Shown: positions 1 to 64,000 of the stretch, one piece after another
Layout: the number at the start of each line of letters is the position of its first letter
Numbering within the stretch: position 1 is the stretch's first letter
NCBI RefSeq assembly: GCF_900184735.1
Contig: NZ_LT855390.1
Span: 179,736 to 243,735, forward strand
DNA from: Paucisalibacillus globulus
GTDB taxonomy: Bacteria; Bacillota; Bacilli; Bacillales; Amphibacillaceae
Direction of reading: 5' to 3'
DNA length: 64,000 bases
Translations under genes and position numbers: made by a program
Notes under the pieces: model-generated
The model's input: the letters and a program-made list of their open reading frames with translations, nothing else
Told to the model about the DNA's origin: nothing
The model's database searches: none

Positions 1-789
1 CTTCACGAATTGTTGCTTTGTTTGCTCCCATGTATTTAAATCCTCATTATTAATAGTTGAGAGAGTCACATTGTTTTCCTGAATGTGAATTGTAACCGTT
101 GCAAGATCCGTCCTATTTTCTAAGTACTTCATTCGCCCTAGTACTTCTTCAATATCTTGTTGTACAGTAGCCAAATCATTGGAAATAGTTAATAGATCTT
201 CCGTCTTTTCTGCTTTTTCCATGAAGGCGAGCAGTCGTTCTTCGACGACACGTTTTGATTTCAGACGAGATTCTAAGTCAACATATTCTTCCGTTACGTC
301 CTGACCTGAGATGGAACTTTCTAATACTTTACTACTACCATCTTCTACTAGCTGAATAAATTCCCGGAATTGATCTTGGGGAATCCGTACAGTGATATAC
401 CCACTTGCCATGGAATCTCCTTCACTTCTATTCATATTCGATTCCACAATATAACCACCGTAGTCTGTCACTTTCGATTGTATATGATTAAACGAAGGTT
501 GAAATTCTTTAACCTCAATAGAAAGATTAGCAGTATAGATTATTTTTCGGTCTACTGCACGATCTGAGTTGTTTTTTGAAGTGTCTTCTTGTGGTGCATC
601 TGATTCTTCATCAGCACTTTCACCTACATCTGAATTTGACAGACTGTAATCAACAGACTTTTCATCACTTCTATCATAATCCGCAGCTTGTTCAGTTGCT
701 GCATCACCACTTTCTGAGCTGCTACTACATGCAGCTAATAGAATGGAAATAGAAAGCCCAACTAAAATCAATAATATGGATTTTTTCAT
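1..789 (-). CDS. DUF4349 domain lipoprotein, C-terminus cut by window edge
   Basis: The reading frame is open from an ATG at 789 to the window edge, so the last part of the protein is missing. The N-terminus is a lipoprotein signal: MKK, a hydrophobic stretch, then the lipobox LLAAC with Cys near residue 21, followed by a Ser/Asp/Glu-rich linker. The body (AYDR..IIYTANLSIEV, then VRIPQDQF and a helical stretch with LESRLKSKR) matches the DUF4349 family of surface-anchored proteins of unknown function. A ribosome site (AAGGGGTG) lies just upstream. It is divergent from the helicase gene at 1075. The family call is strong; the role is not known. Confidence 0.85.
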   Translation of the reverse strand, partial: MKKSILLILVGLSISILLAACSSSSESGDAATEQAADYDRSDEKSVDYSLSNSDVGESADEESDAPQEDTSKNNSDRAVDRKIIYTANLSIEVKEFQPSFNHIQSKVTDYGGYIVESNMNRSEGDSMASGYITVRIPQDQFREFIQLVEDGSSKVLESSISGQDVTEEYVDLESRLKSKRVVEERLLAFMEKAEKTEDLLTISNDLATVQQDIEEVLGRMKYLENRTDLATVTIHIQENNVTLSTINNEDLNTWEQTKQQFVK

Positions 790-1074
790 CTTGGCACCCC
801 TTTATATATAGATTATTTTTCTCTCTTTCTAATAGGACGCAATGAAACGAATTAATGTTGCAAAACTCTTTTAAATAGTATGAAAGGAACAGTTTCTAAT
901 CTGTTAGAAAGTAATCTAAAACGGTAGTAATATCTGATACCTGTTCTAAATAATATGCATGAAGTACTTTTAAAATTATGGAAGATGTCTAAAACAACTT
1001 ATGTACTGGCGTGATTTTAGTCTTCATGATAAATTGAGTAAGTAGAGAAAAGTTCGGTAAAAGGAGGAGATCTC

Positions 1075-4000
1075 ATGCAAATCAAACTAAATCAAAAAAA
1101 CATCAAAGAACGCTGTGGGGCTGTCTCCTTTAAAAGAGGGGACGCCTTTTATCATAGTGGGAAGGTTATGATTGATGAGGTTACTCCAGATACTTTACAT
1201 GCCACAGTTCAGGGGATAGAGGATTTTCAAGTTGAAATCAAGAAAAGCACAAATGGCTTCATAGCGTCTTGTAGTTGCCCATCCCTTTCTTCCATACAGA
1301 AGGATTGCCAACATATTGCTGCCGTATTAATTGCATGGCAACATCATCAGCAAGATCAGATAGATGATACTTTTGTTCCTCAACATGGGGAAGGACTTTC
1401 GGAAGGGTTATTAGAATTATTCAATTCTACCCCAATTCCCACTAGTGGATATAGGCGCCATTTTGAAGATAGAACGGTCTTAAAAACGACTATAGTCAGT
1501 AAAGTAATCCCTGATGATGATGATAATAATCGGTTTGGTATTGGAATGCTCATCGCCTCGAAGCAATTGACAAATATTCGTGAATTCCTTGAACAGATAA
1601 GAGAAGGTCAAAAGTATGTCCTCTCTGATAACTTAACCTATGACCCAACCAAGCATTGTTTTGATGAAGAGATAGATGCGGTTATACAGCAATTAATTCA
1701 TATCATGGATGATGAAAAATTATATCAACGAGCAAAGATGAACTACCAACGAGAAAATGAGACCTTACCAGTTCCAGCATCCTCGTGGAAGAGACTGGAG
1801 CCTTTGTTGGCACTTGCACCACAAGTGGCCTTACAATATGCAGGAAAACATTTTCATGGGTTTACATTATCAGATGAACCCCTACCACTAACATTCCAAT
1901 TTTCTGGTAATGAGGAACATGGATATCGGTTAATTATTGGAGGGTTATCTAGCATGGTCATTCTAAAAGACTATGACACAGTACTTGCTGGTGGGAAGGT
2001 TGTCCCTGTCAAAAGGGGAGAAGCAGAACGTCTTTATGAACTGAAACGAATGCTAGATCATTCTAAAACAAATGAAATCCCAATACCAAAACATGGTTTG
2101 AAATACTACATGGAGAAGCTCATGCCGCAGTTAAGAAAAATGGGAGAGGTCCATCTATCAGGAGAGATTACGGCTGAATTACAAAAAACCCCATTGAAGG
2201 CAAAGCTATATCTAGATCGATTGAAAAATCGACTACTGGCAGGTTTAGAATTTCATTATGAAAATGTAGTGATTAATCCACTAGATCATAGACAACCAAA
2301 GGTAGGCTCCATGATTATCCGTGATATGGAGAAGGAAGAAGAAATACTTCAGCTGATGGTGGATAGCCAGTTTAACCAAACAGAGAGTGGCTATTATATT
2401 CAAAATGAAGAAATCGAATATAATTTCTTACACCATGAATTACCCAAGTTACAAAAGTTGGTTCAAGTTTATGCAACAACTGCAGTAAGGATGCGCATTT
2501 TACCCAAGACAACCATACCTAAGATAAAGGTGAGGCATTACCGGGAGAAGAATCACTTTCTAGAATTCACCTTTACCATTGATGGAATTCCAGAAGCGGA
2601 GATTAAAGAAGTGTTAGCAGCACTAGAAGAAAAGCGAAAATACTACCGATTACGTGATGGAACATTATTCTCATTAGAAACCAGAGAGATGGATGAAATA
2701 AAGCGATTCTTACAGACTGTTCCAGGCCTTGAGGATGAATGGGAAAAGACATTTTCAGTTCCCATTGTAGATGGGCTTCGTCTCCTGAATTACTTTGAGG
2801 ATAGTGATGCTGTTTCCATGGAAGCTTCTTTTCGAGAATTCCTAGGAAAACTACAACACCCGGAACAATTACAATTTGAAGTGCCATCCCAGTTAGCGGA
2901 AGTGTTGCGTAATTATCAAAAAGACGGCTTTACATGGATGAAGACACTCGCAAGTTATGGATTCGGAGGAATTCTAGCAGATGATATGGGGCTTGGAAAA
3001 ACAGTTCAAAGTATTGCATTTATATTATCTGAGCTTCCTGTCATTCGGGAATCGGGAAAAAAGGCATTGATCGTATGCCCGTCATCTGTGACATACAATT
3101 GGCAAAGTGAACTCCTGAAGTTTGCACCAGAAATTCAGACCGTCATTATGGATGGGAATAAAGCGGAACGAGTATCACTACAATCGGAACTTAACGAGCT
3201 AGATGTGTTAATTACAAGTTATCCATTACTTCGAAGTGATATCAAGTGGTATATGGAACAAGAATTTCACGTCGTTTTCTTTGATGAAGCACAAGTATTT
3301 AAAAATGCACTTACCCAGACGGCTCGTGTTGTGAAAAAATTAAAGGCAACACATCGTTTTGCCTTAACCGGAACACCAATGGAAAACAATCTAGAAGAAC
3401 TCTGGTCGATTTTCCATGTTGTTTTTCCAGAGCTTTTCTTAGGGTTAAGAGAGTACAGTGAATTAACAAATAAACAGATATCCCGTAGAATACGTCCATT
3501 TATGCTACGCAGAGTAAAGGAAGATGTACTGGGTGAATTACCAGAGAAAAAGGAAGTAATCGATGCTATCGACATGTTACCAGAACAGAAAAAACTCTAT
3601 GCTAGTTACTTGGCTAAACTACGACATAAAACACTAAGGCATTTAGATAAGGAAACCTTTAGGAAGAATAAAATTAAAATACTAGCAGGATTAACTCGAC
3701 TACGCCAAATCTGTTGTCATCCAGCCTTATTTGTTGACGGCTATGAAGGTTCCTCAGCAAAGTTTGAACAATTGCTTCGGATTGTCGACGAAGGAAGAAA
3801 CGCCGGACGTAGGGTGTTGATTTTTTCCCAATTCACCAAGATGCTTCATATGATTGGCCATGAACTAACTGGTAGTGGGATATCTCATTTTTATTTAGAT
3901 GGACAAACCCCATCTGAGGAAAGAGTGCAAATGTGCAATCGGTTCAATGCAGGAGAACGAGATATCTTTCTCATTTCGTTAAAAGCTGGTGGGACAGGGC

Positions 4001-4263
4001 TAAATCTAACAGGTGCAGATACCGTTATTTTCTATGATAGTTGGTGGAATCCGGCAGTCGAAGAACAAGCGGCTGACCGTGCCCACCGAATGGGACAAAA
4101 ACAGACTGTTCAAGTGATCAAACTTGTCGCTAAAGGGACCATCGAAGAGAAGATGAATCTATTACAGAATAAGAAGAGGCATTTAATAGAAGAAGTAATC
4201 GACCCAAAGGATGTACAAATGGGTACCCTAACAGAGGAAGATATTCAGGATCTGTTGAGTTAA
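1075..4263 (+). CDS. SWIM-domain SNF2-family DEAD/H helicase
   Basis: A 1062-residue SWI2/SNF2 ATPase that would use ATP to translocate on duplex DNA. Residues about 55-90 form a SWIM zinc finger (C66-x-C68, C78-x-H80). The middle is the bacterial SNF2-associated region. The C-terminal half is the helicase core: Walker A DDMGLGKT near 637, DEAQ near 737, LTGTPMENN (motif III), and the motif V/VI region SLKAGGTGLNLTGAD with AHRMGQ near 1003. All motifs are intact. The start has AAAGGAGGAGATCTC before the ATG. It resembles the large YwqA-like helicases of Bacillus; the cellular role is not established. It stands alone and ends in a terminator. Confidence 0.93.
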   Translation: MQIKLNQKNIKERCGAVSFKRGDAFYHSGKVMIDEVTPDTLHATVQGIEDFQVEIKKSTNGFIASCSCPSLSSIQKDCQHIAAVLIAWQHHQQDQIDDTFVPQHGEGLSEGLLELFNSTPIPTSGYRRHFEDRTVLKTTIVSKVIPDDDDNNRFGIGMLIASKQLTNIREFLEQIREGQKYVLSDNLTYDPTKHCFDEEIDAVIQQLIHIMDDEKLYQRAKMNYQRENETLPVPASSWKRLEPLLALAPQVALQYAGKHFHGFTLSDEPLPLTFQFSGNEEHGYRLIIGGLSSMVILKDYDTVLAGGKVVPVKRGEAERLYELKRMLDHSKTNEIPIPKHGLKYYMEKLMPQLRKMGEVHLSGEITAELQKTPLKAKLYLDRLKNRLLAGLEFHYENVVINPLDHRQPKVGSMIIRDMEKEEEILQLMVDSQFNQTESGYYIQNEEIEYNFLHHELPKLQKLVQVYATTAVRMRILPKTTIPKIKVRHYREKNHFLEFTFTIDGIPEAEIKEVLAALEEKRKYYRLRDGTLFSLETREMDEIKRFLQTVPGLEDEWEKTFSVPIVDGLRLLNYFEDSDAVSMEASFREFLGKLQHPEQLQFEVPSQLAEVLRNYQKDGFTWMKTLASYGFGGILADDMGLGKTVQSIAFILSELPVIRESGKKALIVCPSSVTYNWQSELLKFAPEIQTVIMDGNKAERVSLQSELNELDVLITSYPLLRSDIKWYMEQEFHVVFFDEAQVFKNALTQTARVVKKLKATHRFALTGTPMENNLEELWSIFHVVFPELFLGLREYSELTNKQISRRIRPFMLRRVKEDVLGELPEKKEVIDAIDMLPEQKKLYASYLAKLRHKTLRHLDKETFRKNKIKILAGLTRLRQICCHPALFVDGYEGSSAKFEQLLRIVDEGRNAGRRVLIFSQFTKMLHMIGHELTGSGISHFYLDGQTPSEERVQMCNRFNAGERDIFLISLKAGGTGLNLTGADTVIFYDSWWNPAVEEQAADRAHRMGQKQTVQVIKLVAKGTIEEKMNLLQNKKRHLIEEVIDPKDVQMGTLTEEDIQDLLS

Positions 4264-4332
4264 ACGGTAGGATCAATTTATTTAGAAACCTATGATGAAG
4301 ATAATTAAATATAAGTTTATTCGAATGCATTG

Positions 4333-4372
4333 GCTTATAGGGGAGTTATGACCTCTATAGGCTTTTTATTTT
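4333..4372 (+). terminator. Rho-independent terminator after SNF2 gene
   Basis: CTTATAGGGG pairs with CCTCTATAGG and is followed by CTTTTTATTTT. It separates the helicase gene from the fructose operon. Confidence 0.75.
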
Positions 4373-4511
4373 GTGGTAATAATAAGTGGGAATCTAACAA
4401 ATATGTGAATTTTGGAGGAGTTTCTAAGTAATATCCTTTAATAAACTGATTAGATTTGATTGTTTTTGAATGAATTTGGTGGTAAAATACCGTCTTGGGA
4501 GGTGTTTGGAA

Positions 4512-5258
4512 ATGTTAACTGATGAAAGGCACGCCGTTATTCAAAACCTACTTCATAAGTCTGGGATTGTCAAAACACAAGACTTAATGAACATATTAAA
4601 TTGCTCTGAGTCTACGATTAGGAGAGATTTAGACCAACTTGAGAAAGAAGGTTATCTAAAGCGAATCCATGGTGGTGCAAAGAGGATTTACCAGTTAGAT
4701 GAAGAATTAACTACGCAAGAAAAATCATCCAAAAACATTCAAGAGAAACAAATTATTGGAAAGTTTGCTGCATCTCTAATAGAGGAAAATGAAGTGATTT
4801 ATTTAGATGCAGGTACAACTACTCTTGCAATGATAGATTTTATACAGGTTGGGAACATTACAGTAGTAACAAATGGTATACAGCATGCCTCTTTACTTTC
4901 GGATTATCATATCAACACAATCCTTTTAGGCGGTAACATAAAAGCATCAACGAAAGCAATGATTGGTTCGACTAGTCTTCGTAATTTAGAATCGTATCGA
5001 TTTGATAAAGCTTTTATTGGAATAAATGGGATTGACCAGGAATTTGGTTGTACAACTCCAGATCCTGAGGAAGCAGCGATCAAAAAATTAGCTATAGAGC
5101 AGTCTGCTAATAGTTATATTGTTGCTGATCAATCGAAATGGAATAAGGTTAATTTTGTAAGAGTATGTGACATAGACGATGTATCCATAATCACAAATCT
5201 TGGTGATTTAGATTTAACATCATATAGAGAAAATACAACAATTTTGGAGGCTAAGTAA
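4512..5258 (+). CDS. fruR: DeoR-family transcriptional regulator of the fructose operon
   Basis: A DeoR-type repressor: N-terminal winged helix (residues ~5-57, with STIRRDLDQLEKEGYLKR) followed by a DeoRC sugar-phosphate sensor domain with YLDAGTTTLA and VVTNGI. The frame is open from 4470, but the ATG at 4512 is preferred because GGAGGTG lies at the right distance before it and the protein then begins MLTDERH, as DeoR proteins do (248 aa). It is followed, with a 1-nt overlap, by fruK and then fruA, the standard fruRKA order, so it should repress the operon and respond to fructose-1-phosphate (known for the family, not shown here). Confidence 0.92.
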   Translation: MLTDERHAVIQNLLHKSGIVKTQDLMNILNCSESTIRRDLDQLEKEGYLKRIHGGAKRIYQLDEELTTQEKSSKNIQEKQIIGKFAASLIEENEVIYLDAGTTTLAMIDFIQVGNITVVTNGIQHASLLSDYHINTILLGGNIKASTKAMIGSTSLRNLESYRFDKAFIGINGIDQEFGCTTPDPEEAAIKKLAIEQSANSYIVADQSKWNKVNFVRVCDIDDVSIITNLGDLDLTSYRENTTILEAK

Positions 5259-6175
5259 TGATTTATACGGTAACACTTAATCCCTCTATTGATTATGTGG
5301 TGAGCGTTTCTCAGGTTAATCTTGGGAAGTTAAATAAAATGGATAGAGACCTCAAATTACCAGGTGGTAAAGGCATAAATGTTTCTAGAATATTAACGGA
5401 ACTTGGTATGGAGACATGTGCATTAGGCTTTCTGGGTGGATTTACTGGTGATTTTATATCTGACTGGTTAAGAAAAGATGGAGTGCCTACGGATTTCATC
5501 TCCATCGAACAAGATACGAGAATCAATATTAAACTAAAATCTGATGAAGAGACGGAAATAAATGGCCAAGGTCCTACAATTACTCAGGAAGAAGCCAATC
5601 AACTCATACAGAAGTTTAAGAATTTAACTCCAGAAGACACGGTGATATTATCTGGAAGCAAGCCACCAAGCCTTCCTGAAGATTACTACGAAAAACTTAT
5701 CCAAATAATTACTAATCAGCAAGCTTCTTTCATTATAGATACAACGGGTAAGGATTTAATGGCAGCACTTCCTTATAATCCTTTACTTGTTAAACCAAAT
5801 AAAGAAGAATTGGCAGAATTATTTCAGGTTCCTATAAATGATAAAGATGATGTTCTTACTTACGGCAATGAGTTATTAGAACTGGGTGCGGAGCATGTTA
5901 TTGTCTCTATGGCCGGTGAAGGTGCTTTATTATTGACGAAGAATGGAACCTATCAAGGCTATAACCCTAAAGGTACAGTTAAGAATTCAGTTGGTGCAGG
6001 AGATTCGATGATTGCAGGTTTTACAGGGGAAATTATTCAATCAAAAGATCCTGTAAAAGCTTTTAAAATGGGAATTGCTTCAGGAAGTGCAACCGCATTC
6101 TCAGATGACTTAGCGAAGAAAGAGGATATTCTTTCTCTACTTAATCAAGTTGAAGTTAAAGAAATAAGGTCATAA
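5258..6175 (+). CDS. fruK: 1-phosphofructokinase
   Basis: A PfkB-family sugar kinase of 305 aa that phosphorylates fructose-1-phosphate, the product of the fructose PTS, to fructose-1,6-bisphosphate. PfkB signature 1 (GGKGINVSRIL) lies near residue 38 and signature 2 (GAGDSMIAGF, with the catalytic Asp) near 248. The ATG overlaps the fruR stop by one base (TAATG), implying translational coupling. Length is normal for the family. The alternative, tagatose-6-phosphate kinase, is made unlikely by the fruR/fruA context. Confidence 0.95.
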   Translation: MIYTVTLNPSIDYVVSVSQVNLGKLNKMDRDLKLPGGKGINVSRILTELGMETCALGFLGGFTGDFISDWLRKDGVPTDFISIEQDTRINIKLKSDEETEINGQGPTITQEEANQLIQKFKNLTPEDTVILSGSKPPSLPEDYYEKLIQIITNQQASFIIDTTGKDLMAALPYNPLLVKPNKEELAELFQVPINDKDDVLTYGNELLELGAEHVIVSMAGEGALLLTKNGTYQGYNPKGTVKNSVGAGDSMIAGFTGEIIQSKDPVKAFKMGIASGSATAFSDDLAKKEDILSLLNQVEVKEIRS

Positions 6176-6201
6176 TGCCTTAAATATAAAGGATGGTACG
6201 G

Positions 6202-8067
6202 ATGAAAATTACAGATTTACTAAGAAAGGACATCATGATACTTGATTTGCAGGCAACTGAAAAAGAAGCTGCAATCGATGAGATGATTGAAAGCTTAAAT
6301 AGAAGTGGCATACTTACGGATGTTGCTGAATTTAAGGATGCTATTTTAAAACGTGAGGCACAAACTTCTACTGGTCTTGGTGATGGAATTGCAATGCCAC
6401 ATGCAAAAAATAAGGCAGTGAAAGAACCAACTGTTCTTTTTGCAAAAAGTAAAAAAGGGGTAGAATACGAATCCCTTGATGGACAACCAGCATATCTATT
6501 TTTCATGATTGCTGTACCTGAGGGAGGGAATAACACCCATTTAGAAACGTTAGCAGCACTTTCTAGACAGCTAATCGAAAAAGAATTCGTAGATCAATTA
6601 AAAGATGCAACAACTCCAGAGGAAGTCCAAGCTTTATTTGCTGAGGAACAAGAGCAAGTAGAAAAAGAAGATTCCAAAGATGAACAACAAGTGGGAGGTA
6701 AACCATTTGTTGTTGCTATTACTGCTTGTCCAACTGGTATTGCCCATACGTACATGGCAGAAGATGCATTAAAGAAAAAAGCCAAGGAAATGAATGTCGA
6801 TATCCGTGTAGAAACACAAGGGTCAGAAGGAGCGAAAAACACGTTAACCGAAGAGGAGATTAATCGTGCTAATGCTGTAATCATCGCAGCAAGTAAAAAA
6901 GTGGATTTGGCTCGTTTTAACGGAAAACATGTGATTCAACGGCCTGTTGCAGACGGCATTAAAAAGTCGGAAGAATTGATTACCAAAGCGGTAAAGCAAG
7001 ATGCTCCTATTTTACACAGTGATGGTAATGAACAAAAGGCAGATGATATGGAAGATAAAGCTAACTCTATTTGGGGTAGAATCTATAAAGATTTGATGAA
7101 CGGTATATCCCATATGCTTCCTTTTGTTGTTGGTGGTGGAATACTACTTGCACTTTCTTTCTTATTTGAAAGCGTATTAGGTAGTGATAGTGAAACATTT
7201 ATTTTCCTAAATGAGATTGGTGGAAATGCTTTTAATTTCTTAATCCCAATATTTGCTGGATTTATTGCATTAAGTATTGCAGATCGTCCAGGATTGATGC
7301 CAGGTATGGTCGGTGGATTAATTGCTGTTAATAGTAATGCAGGATTCTTAGGCGGACTAGTTGCCGGGTTCTTAGCTGGTTATGTTGTGCTTCTATTAAG
7401 AAAGGTTCTACGTGGTTTACCTAAGTCTCTTGAGGGGTTAAAACCAATATTACTATACCCGGTACTTGGTTTATTCTTTACTGGAATATTAATGTACTTT
7501 GTATTTGGTCCTATCTTTGCAACGATTAATACAGCAATGGTTGATTTCCTTCAAAACCTTGGAACAGGTAATGCGGTAATCTTAGGTGTCATTCTTGGAG
7601 GAATGATGGCAATTGATATGGGTGGACCATTTAATAAAGCCGCCTATGCGTTTTCTATCGGAATTTTCACGGATACTGGCGATGGAAGCTTAATGGCTGC
7701 GGTGATGGCTGGCGGTATGGTGCCACCACTGGCGATTGCATTAGCAAGCACGTTCTTTAAACGTAAATTCTCTGAGGAAGAACGTAAATCAGGCGTGACT
7801 AACTATGTAATGGGACTTTCTTTTATTACAGAAGGAGCCATTCCTTTCGCTGCTGCTGATCCGTTACGCGTAATTGGATCTTCAGTAATTGGTGCTGCAA
7901 TAGCCGGTGGCTTAACACAATTCTTTAACACAGCCATCCCAGCACCACACGGCGGTATATTTGTTATCCCACTAGCAGAAAACGCCATATACTTCCTCCT
8001 ATCCCTAGCAATCGGAGCTGTTATATCAGCACTATTACTAGGAGTATGGAGGAAACCAGTCCAGTAG
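6202..8067 (+). CDS. fruA: Fructose PTS transporter, EIIABC
   Basis: A three-domain PTS permease (621 aa) that imports fructose and phosphorylates it to fructose-1-phosphate. EIIA (residues ~1-150) has the phospho-His in AMPHAKN (H67). EIIB (~165-265) has the phospho-Cys in ITACPTGIAHTYMAEDAL (C176). EIIC (~285-615) is the multi-spanning membrane channel. The ATG at 6202 is preferred over the in-frame ATG at 6193 because it leaves a normal gap after AAAGG. It lies 26 nt after fruK in the same operon. The last ~50 codons have a strong shift in synonymous codon use (17 NNC to 7 NNT, 27 NNA to 2 NNG by hand count) just before an interspersed repeat. Confidence 0.96.
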   Translation: MKITDLLRKDIMILDLQATEKEAAIDEMIESLNRSGILTDVAEFKDAILKREAQTSTGLGDGIAMPHAKNKAVKEPTVLFAKSKKGVEYESLDGQPAYLFFMIAVPEGGNNTHLETLAALSRQLIEKEFVDQLKDATTPEEVQALFAEEQEQVEKEDSKDEQQVGGKPFVVAITACPTGIAHTYMAEDALKKKAKEMNVDIRVETQGSEGAKNTLTEEEINRANAVIIAASKKVDLARFNGKHVIQRPVADGIKKSEELITKAVKQDAPILHSDGNEQKADDMEDKANSIWGRIYKDLMNGISHMLPFVVGGGILLALSFLFESVLGSDSETFIFLNEIGGNAFNFLIPIFAGFIALSIADRPGLMPGMVGGLIAVNSNAGFLGGLVAGFLAGYVVLLLRKVLRGLPKSLEGLKPILLYPVLGLFFTGILMYFVFGPIFATINTAMVDFLQNLGTGNAVILGVILGGMMAIDMGGPFNKAAYAFSIGIFTDTGDGSLMAAVMAGGMVPPLAIALASTFFKRKFSEEERKSGVTNYVMGLSFITEGAIPFAAADPLRVIGSSVIGAAIAGGLTQFFNTAIPAPHGGIFVIPLAENAIYFLLSLAIGAVISALLLGVWRKPVQ

Positions 8068-8070
8068 GGA

Positions 8071-8100
8071 GTGCCTGGCACTCCCCGAATTTTGTCGAAT
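8071..8100 (+). repeat. Short interspersed repeat, copy 1
   Basis: First of four copies (8071, 11541, 21900, 23189) of a ~30-bp unit whose core reads GTGCCTGTCACTCCCCGAAT, followed by TTTGTCGAAT. This copy has GG for GT in the core. It begins 3 nt after the fruA stop. No transposase of its own is visible. It is related in look to REP-like elements of Bacillaceae, but the family is not named here. Confidence 0.8.
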
Positions 8101-8134
8101 GGGTTGTTAAATGTATAAAAAGTGAAGTGATGTA

Positions 8135-8611
8135 ATGTTTGAAACAAAACGATGTAGGATTAGAAGCTTTGAAGAGAAGGATTTAGACTCTTTCATGACC
8201 TATCGAAACAATGACGAGTGGATGAAGTTTCAGAGCTTTAAAAATAAGACCAAAGAAGAATATAGAAATGCTTTATTAGTTCCCCTAAACTTGGAAAATG
8301 GGACTCAACTAGCTTTTGCAGATAAAACTTCCGATACACTATTAGGAGATCTATTTATAAGAATTCAAGATAAGAGCATTTCCATGGGTTATAGTATTGA
8401 TCCTAAACATGCTAGGAAAGGTTATGTGACAGAGGTATTAGAGGAATTATTGCTGAGGCTAAGGACTCAGTATCCTAATTATCGGATTGTCGCGATGACT
8501 GAATCTGAAAATATTCCTTCAAAAAACTTATTAGTAAAATTAGGCTTTGTCTATGTACAGTGGATAGAAGAATGGCAAACAGAAATGTATGTGTATCGTT
8601 CTAGCCGCTAA
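8135..8611 (+). CDS. GNAT-family N-acetyltransferase
   Basis: A 158-aa acetyltransferase of the RimJ-like GNAT type. It begins MFETKRCRIRSFEEKDL, has the fold's core YSIDPKHARKGYVTEVLEELL (acetyl-CoA binding region; the usual RGKG-type loop is here ARKGY) and ends with the typical ESENIPSKNLLVKLGF motif. The substrate cannot be told. The ribosome site is weak (GAAGTGAT). It is convergent with the EthD-like gene at 8688. Confidence 0.85.
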   Translation: MFETKRCRIRSFEEKDLDSFMTYRNNDEWMKFQSFKNKTKEEYRNALLVPLNLENGTQLAFADKTSDTLLGDLFIRIQDKSISMGYSIDPKHARKGYVTEVLEELLLRLRTQYPNYRIVAMTESENIPSKNLLVKLGFVYVQWIEEWQTEMYVYRSSR

Positions 8612-8636
8612 TAAGCTTGTCTTAGCAGAATACATT

Positions 8637-8678
8637 ATTCGGATCTTTTGCTGTGATTTGAAGGCAAAAAATCCGAAT
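8637..8678. terminator. Possible bidirectional terminator
   Basis: ATTCGGAT and ATCCGAAT pair, with an inner TTTTGC/GCAAAA stem, between two convergent genes. The T-tract is poor, so it may be only a stem-loop. Confidence 0.4.
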
Positions 8679-8687
8679 ATGTAAGTG

Positions 8688-8990
8688 CTAATCAATAATC
8701 GTTATGATCGGTGGCTTATTCAAGAACTGAGAAAAATTAGAGAAATCTTCTTCAGACGCTTTTGCTTCTGGACTTGCAAATGCTTCTTGTAGCTTTTCAA
8801 TATTTTCAAATTCTAATATTGTGATGAGATACAAGTTTAAGTCCGTATTCTGTGAATCAACAACACGATGTACCGAGTCATTTATTAAATTTGGTATCTT
8901 CCTTCCTAGTGGTACATGAACATTAAAATAATGCTCATCAAATCCTTCCTTATCCTTTGGTTCCTCATACATAATAACCATTTTTGCCAT
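8688..8990 (-). CDS. EthD-family reductase/dimeric ferredoxin-like protein
   Basis: A 100-aa protein starting MAKMVIMYEEPKDKEGFDEHYFNVHVPLGRKIP, the N-terminal pattern of the EthD family (dimeric alpha-beta barrel; the conserved YxxxHxPL is present as YFNVHVPL). It is named after ethyl tert-butyl ether degradation, but most members have no known function. The start is the ATG at 8990, with AGGAG nine bases upstream; a TTG at 9008 would put the ribosome site inside the gene. Confidence 0.85.
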   Translation of the reverse strand: MAKMVIMYEEPKDKEGFDEHYFNVHVPLGRKIPNLINDSVHRVVDSQNTDLNLYLITILEFENIEKLQEAFASPEAKASEEDFSNFSQFLNKPPIITIID

Positions 8991-9120
8991 AATCTTATCT
9001 CCTCTCAAGTAACCAGTAGTAGAATATATTACGTTTCAGTAAATTTATTCCAATTAATAAACGTTCAATTCAAACATAACAATATTATTTTCTGAAATAC
9101 TATTACTGGAGGTGAGTAGC

Positions 9121-9252
9121 ATGTCAAAACGAAAAGCAAATCCGTTAACTAATGGATTAAGTTCACCAGAAATTGAAGGTCAAGGTACTACAAATAGAGA
9201 AACGGGAAGAAAAATGGTTGATTCTTCAAGGAAGAAGAAAAAGCGTACTTAA
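9121..9252 (+). CDS. Small basic protein, YuzL-like
   Basis: A 43-residue ORF with an excellent ribosome site (GGAGGTGAGTAGC before the ATG) and a strong terminator 18 nt after its stop. The sequence is Lys/Arg/Ser/Thr rich: MSKRKANPLTNGLSSPEIEG at the start and a KKKKRT tail. The 'N/S-P...GLSS..VEG.G' pattern resembles the YuzL family of short Bacillus proteins (possibly sporulation-related). The existence of the gene is well supported; the family name is tentative. Confidence 0.7.
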   Translation: MSKRKANPLTNGLSSPEIEGQGTTNRETGRKMVDSSRKKKKRT

Positions 9253-9270
9253 GACTATAGTCAATATGAA

Positions 9271-9310
9271 AAACAGGTGCACTGGAGGATTTATTGCACC
9301 TGTTTTTTTC
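9271..9310 (+). terminator. Rho-independent terminator after the small YuzL-like gene
   Basis: AACAGGTGCA pairs with TGCACCTGTT, followed by a run of T. Confidence 0.9.
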
Positions 9311-9379
9311 TTTTCAATATTAATTCCTAGATGAGTTATATGGTTTTTGTAAATTTTTTGCAAATACATAAAAATTACT

Positions 9380-9415
9380 TTGACAGGTAGAGTACATTAT
9401 CATATAATTACTCTA
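9380..9415 (+). promoter_or_regulatory. SigA-type promoter with PadR operator candidate
   Basis: TTGACA at 9380-9385 and TATAAT at 9403-9408 are separated by exactly 17 bp. An inverted repeat, TAGAGTA and TACTCTA, spans the spacer and the -10 box, centred near 9402. A second small palindrome (TCTATC-A-GATAGA) follows at 9412. The position just before a PadR gene makes this the likely autorepression site. Confidence 0.75.
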
Positions 9416-9464
9416 TCAGATAGAACTCTATGTGACAAAGTACTTTGTGGAAAGGAGCAGTAAT

Positions 9465-9794
9465 TTGATAAGAAGTGATATTATTCGTGGACATTTAGAT
9501 TCCATTATTTTGCGGTTAATCTTAGAAAAGGATCGTTACGGCTATGATATTTCAAAGGAGATTGCCCATCGTACTAATCAGCGATTTGAGATAAAAGAAG
9601 CCACGCTGTATGCCGTTTTTCAACGATTGGAGAAAAAGGAATTAATTGAATCCTATTTTGGAAGTGAATCTAAGGGTGGTAAAAGGAAGTATTACCGTAT
9701 TACAACACTAGGTAAAGCTTACTTTAAAGAGACGATTGAAGAATGGAAAGAGCTGAAGGATGTAATCGATATATTTATGGAGGGATTGGATTGA
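9465..9794 (+). CDS. PadR-family transcriptional regulator
   Basis: A 109-aa winged-helix repressor of the PadR type (IRGHLDSIILRLILEKDRYGYDI, then EATLYAVFQRLEKKELI and RKYYRITTLGKAYF). The start is taken as the TTG at 9465, which has AAAGGAG eight bases upstream; the GTG at 9432 has no ribosome site. It begins an operon with two membrane proteins (next gene overlaps by 3 nt). PadR genes of this layout typically repress their own membrane-protein operon in response to membrane or drug stress; the signal here is unknown. Confidence 0.9.
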   Translation: MIRSDIIRGHLDSIILRLILEKDRYGYDISKEIAHRTNQRFEIKEATLYAVFQRLEKKELIESYFGSESKGGKRKYYRITTLGKAYFKETIEEWKELKDVIDIFMEGLD

Positions 9795-10216
9795 AAAAGT
9801 TAACTCAGCATGTACATCATTTATTTAAGGACATTCCAGATAGTGACCGGAAAGAGGTAGTTATGCAAGAAGTGCTACAGAACTTGGAAGAGAAGGTCTG
9901 GGATTTAATAGAGCAGGGAAAAGAAGAAGAAGATGCGATTAATAAAGCTATCGTTGAATTTGGGGATATTGATGAATTAAAAAGTGAACTTGGAGTAGTT
10001 ACAGAAGTATCTAATAATGACCCAACCATCTTGAAAAATAGAAAATTAAGTTTAGAGTATTCGATCTGGGGTAGCTTGTTGATTATTGGCTTGTTTACCT
10101 TTATTAACTTTTACTATTCTCCTCAGGTAATCTGGTTTGTATATCCAACATTTGCTGTGCTCTGGTGGCCCCTATCGATGTATTATCGTTGGTTAAAAGT
10201 AAAAAGGGGGGAGTAA
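9791..10216 (+). CDS. HAAS-type membrane protein with one C-terminal LWWPLS repeat
   Basis: A 141-aa protein starting at a TTG that overlaps the PadR stop, with GGAGGG six bases before it. Residues ~1-75 are a helical, acidic HAAS-like cytoplasmic domain (HLFKDIPDSDR..., then AIVEFGDIDELKSELG). Two membrane segments follow. The C-terminus NFYYSPQVIWFVYP then TFAVLWWPLSMYY is nearly the same as four repeat units in the next gene. This domain is commonly found downstream of PadR regulators. The function is unknown. Confidence 0.85.
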   Translation: MKKLTQHVHHLFKDIPDSDRKEVVMQEVLQNLEEKVWDLIEQGKEEEDAINKAIVEFGDIDELKSELGVVTEVSNNDPTILKNRKLSLEYSIWGSLLIIGLFTFINFYYSPQVIWFVYPTFAVLWWPLSMYYRWLKVKRGE

Positions 10217-10217
10217 C

Positions 10218-10850
10218 ATGAAAAAGTATCAATGGGGTTTTGTTGCAACTGGATCTATCATGACCATCCTATTTTTAATGGTGGTTAACTTTATTACAAG
10301 CGAGGAGTATCCTTGGTTTATTTATCCTAGTGTTTTATTGTTATTACTTCCGCTTGGTCTTTACTGCATCTTTGAAAAGAAGCATGTCCTCTTTTCGATG
10401 GTCAGTTGTTTCATTGTAACCGTCCTATTAATTACGGAGAATTATATAAAAACACCAGAATATCCATGGGTGTTATATGTTGTTGCACCTATTATTCTTT
10501 GGCCAATTATAGCCATTCTAGGTAAACGGAATGCTAATATGTTTGTAGCCAGTTTCATTAGTACTATATTTATTCTGTATTATGTTCTCTTAAATATTTA
10601 TTTAGCTCCATCAAATCCGTGGGCTATTTTCCCGGCATTTGTTATTCTATGGTGGCCACTGACCTTTTATCACATCAAGAGACAATCCTTCTTTGCCTTT
10701 TCTGTTACCGCCTCACTATTCATTAGTTTGTTTTTTATTAGTATTAATGTTTTCTATTCACCGAATACTATCTGGGCTATTTATCCAATCTTTGCTGTAT
10801 TATGGTGGCCTTTGAGTATGTATTATTTTCATTATCGGAAAGTCATCTGA
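10218..10850 (+). CDS. Multi-repeat membrane protein
   Basis: A 210-aa integral membrane protein made of four tandem ~50-residue units, each a membrane helix, a short outside loop ending in (Y/N)PW or IWA, and a second helix ending in a (L/I)xxPL or WWPL motif. Loops are EEYPWFIYP, PEYPWVLY, SNPWAIFP and NTIWAIYP; units 3 and 4 end in ILWWPLTFY and VLWWPLSMYY. The last unit is close to the tail of the previous protein, so both arose by duplication. GGGGGGAG precedes the ATG, one base after the previous stop. No known function. Confidence 0.85.
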   Translation: MKKYQWGFVATGSIMTILFLMVVNFITSEEYPWFIYPSVLLLLLPLGLYCIFEKKHVLFSMVSCFIVTVLLITENYIKTPEYPWVLYVVAPIILWPIIAILGKRNANMFVASFISTIFILYYVLLNIYLAPSNPWAIFPAFVILWWPLTFYHIKRQSFFAFSVTASLFISLFFISINVFYSPNTIWAIYPIFAVLWWPLSMYYFHYRKVI

Positions 10851-10993
10851 ATGGATTGTTCTATACTGAGGTACTCTTATGTTTATATTCATGATCACTA
10901 AGAAAAGTATACGTTGTTCAGAAAATAATTCTAAAACCTTATTAATGTTTAATATTATTTAGTAATAACTTTTTTACAAAGGTGGATACAAGA

Positions 10994-11512
10994 ATGAACT
11001 TTGAACTTAATGAAGCTATTGAGATTTTGGAAAGAACACCAAAAACATTGGAATATTTTCTTTCTGGTTTATCTATTAATTGGCTTCAGTGTAATGAGGG
11101 GGAGGATACTTGGAATCCTTCCCAGGTAATGGATCATTTAATTGAAGGAGATAAAACAGATTGGATACCTAGAGTGGAAGCTATTTTGCTTGCTGAAAGA
11201 GATATCCGATTTCCACCATATGATCGATTTTCCCATCTTAATAAACTAGAGAGGACAATAGAAGAGAAACTAGCGGAATTCCAAACAGTAAGGGTGGAAA
11301 GTTTAGAAAAAATAAGAAATCTTATTAATTCTAATTCCGATCTTGAATTAACAGGTATCCATCCCGAATTTGGCGAAGTGAAGCTTAAGCAATTACTCTC
11401 GACTTGGACAGTTCATGACTTAACCCATATCGCTCAAATTGTTCGCGTTATGGCAAAACGATATAAACGTGATGTTGGACCTTGGATGTCCTATTTAGGA
11501 ATCTTACAATAG
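10994..11512 (+). CDS. DinB-family protein
   Basis: A 172-aa four-helix DinB/YfiT-like protein. It contains the family landmarks [13 protein letters not shown] (first metal His), then [21 protein letters not shown] with the two later histidines. Such proteins bind a divalent metal and are often thiol-dependent transferases or stress proteins; the substrate is unknown. The ATG at 10994 is chosen because AAAGGTGG lies eight bases before it; the GTG at 10982 is inside the ribosome site. Confidence 0.88.
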
Positions 11513-11540
11513 GTGCAAGCTACTACTTGTGTTTGGAAGC

Positions 11541-11571
11541 ATTCGACAAAAATCGGGTAGTGACAGGCACC
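11541..11571 (-). repeat. Short interspersed repeat, copy 2 (inverted)
   Basis: Reads on the minus strand as GGTGCCTGTCACTACCCGAT followed by TTTTGTCGAAT. It lies between the dinB-like and araC-like genes. The AraC coding sequence just to its right is unusually rich in G and T on the plus strand, i.e. A and C on the repeat's own strand, as for copies 1 and 3. Confidence 0.8.
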
Positions 11572-11591
11572 TTATAGGGGGGGGAGTGGTG

Positions 11592-12377
11592 ATGCTAGAG
11601 CTAAATCCGGAGTGTTTTATTTTGGAGCCTGTTTTTGCTACGATTACTTGTGAGCCTAGTTGGCAATGGAAACGGAAGGTCCCTCTTCCTAATTATGATT
11701 TGGTGTATGTTTGGAAAGGGGAGGGGATGTTAGTTGTAAATGGGGAGGAATACATCATATCGCGGGGGAGTTGTTTTTTCTTCCATCCTGGTGACTGGGT
11801 AACGGCAACACATAATCCACATAATCCTCTCCAAATGACCTACATTCACTTTAATTTTAGGAACGAACCAGCTATTAAACCAATAGAGTACCGTGTTATC
11901 CAAGACACCATTATGTTTGAATCTCTCCTTACTAGATATGTTCGGCTGTTCTTAATAGAAACTTTCGGAGCAGAAATAGAAGCAAAACTAATCCTTAAGC
12001 AATTAATGATTCAGTTGTTGCGTGAAGATCAGCAGGGTGAAAGAAATCTTCCGAACATGCAGCAGTCCCTCCTATCCGCAATTAAAGAAGTTGCAAACCA
12101 CATACAACAACATCCTGGTTATCATCATACAGTAGAGAGTCTTGCTACACGTGCTAACTTCTCCCCTCGTTATTTCTCCCGTAAATTCAAGGAAATCATT
12201 GGTGAATCTGTCCGGTCTTATATTATTCAGGTACGGATAAAAAGAGCGGAGCATTTACTACGTTACACCGGAATGACCGTAACCGAGGTAGCAGAGGCAT
12301 TAGGCTATAGCGACCTTCATTTTTTTAGCCGTCAATTTAAACAATATACTGGTAAAAGTCCATCTGAAATACGCTAA
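11592..12377 (+). CDS. AraC-family transcriptional regulator
   Basis: A 261-aa regulator with an N-terminal cupin-like sensor domain (WKGEGMLVVNGEEY, FFFHPGDWVTA) and two C-terminal helix-turn-helix units (VESLATRANFSPRYFSRKFKEI and MTVTEVAEALGYSDLHFFSRQFKQYTGKSPSEIR, the classic AraC signature). The start is the ATG at 11592 with GGGGGAG before it; the longer frame from 11529 would translate the interspersed repeat. The first ~60 codons are G/T-rich at third positions, unlike the rest of the gene. A typical carbohydrate-type regulator; no target gene is adjacent. Confidence 0.92.
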   Translation: MLELNPECFILEPVFATITCEPSWQWKRKVPLPNYDLVYVWKGEGMLVVNGEEYIISRGSCFFFHPGDWVTATHNPHNPLQMTYIHFNFRNEPAIKPIEYRVIQDTIMFESLLTRYVRLFLIETFGAEIEAKLILKQLMIQLLREDQQGERNLPNMQQSLLSAIKEVANHIQQHPGYHHTVESLATRANFSPRYFSRKFKEIIGESVRSYIIQVRIKRAEHLLRYTGMTVTEVAEALGYSDLHFFSRQFKQYTGKSPSEIR

Positions 12378-12400
12378 TTTCATATCGATATATTTATGAG

Positions 12401-12433
12401 CACCTTACCAAGATTGGTTAAAGGTGTTTTTTA
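12401..12433 (+). terminator. Rho-independent terminator after araC-like gene
   Basis: CACCTTACC pairs with GGTTAAAGGTG, followed by TTTTTT. Confidence 0.85.
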
Positions 12434-12566
12434 ATTTGTAAAAAAAGAGATGCAAAATAATGCAAATTTTATATCAAACAGTCTAAATATTTTTACCGAC
12501 TACGATGCTACTATTTAACTACATCCACAAAGAAGTAACAAATATCAAGGAAAAGAGTGATGATAC

Positions 12567-14417
12567 ATGTGTGGAATTACAGGATGGATAGATTGGAAAC
12601 AAGATTTAAAGAAGCAGGAATCAATCATCAAATCAATGGCAGAAACACTAGAGAATCGTGGTCCGGATGCTACTAATGTTTTCACTGAAGGTCACGCGGC
12701 ATTAGGGCATACTAGGCTAATTGTGGTTGACCCTAGCGGTGGTGCACAACCAATGACAAGACAATCCAAACAAGGGCATTCGTTCACTATCGTCTATAAT
12801 GGTGAACTTTATAATACCGAGGAACTTCGTAAAGAATTAGCAAATCGGGGATATTCATTTAGGTCCCATTCTGATACAGAAGTACTCCTCAACGCTTATA
12901 TCGAATGGCAGGAAGATTGTGTGGAGAGGTTAAACGGCATATATGCTTTTGCCATTTGGGACCATCACCAAGAAAGACTTTTTATGGCAAGAGACCGTCT
13001 AGGAGTTAAGCCATTATTTTATAAACATATTAATAGTACGCTCTTATTTGGATCAGAACTTAAGGCAATCTTAGCCCATCCAGATGTTAAAGCAGAAATA
13101 GACCGGGAAGGCCTACAAGAAGTATTTGGTTTAGGGCCGTCTCGAACACCAGGACATGGCGTTTATAAAGGAATAAACGAACTAAGGCCAGCACACCTTC
13201 TTCTCTATAATCGTAATGGTATCCGAATCAACCGATATTGGAATGTAGAAAGCCGCGAACACACCCAATCATTGGAAGATACGGTAGAGCAAGTAAGATT
13301 TCTAGTTGAGGATGCTATTGTTAGGCAGCTAGTAGCAGATGTTCCAGTTAGTACATTCTTATCTGGTGGGCTAGACTCAAGTGCTATCAGTGCGATTGCT
13401 GCAAATCATTTTAAGCAGCAAGGGAAGGGCGCACTTCACACGTATTCGATTGATTATGAACAAAATAGTGAATTCTTTCAATCTAGTTTATTTCAGAAAG
13501 ATGAAGACCGACCATGGATTGAAAAGATGACCCAACATATTGGTTCTGTTCACCATTCAAAAATTATGTCACAAGAAATGTTAGCAAGCAGGTTAGAAGA
13601 TGCAGTAAAAGCAAGAGACCTACCTGGAATGGCTGACATTGATTCTTCTCTTCTTTGGTTCTCGGAGGAAATAAAGCAAGACTTCACGGTTGCATTGTCA
13701 GGAGAATGTGCGGATGAAATTTTTGGTGGTTATCCATGGTTTTATCGTAAGGAATTATTACAAGACGACCATTTTCCATGGATGAAATCAGAAGGCGAAC
13801 GACACGGGCTACTTTTACCCCATTTGCAGAAGAAACTAACTCTAGAAGAATACGTTCAAAATCGATATAAGGAAACATTACTAGAAGTACCGAAGTTAGA
13901 AGGAGAAAACCCTATAGAAGCAAGACGCAGAGAGTTGTTCTATTTAAATATGAATTGGTTTATGGCCACCCTACTCGAACGTAAGGACCGAATGAGTATG
14001 CGTGCTAGTTTAGAAGTCCGAGTTCCATTTGCTGATCACCGATTGGTGGAGTATATGTGGAATATTCCATGGGAGATGAAATACTTCGGAGGAATGGAAA
14101 AAGGAATCTTAAGGAAGGCACTGGAAGGAATATTACCTCATTCAATTTTGTATCGAAAGAAAAACCCATACCCAAAAACCCACAATCCAGCGTATATGAA
14201 GCTAGTAAAACAAATGCTTACTAGTATTATCGAAAATAAAAGCTCTCCAATTCTAGAATTGGTCTCCAAACAACAAATAAGAGAAATTATTGACTCGAAT
14301 GGTTCTTCTTTTAAAGTTCCTTGGTTTGGGCAACTCATGACAGGGCCACAGTTAATTGCCCATCTATCACAAATAAATATGTGGCTAGATTTATACAATG
14401 TCGACATCGTGGACTAA
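12567..14417 (+). CDS. asnO: Glutamine-hydrolysing asparagine synthase
   Basis: A 616-aa class II amidotransferase that makes asparagine from aspartate, ATP and glutamine. It starts MCGITGW, so Cys2 is the free N-terminal nucleophile after Met removal; the glutaminase domain also shows NRGPDATNVF and YNGELYN. The synthetase domain has the PP-loop SGGLDSS near residue 266 and GECADEIFGGYPW. The size and details (GLGPSRTPG, SSFKVPWFGQL) match Bacillus AsnO (YisO) rather than AsnB or AsnH. It stands 51 nt before glutamine synthetase, which would supply its glutamine. Confidence 0.93.
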   Translation: MCGITGWIDWKQDLKKQESIIKSMAETLENRGPDATNVFTEGHAALGHTRLIVVDPSGGAQPMTRQSKQGHSFTIVYNGELYNTEELRKELANRGYSFRSHSDTEVLLNAYIEWQEDCVERLNGIYAFAIWDHHQERLFMARDRLGVKPLFYKHINSTLLFGSELKAILAHPDVKAEIDREGLQEVFGLGPSRTPGHGVYKGINELRPAHLLLYNRNGIRINRYWNVESREHTQSLEDTVEQVRFLVEDAIVRQLVADVPVSTFLSGGLDSSAISAIAANHFKQQGKGALHTYSIDYEQNSEFFQSSLFQKDEDRPWIEKMTQHIGSVHHSKIMSQEMLASRLEDAVKARDLPGMADIDSSLLWFSEEIKQDFTVALSGECADEIFGGYPWFYRKELLQDDHFPWMKSEGERHGLLLPHLQKKLTLEEYVQNRYKETLLEVPKLEGENPIEARRRELFYLNMNWFMATLLERKDRMSMRASLEVRVPFADHRLVEYMWNIPWEMKYFGGMEKGILRKALEGILPHSILYRKKNPYPKTHNPAYMKLVKQMLTSIIENKSSPILELVSKQQIREIIDSNGSSFKVPWFGQLMTGPQLIAHLSQINMWLDLYNVDIVD

Positions 14418-14468
14418 GAACGGTGACTCGAACAATACAAAAATAATAAAAATACAGGAGGAAGAAAT

Positions 14469-15797
14469 ATGGGGAAATTATTCACGAAGGAAGAAATATT
14501 AAAAATCGCAAAGGAGGAAAATGTCCGTTATATTCGACTTCAATTCACTGATTTATTTGGCATGATAAAAAATGTAGAAATACCAGTACGTCAGCTAGAA
14601 AAAGCGCTGGATAATCAAATCATGTTTGATGGGTCATCAATAGAAGGATTTGTCCGTATTGAAGAATCTGACATGTATTTATACCCAGATTTAACTACAT
14701 GGCTCATCTTTCCATGGGAAGTAAATCAAAGCAAGATTGCGAGATTAATCTGTGATGTGCATTTACCAGATGGAACTGCATTTCCTGGTGACCCTCGGGG
14801 AATATTAAAGAAGATATTAGGAGAAGCAAAGAAATTAGGATTTACAGCGATGAATGTTGGACCTGAGCCGGAGTTCTTCTTGTTTAAAACAGACCCTAGT
14901 GGAAATCCAACGATGGAACTGAACGACAATGGAGGTTATTTTGACTTATCACCGGTAGATCTTGGTGAAAACTGTAGAAGAGAAATCGTTCTAACTTTAG
15001 AAGAAATGGGATTTGAAATTGAGGCCTCCCACCATGAAGTGGCTCCGGGACAGCATGAAATTGACTTTAAGTATGCAGATGCAGTGGAAGCGGCGGACCA
15101 AATTCAGACTTTTAAGCTTGTGGTGAAAAATATAGCAAAAAAACATGGGCTATATGCAACATTTATGCCAAAGCCACTGTTTGGTGTAAATGGTTCTGGA
15201 ATGCACTGCCACCAGTCACTCTTCCGTGGAAAGGACAATGCTTTTTATGACGAAAAGGATGAACGTGGGCTAAGTGAGACAGCGAAACAATATCTGGCAG
15301 GTATTCTAAAGCATGCTTACAGTTTTGCGGCAATCACTAACCCGATAATTAACTCATATAAGCGCTTAGTACCCGGTTATGAGGCACCTAGCTATATTGC
15401 ATGGTCAGAGAAAAATCGAAGTCCGCTAGTCCGTGTTCCAGCAAGCAGAGGAATGAGCACCCGAATTGAGTTAAGAAATCCTGATCCATCTGCAAATCCT
15501 TATCTTGCCCTAGGAGTCATGCTTGCCGCAGGATTGGATGGTATTAAAAATCGACTTGAATTATGTGACCCTGTTAATCAAAATATCTATCAAATGACTG
15601 AGGCGGAAAAGGAACGTATCGGAATTACAAGTCTCCCAAAGGATCTCGAGGAAGCCATTAGTGCTCTTGAAGGAAATGAAGTTATCACTAGTGTACTGGG
15701 CGAACACATCAGTAACCATTTTATAATTGCTAAACGAATGGAATGGGAAGAGTATCGTACTCAAGTGCATCCTTGGGAAAGGGAGAAGTATAAGTGA
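14469..15797 (+). CDS. glnA: Type I glutamine synthetase
   Basis: A 442-aa glutamine synthetase (GSI-alpha length) that forms glutamine from glutamate, ammonia and ATP. Seen are the [20 protein letters not shown] latch, [12 protein letters not shown] metal/ATP-site block, and [12 protein letters not shown]. The adenylylation-site sequence of enterobacterial enzymes is absent, as in other Firmicutes. AGGAGGAAGAAAT precedes the ATG. It is not preceded by glnR, so it may be a second glutamine synthetase in a unit with asnO rather than the housekeeping glnRA copy; this cannot be settled within the window. Confidence 0.95.
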
Positions 15798-15860
15798 GGG
15801 TTACGATACTAAATAGGATTTTTGCTAGACAGTTTAAGTGATATTTGTAAAGTACTAGAA

Positions 15861-15893
15861 GCACCTGCAAACTTTGATTTGTAGGTGCCTCTT
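15861..15893 (+). terminator. Stem-loop after glnA
   Basis: GCACCTGCAAA pairs with TTTGTAGGTGC (one mismatch), followed by a weak CTCTTAT tract. It lies between convergent glnA and the HMA gene and may serve both. Confidence 0.6.
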
Positions 15894-15909
15894 ATGTAGT
15901 AGAAAAGAT

Positions 15910-16146
15910 TTAATTCTCTATTGTTTCTTCTTTAATAACATTTGCTTCAAATCCCATCTTTTTAATCCTCGAGATGATTTGGTTCATACTTAATAAGTCA
16001 CTATTAAATGTTACATACCCATTCTCATCCTCATAAGATACAGTTACTTTACTAACCCCTTCTAATTTCGAAATGGATCGTTCCACTTTTTTAGGGCAGT
16101 CTTTACAATGCATCCCTTTGATTTCTAAAAAAACAATCTCAGACAT
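15910..16146 (-). CDS. Heavy-metal-associated (HMA) domain protein
   Basis: A 78-aa single-domain metallochaperone-like protein. It has the metal-binding loop GMHCKDCPKK (the usual MxCxxC is here HCKDC, with one residue less variation but both cysteines present) and the ferredoxin-like HMA fold (VERSISKLEGVSKVTVSYED, then IISRIKKMGFEANV). It probably binds Cu(I) or a similar soft metal. The start is the ATG at 16146 with AAGGTGGTG upstream; a TTG three bases earlier is less likely. It is divergent from the His-rich lipoprotein. Confidence 0.85.
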   Translation of the reverse strand: MSEIVFLEIKGMHCKDCPKKVERSISKLEGVSKVTVSYEDENGYVTFNSDLLSMNQIISRIKKMGFEANVIKEETIEN

Positions 16147-16362
16147 CAATTAACACCACCTTGTAATAATTTATTTGTCTGTACATTATATGATTAGATT
16201 CATCATTAAATTTTAGAAAAAATGTATTGGAGTCATTTAGAACAATTTTGTGAATTTTATTCTTTAAAGCGTAATGTTTCACAAGGTATTCATTGATTAG
16301 TTTTCCTAATACTGGTAGTTTAGAAAGAGCAAACTGAGTATTAGTGTAGGAGGTTAACAATT

Positions 16363-17121
16363 ATGAAAAGATGGACTTGGATGTTCGTGTTAGTAATCTT
16401 AATAATGATGTTATCTGCATGTAATGACGATTCAGAGAAAGATACCTCACAGGATACAGAGGAACTAAAGACATTGGCAGTTGAATTTGAAGTTCCAGAG
16501 AAAGCAAGTGTCGGTGAAACAGTTGAATTGAAGGCTACGGTTACATATGGTGATGAAATTGTAAACGATGCCGATGAAGTTTCTTTTGAATATTGGTTAC
16601 AAGAAAATGAAGACGATAGTACGACAATAGAAGCTATTAATAATGAGGATGGTACCTATACTGCGGAAGTTTCCTTTGCTACGGATGGTGTATATGAAAT
16701 ATATGCTCATACAACGGCTAGAGATTTACACACCATGCCAAAAGAATCTATTACGGTTGGAGAGGGTATAGCTGCTGGGGAGGAACATCAGCATGAGGAA
16801 GGCCATGAACACTCTAGCCATACAGAAGGATTTGGTATGCACTTTGTTCAACCAGAAGATGTACAAGTGAATGAAGAAATAAACCTGACTGTGCACTTAG
16901 AGATGGACAATGAACCGCTTGAGGAAGCTAGAGTTCGTTATGAAATTTATCAAGAGGATTCCGAAACGCCTGACTGGGTGGATACAAAAGAATCCGTATC
17001 CGGTGAATATTCTAGTTCATATTCCTTTGAACAAGAGGGTGTGTACACTGTTGTGATTCATGTGCAAAATAATGAAGGTCTCCATGAACACACTGAAAAA
17101 CAGATAGAAGTCAATAAATAA
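16363..17121 (+). CDS. FixH/YtkA-like lipoprotein with His-rich linker
   Basis: A 252-aa lipoprotein: signal MKRWTWMFVLVILIMMLSAC with the lipobox LSAC. Two YtkA/FixH-like beta-sandwich domains follow (residues ~35-135: KASVGETVELKATV...NEDGTYTAEVSF; residues ~160-250: VNEEINLTVHLEM...SGEYSSSYSF). They are joined by a His/Glu-rich linker, EEHQHEEGHEHSSHTEG, which looks metal-binding. Together with the divergent HMA gene this suggests copper handling outside the membrane, an inference from composition and context. AGGAGG precedes the ATG at good spacing. Confidence 0.85.
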   Translation: MKRWTWMFVLVILIMMLSACNDDSEKDTSQDTEELKTLAVEFEVPEKASVGETVELKATVTYGDEIVNDADEVSFEYWLQENEDDSTTIEAINNEDGTYTAEVSFATDGVYEIYAHTTARDLHTMPKESITVGEGIAAGEEHQHEEGHEHSSHTEGFGMHFVQPEDVQVNEEINLTVHLEMDNEPLEEARVRYEIYQEDSETPDWVDTKESVSGEYSSSYSFEQEGVYTVVIHVQNNEGLHEHTEKQIEVNK

Positions 17122-17128
17122 GTGAAAT

Positions 17129-17168
17129 AAGGGGAGAATCTTTTACCAGTAGATTCTTCCCCTTTTTG
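17129..17168. terminator. Terminator between convergent genes
   Basis: AAGGGGAGAATCT pairs with AGATTCTTCCCCTT, followed by TTTGTATT. It is probably used from both sides. Confidence 0.85.
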
Positions 17169-17178
17169 TATTATTAAA

Positions 17179-17796
17179 TTAATTATTCTCTGCCATCCTA
17201 CCCAATGGGCCTTCTTCATTAATAATATCTTGTATATCATAAACAGAAATCGGAAACATAGGAAAACCATACACATATGGTGTGATTTCATATAATTGGA
17301 AATAGAGTACGATGGTTTTATCCGCGATATAGAAGTCCTGATTAGGGCTAATTTCGGTAAAATCTTCAATAAGTTGAATATCTCGCTGGGCGATTTGTTC
17401 CTTTACGATGGCGGATAACCTTTCCACGTAGTTGCTGTTTGGTTTAAATAAATCTTTAAGTTCACATTTCTTCTGAGTTTGTAGATCAAACGTTAACGAT
17501 TTGATATAGGTCATACCATGGGCTGCTTTATCATGATAGGTGTAATTAGTGAGGGAGATACTTAGGACATCTCGTTGGTTATTTTTAAGCTCATACGTAC
17601 CAAGCATTTCTACGACGGTTGATGGCATGTTTTCAATCTGCATATTAATTAGTGCTTGTGCCTCTTGAATGATGGATTGATTAATAAATCGTTCCATTGA
17701 TTGATCTCGCATCTGTACTGCTTGAGGGTAATATATATTTTTCTTAGAACCACCACTAACTCTAAACGTCATAATCTGGACTGGAAAAGTGGGCAA
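17179..17796 (-). CDS. DUF3298/DUF4163-type protein
   Basis: About 205 aa, resembling the extracellular sensor part of RsiV-like proteins (DUF4163 then DUF3298: YPQAVQMRDQSMERFINQSI, and LKDLFKPNSNYVERLSAIVKEQI, DFYIADKTIVLYFQLYEITPY). No signal peptide or membrane segment is visible, so it is likely cytosolic or lacks its anchor. The frame is open from an ATG at 17805, but AAGGA touches that ATG; the TTG at 17796 has nine bases of spacing and is preferred. The function is unknown. Confidence 0.75.
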   Translation of the reverse strand: MPTFPVQIMTFRVSGGSKKNIYYPQAVQMRDQSMERFINQSIIQEAQALINMQIENMPSTVVEMLGTYELKNNQRDVLSISLTNYTYHDKAAHGMTYIKSLTFDLQTQKKCELKDLFKPNSNYVERLSAIVKEQIAQRDIQLIEDFTEISPNQDFYIADKTIVLYFQLYEITPYVYGFPMFPISVYDIQDIINEEGPLGRMAENN

Positions 17797-17905
17797 TATA
17801 CTCATTCCTTTTTTAATGTATCTTATTCTTTAGGAATGGGTATGTGACTAGTTTGATTCAACCTAGATGGTGTGTTGTTGTAAAAGTTATATTAGTTTCA
17901 TGAAG

Positions 17906-18334
17906 TCATCCAAAACCAAAAAAATCAGTGGTAAGTAGTAAAAGCAATAGGAAAATGATAAATGCTAATTGGCTAAGGGTGAATAGATAAGCATTCCTAT
18001 TTTCAACATATCTCCATTCCATATAAGCCCGAGCAATTTCGGAAACGATAAGGAATAAAAAGATCAATGAGTGTACTTCCAAAAACCATAATCTCTCTGA
18101 TAAATCTCTGGTGATATTAAAGGAAAAACCGATAAATAAGAGGAAAATAAATGTAATTCTAATGGTCCAATCGATTATTTTATGTTGGTGATTGATATGA
18201 TGATATGAAAAGAATTTCTTTCTCTTTACCCTTAGCAATTTTCTCATAATAGTATTAAACAAAAATAATAGTAGTCCGAATATGGCCAGAATTAGAAAGA
18301 GTTCCAGCCAAAAGTTTGGTCCAAAACCATACAT
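17906..18334 (-). CDS. DUF4181 membrane protein
   Basis: A 142-aa protein with four hydrophobic segments (about residues 9-30, 53-73, 85-100 and 118-138). The YMEWRYVENRNAYLFTL block near residue 106 is the hallmark of DUF4181, a small Bacillus membrane family with no known function. AAGGGGATGAG precedes the ATG. It is a single gene, divergent from the CBO0543-type gene. Confidence 0.8.
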   Translation of the reverse strand: MYGFGPNFWLELFLILAIFGLLLFLFNTIMRKLLRVKRKKFFSYHHINHQHKIIDWTIRITFIFLLFIGFSFNITRDLSERLWFLEVHSLIFLFLIVSEIARAYMEWRYVENRNAYLFTLSQLAFIIFLLLLLLTTDFFGFG

Positions 18335-18461
18335 ATATGCTCATCCCCTTGTAATTAAATCCAAAACTTTACCTCTTACCTAATGTTCAACTTTTCTTGA
18401 GATAACAAAACACATAAAAATCAAGTCCACTAGCCAACCTATAGCTATAGAGGTGAATGAA

Positions 18462-18950
18462 ATGCGCAATAGGTTAGAAAAAACGATTGAACTTTCAGCA
18501 TGGGTCATAATGATATTGTTACTGTTCAAGTTCGTCCCAAAAAATAGAATTCGAGAAGCTCAAGTATCTTTTTTGTTTAAACAAGCCGTTACATGGCTTT
18601 TTGGATTACTTGTAGTCGAAAAGAAATTAATTTCCTATCCTTATCGGCTTTTTTTCAAGAAAACAATAAAATCAAGTTTTACGTTTGAATACTTTGTTTA
18701 TCCATCGTTATGTGTGTTATTTAACTTGTATTACCCAGATAAGCGGAACTATCCGATTAAGCTGCTCTATTATTTATTTCATTCAGCAATTATTACCGGA
18801 TTGGAAGTAGTTCTACTTAAGTATACGAAACTAATTAAATATAAAAAGTGGACATGGTACTGGAGTCTCCTATCGATGACGTTTACGAATTACTTATCCC
18901 ATGTATACTTTAAATGGTTCTTTAAAGAGCAAGTAAGCCGACAAAAATAA
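18462..18950 (+). CDS. CBO0543-family membrane protein
   Basis: A 162-aa protein with about five membrane segments, of the CBO0543 family widespread in spore-forming Firmicutes (YPSLCVLFNLYYPD, then KLLYYLFHSAIITGLEVVLLKYT). The ATG at 18462 follows AGAGGTGA at five bases; a GTG at 18453 overlaps that site. Unknown function. Confidence 0.75.
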   Translation: MRNRLEKTIELSAWVIMILLLFKFVPKNRIREAQVSFLFKQAVTWLFGLLVVEKKLISYPYRLFFKKTIKSSFTFEYFVYPSLCVLFNLYYPDKRNYPIKLLYYLFHSAIITGLEVVLLKYTKLIKYKKWTWYWSLLSMTFTNYLSHVYFKWFFKEQVSRQK

Positions 18951-19062
18951 ATCAAGGAGTCTTTAAGTGAGGAAACAGACTTTTCTGAAATGTTTATGTA
19001 TAGTCTAACAAAAAATATTTATTACATAATAATATTGTTTCTAAGAATTTTTAAAAATAAGG

Positions 19063-19304
19063 AAGAGGCTGGGACATAACTAAAAGTATAAGTTGAGAAC
19101 CTGAACGTAACGCCACATCAGCTCCGGAAATATACGGAGACTCCTGCGGGAGGATAGGCATCGGTGAGACCCCGGAAGAGCTTTAGCTCTGAGGAGGCTC
19201 ACCAGCCGCCCGCGGAAAGCGTAGTATATTTCCGGAGCGGGTCTATGCGCTTTTCATGTTCGTTCGGATTTTAATCAACTAAATATCTTTTGTCCCAGCC
19301 TCTT
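19063..19304. repeat. MITE-like element with 14-bp terminal inverted repeats
   Basis: AAGAGGCTGGGACA at 19063-19076 is matched exactly by its reverse complement at 19291-19304. The inside is GC-rich against the AT-rich surroundings and contains nested stems: CCGGAAATATAC near 19125 with GTATATTTCCGG near 19226, CTCCTGCGGGAGG, and TGAGACCCCGG...GAGGCTCACC. No ORF is present. Elements of this look (CTCCTGCGGGA..., GTGAGACCCCG) are common in Bacillaceae intergenic regions. It ends five bases before the stop of the reductase gene, so it may act as its terminator. It accounts for most of the gene-free stretch 18951-19308. Confidence 0.9.
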
Positions 19305-19308
19305 TATT

Positions 19309-19863
19309 TTAACTATCTTTTACCCGCTCATTAATGCTGCGCTGTAAGAAGATCATTTCTTCTGCAAGATGATGGATACGCTTGGAAACTCCGTTATTCA
19401 TGATCTCATCACTTTCCTCGTCAAAATCATCATTATGTACGAATACATTTGTTGATGGGACCAAACCTCGTAAATAGGAGAGGATTGGTTTTAAGTGATT
19501 TTCGGGTACGAGAAAATGCTTTTCTGATGCACCAGTTGCTATGATTCCGGTTACCTTATTTTTGAGCGCGTATTCTGGGAAGAAGTCTAGTAGGTTTTTT
19601 AATACGCCTGAGATAGATGCTTGATAAATGGGGGTACCGAATACAACAAAGTCGGCGTCCAGTATTTTTTTTACAACATTCCATGTGTCATCGTTATAAT
19701 AGGTTAATGGTTCTCCACGACAAAATTCAACTTCATATTCTCTTAAATCAATTAACTCAGTACGAATACTTGAATCGATTCGATTAGCAGCTGCCAAGAC
19801 ATCATGAATCGCTTGCGATGTCTTATTTCCAGCTAGTGTTCCAGATACTCCAACCAGTTTCAA
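19309..19863 (-). CDS. NADPH-dependent FMN reductase
   Basis: A 184-aa flavodoxin-fold oxidoreductase of the FMN_red family (SsuE/azoreductase-like). It begins MKLVGVSGTLAGNKTSQAI, the FMN phosphate-binding loop, and has FVVFGTPIYQASISGVLKNLLDFFPEYALKNK, the flavin-stacking and dimer region, followed by the strand VTGIIATGAS. It would reduce flavin or a quinone/azo compound with NAD(P)H; the substrate is not clear. It is a single gene, with the MITE directly downstream. Confidence 0.88.
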   Translation of the reverse strand: MKLVGVSGTLAGNKTSQAIHDVLAAANRIDSSIRTELIDLREYEVEFCRGEPLTYYNDDTWNVVKKILDADFVVFGTPIYQASISGVLKNLLDFFPEYALKNKVTGIIATGASEKHFLVPENHLKPILSYLRGLVPSTNVFVHNDDFDEESDEIMNNGVSKRIHHLAEEMIFLQRSINERVKDS

Positions 19864-19891
19864 TATTCATATTCCCCCTATTACAATTTAT

Positions 19892-20023
19892 TTATTTCTC
19901 CTCTTCAAAATCGGAAGAATCATTATAATCATATCGGAATCCATCTTTTTTAGCTAATTGTTTTCCTTTTTGGTTTTGTTGGTTCTGTCTTTGTTTTGGA
20001 ATAGCTTTCTTATTGTTAGTCAT
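19892..20023 (-). CDS. Small Lys/Asn/Gln-rich protein
   Basis: A 43-residue ORF with a strong ribosome site (AGGAGG, ten bases before the ATG at 20023). It begins MTNNKKAIPKQRQNQQNQKG and ends acidic (DYNDSSDFEEEK). The basic, Gln/Asn-rich N-terminus resembles small sporulation-associated or acid-soluble spore proteins, but no family is recognised. It lies 28 nt upstream of the reductase on the same strand and may share its transcript. Confidence 0.6.
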   Translation of the reverse strand: MTNNKKAIPKQRQNQQNQKGKQLAKKDGFRYDYNDSSDFEEEK

Positions 20024-20148
20024 ATATTTTTTTCCTCCTATAACTTTTTTACTATTGTTTCAAAATAAAAGAGTACTATTCATTTAATGAGTAAGTGTTG
20101 TATGGAGATGCGCATACTAATCCTATGACAGACAGGGGAGGTGATTAG

Positions 20149-20442
20149 ATGAAAGTTTTATTAGTGTTAGGGAGTATTATTTTTCCTTTGCTTATGTATG
20201 TTGTACAAAAGAAATGGGACGGTATTCACGCTGTGTTTAATCTAATTGCAATAATTTCAGCTTTAGTGTTTGGAAATATAGCTACCTTGTCCATATATCA
20301 GATTATTAAAGACAACACCGTATTAATGACGAATATCCATGCGATTTTTCTAAATCCATTTTTCTTAATTACGGGTTCTTATTTAGGAGTCTATATCCTC
20401 TACTTATTGCTTGTTTCATTAGTGGGAAATCTAAAGAGCTGA
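20149..20442 (+). CDS. Small membrane protein, three segments
   Basis: A 97-aa hydrophobic protein with helices at about residues 2-18, 25-50 and 68-92. GGGGAGGTGATTAG precedes the ATG. No family is recognised. It stands alone between the small basic gene (divergent) and the DUF4317 gene. Confidence 0.65.
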   Translation: MKVLLVLGSIIFPLLMYVVQKKWDGIHAVFNLIAIISALVFGNIATLSIYQIIKDNTVLMTNIHAIFLNPFFLITGSYLGVYILYLLLVSLVGNLKS

Positions 20443-20706
20443 TAATTTAGACCATGTGTAATTATATTCTTTAGTCAATCCAACCTCGCATTAATCTGCT
20501 TCTAATACTTCTTACTTTTCTGAGCCTAGATTATCCTCTCTTTAGGTTGCCCTTCTATAGCAGTTATTTGTCTCGTGTGGAAATTTTTATTATTACATCT
20601 TATTTTCAGACATAGTCATATTGATTATGTAAGAAATCAATTCATGTTAAAATGATAGAATGTGTGTGGATATTATGACGATAATCTGCTTAGGAGTGTA
20701 ATAACA

Positions 20707-21888
20707 TTGAATAAAAAAGATATAGCTAATTTTAAACGACAGTTCAAAGTAAGCAATGATTTATTGAAAATACATGAAATTTTCTACGTATACATCATGA
20801 AGGAATCAAGTGATATCTATCATCATCAAAGTTTTCCCTTTGAGATGCTTGAGGAAGAACAGAAAGAGCTATTTATGGATAACTTTAAAAAAGTTCTATC
20901 CGGTCAGTTGGATGAGAAGTTATTTGAGTTAAAGTTCCAACGGGATGTGGAGGATAGTAGCCAGTTGATTCTTCATCAAGGGTTATTGAGTAGAGATACA
21001 GATGAATGGAAGAGCCATATGCTACGTTTGGTAGAGAAAATGTTGAATGATAAGCAATATGAGATGGATATTGTGGTTACCTTTATTCGTGGTGAATATA
21101 TGAAGCCTGCTAAGCGCCGTAATGAGGAATCAGAAACAAGTGAGAGAGATACAGTATTCTCGAATCCATTTATATTGTGTAGCATGAATAGCACCCAAGA
21201 TCCAAAAAAAGAGTTGCTTTTTGACTATGTAGAGAAGCAGTTTAAATACAATATTGTGGTTGACCCAATTATAAATTTAAAAGCCCCATTATCAGGATTT
21301 CTGTTCCCATGCTTTTCGGATAATGCGGCAGATGTCAATCACGTATTATATTCCGCTGGAAAGAAGTATGAGTTGAGCTATCATTTCATCGAAGAAGTTT
21401 TGAATGCGGAAGAAACGATGACAGCTGAAGATGACAAGATTGTCTTTGAAGAAATAGTGAAAAAAGTGGCTGGAGATAAAATTAATACATCGACCCTATC
21501 CAATGTGTACGATGAGATTCATCGCGTCATTGAAGAAAATGAAGAGGAAGAAGTTCCGAAATTAGATTATAAAGATGTAGAAAAAGTGTTACGAACTAGT
21601 GGGGTAAAAGATGTGGATACAGAAAAAGTAGAAGAGGCGTTTAAGACGGTAATTGACGATGGGAATTATGAGTTAAAGGCTAGCAATATCCTGCCGAAAT
21701 ACTCGTCTAAATCGATAAAAGTAAAAACAAAAGTAGCAGACCTATCCATCAGCCCACCAGAATTACGCCATGTACGCCAAGTACACCTAAACGGAAAAAT
21801 CTACCTCATGATCGAACTGGAAGAAAACACCATGATCGAAGGCTTCGAAATGGTACCAGAAGCACTCTTCCAAAAAGCAGAAGAATAA
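20707..21888 (+). CDS. DUF4317 domain protein
   Basis: A 393-aa protein of the DUF4317 family. The TTG at 20707 is chosen because the family begins MNKKDIA.(F/I).RQFK and AGGAG lies upstream; the frame is open further up without a ribosome site. Landmarks are DLLKIHEIFYVYIMKESSDIYHH and ELFMDNFKKVLSGQLDEKLFELKFQ. The function is unknown. The last ~49 codons show extreme synonymous bias (19 NNC to 1 NNT; about 25 NNA to 1 NNG by hand count), unlike the gene's middle, just before repeat copy 3. Confidence 0.88.
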   Translation: MNKKDIANFKRQFKVSNDLLKIHEIFYVYIMKESSDIYHHQSFPFEMLEEEQKELFMDNFKKVLSGQLDEKLFELKFQRDVEDSSQLILHQGLLSRDTDEWKSHMLRLVEKMLNDKQYEMDIVVTFIRGEYMKPAKRRNEESETSERDTVFSNPFILCSMNSTQDPKKELLFDYVEKQFKYNIVVDPIINLKAPLSGFLFPCFSDNAADVNHVLYSAGKKYELSYHFIEEVLNAEETMTAEDDKIVFEEIVKKVAGDKINTSTLSNVYDEIHRVIEENEEEEVPKLDYKDVEKVLRTSGVKDVDTEKVEEAFKTVIDDGNYELKASNILPKYSSKSIKVKTKVADLSISPPELRHVRQVHLNGKIYLMIELEENTMIEGFEMVPEALFQKAEE

Positions 21889-21899
21889 ATTTAGGTGTA

Positions 21900-21930
21900 G
21901 GTGCCTGTCACTCCCCGAATTTTGTCGAAT
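21900..21930 (+). repeat. Short interspersed repeat, copy 3
   Basis: GGTGCCTGTCACTCCCCGAA then TTTTGTCGAAT, 12 nt after the DUF4317 stop. It is identical in orientation and position (just after a gene's 3' end) to copy 1. Confidence 0.85.
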
Positions 21931-22041
21931 AACCTCGGGGGGTTACTGGATCCTAATTGTAATAATTTCACTTTCTTAAAAAAATGGGTAGTATATAGAG
22001 AGATACTATATAGTTCTAATATACATAGAGGAGAGAGTGCA

Positions 22042-22380
22042 ATGAATCTACCTAATTGCCCAAAATGTAATTCGGAATATACTTATGAAGATGGGACCAT
22101 GTTAGTTTGCCCTGAATGTGGCCATGAGTGGTTGGCCAATCAGGAAACAGAAACTGACGAGGACAGTAACGTAATTAAAGATGCAAACGGAAATGTCTTA
22201 AGCGACGGGGACACGATTACTGTAATAAAGGACCTGAAAGTTAAAGGAAGTTCATCTGTCTTAAAACAGGGAACAAAGGTGAAAAATATTCGCTTAGTTG
22301 ATGGAGACCATGATATTGATTGTAAGATTGATGGTTTTGGTCCGATGAAACTTAAATCAGAATTTGTAAAGAAAATATAA
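22042..22380 (+). CDS. yjdM: YjdM/PhnA-type zinc-ribbon protein
   Basis: A 112-aa protein starting [18 protein letters not shown] with a zinc ribbon (CPKC...CPEC) and a C-terminal SH3-like domain ([25 protein letters not shown], then KLKSEFVKK). This is the YjdM family, formerly PhnA; despite the old name it is not a phosphonoacetate hydrolase and its role is unclear. The ATG at 22042 has GAGGAGAG before it; the frame upstream crosses the repeat and is not coding. Confidence 0.92.
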
Positions 22381-22400
22381 GCCTTTAACAAATGAATATA

Positions 22401-22437
22401 GCACTCCTAAATGGCAGCATTTAGGAGTGCTTTTTTA
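22401..22437 (+). terminator. Rho-independent terminator after yjdM
   Basis: GCACTCCTAAAT pairs perfectly with ATTTAGGAGTGC, followed by TTTTTT. Confidence 0.93.
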
Positions 22438-22592
22438 GTAGATTTTAGTAACAAAAAAACCTGACACATTGGTGTAAGAATGTGATATAATGCAAAAATC
22501 AGTGTGTAGAGATATTGGTCATTAAGGTGATCAAAAATATATGTCGCATGATACGTCTGCCATCTGAAATATTAGATATGGAGATGACAGCT

Positions 22593-23090
22593 ATGCATGG
22601 GGAAACTAGAGTACCTCATAATGGAAAGGAATTTGTATTGTTTTTGGCGATTATTTCAATTATTTCGGTGAATACAATCGCGCCTCTTATCATGGGTTTT
22701 GAGTTCGGATTTAGGAAAGAGATCTATCTTCAAACCTTGCAAATTCTCCCGTTTGTTTGGATTTGTGTCGTACTACTTGTAACACTTGTAGCAAATCCTA
22801 TTGTAAGTAAATTAGTTCCGAAGTTTGTGCAACCAACCGATGGATTTAACGCTAGAGTTTTATTTACAATATTGTTCAGTGTAACCATTTTATCGATTTT
22901 ACTTACGATTATCGGTCCATGGATTGGTATGAGAGAAATCAGTATGGAGCCAATTCGTACGTTCTTTCATCATTGGCCACGAAACTTTTTTATCGCCTTC
23001 TGGGTGGAATTATTGCTTGCACAACCAATTGCTAGATTTGCAATGAAGAAGTTGCATGCGTATCAAGCGAGTAAATCTGTTCAAGCATAA
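22593..23090 (+). CDS. DUF2798-like membrane protein
   Basis: About 165 aa with four membrane helices in two similar halves (NGKEFVLFLAIISIISVNTIAPLI and NARVLFTILFSVTILSILLTIIGPWI each start a half), as in DUF2798 proteins. The frame is open from a TTG at 22515; the ATG at 22593 is preferred because GGAG lies nine bases before it and it matches the family's length, but starts at 22548 or earlier are possible. A possible promoter (CTGACA 22461, TATAAT 22486) lies upstream. The function is unknown. Confidence 0.75.
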   Translation: MHGETRVPHNGKEFVLFLAIISIISVNTIAPLIMGFEFGFRKEIYLQTLQILPFVWICVVLLVTLVANPIVSKLVPKFVQPTDGFNARVLFTILFSVTILSILLTIIGPWIGMREISMEPIRTFFHHWPRNFFIAFWVELLLAQPIARFAMKKLHAYQASKSVQA

Positions 23091-23120
23091 TCTTCTAACT
23101 GAATCTAATATTACTTATAA

Positions 23121-23161
23121 AAGTCGTTTAGTTATGAGCTCCAAACTAAACGGCTTTTTAT
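23121..23161 (+). terminator. Rho-independent terminator
   Basis: AAGTCGTTTAGTT pairs with AACTAAACGGCTT, followed by TTTTAT. Confidence 0.88.
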
Positions 23162-23188
23162 ATTGGGTAACCATTAATAAATGACAAA

Positions 23189-23219
23189 TTTAGACAAATA
23201 TCGGGGAGTGACAGGCACC
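23189..23219 (-). repeat. Short interspersed repeat, copy 4 (inverted)
   Basis: Reads on the minus strand as GGTGCCTGTCACTCCCCGAT then ATTTGTCTAAA. It lies just outside the IS110 remnant; the plus strand to its right is G-rich for about 30 nt (AAAAAGGGGC...TTGGGGTAG). Confidence 0.75.
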
Positions 23220-23368
23220 AAAAAGGGGCATAATATTGGGGTAGTGTAAAAAGTTCTATGAAAAGCCCATAAAAATAAAATACCCACACTTTTGATGGTG
23301 GAAATCTTACCGCCATCGCTCTTGACAAACACGACAATGGTTTACGGGTGTGGTGTCAAGGGCGAAAT

Positions 23369-23875
23369 TTAAGCAATATCTTGGAAGGTAGTATTACTTT
23401 TCAATAATGCGTAAATCCAATGTAATAACTTGTTTGCACATGCAATTATGGCTACTTTATAAGGTTTTCCTTCATCTCGCTTTTTATCATAATAGGCTCG
23501 TAACTTCCTGTTACGGGGAATGATTTCATCCGTAGTTTTTTGTTTCCGAGAATCACGGATGGCGGAGCGAACTGCCATAAATAACGCGTGTCTTAATCGG
23601 CTAGATCCTCTTTTAGTGATTCGATTCACGGTTCCTTTGAATCGACCAGATTCATAGACTCTTGGATCCATGCCCGCAAATGCAACTAGTTTTTTAGGGT
23701 TATCAAATAAATCTATCTCCCCAATTTCTGAAATAATCGTTGCCGCGATCTTTTCACCGATACCAGGGATGGATTGGATAATCTGACATTCCTCAATTTC
23801 TTGTGCCAAAGCATCTATTTGATCCTCAAGTTTAGATAGGTGCTTTTGGTACTCAAGCAACATCTTGATATACAT
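23369..23875 (-). pseudogene. IS110-family transposase, C-terminal fragment
   Basis: 168 residues that match the C-terminal transposase_20 domain of IS110/IS116/IS902 transposases: QSIPGIGEKIAATIISEIG, FAGMDPRVYESGRFKG, and ITKRGSSRLRHALF with the conserved Ser of the second active-site half. The N-terminal DEDD/RuvC-like domain (over 200 residues in full enzymes) is missing, so it cannot be active. The stretch 23225-23368 downstream should be the element's non-coding end and contains a potential stem (GGTGG...CCGCC). The 5' truncation lies right at the junction with an equally truncated acetyltransferase. Confidence 0.85.
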
Positions 23876-23879
23876 TTCG

Positions 23880-24197
23880 ATGGAATTGATTGGTCATATG
23901 GTATTCCATAAGTATTTTGGTGAACACACCTATGAGATAGGCTGGGTATTCAATCCAAATTATCACAATAATGGCTATGCTTCCGAGGCGGCACATTCCG
24001 TATTAAAGTATGGTTTTGAGACATTGAACCTCCACAGGGTAATAGCAACTTGTCAACCTGAGAATATTCCATCATGGAGAGTTATGGAGAAACTTGGTAT
24101 GAGAAGAGAAGGTTATTTTAAAAAGTGTATACCACAAGGAAATGAATGGTGGGATGAGTATTATTATGCACTTTTACAAGAGGAATGGAAATCATAA
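23880..24197 (+). pseudogene. GNAT acetyltransferase, C-terminal fragment
   Basis: 105 residues that are clearly the C-terminal two-thirds of a RimJ-type GNAT: IGHMVFHKYFGEHTYEIGWVFNP, then NGYASEAAHSVLKYGF (acetyl-CoA loop), HRVIATCQPENIPSWRVMEKLGM and WDEYYYALLQEEW. The first ~60 residues that precede the IGxM strand in the family are absent, replaced by the IS110 fragment. It has no ribosome site of its own, so it is most likely a dead gene. Confidence 0.82.
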
Positions 24198-24369
24198 ATT
24201 ACTCTATTAACGGTTGCGTTAGTTGCATAAGAAATATTTAATACTTAAATTATTGCTCTGTAAGCTAAGTATAGGTCACCTTCATATTAACATTCCATTC
24301 TAAGGCTGATAGTAGCACCTAAAAAAAAGACGATCCATCGATCGCCGGGTATACTCATATATCATCGTT

Positions 24370-25152
24370 CTACATAACAAATTGCGCCAATAACTGATTA
24401 AACTTATCCCGTTCTTCCCAAAAACCTCCATGCCCACTATAGTAAAACGGGATAAGCTGTGAATTGCTTATCTTTTGATTCATTTCTTGGGCTTGGGAGA
24501 AAGGTATTACTTGATCATGCGTACCATGAATGATTAACGTAGGCACATTTATTTTCGGAAGGCCCTCATGCAACGTCTCATCTCGTAATGTTTTAATAAT
24601 AGCAGCTGTTGACCAACTTGCTGCTTCTAATCCCATTTGCATAAACCAGTCTGAGAATGGCTTGGTTATATACTGAAAGAAAAAGCCATCTGTTACGTCC
24701 TGCATCATGTTAGGGCGGTCATTTAATGTACCATTGAGAAACTTACTAGCCGTTTCGGTAGTAAATCCAGTTGGAGCAGCGGCATCCACAAGTACAAGTT
24801 TAGAAACCCCAATCCCGTTATGACGAGACATGTATCGAATAGCAATAGCTCCACCGGTAGAGTGGCCCACAAGTGTCACATTATTTAATTGCAGAGAACC
24901 GATTAATACCCGGATATCATCTGCTAGTCTGTCAAATGTATAGCCACTAAAGGGTTTATCAGACTTACCGAATCCTCTCCAGTCCACTCCGATACAGCGA
25001 TATCCCATCGCTGGAAGCACATTATACTGATACTCGAACTGATTATGATTTAACGGCCATCCATGTAAAAACAGAATGGTCTTTTTTCCACCAGGGTTAA
25101 TGTCTTCTACGTATAATTTCACACCTGTATCGACTGTAACAAAATATCCCAT
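24370..25152 (-). CDS. Alpha/beta hydrolase
   Basis: A 260-aa alpha/beta hydrolase similar to non-haem chloroperoxidase-like esterases. The catalytic triad can be read: nucleophile S98 in GHSTGG, D213 in THDQVIP, H241 in SGHGGFW; the oxyanion hole is HGW at 30-32. The substrate is unknown; bromo/chloroperoxidase activity of such enzymes is usually incidental to esterase activity. The ATG at 25152 has AAAGGAG eight bases before it; the longer frame to 25218 has no ribosome site. Confidence 0.9.
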   Translation of the reverse strand: MGYFVTVDTGVKLYVEDINPGGKKTILFLHGWPLNHNQFEYQYNVLPAMGYRCIGVDWRGFGKSDKPFSGYTFDRLADDIRVLIGSLQLNNVTLVGHSTGGAIAIRYMSRHNGIGVSKLVLVDAAAPTGFTTETASKFLNGTLNDRPNMMQDVTDGFFFQYITKPFSDWFMQMGLEAASWSTAAIIKTLRDETLHEGLPKINVPTLIIHGTHDQVIPFSQAQEMNQKISNSQLIPFYYSGHGGFWEERDKFNQLLAQFVM

Positions 25153-25218
25153 GAACATTTCTCCTTTTATAAGAGTTTTATCCATAGGATATTCATTACT
25201 GCAAAATTGGGTGAGCAC

Positions 25219-25650
25219 CTATTTCAATGGTTCCCCTGTTAATATTTCAAATACTAGTTCAGATGGAGTTTTTGACAATGTTCCATAATTCGATTGCCCT
25301 TCAATCATAAGTTCCAATCTTTCAGATCCTTCATTGACCCAAACACTATGATTATAGTTATTCCAGGTAAAACTGTAATCTGGTGGAGCGATATCCACTT
25401 TAACATTCTCTTCCCAGTCTGCGTTTCCTAGAGCCTCTATCAGTTTTTCTACTTCATCCGCATCCGTAATCTCATGAATGATCTCGTAGTTGCCTTCTGT
25501 ATTCCTCTTTTCAACGGTTACAGGATTACCATCCCAAGAATGACTATAAACTCTTGCCTTGGTTGAATTGGGATTCTCTTCCGCGGTATCTTGACCACAT
25601 GCAACTAGGACAAGCCCCATTGCGATGATGAAAACAATGAATCGTTTCAT
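25219..25650 (-). CDS. Small lipoprotein of unknown function
   Basis: A 143-aa lipoprotein: MKRFIVFIIAMGLVLVACG with lipobox LVAC. The mature part has EIIHEITDADEVEKLIEAL and SFTWNNYNHSVWVNEGSERLELMIEG, a small alpha/beta domain seen in Bacillus hypothetical lipoproteins. AAAGGGGAGAAGTGT precedes the ATG. It lies 66 nt upstream of the hydrolase on the same strand. Confidence 0.75.
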   Translation of the reverse strand: MKRFIVFIIAMGLVLVACGQDTAEENPNSTKARVYSHSWDGNPVTVEKRNTEGNYEIIHEITDADEVEKLIEALGNADWEENVKVDIAPPDYSFTWNNYNHSVWVNEGSERLELMIEGQSNYGTLSKTPSELVFEILTGEPLK

Positions 25651-25716
25651 ACACTTCTCCCCTTTGTTTATAAGTTATTCATGAAAAAAATGATAATTCC
25701 TTCTACAAACTTAAGA

Positions 25717-25766
25717 AGAAAAATAAAAAGATGACTATAAATTCATAGTAAATTTATAGTCATCTC
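25717..25766 (-). terminator. Terminator of the polysaccharide deacetylase gene
   Basis: On the minus strand GATGACTATAAATT pairs perfectly with AATTTATAGTCATC, followed by TTTTTATTTTTC. Confidence 0.85.
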
Positions 25767-25785
25767 TTGATGATAGGAAGGCCAA

Positions 25786-25798
25786 GGAACCTGTCCCC
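25786..25798 (-). repeat. GGGGACAGG-type repeat unit
   Basis: GGGGACAGGTTCC on the minus strand, 15-27 nt after the stop of the deacetylase gene. The same GGGGACAGG word forms both arms of the palindrome at 61170-61220. The word is common as a dispersed element in related genomes. Confidence 0.45.
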
Positions 25799-25812
25799 AT
25801 AGCCTCGTCACC

Positions 25813-27048
25813 TTAACGTAATGTAACAATCTCCAAATCCTGCTCTTGTAAATAAGCAATAATCTCCGGCAAAGCATCCAGGGTTGCTTCCGTCTCATGC
25901 AGAAGAATAATTGACCCTGACACTTCCGTTGATTTAATATGCTGAATAATCTTCTTAGAATCACGTGACTGCCAATCTCTAGGGTCGTTATTCCATAGAA
26001 CAATTCGCTGTCCTAAGTCATTGGTGACCTGTTCAGTTGTACCATTCATTTTTCCAAATGGTGGGCGGAAGAGTTTGATTTCTTCTCCAATGATAGATTC
26101 AATTAAGTTGATAGACTGAACTAGTTCCTCTTGCTGTGCGGCCACTCCACTACTCGCAAAGTTAATATGATTCATAGAGTGAGTTCCAATGGAATAACCA
26201 TTTTGATGGATGTATGCAGCGTTCTCTGGGAACTTGTTTACATTAGAACCGATTAAAAAGAAGGTCCCACCAGCATTGCTTTCTTTTAAAATATCAATAA
26301 TCTCATCCGTGAACTGGGATGGACCATCATCAAACGTCAGGGCTACCTTTCCCTCTTCAATGCCATGGGACGTCCCGTCTGCAAGCTTGAAGAAAGGAAT
26401 TGCGGGTTCTTCCTCGATGGTGATATTTTCTTCTAAAATAATCGTCTCCGGTTTTGGCTCTACTTTCTCTTTAACTGGAGCCGTCTCTTTTTCTACTAGT
26501 TCATGTTCAGAGGCCACTTTTTCTGGTTGGGCTAAAGCCTTGGTCAATATAGAGTGACCGGTGTAGGTGAAAATAATAGCAAAGATAATAGTTAAAGCCG
26601 TTGCCAATACCCAAGAAGGTTTGCGTTTTCTTCGTGCAGGTGCTGGATTTTCGCTTTTCGGCAATTCTACTTTTTGTTTCTTCTCTCGTTCTGGCTCCGA
26701 CTCTAGTTCACTAGAAATAAAGTCTAATTGCTTCATGTCTACTAATGATTCTACTTGTTTCAATACCGCTAATTGCTCACGGTATTCCCTAGAACAAGTG
26801 AATTCTAGATTTAAACTCTCTTCTAACTGTGTTCGCGTGACGATGCTTTTCTCCATGTATGTTTGAAAGGTAAGTCGATAATAGTAACCCTTCGTAAAAT
26901 CGGTTACCGCTTGTAAAATATCAGCAGTCTCTTGATCGACTTTCCAGTAGAGTGTTTCTACCTGGTCAAGCAGTACATGGATTTGTAGGTAATGGTTCTC
27001 TTTATATTCCTTAATTCCTACAAGTTGCAGTATCTTTAAGTGATACAT
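25813..27048 (-). CDS. Membrane-anchored polysaccharide deacetylase
   Basis: A 411-aa protein. Residues 1-~140 form an uncharacterised cytoplasmic domain; a single membrane helix lies at about 145-168; residues ~235-411 are a NodB deacetylase with all five motifs: TFDDGP (238-243), the metal-binding HSMNH, RPPFG, DPRDW and ILLHE. It would deacetylate peptidoglycan or another N-acetylated glycan outside the cell. The start is the ATG at 27048 (AAGGAG nine bases upstream). The coiled-coil gene lies 40 nt upstream in the same direction, and both together look like one unit. The cytoplasmic N-domain is unusual for the family. Confidence 0.88.
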   Translation of the reverse strand: MYHLKILQLVGIKEYKENHYLQIHVLLDQVETLYWKVDQETADILQAVTDFTKGYYYRLTFQTYMEKSIVTRTQLEESLNLEFTCSREYREQLAVLKQVESLVDMKQLDFISSELESEPEREKKQKVELPKSENPAPARRKRKPSWVLATALTIIFAIIFTYTGHSILTKALAQPEKVASEHELVEKETAPVKEKVEPKPETIILEENITIEEEPAIPFFKLADGTSHGIEEGKVALTFDDGPSQFTDEIIDILKESNAGGTFFLIGSNVNKFPENAAYIHQNGYSIGTHSMNHINFASSGVAAQQEELVQSINLIESIIGEEIKLFRPPFGKMNGTTEQVTNDLGQRIVLWNNDPRDWQSRDSKKIIQHIKSTEVSGSIILLHETEATLDALPEIIAYLQEQDLEIVTLR

Positions 27049-27088
27049 ACGACAAATCTCCTTCCCCCAAAGGATGTCTATGAATCTA

Positions 27089-27844
27089 TTATTCTTGTTC
27101 TGATGAAGTAGTAGAATTCGATTTCGGTGTGAAAGAGAAGGACATGCGCTCGGTAAACTCATTAATGGTTTTCATGAGCTGATTCTTCTCCTCCAAGATT
27201 TGTTGATAGTTGGTCGCGTATTTTTTATTTTCTGCTTCCATGCTTCGAATTTTCTCTTCTAATTCATTCACCTTTTGCATGTGGTCGAATTTACTAGCCG
27301 TAAATTCTTCGTTTAATTGGTTGTATTTGTTTTGTTCTGTTTCTAGCTGACCCGTTACCTTTTCATATTCCGTGTTGGAATTATGTTGGTACTCCTTATA
27401 GTCCTCTAGCAATTGGTCATAGCTCATTTGTTTATTGGTTAAGCTATTCTCTAATGTTTGGATTTCTTTATTCTTTTCATTTAGAAGCTGATCGCGATTT
27501 TCGATATCTTGCTTGTATCGACTTACCGTATCATTAGCCTCAATAAGACGTTTCGCAAGGTCACTAAGCTTAACCTGTAACAATTGACGGTCCTTTAATA
27601 AGTTTTCTACGGACACAATCACATCCAAGGATATTTTGTCTTGGTTCTCCTTGGAAAGGATGTTTTTATTGGCAGATTCTGCAACTTCTGTAGGGCTTTC
27701 TTCTTGAACGATTTCTTCTTCTATAACTTGTGCTGCTGCTGTTTCTTTCTCTGTGATAATATTTTCCCAGACTTCCGTTGTATCGTTGTTTGCTCGATTT
27801 CCTTTAAACCAACCCAGACCCTTTTTCTCTACTTCCTTAGACAT
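27089..27844 (-). CDS. Coiled-coil protein
   Basis: A 251-aa, highly charged protein: an N-terminal segment with GLGWFKGNR, an acidic low-complexity stretch (IEEEIVQEES), then heptad-rich coiled coil from about residue 75 to 235 (SVENLLKDRQLLQVKL ... EKNQLMKTINEF). No catalytic motif or membrane segment. It is co-oriented with and directly upstream of the membrane deacetylase, suggesting a scaffold or partner for its cytoplasmic domain (inference). Confidence 0.8.
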   Translation of the reverse strand: MSKEVEKKGLGWFKGNRANNDTTEVWENIITEKETAAAQVIEEEIVQEESPTEVAESANKNILSKENQDKISLDVIVSVENLLKDRQLLQVKLSDLAKRLIEANDTVSRYKQDIENRDQLLNEKNKEIQTLENSLTNKQMSYDQLLEDYKEYQHNSNTEYEKVTGQLETEQNKYNQLNEEFTASKFDHMQKVNELEEKIRSMEAENKKYATNYQQILEEKNQLMKTINEFTERMSFSFTPKSNSTTSSEQE

Positions 27845-27950
27845 GAAATACTCCCTCTCTAAAGCTGTTATGTATAGGTATTAAAATTTATAGAATTCTC
27901 TTATTTTATTGTAAATCTATGTCGAGGAATGTCAATTAAATAGTAGTTTA

Positions 27951-27975
27951 GAAGGAGGAATTTTGTCCCTCCTTC
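27951..27975. terminator. Stem-loop between DUF2935 and coiled-coil genes
   Basis: GAAGGAGG pairs with CCTCCTTC around AATTTTGTC. It lies three bases past the DUF2935 stop; the following tract is not T-rich, so this is a weak terminator. Confidence 0.5.
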
Positions 27976-27977
27976 TA

Positions 27978-28763
27978 TTAGATGGGGTCACAGTTTGGAG
28001 GGGGTGAGTTAGTAGATTCTGCGAGTTTCATTAAGTAATAACACTCTTCCCGGTACATATGGTCAGCCATTAAGGCGGAAAAGGTGCTCAGTACGGTATC
28101 CGATAATTCCATTTCTTCAATCTCATGCAGGAAGGTCCGGAATAACTGCATCTCCACTTCTACATCATTATTAAATCGCTTAAGGGCAGGAAAACTCGTC
28201 ACGTTTGCTCGTAAATACCCGGTTAATTCAATTGCTTTTAGATAAAACTGATCAAAGTGCTTCACAAATATCTGGCTTTTTTCCTTTAATCGTTTCTCCA
28301 CCCCGTCCAATTCATCATGAATCGCACCAGCATGGCCAGAAGCATCCGCGAGCCAGATTAAATGATGATGTAACTCATGGAAAGTCGGTGCTGCTTTTCC
28401 TTCTTTTAAATATCCCATGATGAGAACATATTCCTCTAACTCATTGACCATATGGTTCAGGAATGTTGGCGGGAGATGAATACCGATATCTCCAGTAAGT
28501 TGTCTCTTTATAATCGAAAGCTTAAATTCTTTTAGGTGCTCTGTTGCGGTTTCTGCCTTTTTAGTAAAGGCGATGACATTATTATTGGACAGCCGATCCG
28601 TTTCCTTCAAAAGCTTCTCGTAGGTGTTCATAAACTCTTTTGCGGTAGCAATGTCCTTCTCTTCCGTTGGATATAATGAATCATGAATGAACTGCGCATG
28701 TTCATGCAAGACCCGCAGCCAAAATTTGTGCTCAAATGAAGCACTGCTTAAATAATCTTTCAA
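27978..28763 (-). CDS. DUF2935 domain protein
   Basis: A 261-aa all-helical protein of the DUF2935 family (two hemerythrin-like bundles): FEHKFWLRVLHEHAQFI, FHELHHHLIWLADASGHAGAI, ADHMYREECYYLMKL. The repeated H and E at bundle positions suggest a metal centre. The start is a TTG at 28763 with GAGGTC upstream. Members are common in Bacillus; the function is unknown. Confidence 0.88.
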   Translation of the reverse strand: MKDYLSSASFEHKFWLRVLHEHAQFIHDSLYPTEEKDIATAKEFMNTYEKLLKETDRLSNNNVIAFTKKAETATEHLKEFKLSIIKRQLTGDIGIHLPPTFLNHMVNELEEYVLIMGYLKEGKAAPTFHELHHHLIWLADASGHAGAIHDELDGVEKRLKEKSQIFVKHFDQFYLKAIELTGYLRANVTSFPALKRFNNDVEVEMQLFRTFLHEIEEMELSDTVLSTFSALMADHMYREECYYLMKLAESTNSPPPNCDPI

Positions 28764-28941
28764 ATTGACCTCAACCCCTTTTCTCTTATCAATTTAATGT
28801 ATTCTGGTTGGAGACTTAATATTAGTTGAAAATGTAGTGTATATGCTTATTCGCTCTTGTTTCGAGGCGGATGGGACAAGGTGTTATTTTTCTTTTGATT
28901 TGATACACTAATACCAGACGATGGAAAAGGACGGTAAGTAT

Positions 28942-29421
28942 ATGAAAATTACAATTGTATCAGTAGGAAAACTGAAGGAGAAATATTTAAAGCAAGGGAT
29001 TGCGGAGTATTTGAAGCGGCTGTCAGCTTATGCAAAAGTGGATATTGTGGAAGTAGCGGATGAGAAGGCACCGGAGAATATGAGTGAAGCAGAAATGGTA
29101 GAGGTGAAAAGGAAGGAAGGCGAACGAATTCTTTCGCATATTAGCCAGGATACGTATGTGATTACACTAGAAATCGGTGGGAAAATGCTTAGTTCGGAGC
29201 AGCTAGCGGATAAGATGGACCAGCTTGCGACATATGGGAAGAGTAAGCTTGCGTTTGTGATTGGGGGATCGCTTGGGATTAGTGAAGCGGTGCAGAAGCG
29301 GAGTGATTTTGCGCTTTCTTTCTCGAAGATGACGTTTCCTCATCAGTTGATGCGGTTGGTTTTGGTGGAGCAGGTTTATCGGGGGTTTCGGATTAATAGG
29401 GGGGAACCGTACCATAAATAG
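28942..29421 (+). CDS. rlmH: 23S rRNA pseudouridine-1915 N3-methyltransferase; island target gene
   Basis: A 159-aa SPOUT methyltransferase that methylates pseudouridine 1915 of 23S rRNA. Landmarks: [30 protein letters not shown], the trefoil-knot SAM site [13 protein letters not shown], and [23 protein letters not shown]. The ATG at 28942 is used (AAAGGACGG before it). It ends GEPYHK-stop; these last codons are the attachment site of the island to the right and are repeated three more times. The last ~70 codons are strongly G/T-biased at third positions (33 NNG to 5 NNA, 24 NNT to 2 NNC by hand count), ending abruptly at the island border. Confidence 0.97.
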
Positions 29422-31074
29422 AGGCAAAAAAAGTTGAAGATATGGTGGTGTTTTATCATTCGATACGTTATTTTGAATGATATTTCCTTCAAGCCCATTT
29501 GATTCATGGTAAAGCGTGTGGATTAGCGTAAAAGTCTTGGATACATTTACCTCAGATAAATCAAAATCCAGTTCAACTTTATCAACAATTCGAGTGCCAG
29601 AATCAGTTTTTACGGTTATATTATTTAGTAAAAGCTGAAATAGTTGCTTTTTCTTATCTCTCGATGATTGTTGATAAATTTGTACAAACTTCTCTAATAA
29701 GTGCCTTATAATTCTTGGAGGAATGACTCTCAAGTCTGATGAACTTAGTTGTATGCTAAGTTCATTTTTCAATTGTTCTAAGTCGTTTTTCTTTTTAGAT
29801 ATTTTTAGTAAACGTTCCTGCAATATGGAAATGGGAAAGAGATTTTGTTCAAATGCTTTCAAATATTTTTCATTCATTGAATTGGCTTCTTGTAGCTCTG
29901 TTTCAACACTCTCTAACTGCTCTTTTAATTGCATATTTAATTCAACCGTGTTTTTATTAATATTTTCTATAGTTTGAGTAAAACAGACAGTATCGTTTAA
30001 GAACTCTGTTAAACGACTGATGACAGCATCCTCTGCATCGTAAGCTTTAACTGAATTAGGTTTGCAGGCAGTTGCCCCTTTATTGTGGTATACACCACAT
30101 ACGTAATAGCGATGCTTCCGTTTACTACCATCCTTTCGAGTATAGGTAGTGATAGAAGGAACCATACCTTGATCACAATCAGGACATCTAAGGATACCGC
30201 TTAATAGGAAAGGCTCGTTGGACTGGCGCTGCTTAAAAGACTTACTTTGTCTTCGAGTTTGGATAATACTCCAAAGTTCGTCAGTGATAATAGCTACGTG
30301 TTTCCCATCAACTACTATGGGGTTTGCATTTTTTCCACGTCTTCTCTTTTTATCCCAGTTTTCAACTTGTAGCCACCGGACTTTACCGATATAAATAGGA
30401 TTATCTAATATTGTAGCAATACTATTTATAGAGAAGTGTTTCTCACGTTTTGTCCTATATCCGGCTTTGTTTAGGTGATTAGCTATGGCCTTAAGCCCCT
30501 TACCTTCTGCGTATAACGTAAATATAAGTTTAACAATCTCTGCTTCTTTGGGATTAACAATAAGCTCTTTTTCAATAGAATCATAACCAAAAACTACTCC
30601 ACCATTCCAGTTACCTTCTTTGGCCCTCTGAGTCATTCCCAACTTCACATTTTCTGCTAGAGTATTTCTCTCCATTTCTGCAATGGAAGCCATCAGTTGA
30701 ACGACAAGTTTCCCAATCGGGCTTGATGTATCAAAGTTCTCCGAGTAGGAGATAAACTTTACATCATACTCTTCGAACTTATCTAGTAATACAAGAGTGT
30801 CCAACATGTTACGTGAAAGACGTGATATTTTCCAAACAAGAACAGCTTGAAATTTATCTTTATCAACGTCTGCTATCAATCTTTGCATTGCTGGTCGGCC
30901 TTTTATATCTTTACCACTAATGCCTTCGTCTACATATTCCTCAGCAATATTCCATCCATATAGGGATGTATATTGGCGCAAGGTATTTAATTGTGCTGAT
31001 ATACTATACCCTTCACTTGCTTGCTCTTCTGTGCTGACACGACAGTAGATGGCAACACTTTTTATTTTATTCAT
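29203..31074 (-). CDS. Large serine recombinase 1, reading across the attachment site
   Basis: A large serine recombinase (623 aa as read): resolvase domain with nucleophile S14 in YCRVSTEEQ, recombinase domain (GGVVFGYDS), zinc ribbon ([10 protein letters not shown] ... YYVCGVYH), then coiled coil. AGAGGTATCAAA precedes the ATG. It is placed like an integrase, directly inside the left end of the island. The frame does not stop at the border: codons CTA TTT ATG GTA CGG TTC lie on the attachment core and the last ~70 residues are the antisense of rlmH. In the excised circle, joined to the right end at 56262, the same frame would stop after RFTVVI. It is probably the enzyme that moves the island. 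Confidence 0.85.
29404..29421 (+). other. Attachment site 1 (left end, in rlmH)
   Basis: GAACCGTACCATAAATAG, the last 18 bases of rlmH. It encodes Glu-Pro-Tyr-His-Lys-stop, as do the other three copies despite silent differences. It is followed by GAGGCAAAAA, which recurs inverted before site 2. Confidence 0.88.
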
Positions 31075-31256
31075 TTTGATACCTCTTTTAACTTTTTGTA
31101 ACAGTATTGGTATTAAAGGATGTAGAAAATACCTTGCTATGTTTAAGAATTTAGTTAATAAATGTTTTTATTTGCAAAAGTTGCAACAAATAAAGGGTTT
31201 TTGAAAGATTATATCGAATATTAGGAATATAGTATTCTCAAAGAGGGATGTACATT

Positions 31257-32303
31257 ATGGGTATAGATTATGATGAAATAAAAAGAAGTTTACAAAGTTT
31301 TTTTAATAAAGGTACATTAACAATAGTGGGTTCAGGACTATCATGTGCTGAGGGTATTCCGGGCATGGGGGACCTTGCAAAAAAATTATTACAAGAAGTA
31401 CCAAATATGATAAATGTAGAGAGAAATACTACTTGGAGCAATATAGTAAAATCCTTAGAAAACAATAAGGGTTTAGAAGAGGCTTTACATGAAAATAAAC
31501 CAGATGAAGACCTGGAAGATGTAATACTTTATATAACATCAAGATACATAAGAGAGGCTGAAAAAGAAGTTATTGATAATGTAATTGCTGGGAATAAGGA
31601 GTTTAGGTTTTCAAAGTACATAAGAAAAATGCATATTCCAAACTCAGGATTACCAATAATAACTACAAATTATGATAGATTAATAGAATTCTCTTGTGAA
31701 TTAGCGGGAGTACCTGTTGATAATATGTTCTTTGGTCGTAGTATTGCTATGCTAGATGAGAACAAAAGTAGCTTAAGTTTTTGTAAAGGGATTAAATCTA
31801 AGACCAGGGATAGAGTTCAACTAAGCTATCATAAAAGGATAAAGATTTTTAAACCACACGGTTGTTTAGGGTGGTTTGATTATAACGGAACACCAGTAAG
31901 TACTTCTCTGAATTTGAAAGCAAAAAATTTAATTATTACACCTGGGCTTAATAAGTTTAGAGCAGGTTATGAACAGCCTTTTGATATACATAGAGAAAAG
32001 GCAAATAAAGCCATAGATGAAGCCTCAAAATACATTATTATAGGTTATGGATTTAATGATGATCACCTAGAAACTCACTTAATTGATCGGATAAAAAGAG
32101 GAGTACCTACATTGATTATTACTAGGACTTTATCAGAAAACACAATTAGAATAATATCAGAAAACACAAACGTTCTTGCAATTTCCCATTCTATTAAGAA
32201 TAAGTTTGATGAGGGAACTCTTTTTCAGGGCAATGGTAAAAGCGTTTTTTTGAAAAATATTGACTTATGGGATTTAGGGGAGTTTATAGAGGAGGTATTT
32301 TAA
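31257..32303 (+). CDS. SIR2-family NADase of a SIR2-HerA defence system
   Basis: A 348-aa SIR2-like protein. Visible motifs: the NAD loop GSGLSCAEGIPGM (residues ~25-37), TTNYDRLIE (~140), and the catalytic His in KPHGCLGW (H201), plus a C-terminal IIIGYGFNDDHL. In defence systems such proteins hydrolyse NAD+ to starve the infected cell. The next gene, a HerA-type ATPase, starts right after the stop; the pair matches the SIR2-HerA (Nezha) system. The start is the ATG at 31257 with GAGGG nine bases upstream. It is divergent from recombinase 1. Confidence 0.9.
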   Translation: MGIDYDEIKRSLQSFFNKGTLTIVGSGLSCAEGIPGMGDLAKKLLQEVPNMINVERNTTWSNIVKSLENNKGLEEALHENKPDEDLEDVILYITSRYIREAEKEVIDNVIAGNKEFRFSKYIRKMHIPNSGLPIITTNYDRLIEFSCELAGVPVDNMFFGRSIAMLDENKSSLSFCKGIKSKTRDRVQLSYHKRIKIFKPHGCLGWFDYNGTPVSTSLNLKAKNLIITPGLNKFRAGYEQPFDIHREKANKAIDEASKYIIIGYGFNDDHLETHLIDRIKRGVPTLIITRTLSENTIRIISENTNVLAISHSIKNKFDEGTLFQGNGKSVFLKNIDLWDLGEFIEEVF

Positions 32304-34061
32304 TTGAGTGATTTATTTAGCTTTGATAATCAAAATGAACTAGGAATGGTAATGAGTGTTGACACATCACAGGTATTTATAGATGTACATAATAGTGAGA
32401 TAATGACAAAACTTGGTGTTGGACATTTGGTAGCAATTAAAAGCTATTCCGAATACCAGTTATTAATTGGGACTATTGAAAAGATTTCTCGAACTGTAAC
32501 TGAAAAGCTTGAATTTGAATTTGAATCTGATGACGAGTTAGTCTACCAAGACCATCCAAACGATATAGTTAAAGTAGTGCTAATTGGGACTTTTAAAAGT
32601 GTTGATGGAGAAAAAAGAAATGTTTTTAAAAGGGGTGCTGATACGTTTCCTCAAATTGATAGTGAATCTTACTTAATTGAAGGTGACAATTTACAAAACT
32701 TTATGAACCTAATAAGTGAAGGAATCAGAGACAGCGAAAGATTAAAAATTGGGCATTTTATTAACGATAGCACTGCTAAAGCAATATTAAATGGCGACAA
32801 GTTTTTCCAAAGACATGCATCTATCTTAGGTAGTACAGGTTCAGGAAAAAGTTGGTGTGTAGCAACTATTTTGGAAAAGGCGAGCCAATTAGACTTTCCT
32901 AATTTGATTGTATTTGACATGCATGGAGAATATTCTCCGTTAACAAAAGGAAATGATAAAATCGCTGAAGGATTTAGAATTGCTGGCCCAGGAGATTTAG
33001 AATCCACTGATAAAAACGTAATTTTTTTACCCTACTGGCTTTTAAATAGAGAAGAAGTATTATCGATGATTCTAGATAGAAATGATAATAACGCACCAAA
33101 CCAAGCGTCAAGATTTACTTTACATATAAAAAATCTAAAGGAAAATACTTTGGTAAGAAATAATAAAGAACAGATTCTTAAGACTTTTACTGTGGATTCA
33201 CCTATTCCTTATCAAATTCAAGACTTGTTAATGAAATTACAAGATGACGATACTCGTAAGGGAGTAGGGGCAAGTAACAAACCTGTCAAAGGTGAATGGG
33301 AAGGTAAATTAACTCGTTTTATAAGTAGATTGGAAGCGAAAGTATCTGATAGAAGGTATGGTTTTTTGTTTCAGCCTCCTGAACAAGCCTTAAAGTATGA
33401 TTGGCTTGAGCAATTGTTGTATATGTTACTTGGTTATAGCAGTGAACGCAAGGGAATAAAAATTATCGATTTTTCAGAAGTGCCATCTGATGTACTACCT
33501 GTAGTAACCGGTACTCTAGCTAGAATTCTTTATGAAATACAATTTTGGATGGATTCTAACCATAGAACACCATTTACGATTTTATGTGATGAGGCCCATC
33601 TGTACTTACCTATAAAGGAGGATGCAAATTCTACAGAAAGACAGGCACTTGAAAATTTTGAGAGGATTTCAAAAGAAGGGCGTAAATATGGTGTATCATT
33701 GTTAGTAGTAAGCCAGCGGCCATCGGATGTGAGCAAAACAATTCTTAGTCAGTGTAATAATTTTATTGTACTACGATTAACTAACGATAGGGATCAAAGT
33801 GTAGTTAAAAAGTTAATGCCTGATTCAATGAAGGGTATAACAGACTGTTTGCCACTACTAGATACAGGGGAAGCGTTAGTATTAGGTGATTCTATCCTAC
33901 TACCAAACAGAATAAAGTTAGATGTTCCTAAAATCAAACCGGATAGTATGACTAAAGATTTTTGGAAAGAATGGTCGAAAAATAAGCCTAAAAACGAATC
34001 TATTAGTCAAGCAGTGGAGAACTTAAGAGCCCAATCAAGAAAAGAAGAATCAGAAGTATAA
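32304..34061 (+). CDS. HerA-like (DUF87) ATPase of the SIR2-HerA system
   Basis: A 585-aa hexameric-type ATPase: N-terminal HAS-barrel-like domain (~1-110), Walker A GSTGSGKSWC near residue 177, Walker B ILCDEAHLYLP near 427, an Arg-rich region VSQRPSDVSKTILSQCNNF and C-terminal helices. HerA proteins translocate on or sense DNA; with SIR2 they form a complex whose NADase is switched on by phage. It starts with TTG immediately after the SIR2 stop, with GAGGAGG inside the SIR2 end, so the two are coupled. Confidence 0.9.
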   Translation: MSDLFSFDNQNELGMVMSVDTSQVFIDVHNSEIMTKLGVGHLVAIKSYSEYQLLIGTIEKISRTVTEKLEFEFESDDELVYQDHPNDIVKVVLIGTFKSVDGEKRNVFKRGADTFPQIDSESYLIEGDNLQNFMNLISEGIRDSERLKIGHFINDSTAKAILNGDKFFQRHASILGSTGSGKSWCVATILEKASQLDFPNLIVFDMHGEYSPLTKGNDKIAEGFRIAGPGDLESTDKNVIFLPYWLLNREEVLSMILDRNDNNAPNQASRFTLHIKNLKENTLVRNNKEQILKTFTVDSPIPYQIQDLLMKLQDDDTRKGVGASNKPVKGEWEGKLTRFISRLEAKVSDRRYGFLFQPPEQALKYDWLEQLLYMLLGYSSERKGIKIIDFSEVPSDVLPVVTGTLARILYEIQFWMDSNHRTPFTILCDEAHLYLPIKEDANSTERQALENFERISKEGRKYGVSLLVVSQRPSDVSKTILSQCNNFIVLRLTNDRDQSVVKKLMPDSMKGITDCLPLLDTGEALVLGDSILLPNRIKLDVPKIKPDSMTKDFWKEWSKNKPKNESISQAVENLRAQSRKEESEV

Positions 34062-34200
34062 TCATTTTTTATATACTAGTAGTCTTTCTATTTTAGGTGA
34101 AATTTTTTATACTTTCATCCAAAATGAGATACTATACTTTGGAAAAAATGGATACTATGCTTAATGTCGAAATATAGTCTATGTGAAAGGAGGTTATCTT

Positions 34201-34431
34201 GTGACTATAGAAGCTAAGAGAAAGGTTAACCAACCTTGTATGGTGTGTGGAATTCCTTTTACTTTTGAAGTACCATTAATACCTGAGTACAATGTCAATC
34301 CTGATGCTGTTCGCGGTAAGGCAATTGCAATTAATACTTTTTTGAGTGGAAATGGAAGAGGGGTTGAGCTTTTACTTCAAGTTGAATGTCCAAATTGTAA
34401 TGTTATTAATCAATTTAACGATACTCTATAA
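34201..34431 (+). CDS. Small zinc-binding protein, unknown
   Basis: A 76-aa protein with two CxxC knuckles, CMVC near residue 12 and CPNC near 66, which would form one zinc ribbon. The start is a GTG at 34201 with AAAGGAGG nine bases before it. It follows the SIR2-HerA genes by 139 nt, with its own upstream region and a terminator after it. No family is recognised; it may be an accessory of the defence system or an independent gene. Confidence 0.65.
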   Translation: MTIEAKRKVNQPCMVCGIPFTFEVPLIPEYNVNPDAVRGKAIAINTFLSGNGRGVELLLQVECPNCNVINQFNDTL

Positions 34432-34436
34432 GATTA

Positions 34437-34463
34437 AGTCACTATTAATTTAGTGGCTTTTTA
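34437..34463 (+). terminator. Rho-independent terminator
   Basis: AGTCACTA pairs with TAGTGGCT, followed by TTTTAATTTTATTTTTT. Confidence 0.8.
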
Positions 34464-34659
34464 ATTTTATTTTTTCTTTAATATAATGGTTTCTGGTGGA
34501 GTTGGGTTAAATGGAATTAGTTGGAATTTGAAAGTATAAAAGTATGGGAGTGAATTATAACGTATTATAAAAGATCTATTAGTTTAGTTAAGGTAAATTC
34601 GATATTCGAGGCAGTTGAGTCCTACAAAAATAAGTCATAAATTACAGGAGTGCCCTCTA

Positions 34660-34695
34660 TTTACTAGCCACTAGTGTGTGTTAGTGGCTAGTAAA
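34660..34695. terminator. Stem-loop after TIR-like gene
   Basis: TTTACTAGCCACTA pairs perfectly with TAGTGGCTAGTAAA around an 8-base loop. It lies five bases past the stop of the TIR-like gene on the minus strand. Confidence 0.7.
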
Positions 34696-34699
34696 TAAT

Positions 34700-35542
34700 T
34701 TATAATACTAAATTCATGTCAACGTCGTAGCCAGAGTTTCGGAGCTCTTTTGCAACAGCAATATGCCAAGCTTTGTGAGTGTCCAGGGGAATATAAACAA
34801 CACCAGAGATATCATTAGGAGTTTCCACATTATCTTTGACAAGGGCACAAACATTATCTCGACCTATTTTCCCCATGAGAAATCCATGTTCGAATACAAC
34901 ATTCTGCCTAGCTCTTGGCAATAGTTCCTGCTCATCTTTCTTTGAACCTACATCGCATGGTGTATATAATACGATACCGAAACCAACATTAGAATAAGCT
35001 TCGATTTTTTCAATAATAGTCATTCCAGAACTAGCCTGTTCATGAAGAATGATTGGTTCAAATCCTAACCTATTAATAAAAAGAGCGACTTCGGTTTTTG
35101 CTAAATCGTCGTGACCATGAACTATGAAAACTTTGGTTTTATCTACTTTTATCTGCTCCTTCGGAATGAATTTATCTTCTACCCCTATTTTTATCAACTC
35201 CTTACCTTCTAAAAATATTTCCTTTGTAACATCTGTAGTATGTTCATCATAACTTACAATGTCTTCAGGAGAAACATACATAATAAGTCCTGAAGGCATA
35301 TTATCATTTTCGTATTTTGAAAGTTCCCTAGTAGTTTTTTTAGTAATTTTTATAACTATTCTTTCAATAGATTGAGGTCTTAAAAAATAGCCATTAAATT
35401 GAAATTCTTTATCAGATAAATACGGAATAACAATTTCATTCAATACACTTTCCTTACTTGTTTTATCAAGTTCATAAATAACTTTTGTATCCGGCTTATT
35501 ATCGATATTATTTATTGTTTCTATTAACACTTGATAGTACAT
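34700..35542 (-). CDS. TIR-like (CAP12-type) nucleotide-binding effector
   Basis: A 280-aa protein. The C-terminal ~145 residues are a predicted nucleotide-binding TIR-like domain (PF10137 type): KVFIVHGHDDLAKTEVALFI, HEQASSGMTIIEKIE, IVLYTPCDVG, and RARQNVVFEHGFLMGKIGR with the likely catalytic Glu. The N-terminal ~130 residues are an unrecognised alpha/beta domain. Such domains cleave NAD+ in several immune systems, where they are usually triggered by a partner or cyclic nucleotide; no cyclase gene is seen nearby. The ATG at 35542 has GGGAGGAG before it. It is a single gene on the minus strand. Confidence 0.82.
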   Translation of the reverse strand: MYYQVLIETINNIDNKPDTKVIYELDKTSKESVLNEIVIPYLSDKEFQFNGYFLRPQSIERIVIKITKKTTRELSKYENDNMPSGLIMYVSPEDIVSYDEHTTDVTKEIFLEGKELIKIGVEDKFIPKEQIKVDKTKVFIVHGHDDLAKTEVALFINRLGFEPIILHEQASSGMTIIEKIEAYSNVGFGIVLYTPCDVGSKKDEQELLPRARQNVVFEHGFLMGKIGRDNVCALVKDNVETPNDISGVVYIPLDTHKAWHIAVAKELRNSGYDVDMNLVL

Positions 35543-35682
35543 TTTCTCTCCTCCCATAAATTATCAAACTACTAGGTATATTATAACAAATTAGATGTAA
35601 GTCATCTTGCCTTAAATAAACAGTTAGAATTTTAAAAGTAATTATTAACTATTACTATCAGTCTGGGATTAATGACTCACTA

Positions 35683-35711
35683 TTGACAAAATATTCTTCT
35701 TGTATTTTAAT
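35683..35711 (+). promoter_or_regulatory. SigA-type promoter for the small-ORF/recombinase 2-3 operon
   Basis: TTGACA at 35683 and TTTAAT at 35706 with a 17-bp spacer. The transcript would run through the stem-loop at 35791 before the first small ORF at 35908. The rest of 35543-35907 shows nothing else. Confidence 0.55.
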
Positions 35712-35790
35712 AGAACCAAAGAGAAGATGAATGATACAATCAAAACTATAATTATAAAATTTAATAACACTAGAAGATAAATCACGGAAG

Positions 35791-35860
35791 GACCGGATTA
35801 TCTTATGCATTTCAATTTTTCTATGGAATTGAAATATATAAGGTATCCGGTCTTTTTTTT
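35791..35860 (+). terminator. Leader terminator/attenuator before recombinases 2 and 3
   Basis: A long imperfect hairpin: ACCGGAT, CTTAT and ATTTCAATT pair with AATTGAAAT, ATAAG and ATCCGGT, then TCTTTTTTTT. It lies between a good promoter (35683) and the first gene of the operon (35908), so it would block transcription unless bypassed. The arrangement recurs at 39635. Confidence 0.75.
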
Positions 35861-35907
35861 GTTCCAGCAATACATCTTTCTTTATATTCCATAAGGAGGG
35901 TCAAAAA

Positions 35908-36054
35908 ATGAAACTTGAAAAAAATGAAATTACTAGGTTAGAAGTAATTAAGTCTCTATTTCGATGTGCTAAGTACAGTAAGGATCATTATATATCAAGG
36001 CATGTTGTATCTCGTAGCTTAGAAGAAATAAGAAGGAGGGATAAGGTTGAATAA
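35908..36054 (+). CDS. Small protein upstream of recombinase pair (1)
   Basis: A 48-aa ORF with AAGGAGGG before the ATG. Basic and helical: MKLEKNEITRLEVIKSLFRC ... SRSLEEIRRRDKVE. Its stop overlaps the start of the next small ORF by 8 nt. No family recognised. The tight chain of small ORFs leading to the recombinases suggests recombination directionality or control factors (inference). Confidence 0.6.
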   Translation: MKLEKNEITRLEVIKSLFRCAKYSKDHYISRHVVSRSLEEIRRRDKVE

Positions 36055-36193
36055 GGCTTTCCAGAAATACAATTTCCCGAATTCAACACCAAAGAAAATA
36101 CTAATTCCCCGGGTATCTGACAAAGAACCAGAGGTACAGAGGGCTTTCCAATTAAAACTAGATTTAGAGGAAACTATAAGTTGCAAAAAGTAG
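36047..36193 (+). CDS. Small protein upstream of recombinase pair (2)
   Basis: A 48-aa ORF starting with TTG, six bases after AAGGAGGG, which itself lies in the end of the previous ORF. Sequence begins MNKAFQKYNFPNSTPKKILI and includes VQRAFQLKLDLEETI. No family recognised; no cysteine pair or HTH is obvious. Confidence 0.55.
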   Translation: MNKAFQKYNFPNSTPKKILIPRVSDKEPEVQRAFQLKLDLEETISCKK

Positions 36194-36257
36194 TGTGAAG
36201 TATAATCTTTTCTCCTCCTGTCAAATATGTATATATCAACTTGGAGGAGACGGTTAT

Positions 36258-36425
36258 ATGTCAACATCTAGAATTTCTAAAATCACATATTCACAAGACC
36301 TTTCTGCAGAATCAATTATTTGGGTACAAAAGCTTGTTACAAAATTACTAATAAATGAGTTAGACATTGATTACAGTGTTAAAGCGAAACTTCTTCACTC
36401 TGCAGATAAAAGGTTTAGATACTAA
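36258..36425 (+). CDS. Small protein upstream of recombinase pair (3)
   Basis: A 55-aa ORF with GGAGGAGACGGTTAT before the ATG. Begins MSTSRISKITYSQDLSAESI and is helical (VQKLVTKLLINELD). It ends 14 nt before recombinase 2. No family recognised. Confidence 0.6.
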   Translation: MSTSRISKITYSQDLSAESIIWVQKLVTKLLINELDIDYSVKAKLLHSADKRFRY

Positions 36426-36439
36426 GGAGGTAATTATTA

Positions 36440-37819
36440 TTGAGGAAAAAGCTAGTTGTCGTTTATTCACGGGTTAGCTCTAGTTCGCAAAATCTTCGCG
36501 AACAACTTGATGCTGCCAACAACTTCTTAAAGCTGAGAAATATTAATAAAGATGAGGTACTGTACCTGAAAGATTTTAACGTATCTGCAACAAAGAATGA
36601 TGCAAGTAATCGTCCGGCTTATAAGAGGTTATTAGGGTTAGTAAGTGAAGATAAAGTAGATACAATTATTATTTATTCTCGTGATAGAGGAACTCGGGAT
36701 TTTTTTGAAGCCTCTGAGTTTATTGAACTTGTAAACCAGCATGGGGTTGAGGTAGTTTATACTGCTACAGATGAGATTCCTTACAATAAAAACTCATCAA
36801 TTGAAAGCTTTTACGGGATATTCAGTCAACAGGAAGGTAAAAACATCAAAAGGCGAACGACTGATGCCACAAAAAGGTATCCGGGGCAAGTGATTGGTTA
36901 CGAACGTATTAAAAGAGAGATGGAAGATGGCAGTAAGAAAGTATTCTTTTTAATGGATAATGATCGCAGTAAAACAATAAAATCACTATTTAAAGAATTT
37001 AGCCAGGTTAGTACTAAGGAAGATTTTGTGAATGTGCTAATTAAGTATGGAAAAAGGCTCAATAGTCATTCAACTGTAATTAAAATATTACAACGGCCAT
37101 TTTATACTGCTCACTGCATAACCGATTTTGGTTACGATGAATTAACTCATGTAGAGGCTATTATTCCACTGGAATTATTTGAAGATGTTCAAGATACCCT
37201 AAACAAATTCATAGAAGAATATGAAGAAAAGGTATCTCGAGCAAAAGAAAATATACTACTTAATCCAATATGCGGGCAATGCAATAAAGAAATGAAATTT
37301 AAAAAGGCACTTGATAAACCATCTTACTTTGTTTGCAGTTCCAAACATAAAAAAGTAGTAATCGAACTGGATGAAGTTAATAAAGTCATTGAAGAAACAG
37401 TTATTAAGGAAACGCAGCAATATACTCTGACCGTTTATAAGCCTATATTTCAATCACATCTAAAAGGTGTATTAGATAATCTGGTTCATAGTAAGCAACA
37501 TAAGGAACACTTACTTAAAAAATCAATGTTAACGTTAGCTAGTGGTAATATAGTCAGCAATGATCAACTAAAGAAATCACAAATGAAAATCCAAGAAATA
37601 CAGGATCAAATTGATGTAATTGATAGAGAGATTATTCATGTAAACTCACTGAAGAATGAAGTGAAGACTATTTCTAATATTGTTGAGCCAGCTATAGAGA
37701 GACTTACAGAATCTGACTTAGAAACATTGATTGAACTGTTGGTTAAAGATATTAAAATTTTTCAAGATTACTTAGAAATCAATATGTATTCTCTTGTGTT
37801 TGAGAAAGGAGTTAGTTAA
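36440..37819 (+). CDS. Large serine recombinase 2
   Basis: A 459-aa serine recombinase: resolvase domain with the catalytic Ser in VVYSRVSSSSQNLREQL and IIIYSRDRGTRD (active-site Arg), a short recombinase domain (GQVIGYERIKRE ... STVIKILQRPFYTA), a zinc ribbon (CGQCNKEMKF ... YFVCSSK) and a coiled coil. It starts at a TTG with AAGGAGG ten bases upstream. One base separates its stop from recombinase 3, so the two are made together, reminiscent of the paired ccrA/ccrB of staphylococci in size and order; homology to Ccr cannot be judged by eye. Confidence 0.85.
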   Translation: MRKKLVVVYSRVSSSSQNLREQLDAANNFLKLRNINKDEVLYLKDFNVSATKNDASNRPAYKRLLGLVSEDKVDTIIIYSRDRGTRDFFEASEFIELVNQHGVEVVYTATDEIPYNKNSSIESFYGIFSQQEGKNIKRRTTDATKRYPGQVIGYERIKREMEDGSKKVFFLMDNDRSKTIKSLFKEFSQVSTKEDFVNVLIKYGKRLNSHSTVIKILQRPFYTAHCITDFGYDELTHVEAIIPLELFEDVQDTLNKFIEEYEEKVSRAKENILLNPICGQCNKEMKFKKALDKPSYFVCSSKHKKVVIELDEVNKVIEETVIKETQQYTLTVYKPIFQSHLKGVLDNLVHSKQHKEHLLKKSMLTLASGNIVSNDQLKKSQMKIQEIQDQIDVIDREIIHVNSLKNEVKTISNIVEPAIERLTESDLETLIELLVKDIKIFQDYLEINMYSLVFEKGVS

Positions 37820-37820
37820 T

Positions 37821-39362
37821 TTGAAAAACAATTTAAGAGGGGTGGGTTACCTCCGCATCTCAGATAACAAACAAATAGGTAACCATTCAGAAGAGATTCA
37901 AAAGAAAATGATTAGTGAGAGAGCTAAGCAAGAAGGATATACAATCGAAAAGTGGAGGTTTGATAAGGGGGAAAGTGCTTTTCGGAAAAATGCATCGAAA
38001 CGGGAAAATATGAGATTATTACTTAGCGATGCCAAAGAATTTGATGGTATTTTCTTCTACGATGAGTCTCGGCTAACTCGTAAAATCTATGACTTTTATC
38101 GAGAAATTTATTGCCCTATTAAGGAACAGTATCCCAATGTTAAATTTTACAGCACTGAGTCTGCAGGTGAATGGAATCCAAATGATCCTTTAGTTCAGGC
38201 TAAATTTGTCTTTGCTGCTGAAGAATCAAATATTAAATCAAAGCGAGCAAAAGATGCACAACTAAGTCTTCTAACAAATGAAGGTGGTAAACCCTTGCGC
38301 CCAGGAGCGCGTACCCCTGTTGGGTATGAATTAATAGAAGGGGTATTAAAACCTAGTATTGAAGCGCCTATTGTTACAATGATCTTTGACAGTGCTTCAT
38401 GGGGACACTCGAATGAAACAATTGCTGATTTTCTAAATGCAAATCAAGTAAAGACAAAGTATATTAGCAAGTGGCACAGCAGTACGATTGATTATATTCT
38501 GAAAAACCACACATATGCAGGTCACCTTAGTTGGGACGTTAAGCAAGCACAGTCCACTCAAACTAAAAATGACAGTGTAGAACTAGAACTTTTTAAAAAT
38601 GTGCATGAAGCTATTATTTCTCCTGTGATGTTTTCAATTGTTACACAAGTAAAAAGTTATAAGAAGAAATATGGCAAGCTAAATACTCCTTTTTTTATTC
38701 GAAATCTTTTGTATTGCAGCAATTGTAACTTACCGTTCGAGACAAAAGACAATTCACCTAAGGGAAAAAGCGGGAAATATTTAGTTTATAGGTGCAAAAA
38801 TTGCAAGGTAATAATCCACATAGATAACATTCATAAAGAAGTATTGGCAGACTTATCTAAAAAGTGGACATCGAATATGCATCAATTAATTGAAGAAAGT
38901 AAATCTGCATTATCAGGTTGGCTTCAAACGTTAAAAGAGTGCAAGAAATTAATCGAACAAACTGAAGAGAAAATTCTTTTTAATGAGCGTATGCTGACCC
39001 AACAAGAAGCAAAGGAAGATATTCTTTTAATTATAAATAATTCTAAAAAAATTATAAGTGATGAAAAGAATAAGCTGAATCATGCTATTGATAAAATCAA
39101 CTTACTTAACAATGATATTGCATTGTATGAGGTGTATTCACATTTTAAAAATGCTGATATTAACTCATTGTTCAATAGCGAAAAGCGAACTTTGTGTCTT
39201 ACATTCATCGAGCAGGTCAAGTTAAGAATTAATAGCGATAATGATTTTACACTTTCAATAAAGTATAGGCTTAATCCATTTGTTGAAATTGAAAATGATA
39301 CTGTACAGATAACCGAAGAACTGTTGAAGCAACTGCCTGTTAAACCGAAAGGCACAAAATAG
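37821..39362 (+). CDS. Large serine recombinase 3
   Basis: A 513-aa serine recombinase. Resolvase domain with the catalytic Ser in GVGYLRISDNKQ and the FYDESRLTRKIYDF block; recombinase domain (PGARTPVGYELIEG, then STIDYILKNHTYAGHL); zinc ribbon CSNCNLPFE ... YRCKNCK; long coiled coil to the end. The TTG at 37821 is preferred (AAAGGAG nine bases before it) over a start at 37794 inside the previous gene. It partners recombinase 2. Confidence 0.85.
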   Translation: MKNNLRGVGYLRISDNKQIGNHSEEIQKKMISERAKQEGYTIEKWRFDKGESAFRKNASKRENMRLLLSDAKEFDGIFFYDESRLTRKIYDFYREIYCPIKEQYPNVKFYSTESAGEWNPNDPLVQAKFVFAAEESNIKSKRAKDAQLSLLTNEGGKPLRPGARTPVGYELIEGVLKPSIEAPIVTMIFDSASWGHSNETIADFLNANQVKTKYISKWHSSTIDYILKNHTYAGHLSWDVKQAQSTQTKNDSVELELFKNVHEAIISPVMFSIVTQVKSYKKKYGKLNTPFFIRNLLYCSNCNLPFETKDNSPKGKSGKYLVYRCKNCKVIIHIDNIHKEVLADLSKKWTSNMHQLIEESKSALSGWLQTLKECKKLIEQTEEKILFNERMLTQQEAKEDILLIINNSKKIISDEKNKLNHAIDKINLLNNDIALYEVYSHFKNADINSLFNSEKRTLCLTFIEQVKLRINSDNDFTLSIKYRLNPFVEIENDTVQITEELLKQLPVKPKGTK

Positions 39363-39634
39363 AAGCCTTAAATAAAAATGTACTGTCTCAAAAATCCCTT
39401 GATATCAATAGTCTTTTGGGATGGTACTTCGGTTTCATACACACAAAAGGATACTTTTGTGGTTAAAAAATCGAATCTCTTATTTATGTTATGGTCAAAA
39501 AACCGAAAGTTTAAACCATAAATTTAAATTAATTTTGCCCCAATTTAAAGGATGGCATAATTAACTTTAGGGGCATTTAGATAAGCTAAGTTAGTCGGAC
39601 TTTCTTTAGCAATTAATTTATAATGAAGCGGAAG

Positions 39635-39692
39635 CACCGCTAACAATAATTTGAAGAACTATTTCTTCAGATATTGTTAGTGGTGTTTTTTT
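39635..39692 (+). terminator. Leader terminator/attenuator before recombinase 4
   Basis: CACCGCTAACAATA pairs with TATTGTTAGTGGTG around an inner GAAGAA/TTCTTC stem, followed by TTTTTTT. It lies 43 nt before the small ORF at 39735, the same layout as at 35791. It could also end the previous operon. Elsewhere in 39363-39734 a CACAAAAG/CTTTTGTG stem lies near 39439. Confidence 0.7.
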
Positions 39693-39734
39693 ATCTGAAT
39701 AAAAAATAATGAATTATTAGATAGAGGTGTAGCA

Positions 39735-39920
39735 ATGAAAAATAACAATCAACTTGATTACACTAAACATTATGAATCAGTCTTGGCTACAAAAGACGAT
39801 ATGGAGAAGATCAAAGCCTCCGATTTCTTACATTACTTTTCGGAATTAATAATTAAGTATTCGAATCAGATTGAAAATAAAATGAAAAACAGAAATGAGG
39901 GGACATATAATGGGGTCTAA
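39735..39920 (+). CDS. Small protein preceding recombinase 4
   Basis: A 61-aa helical, charged protein: MKNNNQLDYTKHYESVLATK then DFLHYFSELIIKYSNQIEN. GAGGTG precedes the ATG. Its end overlaps the start of recombinase 4 by 11 nt, so the two are coupled. It has the same position as the small ORFs before recombinase 2 but no clear sequence likeness. No family recognised. Confidence 0.6.
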   Translation: MKNNNQLDYTKHYESVLATKDDMEKIKASDFLHYFSELIIKYSNQIENKMKNRNEGTYNGV

Positions 39921-41397
39921 AAGGGCTTTAGGTTATAGGCGAAGAAGTCCAAGACCTGATCGAGATTTAGAGAACACGTCCTTAGAGAAGCAAGAAGAAG
40001 AAATTATTAAGTACTGCAAATCGAATAATATTGAACTTGTAGATATTTACACTGATGATCTTAAGTCAGGTGCATCGTTTCATGGTAGGGACGGATTTAA
40101 GAAAATGTATCACCGAGCTTTAAAAAAAGAAGAGGAAATAGACTATATTATAGTTTTCAAGCAAGACCGTTTATCTCGAAATACTTTAGATACATTGTAT
40201 GTGATGGAGCGTTTGAACTCACTGGATAAACACCTTATATCTATAGCTGACAGCATCAACACTGAAGATCCTAAAGCTAAAATCTTTGTTCACATTATGT
40301 CATTATTTGCTGAGTTGGAAAGGGAATTCATTTCATTCAGGACAACCTCAGGTATGGAGAAAAGAGCAAAGGATGGAGATTTTTTAGGTGGAAAGGTAAC
40401 TGGGTATGAAAGTAAAAATAAAGAATTGGTAATAAACCCATATGAAGCTAAAGTCGTGAAATATATTTATGAAAAATATGCATTGGAAAGGTGGGGCTAT
40501 AGGAAGATTGCGTCTAGCCTAAATACGCAAGGAATTAAGACTAAAAAAGGAAATGAGTGGACAATTAATGCTGTTAAAACCATTTTAGAAAATGAAATTT
40601 ATATTGGGAATAGTAAATGGAAAGGGAAGGTTAGTAAAGGAAAGCATACACCAATCATTGAAAAGTCATTGTGGGATGAAAAGGAAAAGGTTATGAAAGT
40701 AAGAAGTTATATTCCAGAAAAAGTATATCCGGGATCTTACCCGCTTTCTGGTTTACTCAAATGCCCACAATGTGGAACTTCTATGGTGCAAGGGAACAGT
40801 AGTAAAAAATATAGATACTACCAATGCAATAAAAATAAAAGCAGTGGTAGTAGTGCATGCTCTTCCAATCTTATTAAAAAGGAGTATGCTGAAGAATATG
40901 TACTACAGGATTTCTTACACCGTCTTAAGGGTAAAGTTTCTCCAATAGCAATTTATTCTACTACACAGTCCATATTAGGGTATGAGTTAAATCCTTTAGA
41001 GAAAGAAGCTAGCAATCTCAAAAAACAGATAGAGAGGCTAGAAAAAGAGATGCTAAACGTAATAGATTTATCTAGTGATTTGACTCTTAATTTAGATCCT
41101 GAAATGCTAAAGGCTCATTTAACTTCAAAGCAAGAAGCTATTAATAAGAAGAAGTCTATTCTTGCTGAGATTATAAAGCAAATAGAGTTGAAACATAATG
41201 AATCAATTATGGATATTATCGATTTTTCTATTAAACATTTTGAAGAGTTTTATCATACGCTATCTGACGATGAAAAGAAGACTTTTTTTCACTCTGTGAT
41301 TAGAGAAATTCATGTAACTAAAGGTAGTAGTACAAGAAATCGTCGCATAAAAGATGTTATTTATTATTTTGACTTTGAAGACTTAAACAAATTGTAA
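39910..41397 (+). CDS. Large serine recombinase 4
   Basis: A 495-aa serine recombinase: the catalytic Ser in ALGYRRRSPRPDRD, VFKQDRLSRNTLDTLYVME, SLFAELEREFISFRT; recombinase domain (KVTGYESKNKELVINPYEAKVV ... GYRKIASSLNTQGI), zinc ribbon (LKCPQCGTSMV ... YYQCNKNK), coiled coil and a conserved end FFHSVIREIHV. The ATG at 39910 has GAGGGG before it. Complete and probably active. It is closest in style to phage/CcrC-type integrases and to recombinase 1. Confidence 0.87.
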   Translation: MGSKRALGYRRRSPRPDRDLENTSLEKQEEEIIKYCKSNNIELVDIYTDDLKSGASFHGRDGFKKMYHRALKKEEEIDYIIVFKQDRLSRNTLDTLYVMERLNSLDKHLISIADSINTEDPKAKIFVHIMSLFAELEREFISFRTTSGMEKRAKDGDFLGGKVTGYESKNKELVINPYEAKVVKYIYEKYALERWGYRKIASSLNTQGIKTKKGNEWTINAVKTILENEIYIGNSKWKGKVSKGKHTPIIEKSLWDEKEKVMKVRSYIPEKVYPGSYPLSGLLKCPQCGTSMVQGNSSKKYRYYQCNKNKSSGSSACSSNLIKKEYAEEYVLQDFLHRLKGKVSPIAIYSTTQSILGYELNPLEKEASNLKKQIERLEKEMLNVIDLSSDLTLNLDPEMLKAHLTSKQEAINKKKSILAEIIKQIELKHNESIMDIIDFSIKHFEEFYHTLSDDEKKTFFHSVIREIHVTKGSSTRNRRIKDVIYYFDFEDLNKL

Positions 41398-41571
41398 AGG
41401 GCAGTAATTATTGAGTCCTCTTCCACTATAAGATTATGATAAAGCTAATACACGTTATCATGTAAGAATGTTGGTATACTGTCTATTGTAAATAATGATA
41501 TCTTCAGTGACTTCAGAAACGTAAAAAATTCAGGAAGCTTATCGTGATGTTTAACTTTTCATAATCTGAGA

Positions 41572-41612
41572 CAAGAGGCTACTCCCACATACGGGAATAG
41601 CCTCTTGCTTTT
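41572..41612 (+). terminator. Rho-independent terminator after recombinase 4
   Basis: CAAGAGGCTA and TCCC pair with GGGA and TAGCCTCTTG, followed by CTTTTTGGGTTTT. The remainder of 41398-41814 is AT-rich upstream sequence of hsdM without a clear motif. Confidence 0.9.
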
Positions 41613-41814
41613 TGGGTTTTATGAAAGTTTTAATTGTTTAGTTTATTAGTCATATGAGATGAATTTGATATAAACAACTTCTGTAAATATAGCAATGAAT
41701 ATTCTTGAGAAGTTACTAGTTATTACTAATAAACTATTCCCCGAATTGTGTATCTAATATGATAAAATTAATATAGGTAAATAGTTTCAGTAGTTAAGAA
41801 AGGGAAGGATTATA

Positions 41815-43599
41815 ATGACAGAAAATCAACGTAATGCACAAACAACGATTAATGTACAAAAACAAGCTAATTTAATTTGGAACGTAGCTGATATATTAAG
41901 AGGGTTATACAAACCACATGAATATGGAAAAGTTATTTTACCTATGACAGTAATTAAGCGTCTACACGACACATTATTACCAACACGAGAAAAGGTTTTA
42001 AAAGCGTCAGAACAACATAAAGACATGAATGAGGCTTTTAGACATCGATTTTTAACGCAGGCTTCGGGTTATTCATTTTACAATACGAGTGTATATACAT
42101 TCGATACATTATTAGCAGATCCAGCAAATATTGAGACAAATTTCCGAGCTTATTTAAATAGCTTCTCAGATAATATGCTAGACATTTTAGAGAGCTTTAA
42201 ATTTGATGTTGAAATATCAACATTGGCTAATAATGATGCACTATTTCATGTTATTCAAGAATTTAATAAAAAAGAATCTTATCTAGGTCCAGATAAAGTA
42301 ACGAGTACAGATATGGGATATATTTTTGAGGAATTGGTTCGTAAGTTTTCAGAGAGTTATAACGAAGAAGCCGGAGAACATTTCACAAGTCGAGATATTA
42401 TTTATTTAATGACAGATTTACTATTAATTGAAGATAGAGACACGTTAACAGGAGAAGATGTAGTAAAAACGGTGTACGACCAAACAATGGGTACTTCGCA
42501 AATGTTATCAGCAATGCAAGAACGTATTCAGGATTTTAACGAAAATGCAGAAGTAAGAACATATGGACAAGAATTAAATCCTGAAACATATGCAATTGCA
42601 AAAGCAGATACCATGATTCGGGGTGGAAACCCAGATAATATGGCATTGGGAAGTACACTATCAAATGATCAATTTGAAGGATATGAATTTGATTATTGTA
42701 TTTCCAATCCCCCGTTTGGAAGTGACTGGAAAAGGGATCAAAAGGCTGTAAAAGATGAACATGCATTAGGAGAAAACGGACGTTTCGGTGTTGGACTTCC
42801 GAAAATAAGTGATGGCCAATTACTCTTTCAATTAAATGGCATTTCAAAATTGAAAGAGACAGGGAGAATGGCAATTATCCATAATGGTTCTGCACTATTT
42901 TCAGGTAATGCTGGTGGTGGAGAGAGCAGTATTCGGCAATACGTCATTGAAAACGATTGGTTGGAAGCAATTGTACAATTACCGAATGACTTATTTTATA
43001 ACACAGGAATTTCGACATATATTTGGGTCATTACAAAAGACAAGTCACCTGAACGGGAAGGAAAAGTACAACTGATTGACGCTTCAAAAATGTTTGAAAA
43101 ACGAAGGAAAAACATTGGTGAAAAGCGGGTTGACATTTCAGAGGAATGTAGAAATATGATTGTACAAGCATATGGTGAATTTGAAAATAAAGAATATAGA
43201 TTAGGTGAAAAAATAGTAGAATCTAAGATCTTTGATAATGAAGATTTCGGCTATACACGTGTTACTGTTGAAAGCCCACAACGTGATGAAGATGGAAATA
43301 TCATCTTGAAGAAAAATAAACCGGTAGCAGATACTAAATTACGTGATACAGAAGACATTCCATTAAAAGAGGATATAGATGCTTACTTTGAACGTGAAGT
43401 ACTACCGTTTAATACAGATGCATGGATGGATCGAAAGAAGGATAAAGTTGGTTATGAAATACCGTTTACACGTTTGTTCTATAAATATACTCCACCAGAA
43501 CCTTCAGAAGTAATTGCAGAACGAATAAGAAAGCTAGAGGAATCTATTGTTGCAAACTTCCAAGCGTTATCAGGTAAGGATGTGAGTAATGTTGAGTAA
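41815..43599 (+). CDS. hsdM: Type I restriction-modification system, methyltransferase subunit
   Basis: A 594-aa HsdM. N-terminal HsdM helical domain (NLIWNVADILRGLYKPHEYG), then an N6-adenine methylase: SAM motif region TMGTSQMLSAM and GQELNPETYAIAKADTMIRG, catalytic motif IV NPPFGSDW near residue 299, and C-terminal KPVADTKLRDTEDIPL. The typical GxGxF motif I is altered, with TMGTSQM in its place. It methylates host DNA together with HsdS. First of three overlapping genes; GGGAAGGA precedes the ATG. Confidence 0.93.
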   Translation: MTENQRNAQTTINVQKQANLIWNVADILRGLYKPHEYGKVILPMTVIKRLHDTLLPTREKVLKASEQHKDMNEAFRHRFLTQASGYSFYNTSVYTFDTLLADPANIETNFRAYLNSFSDNMLDILESFKFDVEISTLANNDALFHVIQEFNKKESYLGPDKVTSTDMGYIFEELVRKFSESYNEEAGEHFTSRDIIYLMTDLLLIEDRDTLTGEDVVKTVYDQTMGTSQMLSAMQERIQDFNENAEVRTYGQELNPETYAIAKADTMIRGGNPDNMALGSTLSNDQFEGYEFDYCISNPPFGSDWKRDQKAVKDEHALGENGRFGVGLPKISDGQLLFQLNGISKLKETGRMAIIHNGSALFSGNAGGGESSIRQYVIENDWLEAIVQLPNDLFYNTGISTYIWVITKDKSPEREGKVQLIDASKMFEKRRKNIGEKRVDISEECRNMIVQAYGEFENKEYRLGEKIVESKIFDNEDFGYTRVTVESPQRDEDGNIILKKNKPVADTKLRDTEDIPLKEDIDAYFEREVLPFNTDAWMDRKKDKVGYEIPFTRLFYKYTPPEPSEVIAERIRKLEESIVANFQALSGKDVSNVE

Positions 43600-44866
43600 G
43601 GAAATGAAAGATTCAGGTGTTGAGTGGATTGGGAAGATACCAATGGATTGGGATACAAGAAGGTTAAAGGTAGCATTATATAGGGTTAAAGAGATTGTTG
43701 ATAGATATAATGGAGAGAACATTCTTTCTTTAACTATGAATGGTGTAGTTGTAAGAGATTTAGTCAATCCAAAAGGAAAAATGCCTACAACTTTTGATGG
43801 GTATCAGAAAATTAGTAAAGGAAACATTATCACATGCCTATTTGATATAGATGTAACACCTCGATGTGTTGGAATAGCATATGATGATGGACTTACCAGC
43901 CCAGCATATACACAATACCAGATTTATAAAAAATTCGATGTCAACTTTATATATTATTACTTATTAATGTTAGATAACGATAAAATAATTGTTCCAATTA
44001 CAAAAAGCTTGAGAAACACTATAAAAAGCGAAGATTTTCTTGATTTGAAATTCAGCTTCCCGACTAAAGAAAGACAAATCAGGATATCGAAATTCTTAGC
44101 TGATAGTATAAAAAAAATTAATACTATTCTTTCTGAAAGTCAACAGTCGATTGATGAACTAAAAAAATATAAGCAATCTATTATTACAAAAGCTGTAACA
44201 AAAGGGTTAGACGAAAATGTTGAAATGAAAGATAGTGGGATTGAATTTATAGGTTATATTCCTCATAATTGGACTCTTAATAGATTGAAACAAATTCTAA
44301 AAACGCAATTATTATATGGAGCTAACGAGTCTGGTATTTATTATAATGATGATTTACCAAGGTATATAAGAATTACTGATATTTTAGATAATAATATTCT
44401 ATCATCAGAAAACAAGTTATCCTTAACTAGAGAAAAAGCAGAACCATATCTATTAGCTGAAGGAGATATACTTTTTGCTAGGAGCGGAGCGAGTGTAGGA
44501 AAAACCTTTTTGGTAGGAAAAGATAATGTAGGAGATACATTTGCAGGATATTTAATTAAAGCCCAGCTTAAAAGCAGTATAATTCCAAAGTTTATTTACT
44601 ACTATACTCTATCTGGTTCATTTGAGAATTGGAAAAATTCAATAACAATTCAGGCAACTATACAAAATATTGGTGCAGAGAAATATAGAAACCTTCCTAT
44701 ACCAATACCTACAAAAAAGATTCAACAAGAAATAGTCTCATATTTAGACATCCAAACCAAGAAAGTAGATAATTTGATTCAAAATAAGAAAACAATCATT
44801 AATGAACTTGAAAAATATAAAAAATCTCTCATCTACGAATATGTTACCGGAAAAAAAGAAGTTTGA
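43589..44866 (+). CDS. hsdS: Type I restriction-modification system, specificity subunit
   Basis: A 425-aa HsdS with two target-recognition domains that set the DNA sequence recognised. The two halves start with similar blocks, KDSGVEWIGKIPMDWDTRRLK (about residue 6) and KDSGIEFIGYIPHNWTLNRLK (about 213). Each ends in a coiled-coil spacer (SIDELKKYKQSIITKAVTKG; NELEKYKKSLIYEYVTGK). It overlaps hsdM by 11 nt. Full length. Confidence 0.93.
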   Translation: MLSKEMKDSGVEWIGKIPMDWDTRRLKVALYRVKEIVDRYNGENILSLTMNGVVVRDLVNPKGKMPTTFDGYQKISKGNIITCLFDIDVTPRCVGIAYDDGLTSPAYTQYQIYKKFDVNFIYYYLLMLDNDKIIVPITKSLRNTIKSEDFLDLKFSFPTKERQIRISKFLADSIKKINTILSESQQSIDELKKYKQSIITKAVTKGLDENVEMKDSGIEFIGYIPHNWTLNRLKQILKTQLLYGANESGIYYNDDLPRYIRITDILDNNILSSENKLSLTREKAEPYLLAEGDILFARSGASVGKTFLVGKDNVGDTFAGYLIKAQLKSSIIPKFIYYYTLSGSFENWKNSITIQATIQNIGAEKYRNLPIPIPTKKIQQEIVSYLDIQTKKVDNLIQNKKTIINELEKYKKSLIYEYVTGKKEV

Positions 44867-44879
44867 GGGGGCTTGGAAT

Positions 44880-47800
44880 GTGCTTGAAAATAAAGAAGAG
44901 CGTTTTGAAAGAGATATTGAAACGAGCTTAACAAATGAAGGCGGCTGGGAGTCAGTCGCCTTCAAGGATACAAGCTATGATCCACAACTAGGGTTAGATG
45001 TCTCAGTTCTACTATCATTTATTCGAGAAACACAACCAAAAGCTTGGAAGCGATACGAAAAGGTTTACCGTAACGATGCGGATACGAAATTTATAAAACG
45101 ATTTAATGAAGAAGTAAATGCACATGGTCTATTGCATGTACTTAGAAAAGGAATTAAAGATCGTGGTGTTTCTTTTAAAGTGGTTTATTTTCGACCTGTT
45201 TCTTCTTTAAGCTATGAAAATATTAAACAGTTTGAAGCAAACCGCTTTCAATGTATCCGTCAGTTTGCATACAGTAATAAAAATCGTAATACGATTGATA
45301 TGGTACTAGCTGTAAATGGTATTCCTCTTGTCGCTTTAGAATTAAAAAACCAATATACCGGACAAAATGTTGAACATGCAAAAGTACAATTTGAAAATGG
45401 TCGTGATCCAAGTGAGATTGTATTTCAATTTAATAAACGTTTTTTAGTGTACTTTGCTGTTGATCACTTTGAAGTATATATGACCACCAAATTAGAAAAA
45501 AACAAAACTTACTTCTTACCATTTAACCAAGGGTCAAATGGTGCTGGGGAAGTTGGCGGAAAAGGTAACCCTCATAATACAGACGGATACCCGACAGCAT
45601 ATCTATGGGAACAAGTTCTGCATCGTAATCAATTGATGGATATTATTGAACGGTTCATGAATTTTGAAGTGAAAAAGAATATATTAATATTCCCTCGCTA
45701 CCATCAATTGGACGTTGTAAATAAGCTTGTACAAGATGTTGCAGAACATGGTTCAGGGAAAAATTATCTTATTCAACATTCTGCAGGTTCGGGAAAATCG
45801 AATAGCATTGCATGGCTCGCTTATCATTTAGCATCCTTACATGATAGAGAAAACACACCAATATATTCTTCTATTATAATCGTTACGGATCGTACAGTTC
45901 TAGATCGACAACTACAAGATACGATTACAAGTTTTGAACATACAACAGGACAAGTAGAAACAATTGGTGACAATAAATCGTCTCAAGACTTGAAAAATGC
46001 TATTAATGATAAAAAGAAAATCATTATTACAACATTACAAAAGTTCCCGGTCATTTATCAAGAAGTTGATGCAGTTGAAGGAAGAAGGTTTGCGATCATA
46101 GTTGACGAAGCACATTCATCGCAAACTGGGAGAAGTGCACAGAAACTAAAGCAAGCACTTGCTGATAAAGAAGCATCTCTTAAAGAATATCAAGAGATTG
46201 AAGAAGATATTGAAAACCAAACATTAGATGACCAAGACCAGCTCGTTCAAACTTTATTATCACAAGGACAACATCATAATTTAAGTTTCTTTGCTTTTAC
46301 GGCTACCCCAAAGGAAAAAACGATTGAAATGTTTGGTACAAAGCAAGCTGATGGTAGCTTTAGACCATTCCATATCTATAGCATGAGACAAGCGATTGAG
46401 GAAGAATTTATTTTAGACGTATTAAAAAATTATATGACATATAAAACCTCTTACCGTATTGCAAAAGAAATAGAAGAAAATCCTGAATTACCGAAAACAG
46501 AAGCTGTTCGAGCGATTGCACGCTATCAATCTTTCCACCCTTGGGTGTTACGACAAAAAACAGAAGTGATGGTTGAGCAGTTTAGAGAAGTAACAAAAAA
46601 GGCAATTGGTGGTAGGGCTAAAGCAATGATTGTTACTCCTTCGCGTTTACATGCAGTTCGTTATATGAAAGAATTTAAAGCTTACATTAAAGAAAAAGGC
46701 TATTCAGACCTCGATGTCCTTGTTGCTTTTTCAGGTACTGTTACAGACGATGACAAAGAATATACGGAGTCGAATATGAACATAACGAAAGATGGCGAAC
46801 GGGTTAAAGAAAATCAGTTAAAAGAAACGTTTCATAGCGATGACTTCAATTTATTAATCGTTGCAGAGAAATATCAAACAGGCTTTGACGAGCCGTTACT
46901 TCATACGATGTTTGTCGATAAAAAATTACGCGGCGTTAAAGCAGTACAGACACTATCCCGTTTAAATCGAACGATGCAAGGAAAGAAAGATACGTTTATA
47001 TTGGATTTTGTGAACACAGAAGAAGAGATATTAGAAGCATTCCAACCTTTCTATGAAGTAACGACATTAAAAGAAGAAGTGAACTTAAATTTAATTTATG
47101 ACACGCAAAGTAAGTTACGTAAATTTGCGTTGTACAATGATGATGATATTGCACAAGTGATGAAATTAGTGAAACAAGCACAAAAGAAGCAAGATGAGCG
47201 TTTATTAGGTCGTATGTCTAGCTTATTCAAACCAGTCATTCAGCGTTATGAAGACTTACCAGAAGATACACAATATGAATTTAGAGTAACACTACGCAAT
47301 TTCGGTAAATGGTATAACTATGTCGCCCAGTTAGATCGTACATTTGATATGGAATTATTAGAAGAAAATATTTATACAAGTTATTTATTGAAATTTATCC
47401 CAAAAGAAAAACGTGAAAAAGTGGATATTGCGGATAAAGTCAAGCTTGAGTATTATAAGCTACAAAAAGATTTTGAAGGCGAAATCATGCTTGTTGCTGA
47501 AAGTGAAGAGGGTGGCGAATTAAAGCACCCTGAAGAATTTAATGCAAACGTAAAACCAGTTGAAGAGCGTGATTCGCTAGAAGAGATTATTTATCGAATT
47601 AACGAGCGTTTCCCAGATGATTTCTCTCCACAAGATCGAGTAATTGTAGAAACATTGCACAAGGCATTTACTCAAGAAGTGGATGCAAAAATAGTAAACA
47701 TGGCTAAAAATAATAGTCAAGAAATGTTTGAAAATAGCTTGTTTAAGGATGTATTTCTTGATCGAGTAATGGATGAGTACACGAAGAATTCAGAAGCCTA

Positions 47801-47894
47801 TCAAAGATTGATTGGATCTGACGATTCGTACTTTAAAACTGTCTATGCATTTATTGCAGCGGATGTTTATAAGACATTGCGGTCCGAAGTATAA
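44880..47894 (+). CDS. hsdR: Type I restriction-modification system, restriction subunit
   Basis: A 1004-aa HsdR. N-terminal PD-(D/E)XK nuclease (TIDMVLAVNGIPLVALELKNQ), then a superfamily 2 translocase: Walker A SAGSGKSNS near residue 302, VDEAHSSQTG, FFAFTATPKEKT, and VAEKYQTGFDEP with QTLSRLNR. It cuts unmethylated DNA after translocation. The frame is open from 44802 inside hsdS, but GTG at 44880, nine bases after GAGGGG and 13 nt after the hsdS stop, is the likely start. Confidence 0.93.
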   Translation: MLENKEERFERDIETSLTNEGGWESVAFKDTSYDPQLGLDVSVLLSFIRETQPKAWKRYEKVYRNDADTKFIKRFNEEVNAHGLLHVLRKGIKDRGVSFKVVYFRPVSSLSYENIKQFEANRFQCIRQFAYSNKNRNTIDMVLAVNGIPLVALELKNQYTGQNVEHAKVQFENGRDPSEIVFQFNKRFLVYFAVDHFEVYMTTKLEKNKTYFLPFNQGSNGAGEVGGKGNPHNTDGYPTAYLWEQVLHRNQLMDIIERFMNFEVKKNILIFPRYHQLDVVNKLVQDVAEHGSGKNYLIQHSAGSGKSNSIAWLAYHLASLHDRENTPIYSSIIIVTDRTVLDRQLQDTITSFEHTTGQVETIGDNKSSQDLKNAINDKKKIIITTLQKFPVIYQEVDAVEGRRFAIIVDEAHSSQTGRSAQKLKQALADKEASLKEYQEIEEDIENQTLDDQDQLVQTLLSQGQHHNLSFFAFTATPKEKTIEMFGTKQADGSFRPFHIYSMRQAIEEEFILDVLKNYMTYKTSYRIAKEIEENPELPKTEAVRAIARYQSFHPWVLRQKTEVMVEQFREVTKKAIGGRAKAMIVTPSRLHAVRYMKEFKAYIKEKGYSDLDVLVAFSGTVTDDDKEYTESNMNITKDGERVKENQLKETFHSDDFNLLIVAEKYQTGFDEPLLHTMFVDKKLRGVKAVQTLSRLNRTMQGKKDTFILDFVNTEEEILEAFQPFYEVTTLKEEVNLNLIYDTQSKLRKFALYNDDDIAQVMKLVKQAQKKQDERLLGRMSSLFKPVIQRYEDLPEDTQYEFRVTLRNFGKWYNYVAQLDRTFDMELLEENIYTSYLLKFIPKEKREKVDIADKVKLEYYKLQKDFEGEIMLVAESEEGGELKHPEEFNANVKPVEERDSLEEIIYRINERFPDDFSPQDRVIVETLHKAFTQEVDAKIVNMAKNNSQEMFENSLFKDVFLDRVMDEYTKNSEAYQRLIGSDDSYFKTVYAFIAADVYKTLRSEV

Positions 47895-47993
47895 GGTAGA
47901 ATTTTGTAGAGTTAATGATAGAATATACTAAAGTAAGGGATTATTTAGTACAGCAAGCATTAGAATCAAAGATCAATATAGATCATAACAGCG

Positions 47994-48056
47994 AATGTCA
48001 GTCATTTATAGTAAAGGTTGCGTGAAGAAACCTTTATGCGATGACTGACATTTTTG
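47994..48056 (+). terminator. Rho-independent terminator after hsdR
   Basis: AATGTCAGTCAT pairs with ATGACTGACATT, with an inner AGGTT/AACCT stem, followed by TTTTG. The rest of 47895-48348 shows no gene. Confidence 0.85.
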
Positions 48057-48348
48057 TTTTGTGAAAGATTTATAGTAAAGAGGAGCGTAAAGGTGAGGTA
48101 AGTAGAAATAATATCTTACAGTAACAAGGACAAGAAGTGAATTGGTATACAGATATTCTTATGTGTATTCTAGCGATAAATATTTATCAGTCTAGTACTA
48201 TAAAAATAATTGGGGTGGTTAAGCATTAAAAAATATAGATTGGGTTACGAATTATTTGGATTTATGAAAAAACCAAACCGGTTTCAGGATATCTCACGTA
48301 AGTTGCCCTGAATTAATCCTGACTATCCAGAATGTTGGAGGGTGTTAA

Positions 48349-49272
48349 ATGGCGAAGAAGTTATCGGCTGTTGCGATTGAATTATTAAAAGAAGCATTGT
48401 GCAGTATATACTGGTACAAAAGTAATTTGAGGAGCTTTTTGAGCAATTGTATAAATGATACTACCATTATTAATCGTCCAGATTGGAATGGTTATAAAAG
48501 ACAAATTGTCTCGGATATCATTGATGAACTTTGTAGTAATCAGGAAAGGTACTTAGGTGATATCAGGAGACTCGCGCATGAGGTGATCAAGATGGAGAGC
48601 TTTCGTCATCTTGAACAACTTGAAGATGGAAAAAGGAAGGCAGAGAGAGCAAAGAAAACTGTTGCTGATCTTAAAAGGGTAATAGAGGATCAGACACAAA
48701 GAATTAAAGAAGAGGAAGAAATTAAAAGGAAAAGGCTGGAGAACTTAAAGAAAATCAGATCAAGTCAAGCTGTATTGAGTAAACTAGATGAAATTAAGAC
48801 AAATTATTTTAGACTAGTTACTTCTCAAGAATATCAAAAAAGGGGATTTGAACTTGAAAAGGTTCTTTACGATCTATTTGAACTATTTGATTTAGATCCT
48901 AAAGCTTCATTTAGAAACACGGGTGAACAAATTGATGGAGCCTTTTCCCTAGAAGGTACTGATTATTTGTTTGAAGCGAAATGGACGAGTCATTTATCAG
49001 GTACTTCAGATTTAGATAGTTTCGCAGGAAAAATTAATAGAAAACTAGATAATACCTTGGGGTTATTCTTATCTGTAAATGGATTTTCTGAAGACGCTGT
49101 TAGAATACATTCCGTAAGTCGCAGTACTATTCTGTTAATGGATGGTTCTGATCTCATGGCTGTACTAGAAAATCAAATAGATTTTTTGTCTCTAATTATA
49201 AGAAAGCGGAGACATGCAGCACAGACAGGGAATATATACTTGAAAATTAGTGAGATATTGAATGATTATTAG
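48349..49272 (+). CDS. Stand-alone PD-(D/E)XK restriction endonuclease-like protein
   Basis: A 307-aa protein. The N-terminal ~90 residues are unrecognised, 95-145 are a strongly charged coiled coil, and 165-270 form a restriction-endonuclease fold with GFELEKVLYDLF (Glu), D196 in EQIDGAF and E209-x-K211 in FEAKW. This is the Mrr/type IV-like nuclease pattern. It has its own upstream region between the type I system and Gabija and no partner gene. It could be a type IV restriction enzyme or an accessory of Gabija; the first is more likely because of its separate promoter region. Confidence 0.75.
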   Translation: MAKKLSAVAIELLKEALCSIYWYKSNLRSFLSNCINDTTIINRPDWNGYKRQIVSDIIDELCSNQERYLGDIRRLAHEVIKMESFRHLEQLEDGKRKAERAKKTVADLKRVIEDQTQRIKEEEEIKRKRLENLKKIRSSQAVLSKLDEIKTNYFRLVTSQEYQKRGFELEKVLYDLFELFDLDPKASFRNTGEQIDGAFSLEGTDYLFEAKWTSHLSGTSDLDSFAGKINRKLDNTLGLFLSVNGFSEDAVRIHSVSRSTILLMDGSDLMAVLENQIDFLSLIIRKRRHAAQTGNIYLKISEILNDY

Positions 49273-49452
49273 AAATTATATTATGTATGAATGACACTTT
49301 GTTCTACTCAAGCACAGAGATGAAAATTGTACATAGATGTTACGGTTATTGAATTACGTAAAAGCCTTTAGAAGTTAGTTATTTAGGTTTGATTGGGAAG
49401 TTTTTATATAAATGATTAAAATTGAAAAACTAATTAAAGGGAGTTAATTTGA

Positions 49453-51486
49453 TTGAGAATAACGAAATTAATAATTAATAACTTTCGATCATTTGGGCCA
49501 ACTAATACTGAAATAGAATTAGAAGAATTGTCTGTACTAGTTGGAGCAAATAGTAGTGGTAAAACTTCTGCAATCCAAGCTCTATTAAAACTGTTTAGTC
49601 CTTATCAAAGAGAACGATTGATAGAAAAATCAGATTTCCATATACCTGCTAATGAGAATCCATTAGATTATGATGAGTCTTCGCTTTTTATTGAGGCTAT
49701 AATTGATTTTAATGAACTTGAAAATGATACTGAGAAAGTAAGGATTACTATCCCTCCGCATTTTAATCATATGGTTGCAGGTGAAGTTGATGGAAGTCCT
49801 TATGTACGTATAAGGCTAAAAGCTGAGTTATCTGAAGGAAATACTTTAGAAGGAAATGTAGAGCAAGGATTATATTATGTCTTATCTCCATTAGGAACCA
49901 ATGCAGAGGATGAAGATCTACAGCCAGTTAAAGCTAGTGAGCGTTCCCAAATCCAAATGATATATATACCTGCAACAAGAGACCCAGCCGTACAATTAAA
50001 AAATGCATCAGGAACAATCTTAGGGAGGATTTTAAAAGGGATTAACTGGCCAAAAGAAATTAACAGTGACATCCAAGAAAAAATGAAGCAAGTTGATGGG
50101 ATTTTTGATGAAGTAAATGGTGTTAAACGGTTAAGAGAAATACTTAATAGTCAATGGAGAAAATACCATAATGATTTTCGCTATGGCTCAACTATGGTTG
50201 CTTTCAACCATGCAGATTTAGACTCAATTCTAAAAAAGGTAGAAGTTTACTTTGAACCAAGTGAAACAGGAAGTAAATATAAGGTGGATCAATTAGGTGA
50301 TGGGCTACGCTCAATTTTTTACTTAACTCTAGTAAATTCTTTTTTAGAAATTGAGAATGAGGCATTACAAGATGAAGCTGAGGAAGACAAAAAAGTGTAT
50401 AATCTTCAACCACCAGTGTTGACGTTGTTAGCCGTTGAAGAGCCAGAAAATCATATTTCTCCGCACTTACTTGGTCGAATAATGAAGGCCTTAACTGACG
50501 TTTCTGAAAATGATAATGCACAAGTTTTAGTTGCTACCCACTCACCTTCGATGATAAAAAGAGTTGATCCAAAATCAATTCTTCATTTTAGAATCGATCA
50601 AAAAGAAATAAGAACTATCGTAAATTCAATAATACTTCCTGAAAAAGATAAGGAAGAGGAATATAAATATATAAAAGCTGCTATTATGGCATATCCAGAA
50701 CTTTATTTTTCACAATTAGTTGTTTTAGGAGAAGGTGATAGTGAAGAGATTATACTTCCAAAGATAATTAACCTTCTAGATACCGATTTAGATCAAAGCA
50801 ATATTTCTATCGTTCCATTGGGTGGAAGACACGTAAATCATTTTTGGAAATTACTACATCAGTTGAATATCCCTTATCTAACTCTATTGGATTTAGATTT
50901 AGAACGAAATGGTGGTGGATGGGGTCGAATTAAATATGCATTACAGCAGTTGATCCAATTAGGCTACGATAAGCGTGAGTTACTTTCTGTACAAAATGGA
51001 GTACTAAGTGATGACGAATTCTCTCGTATGCATACATGGTCTATAGAAAAGGAAAATGAAAGAGAAAATCTCTATTCATGGGTTGAGTTTTTAGAAGACT
51101 ATGGGGTTTACTATTCGGCTCCACTAGATATTGATTTTATGATGATTGAAAGTTTCCTAGATGCATATAAAAAGACAGTTCCAAAACATGGTGGTCCAAA
51201 AGGTGTAGATAAAGAGAAGGATTCTATTGAATATATGGACCGTTTAGAAAAAGGGGTAAGAGCAACCTTAAAAACTGAGGGCGGTTCAGGAATTACCTAT
51301 TCGGACGAACAGAAAGAATTAATAATTTGGTATGATTACTTTTTCTTAGGTAGAGGTAAACCCGGCACTCATATTATGGCATTAGAAAATATAGATACGG
51401 AGTTATTAAATGAAAAATTACCAATTCCTCTTAAAAAATTAATGAAGGGAATAAAATCATTTATTGATGGTGATTTATCTGAGTAA
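49453..51486 (+). CDS. gajA: Gabija protein GajA (OLD-family ATPase-nuclease)
   Basis: A 677-aa OLD-family protein. The ABC-type ATPase part has Walker A GANSSGKTSAI near residue 31 and a signature/Walker B VEEPENHISPHLL near 340. The C-terminal TOPRIM nuclease has VVLGEGDSEEI near 425 and LLDLDLERNGG near 480. GajA is a sequence-specific DNA-nicking enzyme held inactive by nucleotides and released during phage infection. It starts at a TTG (GGGAG upstream). gajB overlaps its end by 20 nt, the standard Gabija order. Confidence 0.9.
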   Translation: MRITKLIINNFRSFGPTNTEIELEELSVLVGANSSGKTSAIQALLKLFSPYQRERLIEKSDFHIPANENPLDYDESSLFIEAIIDFNELENDTEKVRITIPPHFNHMVAGEVDGSPYVRIRLKAELSEGNTLEGNVEQGLYYVLSPLGTNAEDEDLQPVKASERSQIQMIYIPATRDPAVQLKNASGTILGRILKGINWPKEINSDIQEKMKQVDGIFDEVNGVKRLREILNSQWRKYHNDFRYGSTMVAFNHADLDSILKKVEVYFEPSETGSKYKVDQLGDGLRSIFYLTLVNSFLEIENEALQDEAEEDKKVYNLQPPVLTLLAVEEPENHISPHLLGRIMKALTDVSENDNAQVLVATHSPSMIKRVDPKSILHFRIDQKEIRTIVNSIILPEKDKEEEYKYIKAAIMAYPELYFSQLVVLGEGDSEEIILPKIINLLDTDLDQSNISIVPLGGRHVNHFWKLLHQLNIPYLTLLDLDLERNGGGWGRIKYALQQLIQLGYDKRELLSVQNGVLSDDEFSRMHTWSIEKENERENLYSWVEFLEDYGVYYSAPLDIDFMMIESFLDAYKKTVPKHGGPKGVDKEKDSIEYMDRLEKGVRATLKTEGGSGITYSDEQKELIIWYDYFFLGRGKPGTHIMALENIDTELLNEKLPIPLKKLMKGIKSFIDGDLSE

Positions 51487-53350
51487 CTATGTAAAAAAAG
51501 AATCTTGGATTCCAAAAGACGGCGTTGTTTTAGAAAGAGCTGCGCAAGAAGTGGTAAAGTATGAGAAAAACTGCTATGTGTTAGCTGGTCCCGGAGCAGG
51601 AAAAACGGAATTGTTGGCTCAGAAAGCTTGTTATTTGTTAGAAACAAATACAAGCGCATATCCTGCTAGAATACTAGCTATAAGTTTCAAGAGGGATGCA
51701 GCTAAGAATTTAAAAGAACGTGTTGAAAAACGATCCGGAAAAGAATTTGCAAATAGGTTTGTATCCTTAACATATGATTCATTTGCTAAGCAAATAATGG
51801 ATAGGTTTCGTTTAGCTATACCTGAATTTTATAGACCATCATTGGAGTATGAAATAGTAAATTTTAATAAAAGAGACGTACCTAATCTCAGAGAAGAAGC
51901 GGAAGAACCTAGTGAAGAAAATGGGTGGAATTACTACTTTGATTATGAGCTTTTTGCCAAGACATATGCAGATGAAAGACTACCATTACAGGTGGACAAA
52001 ATAAATTCTATAGAATCATGGTATAAGTATCAACTTTGGAAAAACTATATTAATAAGAAAGAAAATTCGAGGCTAACCTTCCCCATGATTTCAAGAATTG
52101 TTGAATATTTTTTTAGGTCAAACCCCAAGCTTTTAAAAGCAATCAGAGCAACCTTTAGTCATGTCTTTTTAGATGAGTTTCAAGATACAACATCAATCCA
52201 GTATGACTTGGTTAAAACAATTTTTATGGATTCAAATGTTTCAGTGACCGCTGTGGGTGATCTTAAACAAAAGATTATGGGTTGGGCAGGTGCGATGGAG
52301 GGAGTATTTACTCAATTTAAGGAAGACTTTAATGCTAAAGAATTTGAGATGGTTATAAATCATAGGTCTGCTCCTAATTTAGTCCGAATTCAAACATCTA
52401 TAATAAATGATATGATGGGTGGTTCAACAGTAATAACACCATCTGATAAATGGAAGAGTGAGGATGAGGGAATATGCGAAATATGGAACTTCGCCTATGC
52501 TTCTGAAGAAGCAAAAACATTGGCATTAGAAATCAAAACGTGGATTGATCAAGAGAAACTTGAACGGAGAGATATAGGTATTTTAGTTAGGCAACGGGCA
52601 GATATGTATTGTGACATGCTTATAGATGAATTAAGTAATTTAGGAATACACTCTAGGATAGAGGATCAATGGCAAGATTTACTAGCGGAAAATTTTATGA
52701 AATATATAATCGATGTATTTTCTTTAGCCACAACAGATCGTGACCCTAAAGCTTGGTCTAGTTTAATATCGAATGTTTTAAGCTTACGTGGCGATAATGA
52801 AACAGAATCTTATCAAGTAGAAAAAGAAATTAATAGTTTTATAGTTGACTTTAAAAAGACTCTTAAAGATGAGTCATTGAAAGTGACCGAAAAAGTAGTA
52901 GAGCAATGGTTATACAAGATTTTAACTTTGATAGGTTTAGATTTAATTAAAAGTAGCTATCCTGAGTATAGAAAAGGGAAATATTTAGAAAGAACAGTGA
53001 AGCAGACAGCGGAGTTTCTTTTTTATTCATATGAAAAGCATAAAGTCTGGAATAAAGCAATAGAAGACTTTTTGGGGATTTATTCAATCCCAATTATGTC
53101 AATTCATAAAAGTAAAGGTCTTGAGTTTGAATCTGTAATTCTTTTGGGACTTGAAGATGGAGCATTTTGGAACTTCGAGGAATTCCCAGAAGATGAAACA
53201 TTTACATTTTTTGTAGCATTATCTAGAGCAAAAACGCGTATGATTTTAACTTTTTGTCAAAACCGATTTTATGGTCAAGAAAAAACTAAGATAAGTGACA
53301 TCTATAAGATGTTAGAGAATGCAGACGTTGAACAAATTAACTGGACTTAA
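51467..53350 (+). CDS. gajB: Gabija protein GajB (UvrD-like helicase)
   Basis: A 627-aa superfamily 1 helicase: Walker A AGPGAGKTELL near residue 40, LDEFQDTTSIQYDL (motif II), VGDLKQKIMGWAGA (motif III), IMSIHKSKGLEFESVILLGL and FVALSRAKTRMILTF (motifs V and VI). In Gabija it senses DNA ends and uses up nucleotides, relieving GajA. The ATG at 51467 lies inside the gajA end without a strong ribosome site, so translation is probably coupled. Confidence 0.9.
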   Translation: MVIYLSNYVKKESWIPKDGVVLERAAQEVVKYEKNCYVLAGPGAGKTELLAQKACYLLETNTSAYPARILAISFKRDAAKNLKERVEKRSGKEFANRFVSLTYDSFAKQIMDRFRLAIPEFYRPSLEYEIVNFNKRDVPNLREEAEEPSEENGWNYYFDYELFAKTYADERLPLQVDKINSIESWYKYQLWKNYINKKENSRLTFPMISRIVEYFFRSNPKLLKAIRATFSHVFLDEFQDTTSIQYDLVKTIFMDSNVSVTAVGDLKQKIMGWAGAMEGVFTQFKEDFNAKEFEMVINHRSAPNLVRIQTSIINDMMGGSTVITPSDKWKSEDEGICEIWNFAYASEEAKTLALEIKTWIDQEKLERRDIGILVRQRADMYCDMLIDELSNLGIHSRIEDQWQDLLAENFMKYIIDVFSLATTDRDPKAWSSLISNVLSLRGDNETESYQVEKEINSFIVDFKKTLKDESLKVTEKVVEQWLYKILTLIGLDLIKSSYPEYRKGKYLERTVKQTAEFLFYSYEKHKVWNKAIEDFLGIYSIPIMSIHKSKGLEFESVILLGLEDGAFWNFEEFPEDETFTFFVALSRAKTRMILTFCQNRFYGQEKTKISDIYKMLENADVEQINWT

Positions 53351-53444
53351 ATAATGTAGTTACTAATATGTTAATGTTCAACGATTTTTGGATTTTTGTA
53401 AGGTAGTATTTTTAAGTAATCATAAAAGTGATAACTGTATTAAA

Positions 53445-53739
53445 TTAACAATTGATTTCTAAATAACTATAACGCATAGAGTTATAAAAGAAGGCATTGA
53501 TAAAATTTGCTTTATCAGTGCCTTCCTTTCTTCTTAAATCTACGCTGATAGCATCTGTTGGTGTTAAGTCAGAATCGTGTTCATTATGGAGTGTCAGTTC
53601 GACACCGACTCCCGGTATTTTGACCAAAGTCTTTCTCCATCTATGAGCTGCGAATGACCTGAGTCCATTCTCAATTTCATACACCTTTTCATAGGCTTCT
53701 TTTTATTAAGTCCAGATCTTCATTTACAATCATAGACAT
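53445..53739 (-). pseudogene. Small unknown gene with a +1 frameshift in an A-tract
   Basis: AAGGAGG with a perfect spacing lies before an ATG at 53739, but the frame (MSMIVNEDLDLIK) meets a stop after 16 codons. If one A of the AAAAA run near 53699-53703 is dropped, it continues as KEAYEKVYEIENGLRSF and on to a stop at 53445, about 97 residues. The downstream part (FAAHRWRKTLVKIPGVGVEL, then DAISVDLRRKEG) looks like a real protein. Either a pseudogene, a sequencing slip in a homopolymer, or a programmed shift. No family recognised. It is convergent with gajB. Confidence 0.5.
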
Positions 53740-53856
53740 TTTTCGCCTCCTTTCTTAATAATATTTGCTAATTTTATAGAAAACCTTTCTTTTTGAGAAA
53801 TATTAAAATAATTGTTGTACAATAGGATTAAGATAATTCGGAAAAGGGTTGATTAA

Positions 53857-54540
53857 ATGGCCAGAAGTCAATTGCTAAAGGATTTAGTTGGTGGAAGAGA
53901 TAGCATTGAAAATATACTACTGAGGTTGAAGGTAATCCTCTCTGATCTAGATAATGAATTAATAATAAATTGGATAGACGGAGAGTTACAAGGCTATACA
54001 AAAGAGGAAGTTCCTAGTTACAGAGTTCTAAAAGGGGAACTTATGGGAACGTATCTTTTAAACTATCAATTTAAGTACACCAATGCTCCTGTTCCAGTTG
54101 AACATGTATTGGACGAAGAGAGAGTTAATCAACTTAAAACAATAACTATAACGGATAGCATAACAGCACTACAAAACGTTCTAAATGACAAAAATAAAGA
54201 TAATTACGGCAAAATCATACCAACTGCACTATGCCATCATATATCGACTGATGAATTCCAAATTGCTGGTATGAGATCAATTGTTGCTTCAAACCATCTT
54301 GACGGGATAGTGTCCAAAGTGAAGTCTAAACTAGTTGATATTGTAATAGAACTGGAGAAACAATTTGATAACTTGGACGAAATGGATATAAAATCACAAG
54401 TTGAAGAAGACTATTCGAAGAAAGAACAAGTTGTCCTAAATATAGAAAAAATTATTTATGACGGCTCGATTAAGGTGGGAGATAAAAATAAATTTAGTAA
54501 GTCAAAACTCGGTCACTTATTTGGGGGTAAAAAGAGTTGA
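53857..54540 (+). CDS. AbiTii-domain protein
   Basis: A 227-aa protein whose first ~150 residues match the AbiTii domain (SQLLKDLVGGRDSIENILLRLKVIL, LIINWIDGELQGYTKEEVPSYRVLKGE), linked to abortive infection. The C-terminal tail carries IKVGDKNKFSKSKLGHLFGG, a motif repeated in the next gene as ITIGDKNKIKNSSIGHHFG. AAGGG precedes the ATG. The stop overlaps the next start. The toxic activity of AbiTii domains is not established. Confidence 0.82.
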   Translation: MARSQLLKDLVGGRDSIENILLRLKVILSDLDNELIINWIDGELQGYTKEEVPSYRVLKGELMGTYLLNYQFKYTNAPVPVEHVLDEERVNQLKTITITDSITALQNVLNDKNKDNYGKIIPTALCHHISTDEFQIAGMRSIVASNHLDGIVSKVKSKLVDIVIELEKQFDNLDEMDIKSQVEEDYSKKEQVVLNIEKIIYDGSIKVGDKNKFSKSKLGHLFGGKKS

Positions 54541-54746
54541 AAATAACCATTGGAGATAAAAATAAAATTAAGAATTCCTCAATTGGACATCACTTTGGTT
54601 TAAAAGACCAGTTATCAGCAAAAAAGAATTTCGCAGAAAGACACCCTATTTTTATTTCCTTCATAGTTTCACTTCTAGTTGGCATTATTTTACTTTTTTC
54701 TTTTTGGGATAGAGTGATAAAATGGGTAGAAGGGTTCTTAAATTAA
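54537..54746 (+). CDS. Small membrane protein paired with AbiTii protein
   Basis: A 69-aa protein starting at a TTG overlapping the AbiTii stop (GGGGGT upstream). It begins with ITIGDKNKIKNSSIGHHFG, which repeats the tail of the AbiTii protein, then one membrane helix (residues ~41-60, PIFISFIVSLLVGIILLFSFW) and a short amphipathic end. The shared motif suggests the two proteins meet or assemble through it; the membrane helix suggests a membrane effector. Inference only. Confidence 0.7.
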   Translation: MKITIGDKNKIKNSSIGHHFGLKDQLSAKKNFAERHPIFISFIVSLLVGIILLFSFWDRVIKWVEGFLN

Positions 54747-54751
54747 GGAAT

Positions 54752-54780
54752 AAAGGGAGAACTATTGAGGTTCCCCCTTT
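54752..54780 (+). terminator. Terminator after the AbiTii pair
   Basis: AAAGGGAGAAC pairs with GTTCCCCCTTT. Confidence 0.7.
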
Positions 54781-54809
54781 AATCGGTTAGCCTAATGAGC
54801 CACTATAAA

Positions 54810-55838
54810 TCAACAAAAATCATCATCATGTGTAAGTAGCTCCTCGACATTTTCAGAAACCACTCGTAATCGTAAATCCATATTTCTCAAATACTCTTCT
54901 ATTCCTTCATTGCTTTCACTAGCAAGTTCTTGATAATCCTCATAGGTGAGCATTTTACCATCTAGTTCTTGGATTAATCGTTCCAATACTTGGAGATTGT
55001 TAACTAAGTTGTACTCTGAATTGATACTATCGGAAAGCCTTTCCCCATAGACCCTTTCTAACCTCTGGACCTGAGAATTTGCTCTATTATGTATTTTTGT
55101 TATTTCTCTGTTCAATTGTCTTTTTGTTTTTTCATACTTCTTAAAATTCTCTTTGTATTCTCTTTTAAGTCTACTGATAAAGTTATTAAATTGTTTTGAT
55201 TGGTCTAGATTGAGTTCAAGATTTTTGCTAGTCCAACCATCTATATCGTTCAGAAATTCTGCTAAATCAAAGATGTGTACATTCATAAATTTGGTTTTTA
55301 ATTTTCTGGATTGTATATAGTTTCTAACACGATCATCCCATTCTGATTTCAATTCACTTTGCTGATCTATGAATGAGTTCTCAAGACTCTCATATTTGTT
55401 AGTGAAATGAAAACCTTCAAGTTTAATTATTGGTTTAAGTTCCTTTTTACCGGTTCTTCCAGTTAAACCTTGAGTCATGAAAATGAATGAGTGCAAACGC
55501 CTATCGCTTCTTTCCTTTTCTTTATATACACTAGCCAATTCTCTTAAATTAACGTATTGCTCTTTTCTCCTATAAAACATGTTTTGAGTTGTGGTTGAAA
55601 TACTAGTAATATAGATATTTACTAAAAAAAGAAGCAATGCATAACCAATACTGATCAAAAAAGTTAGTAAGTCTGTATTTAACAAAGATATTTTTTCCGC
55701 AGTATTAACGTTAGTGTCGGCATTAATATTCTTAGAATATAAAAAAAGAACAATGCTGCCAACTGTGAAAAGTAATACAATGATAGAGGAAAGCCATTTA
55801 TAAATATATTCTTGAATTGTAAAAATTCTAAATTTCAC
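54810..55838 (-). CDS. Two-helix membrane protein with coiled-coil tail, unknown
   Basis: A 342-aa protein: two N-terminal membrane helices (residues ~16-34 and ~58-78), then a long cytoplasmic, charged region with helical heptads (about 205-260, EYKENFKKYEKTKRQLNREI) and an acidic tail ending DDDFC. GGAGCTGAGAAA precedes a GTG start. No family recognised. Its place among defence genes, last in the main element, makes it a candidate defence protein of membrane-anchored sensor type; nothing in the sequence proves this. Confidence 0.7.
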   Translation of the reverse strand: MKFRIFTIQEYIYKWLSSIIVLLFTVGSIVLFLYSKNINADTNVNTAEKISLLNTDLLTFLISIGYALLLFLVNIYITSISTTTQNMFYRRKEQYVNLRELASVYKEKERSDRRLHSFIFMTQGLTGRTGKKELKPIIKLEGFHFTNKYESLENSFIDQQSELKSEWDDRVRNYIQSRKLKTKFMNVHIFDLAEFLNDIDGWTSKNLELNLDQSKQFNNFISRLKREYKENFKKYEKTKRQLNREITKIHNRANSQVQRLERVYGERLSDSINSEYNLVNNLQVLERLIQELDGKMLTYEDYQELASESNEGIEEYLRNMDLRLRVVSENVEELLTHDDDFC

Positions 55839-56211
55839 TTTCTCAGCTCCTATGCATTTACTATTACATAGTTAAATTATACCATTACTAAATTTAATTT
55901 TTTTATAATAGTATCTAATTGTTCTGTAAGATAGTATTTTATTGATAAATTTGCAAAATGATAGAAAACTAGTATTTATACATTAGAAAAATCATTAGTA
56001 GAGGTGTTTCAAGGTATAAGTATTCAAATTATAAAGGAACTAGTGAATATGTATGGGAATTTATATATAAAAATAACTGGCGGAACTATAGATGAAATTA
56101 AATAGGGGTGGTTATTTTTTGCTCGTAGATAGATAATTTGAGTATATTATACAAGCTAGGTTGCTGGATTGGTTTATAGAAAAACTTTTAAAATTTGGGA
56201 TTAATATTATA

Positions 56212-56242
56212 GGCATTGGTATTTTACCAATGCCTGCTTTTT
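56212..56242 (+). terminator. Perfect stem-loop near right end of main element
   Basis: GGCATTGGT pairs with ACCAATGCC, then TGCTTTTTG. It lies 20-50 nt before attachment site 2 and would shield the border from read-through. Apart from this, the att site and the end repeat, 55839-56497 holds no supported gene. Confidence 0.75.
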
Positions 56243-56262
56243 GCCTCTTAAATAACCACGGT

Positions 56263-56280
56263 GAACCGTATCACAAATAG
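56263..56280 (+). other. Attachment site 2
   Basis: GAACCGTATCACAAATAG, differing from site 1 by two silent changes and again encoding EPYHK-stop. It is preceded by GGT so that even GEPYHK is kept. It is followed by TAGTGGTAAA, which recurs after site 3 and inverted (TTACCACTA) before site 3. Confidence 0.85.
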
Positions 56281-56497
56281 TGGTAAAGCAGAGAGTGGAA
56301 GTTGAATTAAGCAAAACCGTATTAGAACAAATTAATAAATTAACAGCCCCTAAGGATTTTATAACAAGTCTGAAGGGGTTTTATATTTGTCTTAGAAAAA
56401 GTTATAACAGGGGAATGAATGTTCTGTTTTTGTTAAACTATTCGATGATTAATGGTATAATAGTACATAGAAGAACGTAGAAAAGGAAGGTAGAGCA

Positions 56498-57193
56498 ATG
56501 TTAAATAACATAAAAACTTTGATCTATCAACCAGAGGGCAGGGATACATCAGTAGAAGTTAAAATAGCAGATGAAACAGTTTGGATGACACAGAAGGCAA
56601 TTGCAGAGTTATTCCAAAAGGGTGTTAATACTATTAATGAACATATTAAAAATATACTTAATAGCCTGGAAAAAGGAAATTGTTTAAAATACTATACGGT
56701 AGAAAAACATGAAGGCCCTAGAAAAGTAAAAAGGAAGATTTTACATTATAATCTAGATGTTATTTTTAATATTGCTATTAGGGGACAGTATTTTGAGGAA
56801 TTTAATAAACTGATGAATTTTGAAAATGAAAATGGTGCATGTAAGGAGTTCATAGTATTTATACCTATTAAAGAGCAGCAATTTGGCAAAATGTTGGAGA
56901 GCACATTAGATGGTATTGTTAATATTTATACGCATTTCAAAGTTGGAAAATATATTGTTGACTTTTACTTACCAGAGGTTGGATTAGTAATTGAATATGA
57001 TGAAAACCATCATAAAAAGCAAATTGATGAAGACACAAAACGCCAAAAGTTTATTGAGGGAAGATTAGGTGTTGAATTTATAAGGGTTAATGAAGATGAG
57101 GAGTTTAATGGTCTTAATCGTATTATTAAGTTTTTAATGAAGAAAAGTGAGTTAAATAATACAAATATAAGGGGTGAACAGAGTGCAAAATGA
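56498..57193 (+). CDS. RhuM-type domain fused to a DUF559/Vsr-like nuclease
   Basis: A 231-aa protein. Residues 1-~115 are a RhuM-type DNA-binding domain (TSVEVKIADETVWMTQKAIAELFQ, then VKRKILHYNLDVIFNI), truncated relative to full RhuM. Residues ~135-220 are a DUF559/Vsr-like nuclease: LESTLDGIVNIYTHFKVGKY, IVDFYLPEVGLVIEYDENHH, then GVEFIRVNEDE, with the D...E-x-(D/E) residues of a PD-(D/E)XK fold. GGAAGG precedes the ATG. It overlaps the next RhuM gene by 11 nt, implying joint action. Confidence 0.78.
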   Translation: MLNNIKTLIYQPEGRDTSVEVKIADETVWMTQKAIAELFQKGVNTINEHIKNILNSLEKGNCLKYYTVEKHEGPRKVKRKILHYNLDVIFNIAIRGQYFEEFNKLMNFENENGACKEFIVFIPIKEQQFGKMLESTLDGIVNIYTHFKVGKYIVDFYLPEVGLVIEYDENHHKKQIDEDTKRQKFIEGRLGVEFIRVNEDEEFNGLNRIIKFLMKKSELNNTNIRGEQSAK

Positions 57194-58169
57194 AACTAAT
57201 ATACTAATCTATCAAACAGAAGAAGGAAATACAAAAATAGATGTTATATTAGAAAATGAAACAGTTTGGATGACACAAAAGGCAATTGCGGAATTATATC
57301 AATCGACTAAGCAGAATATAAGCCTCCATATAAAAAATATCTTTGAAGAGAAGGAATTAGATGAGGATTCAGTTGTCAAGTTTTACTTGACAACTGCAAG
57401 GGATGGTAAAAAGTATAAGACGAAACACTACAATCTTGAAATGATTCTCGCAATCGGCTACCGTGTTCGTTCCCACCGAGGTACACAATTCCGTCAGTGG
57501 GCAACAGAACGACTAAATGAATATCTAGTTAAGGGATTTACAATGGATGATGATCGTCTGAAAGAAATGCGTAACTTTGGGGAAGATTATTTCGATGAAT
57601 TATTGGAACGAATTAGAGATATTCGCGCCTCAGAGAAAAGATTCTATCACAAAATTACTGATATTTACGCTACATCTGTAGATTATGATCCTAAAGCAGA
57701 AGTAACACAGGAATTCTTTGCAACGGTTCAAAACAAGTTACATTTTGCAATCCATGGTAAGACGGCCGCTGAACTCATATCAGATAGAGCAGATGCGGAG
57801 AAAAAAAACATGGGACTTACTTCATGGAAAGGTGATAAAGTACGCAAACGAGATGTGACGATTGCAAAGAATTACTTAAATGAAAAAGAAATAAGGGCAC
57901 TTAATCGTATTGTTACTAGGTATTTAGACTATGCAGAAGATCAAGCGGAAAGAAAAAGACCTATGCATATGAAAGACTGGAAAATAAGACTTGATGCTTT
58001 CTTGGAATTTGATGAACGTGAAATCCTCCAAGATGCTGGAAAGGTAGAAAAGGCTGTAGCGGATAAAATAGCCATTGAGGAGTATGAGAAATATAACCAA
58101 CGTCGCATTGTTCAAAATACCTCTGATGATTTTGATAAATTTATTGAGAATAATAATTTGAAGAAATAA
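57183..58169 (+). CDS. RhuM-family protein
   Basis: A 328-aa protein of the RhuM family (COG3943): ILIYQTEEGNTKIDVILENETVWMTQKAIAELY, SKQNISLHIKNIF-type helix-turn-helix, KHYNLEMILAIGYRVRSHRGTQFRQWATERL, then GLTSWKGDKVRKRDVTIAKNYL. Named for a Salmonella pathogenicity-island protein, but found mostly in mobile elements and defence islands. Its first 60 residues are like those of the preceding gene. Start at GTG 57183 (GGGGTG six bases upstream). Confidence 0.87.
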   Translation: MQNETNILIYQTEEGNTKIDVILENETVWMTQKAIAELYQSTKQNISLHIKNIFEEKELDEDSVVKFYLTTARDGKKYKTKHYNLEMILAIGYRVRSHRGTQFRQWATERLNEYLVKGFTMDDDRLKEMRNFGEDYFDELLERIRDIRASEKRFYHKITDIYATSVDYDPKAEVTQEFFATVQNKLHFAIHGKTAAELISDRADAEKKNMGLTSWKGDKVRKRDVTIAKNYLNEKEIRALNRIVTRYLDYAEDQAERKRPMHMKDWKIRLDAFLEFDEREILQDAGKVEKAVADKIAIEEYEKYNQRRIVQNTSDDFDKFIENNNLKK

Positions 58170-58273
58170 TTTTGTGGTTACAGTTAGTTATAGACTCATC
58201 GCTTACGTGGTAGTTTCTACGGGAGCGATGATTTTTAAATGGTGGTAATATAAATCTTACCACTAAAAATAGT

Positions 58274-58291
58274 GAACCGTATCACAAATAG
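58274..58291 (+). other. Attachment site 3
   Basis: GAACCGTATCACAAATAG, identical to site 2. The flank to the right, TGGTAAAACAAAGAGTAGAA, closely follows that of site 2 (TGGTAAAGCAGAGAGTGGAA). Confidence 0.85.
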
Positions 58292-58385
58292 TGGTAAAAC
58301 AAAGAGTAGAAATTGTGCTTGAAAATCAGTGGTTAGATAAGTTATTTACTAACATAAAATAAGGAATAAGAGAAGATTAAACATT

Positions 58386-58416
58386 GAAAAAGCCTCCGGT
58401 ATACACCAAAGGCTTA
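58386..58416 (-). terminator. Terminator of the DJ-1 gene
   Basis: On the minus strand AAGCCTTT pairs with GGAGGCTT, followed by TTTCAATG. Confidence 0.65.
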
Positions 58417-58430
58417 TATCATCTTTTATG

Positions 58431-58949
58431 TTAGTTTATTGCATTAACTAGTGCTTTTCCAAATTCTTCGGCGCCATCTGGGCCGTCACCTGTAATAATG
58501 TCACTATGTGCAATAACATGTTTCTCGACATATTTTACATCATTTTCTTTCAGTTGGTCTTTTTGTACGTCAACAGGGTAGCAAGTTGCCTCTCTACCTT
58601 CAAGTAATCCGGTTTTCACAACAGTGACTGCACCAGCACAAATTCCGGTAACTAGAACATTATCTTTATATGCTTTCTTTAAATAGGTGGATAATTCCTT
58701 GTTTTCCCAAAGATGATCATTTGTGCCAGATCCGCCAATGACAGAAATAACGTCAAAGTCGGTTGCTTTAGTATCGGAGAAGACCTTTTCGGAAATTGCC
58801 TTACCTTCAAAGTCGCCAATAATTTCGCCAGTTTTTGTGCTTGCAATTGTTACTTCTATTCCTGCATTTTCAAGTGCCTCTTTCGGTTTAAATAATTCAT
58901 CTTCATTAAATCTTTCGGGTGGTATAATTAAAAGTGCTTTTTTACTCAT
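58431..58949 (-). CDS. DJ-1/PfpI family protein
   Basis: A 172-aa class I glutamine amidotransferase-like protein of the DJ-1/PfpI/YajL group: ALLIIPPERFNEDEL (with the conserved Glu), VISVIGGSGTNDHLWEN, and the nucleophile elbow TGICAGAV (C104). Likely a glyoxalase/deglycase or oxidative-stress chaperone. It is divergent from a HxlR regulator with a shared 135-nt intergenic, so it is probably its target. Confidence 0.88.
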   Translation of the reverse strand: MSKKALLIIPPERFNEDELFKPKEALENAGIEVTIASTKTGEIIGDFEGKAISEKVFSDTKATDFDVISVIGGSGTNDHLWENKELSTYLKKAYKDNVLVTGICAGAVTVVKTGLLEGREATCYPVDVQKDQLKENDVKYVEKHVIAHSDIITGDGPDGAEEFGKALVNAIN

Positions 58950-58997
58950 AATTGTTATTCCTCCTAAAATAGTTTATCTTTAACTCACATATTTATA

Positions 58998-59014
58998 TTA
59001 CAACCTGTTTGTAA
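58998..59014. promoter_or_regulatory. Palindrome, candidate HxlR operator
   Basis: TTACAA-CCTGT-TTGTAA in the intergenic between the divergent DJ-1 and HxlR genes. A second related word, GTAAC, occurs twice at 59038 and 59056. Confidence 0.5.
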
Positions 59015-59084
59015 TTCTGAGAAGAATGCACTTTTTTGTAACAGAGTAACCTTAAAGTAACAATTGAAAGCGGAGGCCGAAGAT

Positions 59085-59465
59085 ATGTTGGATACACTTA
59101 GAGATGAAATTAAAGAGAAGATAATAAATGGTGATTACAACTGTGAAAAAGAACTTACTTTATCGATTATCAGTGGAAAGTGGAAAGTTGTGATTCTATG
59201 GCATTTAGGTGTTGAAGGTCCGCACCGCTTTAGTGAATTGCAAAGATTATTTCCTAAAATATCCCACAAAATTTTAACGAATCAATTAAAGGAATTGGTG
59301 GAAGACGGCATTGTACATCGAGAGATTTATCCAGAAGTTCCGCCTAGAGTTGAATACTCAATGACTGAGTTGGGAATGACGTTACTTCCAATTGTGGAAA
59401 TGATGTATGATTGGGGAAAAAAACGAATAGAAGAAATCAAAAGAGAAATAGGGAAATCAAATTAA
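59085..59465 (+). CDS. HxlR-family transcriptional regulator
   Basis: A 126-aa winged-helix regulator: [23 protein letters not shown] with the conserved N-terminal Cys (C20) that senses electrophiles or disulfide stress in HypR/YodB relatives, then [28 protein letters not shown] and [10 protein letters not shown]. The ATG at 59085 follows GGAGG by eight bases. It probably controls the divergent DJ-1 gene in response to reactive aldehydes or quinones (inference from family). Confidence 0.9.
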
Positions 59466-59614
59466 AAATGATAGAGTGTTTAATTGAAAAGGTATTGTGT
59501 ATAAAGGAATTACTATTAAAAAGTGATGAGGTAAGAAACCAGAGGACTACTATGGTCTCCTTTTATTTATATGGAAATTAGGTATGAACATATATATTAC
59601 CAGTGAATTTAGTT

Positions 59615-59632
59615 GAACCGTATCATAAGTAG
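59615..59632 (+). other. Attachment site 4 (right border of the island)
   Basis: GAACCGTATCATAAGTAG, which differs from the others only at silent positions (EPYHK-stop kept). From here to the nos stop (59633-59863) the sequence has only a palindrome GAAGTGTTTC/GAAACACTTC near 59734-59762 and no gene. Confidence 0.8.
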
Positions 59633-59863
59633 ATGAGGTTTATGGGAAAAGAGGGTTTCATCTAGTGTACCCGACAACCATGATTGGAGGAATTGAAACA
59701 GCTACCACCATTATATACCAAAGAACTTATAAAGAAGTGTTTCGCATGTTGTGAAACACTTCACATTCGATCCTTAGTCCAAACTTATGAAGTCATCAGA
59801 TAATTAAAGGTAAATACAAATACCAAGTAAGACAACATTGTTAGATTCATAGGAAATTATAGT

Positions 59864-60994
59864 CTAACTGCCATTTCCCAATGTAGTCTGTGATTTAACA
59901 TTAGAATTATATGCTTTTTTTTGATAAAAGTAATTAGGCGTGACAATGTCATTTTTATAGGGCTTGTGGTAAATGTGCGTTGTTGCCGAAGATAGTGGTG
60001 GAAGCAGCCATGCCCGATTACCTGTAACTGGGCGATTACTTTTCTTTTCATTTCTTTCAAAAGCTTTAAATTGCTTTGCTGCTGTATGGTGATCGACAAT
60101 TGTGACACCAGCTTTTTCAAAAGAATACAGAACAGCAATATTTAACTCAACTAAAGCTTTATCAAGCCAAAGTGAACGATCAGATTTTGTGTTGAGTCCC
60201 ATTATCGCAGCAATTTTAGGGAGCACGTTATATCGGTCTTCATCTGCTAGGTTTCTTGCACCTATCTCAGTACCCATATACCAACCGTTAAATGGTGCCA
60301 TCGGATAATCAATACCCCCTATTTCTAATCGCATATCAGAAATAATCGGTACAGCATACCATTTTAAATTTAATGTTTTAAAAACTTCTAATTGAGGGTG
60401 TGTTATCTCAACTTCCCTTACAATGCCTTTAGGAATTTCAAAAAGTTTAGGTGACTGTCCCAACTCTTGAATGACTAAAGGGAGAAGGTCAAAGTTTGTT
60501 TGCTTTCCTTGCCATCCTAAACTTTTGCATACTTTGGTAAAAGCAATGGATGTTGAATCACCAATCACTTTACCATTGCTTTCATATCCAGCATAACGTA
60601 ACAATTGATGATTCCAAATTCTCATTGGATCTTTTCCATCGAATCTAGGAGGGAAAATGGTAATCGTAGACTGTATATTCCCACCATTTGTAGCAAAGTT
60701 AATGTGATTAACAAGTATTTCATATGCATCCTCTGCTGTATGAATGTGACGTGCATCCATAATGTGTAATGTATCCCAAAGCAATCGACCAATGCACCGA
60801 TTATTATTGCGCCAAGCCATTTTTGCTCCATGTGTTAATTCCATGCTTGTATGATGATACGTACCTGTACGATGTATTTCAGCTTTTATATCAGAAACTC
60901 TTTTAATTTGTTCTTCCTCAGAAATTCCAAGTTCAGTGTAGCATGTATGAATAAAATTAACAGCTTCTTTTATTAAGTAATCAGACTGCTTCAT
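59864..60994 (-). CDS. nos: Bacterial nitric oxide synthase oxygenase
   Basis: A 376-aa oxygenase-only NO synthase that makes NO and citrulline from arginine using a borrowed reductase. The haem ligand Cys is C67 in AWRNNNRCIGR; the arginine/pterin regions include PFNGWYMGTEIGARNL (substrate Glu), DEDRYNVLP and NRPVTGNRAWLLPP. Length and motifs are normal for Bacillus NOS. The ATG at 60994 has GGAG nine bases upstream. It is the first chromosomal gene to the right of the island. Confidence 0.95.
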   Translation of the reverse strand: MKQSDYLIKEAVNFIHTCYTELGISEEEQIKRVSDIKAEIHRTGTYHHTSMELTHGAKMAWRNNNRCIGRLLWDTLHIMDARHIHTAEDAYEILVNHINFATNGGNIQSTITIFPPRFDGKDPMRIWNHQLLRYAGYESNGKVIGDSTSIAFTKVCKSLGWQGKQTNFDLLPLVIQELGQSPKLFEIPKGIVREVEITHPQLEVFKTLNLKWYAVPIISDMRLEIGGIDYPMAPFNGWYMGTEIGARNLADEDRYNVLPKIAAIMGLNTKSDRSLWLDKALVELNIAVLYSFEKAGVTIVDHHTAAKQFKAFERNEKKSNRPVTGNRAWLLPPLSSATTHIYHKPYKNDIVTPNYFYQKKAYNSNVKSQTTLGNGS

Positions 60995-61119
60995 GATTAT
61001 CAACTCCATATTTTTATACTAGCATAGCCGTTGAATGCAAGGGGCCTCTAAATATGGAGAAACTTTAACGATTGCTTAATGAGTAGTATCAAGTGACGAA
61101 TCTTCAACTTCAAAATGTA

Positions 61120-61160
61120 CTTAGATGAAGCATGATAATAGCCCCCATGCTTCATCTAAG
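61120..61160. repeat. Perfect 15-bp inverted repeat upstream of nos
   Basis: CTTAGATGAAGCATG (61120-61134) and its exact complement at 61146-61160, with an 11-base gap. It lies ~125 bp upstream of nos. There is no T-tract, so it could be an operator or a stem of the nos leader. Confidence 0.65.
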
Positions 61161-61169
61161 GAATACCAT

Positions 61170-61220
61170 GGGGACAGGAGACTTGGCCCAGATATGACCT
61201 GGTCCGGAGCTCCTGTCCCC
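61170..61220. repeat. GGGGACAGGAG palindrome
   Basis: GGGGACAGGAG and CTCCTGTCCCC flank a 29-base centre with further pairing (TTGGCCCAGA / TGACCTGGTCC partly). A GC-rich, REP-like element; one arm's word also occurs at 25786. Confidence 0.7.
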
Positions 61221-61230
61221 AAGTCCCCAA

Positions 61231-61272
61231 AAGGTCAGCCTCTATATCTTAGTAGGGGACTGACCTTATTTT
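61231..61272 (-). terminator. Terminator of the ykoF-thi operon
   Basis: AAGGTCAGCCTC pairs with GGGGACTGACCTT; it lies directly after the ykoF stop on the minus strand. Confidence 0.7.
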
Positions 61273-61862
61273 TAGTTATGTGATGGACTATTTGCTGAAA
61301 TGGAGACGGTCATGACGTTATGACTGGATCCACCTTCCACCGTCGCATTAAATACTTTTTCTAAGCCATTGAATACTTGGATTGCTTCACCTTCTAATCG
61401 TGTTGCTAAGGGGGCGGAAGAAACGGTAACAAACGCCTTCATGGCTTCGATTTGTTGATAAATAAGATCCATGTAATTCCCACCACCTAAAGGGTAGAGA
61501 GAGAACTTCGCTGCAACATATTGTTTCGTGTCTTTTATCTTTTCATTATTTACTGGGATATCACCAACTTCAAGGTTAGCATCCTCGCAAGACCCTCCAG
61601 GACATCCACAGGAATAAGTTGCTTGAAATGCAACATGTTTCCCAGTCTTTGCCGCATGCATAAATAGCGCTTTTGTTACATCGAAAACATGAGCAGATGT
61701 CCCGCGTACACTAGTTGAAACATCATCAGTTTTCGACCAAACGTTTGATGTATCTACCTCTTCCAACGCCCCGAGAATGATGTCAATAAAATCATCACTC
61801 ATCGGATGAATGGAAAAACTTGCACTTACGATATCATTTCTTCCACAAGATTGTTCTTGCAT
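61272..61862 (-). CDS. ykoF: YkoF-like thiamine/HMP-binding protein
   Basis: A 196-aa protein with two similar halves, each a ferredoxin-like YkoF domain (IVSASFSIHPMSDDFIDIILGAL and YVAAKFSLYPLGGGNYMDLIYQQI). A Cys-rich loop, YSCGCPGGSCED, joins them. YkoF of Bacillus binds thiamine and belongs to an HMP transport operon. It is the last gene of the thi operon, 62 nt after thiZ. Confidence 0.88.
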   Translation of the reverse strand: MQEQSCGRNDIVSASFSIHPMSDDFIDIILGALEEVDTSNVWSKTDDVSTSVRGTSAHVFDVTKALFMHAAKTGKHVAFQATYSCGCPGGSCEDANLEVGDIPVNNEKIKDTKQYVAAKFSLYPLGGGNYMDLIYQQIEAMKAFVTVSSAPLATRLEGEAIQVFNGLEKVFNATVEGGSSHNVMTVSISANSPSHN

Positions 61863-61924
61863 AAAAGTTCCTCCTCATTTTAATCGTTTCATAGATATCC
61901 ATCCTAGGTCTCTTTCAGTCTTTT

Positions 61925-62650
61925 TTAAAATTGAATCACATCAATAATTTTCTTTTTCCATTGAAGAAATTCTTCGGATAGCAATAAATCGCCATCCCTT
62001 GGTCTTATAAATGGTACTTCGAATACGTCTTTAATTTCTGCAGGATTTACGGATAAGATAATAATTTTGTCGGATAAAAATAATGCCTCATCAATGCTAT
62101 GTGTAATAAATAGAATTGATTGTTCGTAATCTTCCCATATGGACAAGAGCCACTTTTGCATGTCTGTTCGAGTAAACTCATCAAGAGCAGAGAATGGTTC
62201 ATCGAGCAACATGAGGGATTGTGGACTTAACAAGGCACGGATGAAAGCGACCCGTTGTTTCATTCCACCAGATAACTCATGGGGATACGCATGAATAACA
62301 TCCCCCAGCCCTGCTCTTTCTAACATGGCTTCAGCCAGTTCGTAATCCTTCTTTCCTTGTAATTCCTGTCCTAATAACACATTTTCTATAATCGTTCTCC
62401 AAGGGAAAAGGGAAGCCTGCTGTGGCATATAACTAATGAAGCCATGTTTATTTGTAATTTCTTCTCCGTTTAAGTATATTTCCCCAGCATCTGGTCCTAA
62501 AAGGCCTCCGATCAGATTAAACAGGGTGCTTTTTCCACTTCCAGAGGGACCGATTAAGGAAACAAACTCACCACTGGCCACATGAAGTGAAATTTCCTGG
62601 AGTACCTGTTTTTGTCCAAATGACTTACTCACATGACGTAATTCCAACAT
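61925..62650 (-). CDS. thiZ: ABC transporter ATP-binding protein, thiamine-precursor type
   Basis: A 241-aa ABC ATPase: Walker A GPSGSGKSTL near residue 36, Q-loop YMPQQASLFPW, signature LSGGMKQRVAF, Walker B LMLLDEPFSALDE, switch His in ITHSIDEAL. Closest in pattern to the taurine/nitrate/HMP importers (SsuB/TauB/ThiZ); the ykoF and MTH1187-like neighbours favour ThiZ. Its ATG directly follows the thiX stop (TAGATG). Confidence 0.88.
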   Translation of the reverse strand: MLELRHVSKSFGQKQVLQEISLHVASGEFVSLIGPSGSGKSTLFNLIGGLLGPDAGEIYLNGEEITNKHGFISYMPQQASLFPWRTIIENVLLGQELQGKKDYELAEAMLERAGLGDVIHAYPHELSGGMKQRVAFIRALLSPQSLMLLDEPFSALDEFTRTDMQKWLLSIWEDYEQSILFITHSIDEALFLSDKIIILSVNPAEIKDVFEVPFIRPRDGDLLLSEEFLQWKKKIIDVIQF

Positions 62651-63418
62651 CTACACATTTTCCCCCTTCTGCTGCCAGCGAATGAAGAACTTCTCCAACA
62701 ATAGAATCAGTCCATAAAAGGCTAAACTTATGACCATTGCAACAATAATGGCAACAAATACTCGTGATGTACGATAAGAAGAGGCAGCAAGCGTCATAAA
62801 GACCCCAATCCCTTTCTGTGCACCTAACCATTCGGATACGACTGCAGCCATGACGCTGTAAGTTCCTGCTATTTTTAATCCTGAAAATATCGAAGGAACA
62901 GCATGTGGCAATTCCAATTTCCAGAATAACTGAGCTTTATTAGCACCCATCATTTTCATATAGTGGACTAGCTCCCGATTCGTTTGGGTAAATCCCCCTA
63001 AGGCAGATACGGCAATCGGAAAGAAACATGCTAAGGTAATGATAATCAACTTAGGTAACGCATTGAATCCGAACCAAATGACAAGTAACGGAGCTAGAAC
63101 AATGATCGGCATATTCTGAGATATAATGATAAAGGGAAAAAAGGTTTCTCGAACTCTTGGCATGAGATGTAATATCGTTGCCACTCCTAAACCAACTGTT
63201 GTCCCAATTAGAAAACCAGAAACAGATAACGTTACTGTTGACCCTAGATGGGGTAAAAAGGTTGGAATGACATTCCTAGCCTCCATCACAATATCAGAAG
63301 GGGATGGGAGTAACCATTCCTCAATGGAAAATAAACGTGTCGCTACTTCCCATAGCCCGATAAATAATAATATGGCAAGGAATGGTCTCCATACTTTTTT
63401 CAGTAAACTTGTTTTCAT
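62651..63418 (-). CDS. thiX: ABC transporter permease, thiamine-precursor type
   Basis: A 255-aa BPD-type permease with six membrane helices. The EAA loop reads MKMMGANKAQLFWKLELPHAVPSIFSGLKIA near residue 160. It belongs to the SsuC/TauC/ThiX group and forms the channel for ThiY-delivered substrate, probably HMP or formylaminopyrimidine. The start overlaps the preceding gene by 4 nt. Confidence 0.88.
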   Translation of the reverse strand: MKTSLLKKVWRPFLAILLFIGLWEVATRLFSIEEWLLPSPSDIVMEARNVIPTFLPHLGSTVTLSVSGFLIGTTVGLGVATILHLMPRVRETFFPFIIISQNMPIIVLAPLLVIWFGFNALPKLIIITLACFFPIAVSALGGFTQTNRELVHYMKMMGANKAQLFWKLELPHAVPSIFSGLKIAGTYSVMAAVVSEWLGAQKGIGVFMTLAASSYRTSRVFVAIIVAMVISLAFYGLILLLEKFFIRWQQKGENV

Positions 63419-63702
63419 TGGTATTTCTCCACTAACTCATCCATTGTGATCCCATTTGGTCGATAAGCAATTTTCACTTGGGAGATTACACTTGGTACAC
63501 CTAACTCTGCCATTTTTTCATTCATTTTCTGTACAATTTGTAGTAGTTCCGACAATTCTCCCTCCATAGTTGTTTCCAGTGGATGTACGCTGTATTTCAC
63601 ATTGGTAGACTCTATGACAGCAATTGCTTCGTCCACAAATGAATATAAATCTTGATCATCGACCTTGGGAATTATTTGAATACTTAACAAGGCATTTGCC
63701 AT
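63415..63702 (-). CDS. MTH1187-family thiamine-binding protein
   Basis: A 95-aa protein of the MTH1187/YkoF-like superfamily (single ferredoxin-like domain): ALLSIQIIPKVDDQDLYSFV, SVHPLETTMEGELSELLQIV, VISQVKIAYRPNG. Members bind thiamine and often sit in HMP transport operons, as here between thiY and thiX. Confidence 0.88.
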   Translation of the reverse strand: MANALLSIQIIPKVDDQDLYSFVDEAIAVIESTNVKYSVHPLETTMEGELSELLQIVQKMNEKMAELGVPSVISQVKIAYRPNGITMDELVEKYQ

Positions 63703-63735
63703 ACAATCACTCCTACTTTTCTATCATCTATAAAC

Positions 63736-64000
63736 CTACTTATCTGGCAAAAACTCATTCGTAAATGCCTGATCAACATCTACTGCTTCATCGATAATTT
63801 TATTTTCTAATAGAAAGTCAGCAAACTTCTGCCATCTGTCTTGTTCTTGAATACCAAATTGTTCTGCATCATCCTGGTACCGAGGGGATAGCCAATCTTG
63901 ACTGCGTTTTACAAGGTCCGGATCAAGATCTGGTACCGCATTTATTAATATTTGAGCGGCTTCCTCTGGATGTTCAATTGCAAATTCATAGCCTTTTACT
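63736..64000 (-). CDS. thiY: ABC substrate-binding protein, NMT1/THI5-like, C-terminal end
   Basis: Only the last 88 codons are inside the window. They read GYEFAIEHPEEAAQIL, WLSPRYQDDAEQFGIQEQDRW, ADFLLENKIIDEAVDV and end EFLPDK, as in NMT1/THI5-like binding proteins. First visible gene of the thi operon; a TPP riboswitch would be expected further upstream, outside the window. Confidence 0.8.
   Translation of the reverse strand, partial: VKGYEFAIEHPEEAAQILINAVPDLDPDLVKRSQDWLSPRYQDDAEQFGIQEQDRWQKFADFLLENKIIDEAVDVDQAFTNEFLPDK

Follow-up and report, generated by a model that had tools for sequence, protein, structure and literature searches.

Protein-coding DNA beside a short repeat scattered through the genome of Paucisalibacillus globulus carries a strong, strand-specific skew in synonymous codon choice. 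The skew is confirmed and extends across the genome. On the strand that leads into the repeat, third-position A/(A+G) rises from 0.71 to 0.92 and third-position C/(C+T) from 0.28 to 0.72 within about 200 bp of the repeat, while third-position purine content remains almost constant. It appears likely that the skew has built up through a local, strand-polar transition process that starts at repeats served by a RAYT-type transposase, probably by nick-primed synthesis with G·T errors.

Footprints beside repeat copies in the window

The window, a 64,000-nucleotide stretch of this genome, was searched for the repeat with GTGCCTGTCACTCCCC, allowing at most 2 mismatches. This revealed four copies (8071+, 11570-, 21901+ and 23218-), against a mean of 0.01 in shuffled sequence, and footprints were assessed by comparing third positions from -170 to -10 with those of the same gene beyond 400 bp. 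The first copy (8071–8100, plus strand; GTGCCTGGCACTCCCCGAATTTTGTCGAAT) starts 3 bp past the stop codon of a Pfam-supported fruA-like PTS gene (6193–8067), the 3' end of which carries an A/C-skewed footprint (7890–8067, plus strand; third positions on the strand leading into the repeat A28 C16 G1 T7, p 7e-7). The third copy (21901–21930, plus strand) lies 13 bp past the stop codon of a DUF4317 gene (20662–21888), with a footprint at its 3' end (21715–21888, plus strand; A28 C19 G1 T1 on the corresponding strand, p 3e-13). The second copy (11541–11570, minus strand) is inverted and overlaps the called 5' end of an AraC-family gene (11529–12377, plus strand; in-frame ATG at 11592). Here, the footprint covers the early codons of the gene (11571–11760), and it is the minus strand, reading into the repeat, that is A/C-rich (A22 C17 G1 T8, p 4e-5). 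These recounts agree with the hand counts of an earlier sequence-only reading, which had described the skew at these three genes, and they bear out its statement that the strand reading into the repeat is rich in A and C and poor in G and T at all three. At the fourth copy (23189–23218, minus strand) the footprint is absent, with an A+C of 0.45 upstream and a fragment of an IS110-family transposase gene (23369–23875, minus strand) on the upstream flank. No Rfam family reached its gathering score between positions 7500 and 24500 of the window.

The same regions were compared in relatives. The A+C level of the fruA footprint is 0.73 in G124, which has the repeat, 0.73 in G098, which has a decayed repeat, and 0.47 in G113, which lacks it. 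For DUF4317 the values are 0.77–0.79 in two relatives with the repeat and 0.44–0.50 in four of five relatives without it; in G120, where a different repeat is present at that spot, the value is 0.62. Three of four AraC-family orthologues without the repeat have values of 0.39–0.53, and the fourth (G113) reaches 0.76 with no repeat found.

The skew is genome-wide and independent of gene direction

Genome-wide, there are 54 exact repeat cores, and upstream A+C lies above the background of the copy's own locus in 47 of the 53 that could be evaluated and below it in 6. An absence of skew at other copies had been named beforehand as a refutation test, and the claim survived it. Among sampled loci of the same genome, a third-position A+C (AC3) of at least 0.70 was reached at 35 of 43 coding copies but in only 4 of 1114 repeat-distant windows, and in 2 of 194 gene 3' ends taken as a control. 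The skew is the same whether the gene is read toward or away from the repeat, and its polarity does not differ between the two strands of the contig. Gene assignments rest on mechanical, length-based ORF calls and may be mistaken in a few cases; raw composition computed without reference to ORFs gives the same skew. Among the genes considered are ones that we take, from reading their sequences, to be pdxS, pdxR, argH, argG and rlmD.

The eight copies in tight hairpin pairs show little skew (AC3 of 0.57, compared with 0.80 at the other 46), and in noncoding flanks the effect is weak (A+C 0.534 versus 0.498) and the purine fraction is reduced (0.45 versus 0.50). Youth alone was rejected as the cause of unskewed copies: G128 also has the tight hairpin pair found at L041, and one side is still unskewed. 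This check of age used the genes beside unskewed copies, several of them without an orthologue among the loci compared.

Orthologues and the spectrum of changes

Among orthologues without an exact repeat, a class in which those with a decayed repeat were placed, 34 of 49 are unskewed and 15 are skewed. A decayed repeat was found in 8 of the 15 skewed orthologues and in 2 of the 34 unskewed ones (OR 18, p 5e-4), and 7 of the 15 have no trace of a GTGCCTGTCACTCCCC-type repeat, 6 of them having no trace of any known repeat. The expectation that orthologues lacking the repeat would not be equally skewed thus held for most, with these seven standing apart.

Synonymous changes near the repeat are strongly directional (G>A 150, T>C 297, A>G 15, C>T 24) and far from it are balanced (685, 741, 790 and 691 in the same order), in counts that pool several relatives per gene and so include non-independent events. 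Only transitions are displaced, transversions making up 23.0% of changes near the repeat and 20.8% far from it. Neighbouring bases have only a modest influence. Net conversion is estimated at about 69% for G sites and about 49% for T sites, with per-site rates that differ by a factor near 2, and the near-equality of G>A and T>C is evidence against simple cytosine deamination. The same directional bias is present at nonsynonymous sites (150:80 near, 540:655 far; OR 2.27, p 2e-8). The earlier statement that the protein is unchanged was therefore only roughly right. Changes polarised with one outgroup as having arisen after a species split (near, T>C 35, G>A 5, A>G 10, C>T 10; far, T>C 228, G>A 75, A>G 226, C>T 65) point, if only suggestively, to a process that is still running.

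A RAYT-type transposase is encoded between repeat copies

Homologues of a RAYT-type transposase were identified at 8 loci in a search of sampled loci, most of them chosen for carrying the repeat. At 7 of these the gene has the repeat on both sides, inverted in 5 and in the same orientation in 2 (L159 and L258), while at L144 a partially matching copy was found on one side. The Y1_Tnp domain scored above the Pfam cut-off in the four proteins tested (E 9e-15 to 1.3e-13), and all six proteins inspected have both the HUH motif and the YIHxNP motif, the latter being a hallmark of RAYTs. Whole genomes encode one Y1 gene (G010, G087) or two (G000).

A second repeat family, GGGTCAGGTCCCTTGTCCC, is associated with a skew of the same kind in the sister species G120, with AC3 of 0.67 and 0.72 at -100 to -30 (p 1e-11 and 7e-13). 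This family also has inverted copies and has its own RAYT (36% identity), encoded between copies. A related repeat, GGTGCCTGTCCCC plus a tail, gave no match in 199 genomes of the order with a pattern that was perhaps too strict.

Distribution among species

The same polarity was found in several genera, with a footprint reach of 100–250 bp that varies by species. In Salirhabdus, Oceanobacillus arenosus, O. halotolerans and other Lentibacillus, with 5–7 copies each, there is little or no effect. In Lentibacillus sediminis some copies are reversed, being G/T-rich, which a fixed polarity does not account for. Downstream of the repeat, a weak opposite skew is seen in some species and is absent in G000. 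Nothing comparable was found at the RAYT-linked REPs of E. coli, located with two sequence patterns, where no local shift across the 28 and 32 sites exceeded about 0.13. There, AC3 is 0.34 versus 0.46 just before one pattern and 0.56–0.61 just after both, each nominally significant, with 0.53–0.56 farther downstream.

Discussion

Taken as a whole, the interpretation offered by the sequence-only reading is partly supported. Of the two explanations it gave, that of the repeat setting off directional mutation or repair is supported by changes that are displaced in transitions only, mainly on one side, irrespective of gene direction, with a tie to a present or decayed repeat and a spill-over into nonsynonymous sites. 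Over roughly 200 bp of the strand leading into the repeat, G changes to A and T to C (C to T and A to G on the other strand), and purifying selection on the protein would leave mostly synonymous changes in place. For the enzyme and chemistry of this process we infer the following. The repeats would be ends served by the putative Y1 (HUH) single-strand transposase encoded between copies. Either this transposase or a host enzyme drawn to the repeat may nick its outer edge, leaving a 3' end from which synthesis would proceed outward with the A/C-rich strand as template. G-T and T-G wobble errors, perhaps together with the choice of strand by mismatch repair, could then yield G>A and T>C on the template, and rare rounds across evolutionary time would saturate the flank.

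The same anchored process might instead use a different chemistry, in which the complement of the A/C-rich strand is left single-stranded and either damage or an enzyme deaminates the C and A in it. This predicts the same polarity and spectrum, and the reversed Lentibacillus sediminis copies would fit exposure of the other strand. However, adenine deaminates spontaneously far more slowly than cytosine, whereas the estimated conversion of G and T sites differs only about twofold per site, and the modest dependence on neighbouring bases is unlike that of known deaminases. We consider deamination rather unlikely. Less probable still is that selection has favoured a G-poor, structure-free transcript or single strand leading into the repeat, for Rho loading or transposase access. 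A strand of A and C only is incapable of self-pairing, and the A/C-rich strand does read into the repeat in most species examined. Yet in a Rho-dependent terminator the G-poor, C-rich segment would belong to the upstream gene's transcript, and the skew is the same in genes transcribed away from the repeat; third-position purines are nearly flat and transversions close to their far rate; amino acid-changing sites are biased in the same direction; and G/T-rich copies exist in Lentibacillus sediminis. Selection would also have to fix dozens of changes per site, and to do so at about 50 copies dispersed through the genome. The suggestion of G-poor RNA for Rho loading, made by the sequence-only reading, is thus not supported.

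Transcription-associated mutagenesis, with an outward promoter in the repeat exposing the non-template strand, would fit the polarity, and the repeat does contain a -35-like GTGACA. One -35/-10 pair lies beside the DUF4317 copy, but shuffles contain a mean of 1.0. In addition, TATAAT-like hexamers at spacings of 16–18 are not enriched in 49 flanks of G000, 39 of G128 and 55 of Oceanobacillus massiliensis, and repeat-distant genes lack a comparable skew. The outward promoter was dropped for want of an enriched -10 element, and we regard this explanation as highly improbable. A preference of the element for landing beside DNA that was A/C-rich beforehand would likewise produce a one-sided composition, and might seem to be favoured by the A/C-rich minority of orthologues without an exact repeat. 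However, over half of that minority has a decayed repeat, most orthologues are not A/C-rich, such windows are very rare away from repeats, and the orthologue comparison suggests that most sites were not A/C-rich ancestrally; we give insertion preference almost no credence.

A short scattered repeat that sets which strand mutates over 100–250 bp, at some copies almost to saturation, would represent a kind of local mutation process new to bacteria. More tentatively, the RAYTs of this bacterial family could be natural sequence-addressed mutators, each recognised repeat starting repeated, one-directional wobble-error synthesis that affects dozens of genes per genome at one end. If true, an element would be directing mutation with no need for a reverse transcriptase or a template repeat, and those genes would be kept under lasting directional transitions. 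What RAYT transposases may do at their repeats can be read from the footprint and thereby becomes testable. The footprint also confounds analyses of codon usage, GC skew and dN/dS for genes beside such repeats, and the process might serve as a laboratory mutagenesis tool.

Several known systems show partial likenesses. Diversity-generating retroelements convert template adenines to any base by means of a reverse transcriptase and a template repeat. Like the process proposed here, they direct one-sided, base-biased mutation of nearby coding DNA, whereas the repeat flanks show displaced transitions only, of G and T. The strand-asymmetric C>T and A>G changes of mitochondrial and replicating DNA mirror G>A and T>C on the other strand, but extend over a whole genome or replichore, while here the effect spans about 200 bp per repeat and both contig strands behave alike. 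In the repeat-induced point mutation of fungi, repeats also draw transitions, C>T arising inside the duplicated DNA itself; here it is the unique flanks that change, the searched repeat cores being intact by design.

The closest resemblance is to RAYT/TnpA-REP systems (REPtrons and TIRtrons), which share a Y1_Tnp protein with HUH and YIH(L/Q)NP motifs encoded between repeat copies, and many solitary and some paired copies scattered through the genome. The accessible part of this literature calls the origin and spread of RAYT repeats poorly understood, and in the portions available of three reports (PMC8266576, PMC3733652, PMC6006769) there is no mention of a mutation footprint. Nor did we find a published description of one in a literature search whose scope excluded bioRxiv preprints and most subscription papers. 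As described in the available text, TIRYT terminal repeats carry a GGGGWSAS motif, which the complement of the repeat, GGGGAGTG, falls short of, fitting at 7 of 8 positions. A REP is a GTAG-tagged palindrome, whereas the repeat here has no GTAG-tagged stem-loop, only G at -1 being near-invariant. Shuffles fold as well as a single copy does (z -0.23), and a tight pair of copies does fold (z -16).

Strand-polar codon skew beside the repeat

The repeat, a short transposase-linked element, is present in four copies in the window, three of which carry a skew upstream, that is, on the flank whose strand reads into the repeat. The sequence-only reading had described third positions rich in A and C beside the repeat in three genes, and on the strand reading into it these counts were borne out in fruA (A28 C16 G1 T7), the DUF4317 gene (A28 C19 G1 T1) and the AraC-family gene (A22 C17 G1 T8). 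The copy lacking this footprint (window 23218, minus strand; region 23189-23875) has an A+C of 0.45, and its upstream side holds an IS110-family transposase fragment, so the original flank there may have given way to an insertion. The AraC-family ORF runs on through the inverted repeat (window 11529-11591), and the gene more probably begins at the in-frame ATG at 11592; an ORF at another locus (L044) is extended in a similar way (VTGT).

Across the genome, which holds 54 exact GTGCCTG[TG]CACT cores, upstream A+C (-160 to -40) exceeded the locus background at 47 of the 53 evaluable copies. Over 49 distinct copies, third positions between -120 and -80 had an A/(A+G) of 0.92, up from 0.71, and a C/(C+T) of 0.72, up from 0.28; the skew had faded by about -250 and the downstream profile was flat. 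The upstream purine fraction at third positions kept within 0.49-0.55. At fourfold sites it was 0.47 to 0.61 more than 40 bp from the repeat, while within the last 40 bp it was 0.67 in genes pointing at the repeat (75 sites) and 0.23 in genes pointing away (22 sites). Beyond these 40 bp, gene direction made no difference to the skew, and contig strand was immaterial (0.78 vs 0.75 for AC3, the A+C share of codon third positions counted on the strand that reads into the repeat). AC3 was at least 0.70 at 35 of 43 coding copies, compared with 2/194 gene 3' ends, 3/197 5' ends and 4/1114 windows of 55 codons in controls from the fetched loci themselves, all of them over 800 bp away from the nearest copy. 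Noncoding flanks showed a weak effect (A+C 0.534 vs 0.498; purine fraction 0.45 vs 0.50). Tight inverted (hairpin) pairs (L041:4001/4059 and 5089/5147, L045:4001/4058, L060:4001/4059), at least one of which is common to the relative G128, left little footprint, with an AC3 of 0.57 (8 copies) vs 0.80 (46 others).

Partial additional GGTGCCTG copies are frequent just upstream of the repeat. At -12 to -1, both here and in G128, a weak motif precedes GTGCC (CC, a short gap, a T-rich stretch and a near-invariant G), which may be the true element edge.

Orthologues with and without the repeat

In the case of DUF4317, the skew was found in all three genomes with the repeat and was mostly absent from genomes without it, in keeping with the proposed tie between the two. 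Across 13 skewed genes and up to 8 relatives, the comparison comprised 63 gene-relative pairs. AC3 near the repeat was 0.48 to 0.85 in the 14 pairs with an exact core; of the 49 without, 34 fell below 0.60 and 15 reached at least 0.60. Correctly oriented decayed repeats, scoring at a level that no more than 2% of shuffles attained, were present in 8/15 of these skewed pairs vs 2/34 unskewed ones (OR 18, p 5e-4). DUF4317 of the sister species G120, skewed and without a decayed copy, has a different repeat there. The six skewed pairs in which neither an exact core nor a trace was found (three genes in G113, two in G128, one in G106) may be old footprints that survived loss of the repeat. On visual inspection of the pdxR-pdxS region, several species (L043, L129, L083, L278) have the repeat, intact or decayed, behind a pdxS-like gene, possibly through independent insertions at one hot spot.

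Spectrum and origin of the skew

Substitutions were pooled over orthologues without the exact repeat and with identity over 0.6. Beside the repeat, transitions numbered 150 G>A, 297 T>C, 15 A>G and 24 C>T; farther off, 685, 741, 790 and 691, respectively. Transversions made up 395/1719 (23.0%) near and 2413/11584 (20.8%) far, and 14.7% and 15.0% in orthologues sharing the repeat. The displaced changes are thus essentially transitions only. First and second positions at amino-acid-differing codons leaned in the same direction (near 150 vs 80, far 540 vs 655; OR 2.27, p 2e-8); amino-acid identity was 0.781 near vs 0.833 far, gene ends often being less conserved in any case. Together these findings favour mutation over selection on codons or RNA, and of the explanations first offered it is the directional mutational one that they support.

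In copying, G-T wobble mispairs have two outcomes on the template, G>A and T>C, so a single enzyme-primed copying direction from the repeat would account for both. The dependence of the changes on neighbouring bases was only modest, as wobble copying leads one to expect. Deamination of the complementary strand beside the repeat would be expected to produce an identical spectrum, but only if adenine and cytosine were struck at nearly equal frequency. The data gave no support to an outward promoter in the repeat.

Distribution and associated transposases

One search pattern found the repeat in 34/146 genomes of the family. Polarity matched in G128, G072, Oceanobacillus massiliensis, Cerasibacillus terrae, O. 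salinisoli, O. damuensis and Virgibacillus alimentarius and, from 1-3 copies apiece, in Ornithinibacillus contaminans, Alkalibacillus, Lederbergia and O. rekensis, the footprint reaching about 100 to 250 bp among species. Little or no effect was seen in Salirhabdus, O. arenosus, O. halotolerans, other Lentibacillus and the single Ornithinibacillus caprae copy. G072 and the pooled other species showed a weak opposite skew downstream (AC3 0.41-0.44; p 0.001 to 0.02 per bin). In Lentibacillus sediminis several copies (L157, L159, L201) were reversed and G/T-rich, with an AC3 of 0.29-0.32 between -60 and -5 (p 1e-4 to 3e-4), and others were neutral. Against orthologues, the reversal was borne out at argH and only in part at the rlmD-like gene, since orthologues there are low in A and C too; argG offered too few sites, and for a fourth gene the comparison found no orthologue. 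The copying model accounts for neither this sign reversal nor the faint skew beside tight hairpin pairs.

RAYT-type proteins lie among repeats at 8 examined loci, with the repeat on both sides in 7 and inverted in 5, an adjacency that alone proves no link because most of these loci were fetched for the repeat. The transposase belongs with RAYT/TnpA-REP, and all six proteins inspected carry HUH and YIH(L/Q)NP motifs. The repeat itself falls outside GTAG-REP by the test for that group and is one base off the TIRYT motif. In favour of a link between the two, C. terrae and O. massiliensis each have just one Y1_Tnp gene genome-wide, and the present genome has just two. One of these sits between repeat copies; the other, of IS200 type (G000:C5:199897-200253, L061; E 2e-40), does not lie among the mapped copies. 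As 110/146 genomes have Y1_Tnp genes, many IS200-like, carrying one is not by itself a predictor of the repeat.

The literature searched held no account of a footprint of this kind. Not every RAYT system leaves one, since 350 kb of E. coli K-12, with 28 and 32 REP sites, showed no skew of similar size. In G120 an unrelated palindromic family, GGGTCAGGTCCCTTGTCCC (L463-L492; 82 places at up to 2 mismatches), has its own RAYT encoded between copies and is skewed alike, which suggests that the skew is a property of RAYT-served repeats rather than of one sequence. Over 41 distinct copies, of which 33 have coding flanks, its outer-flank AC3 was 0.67 between -100 and -60 and 0.72 between -60 and -30.
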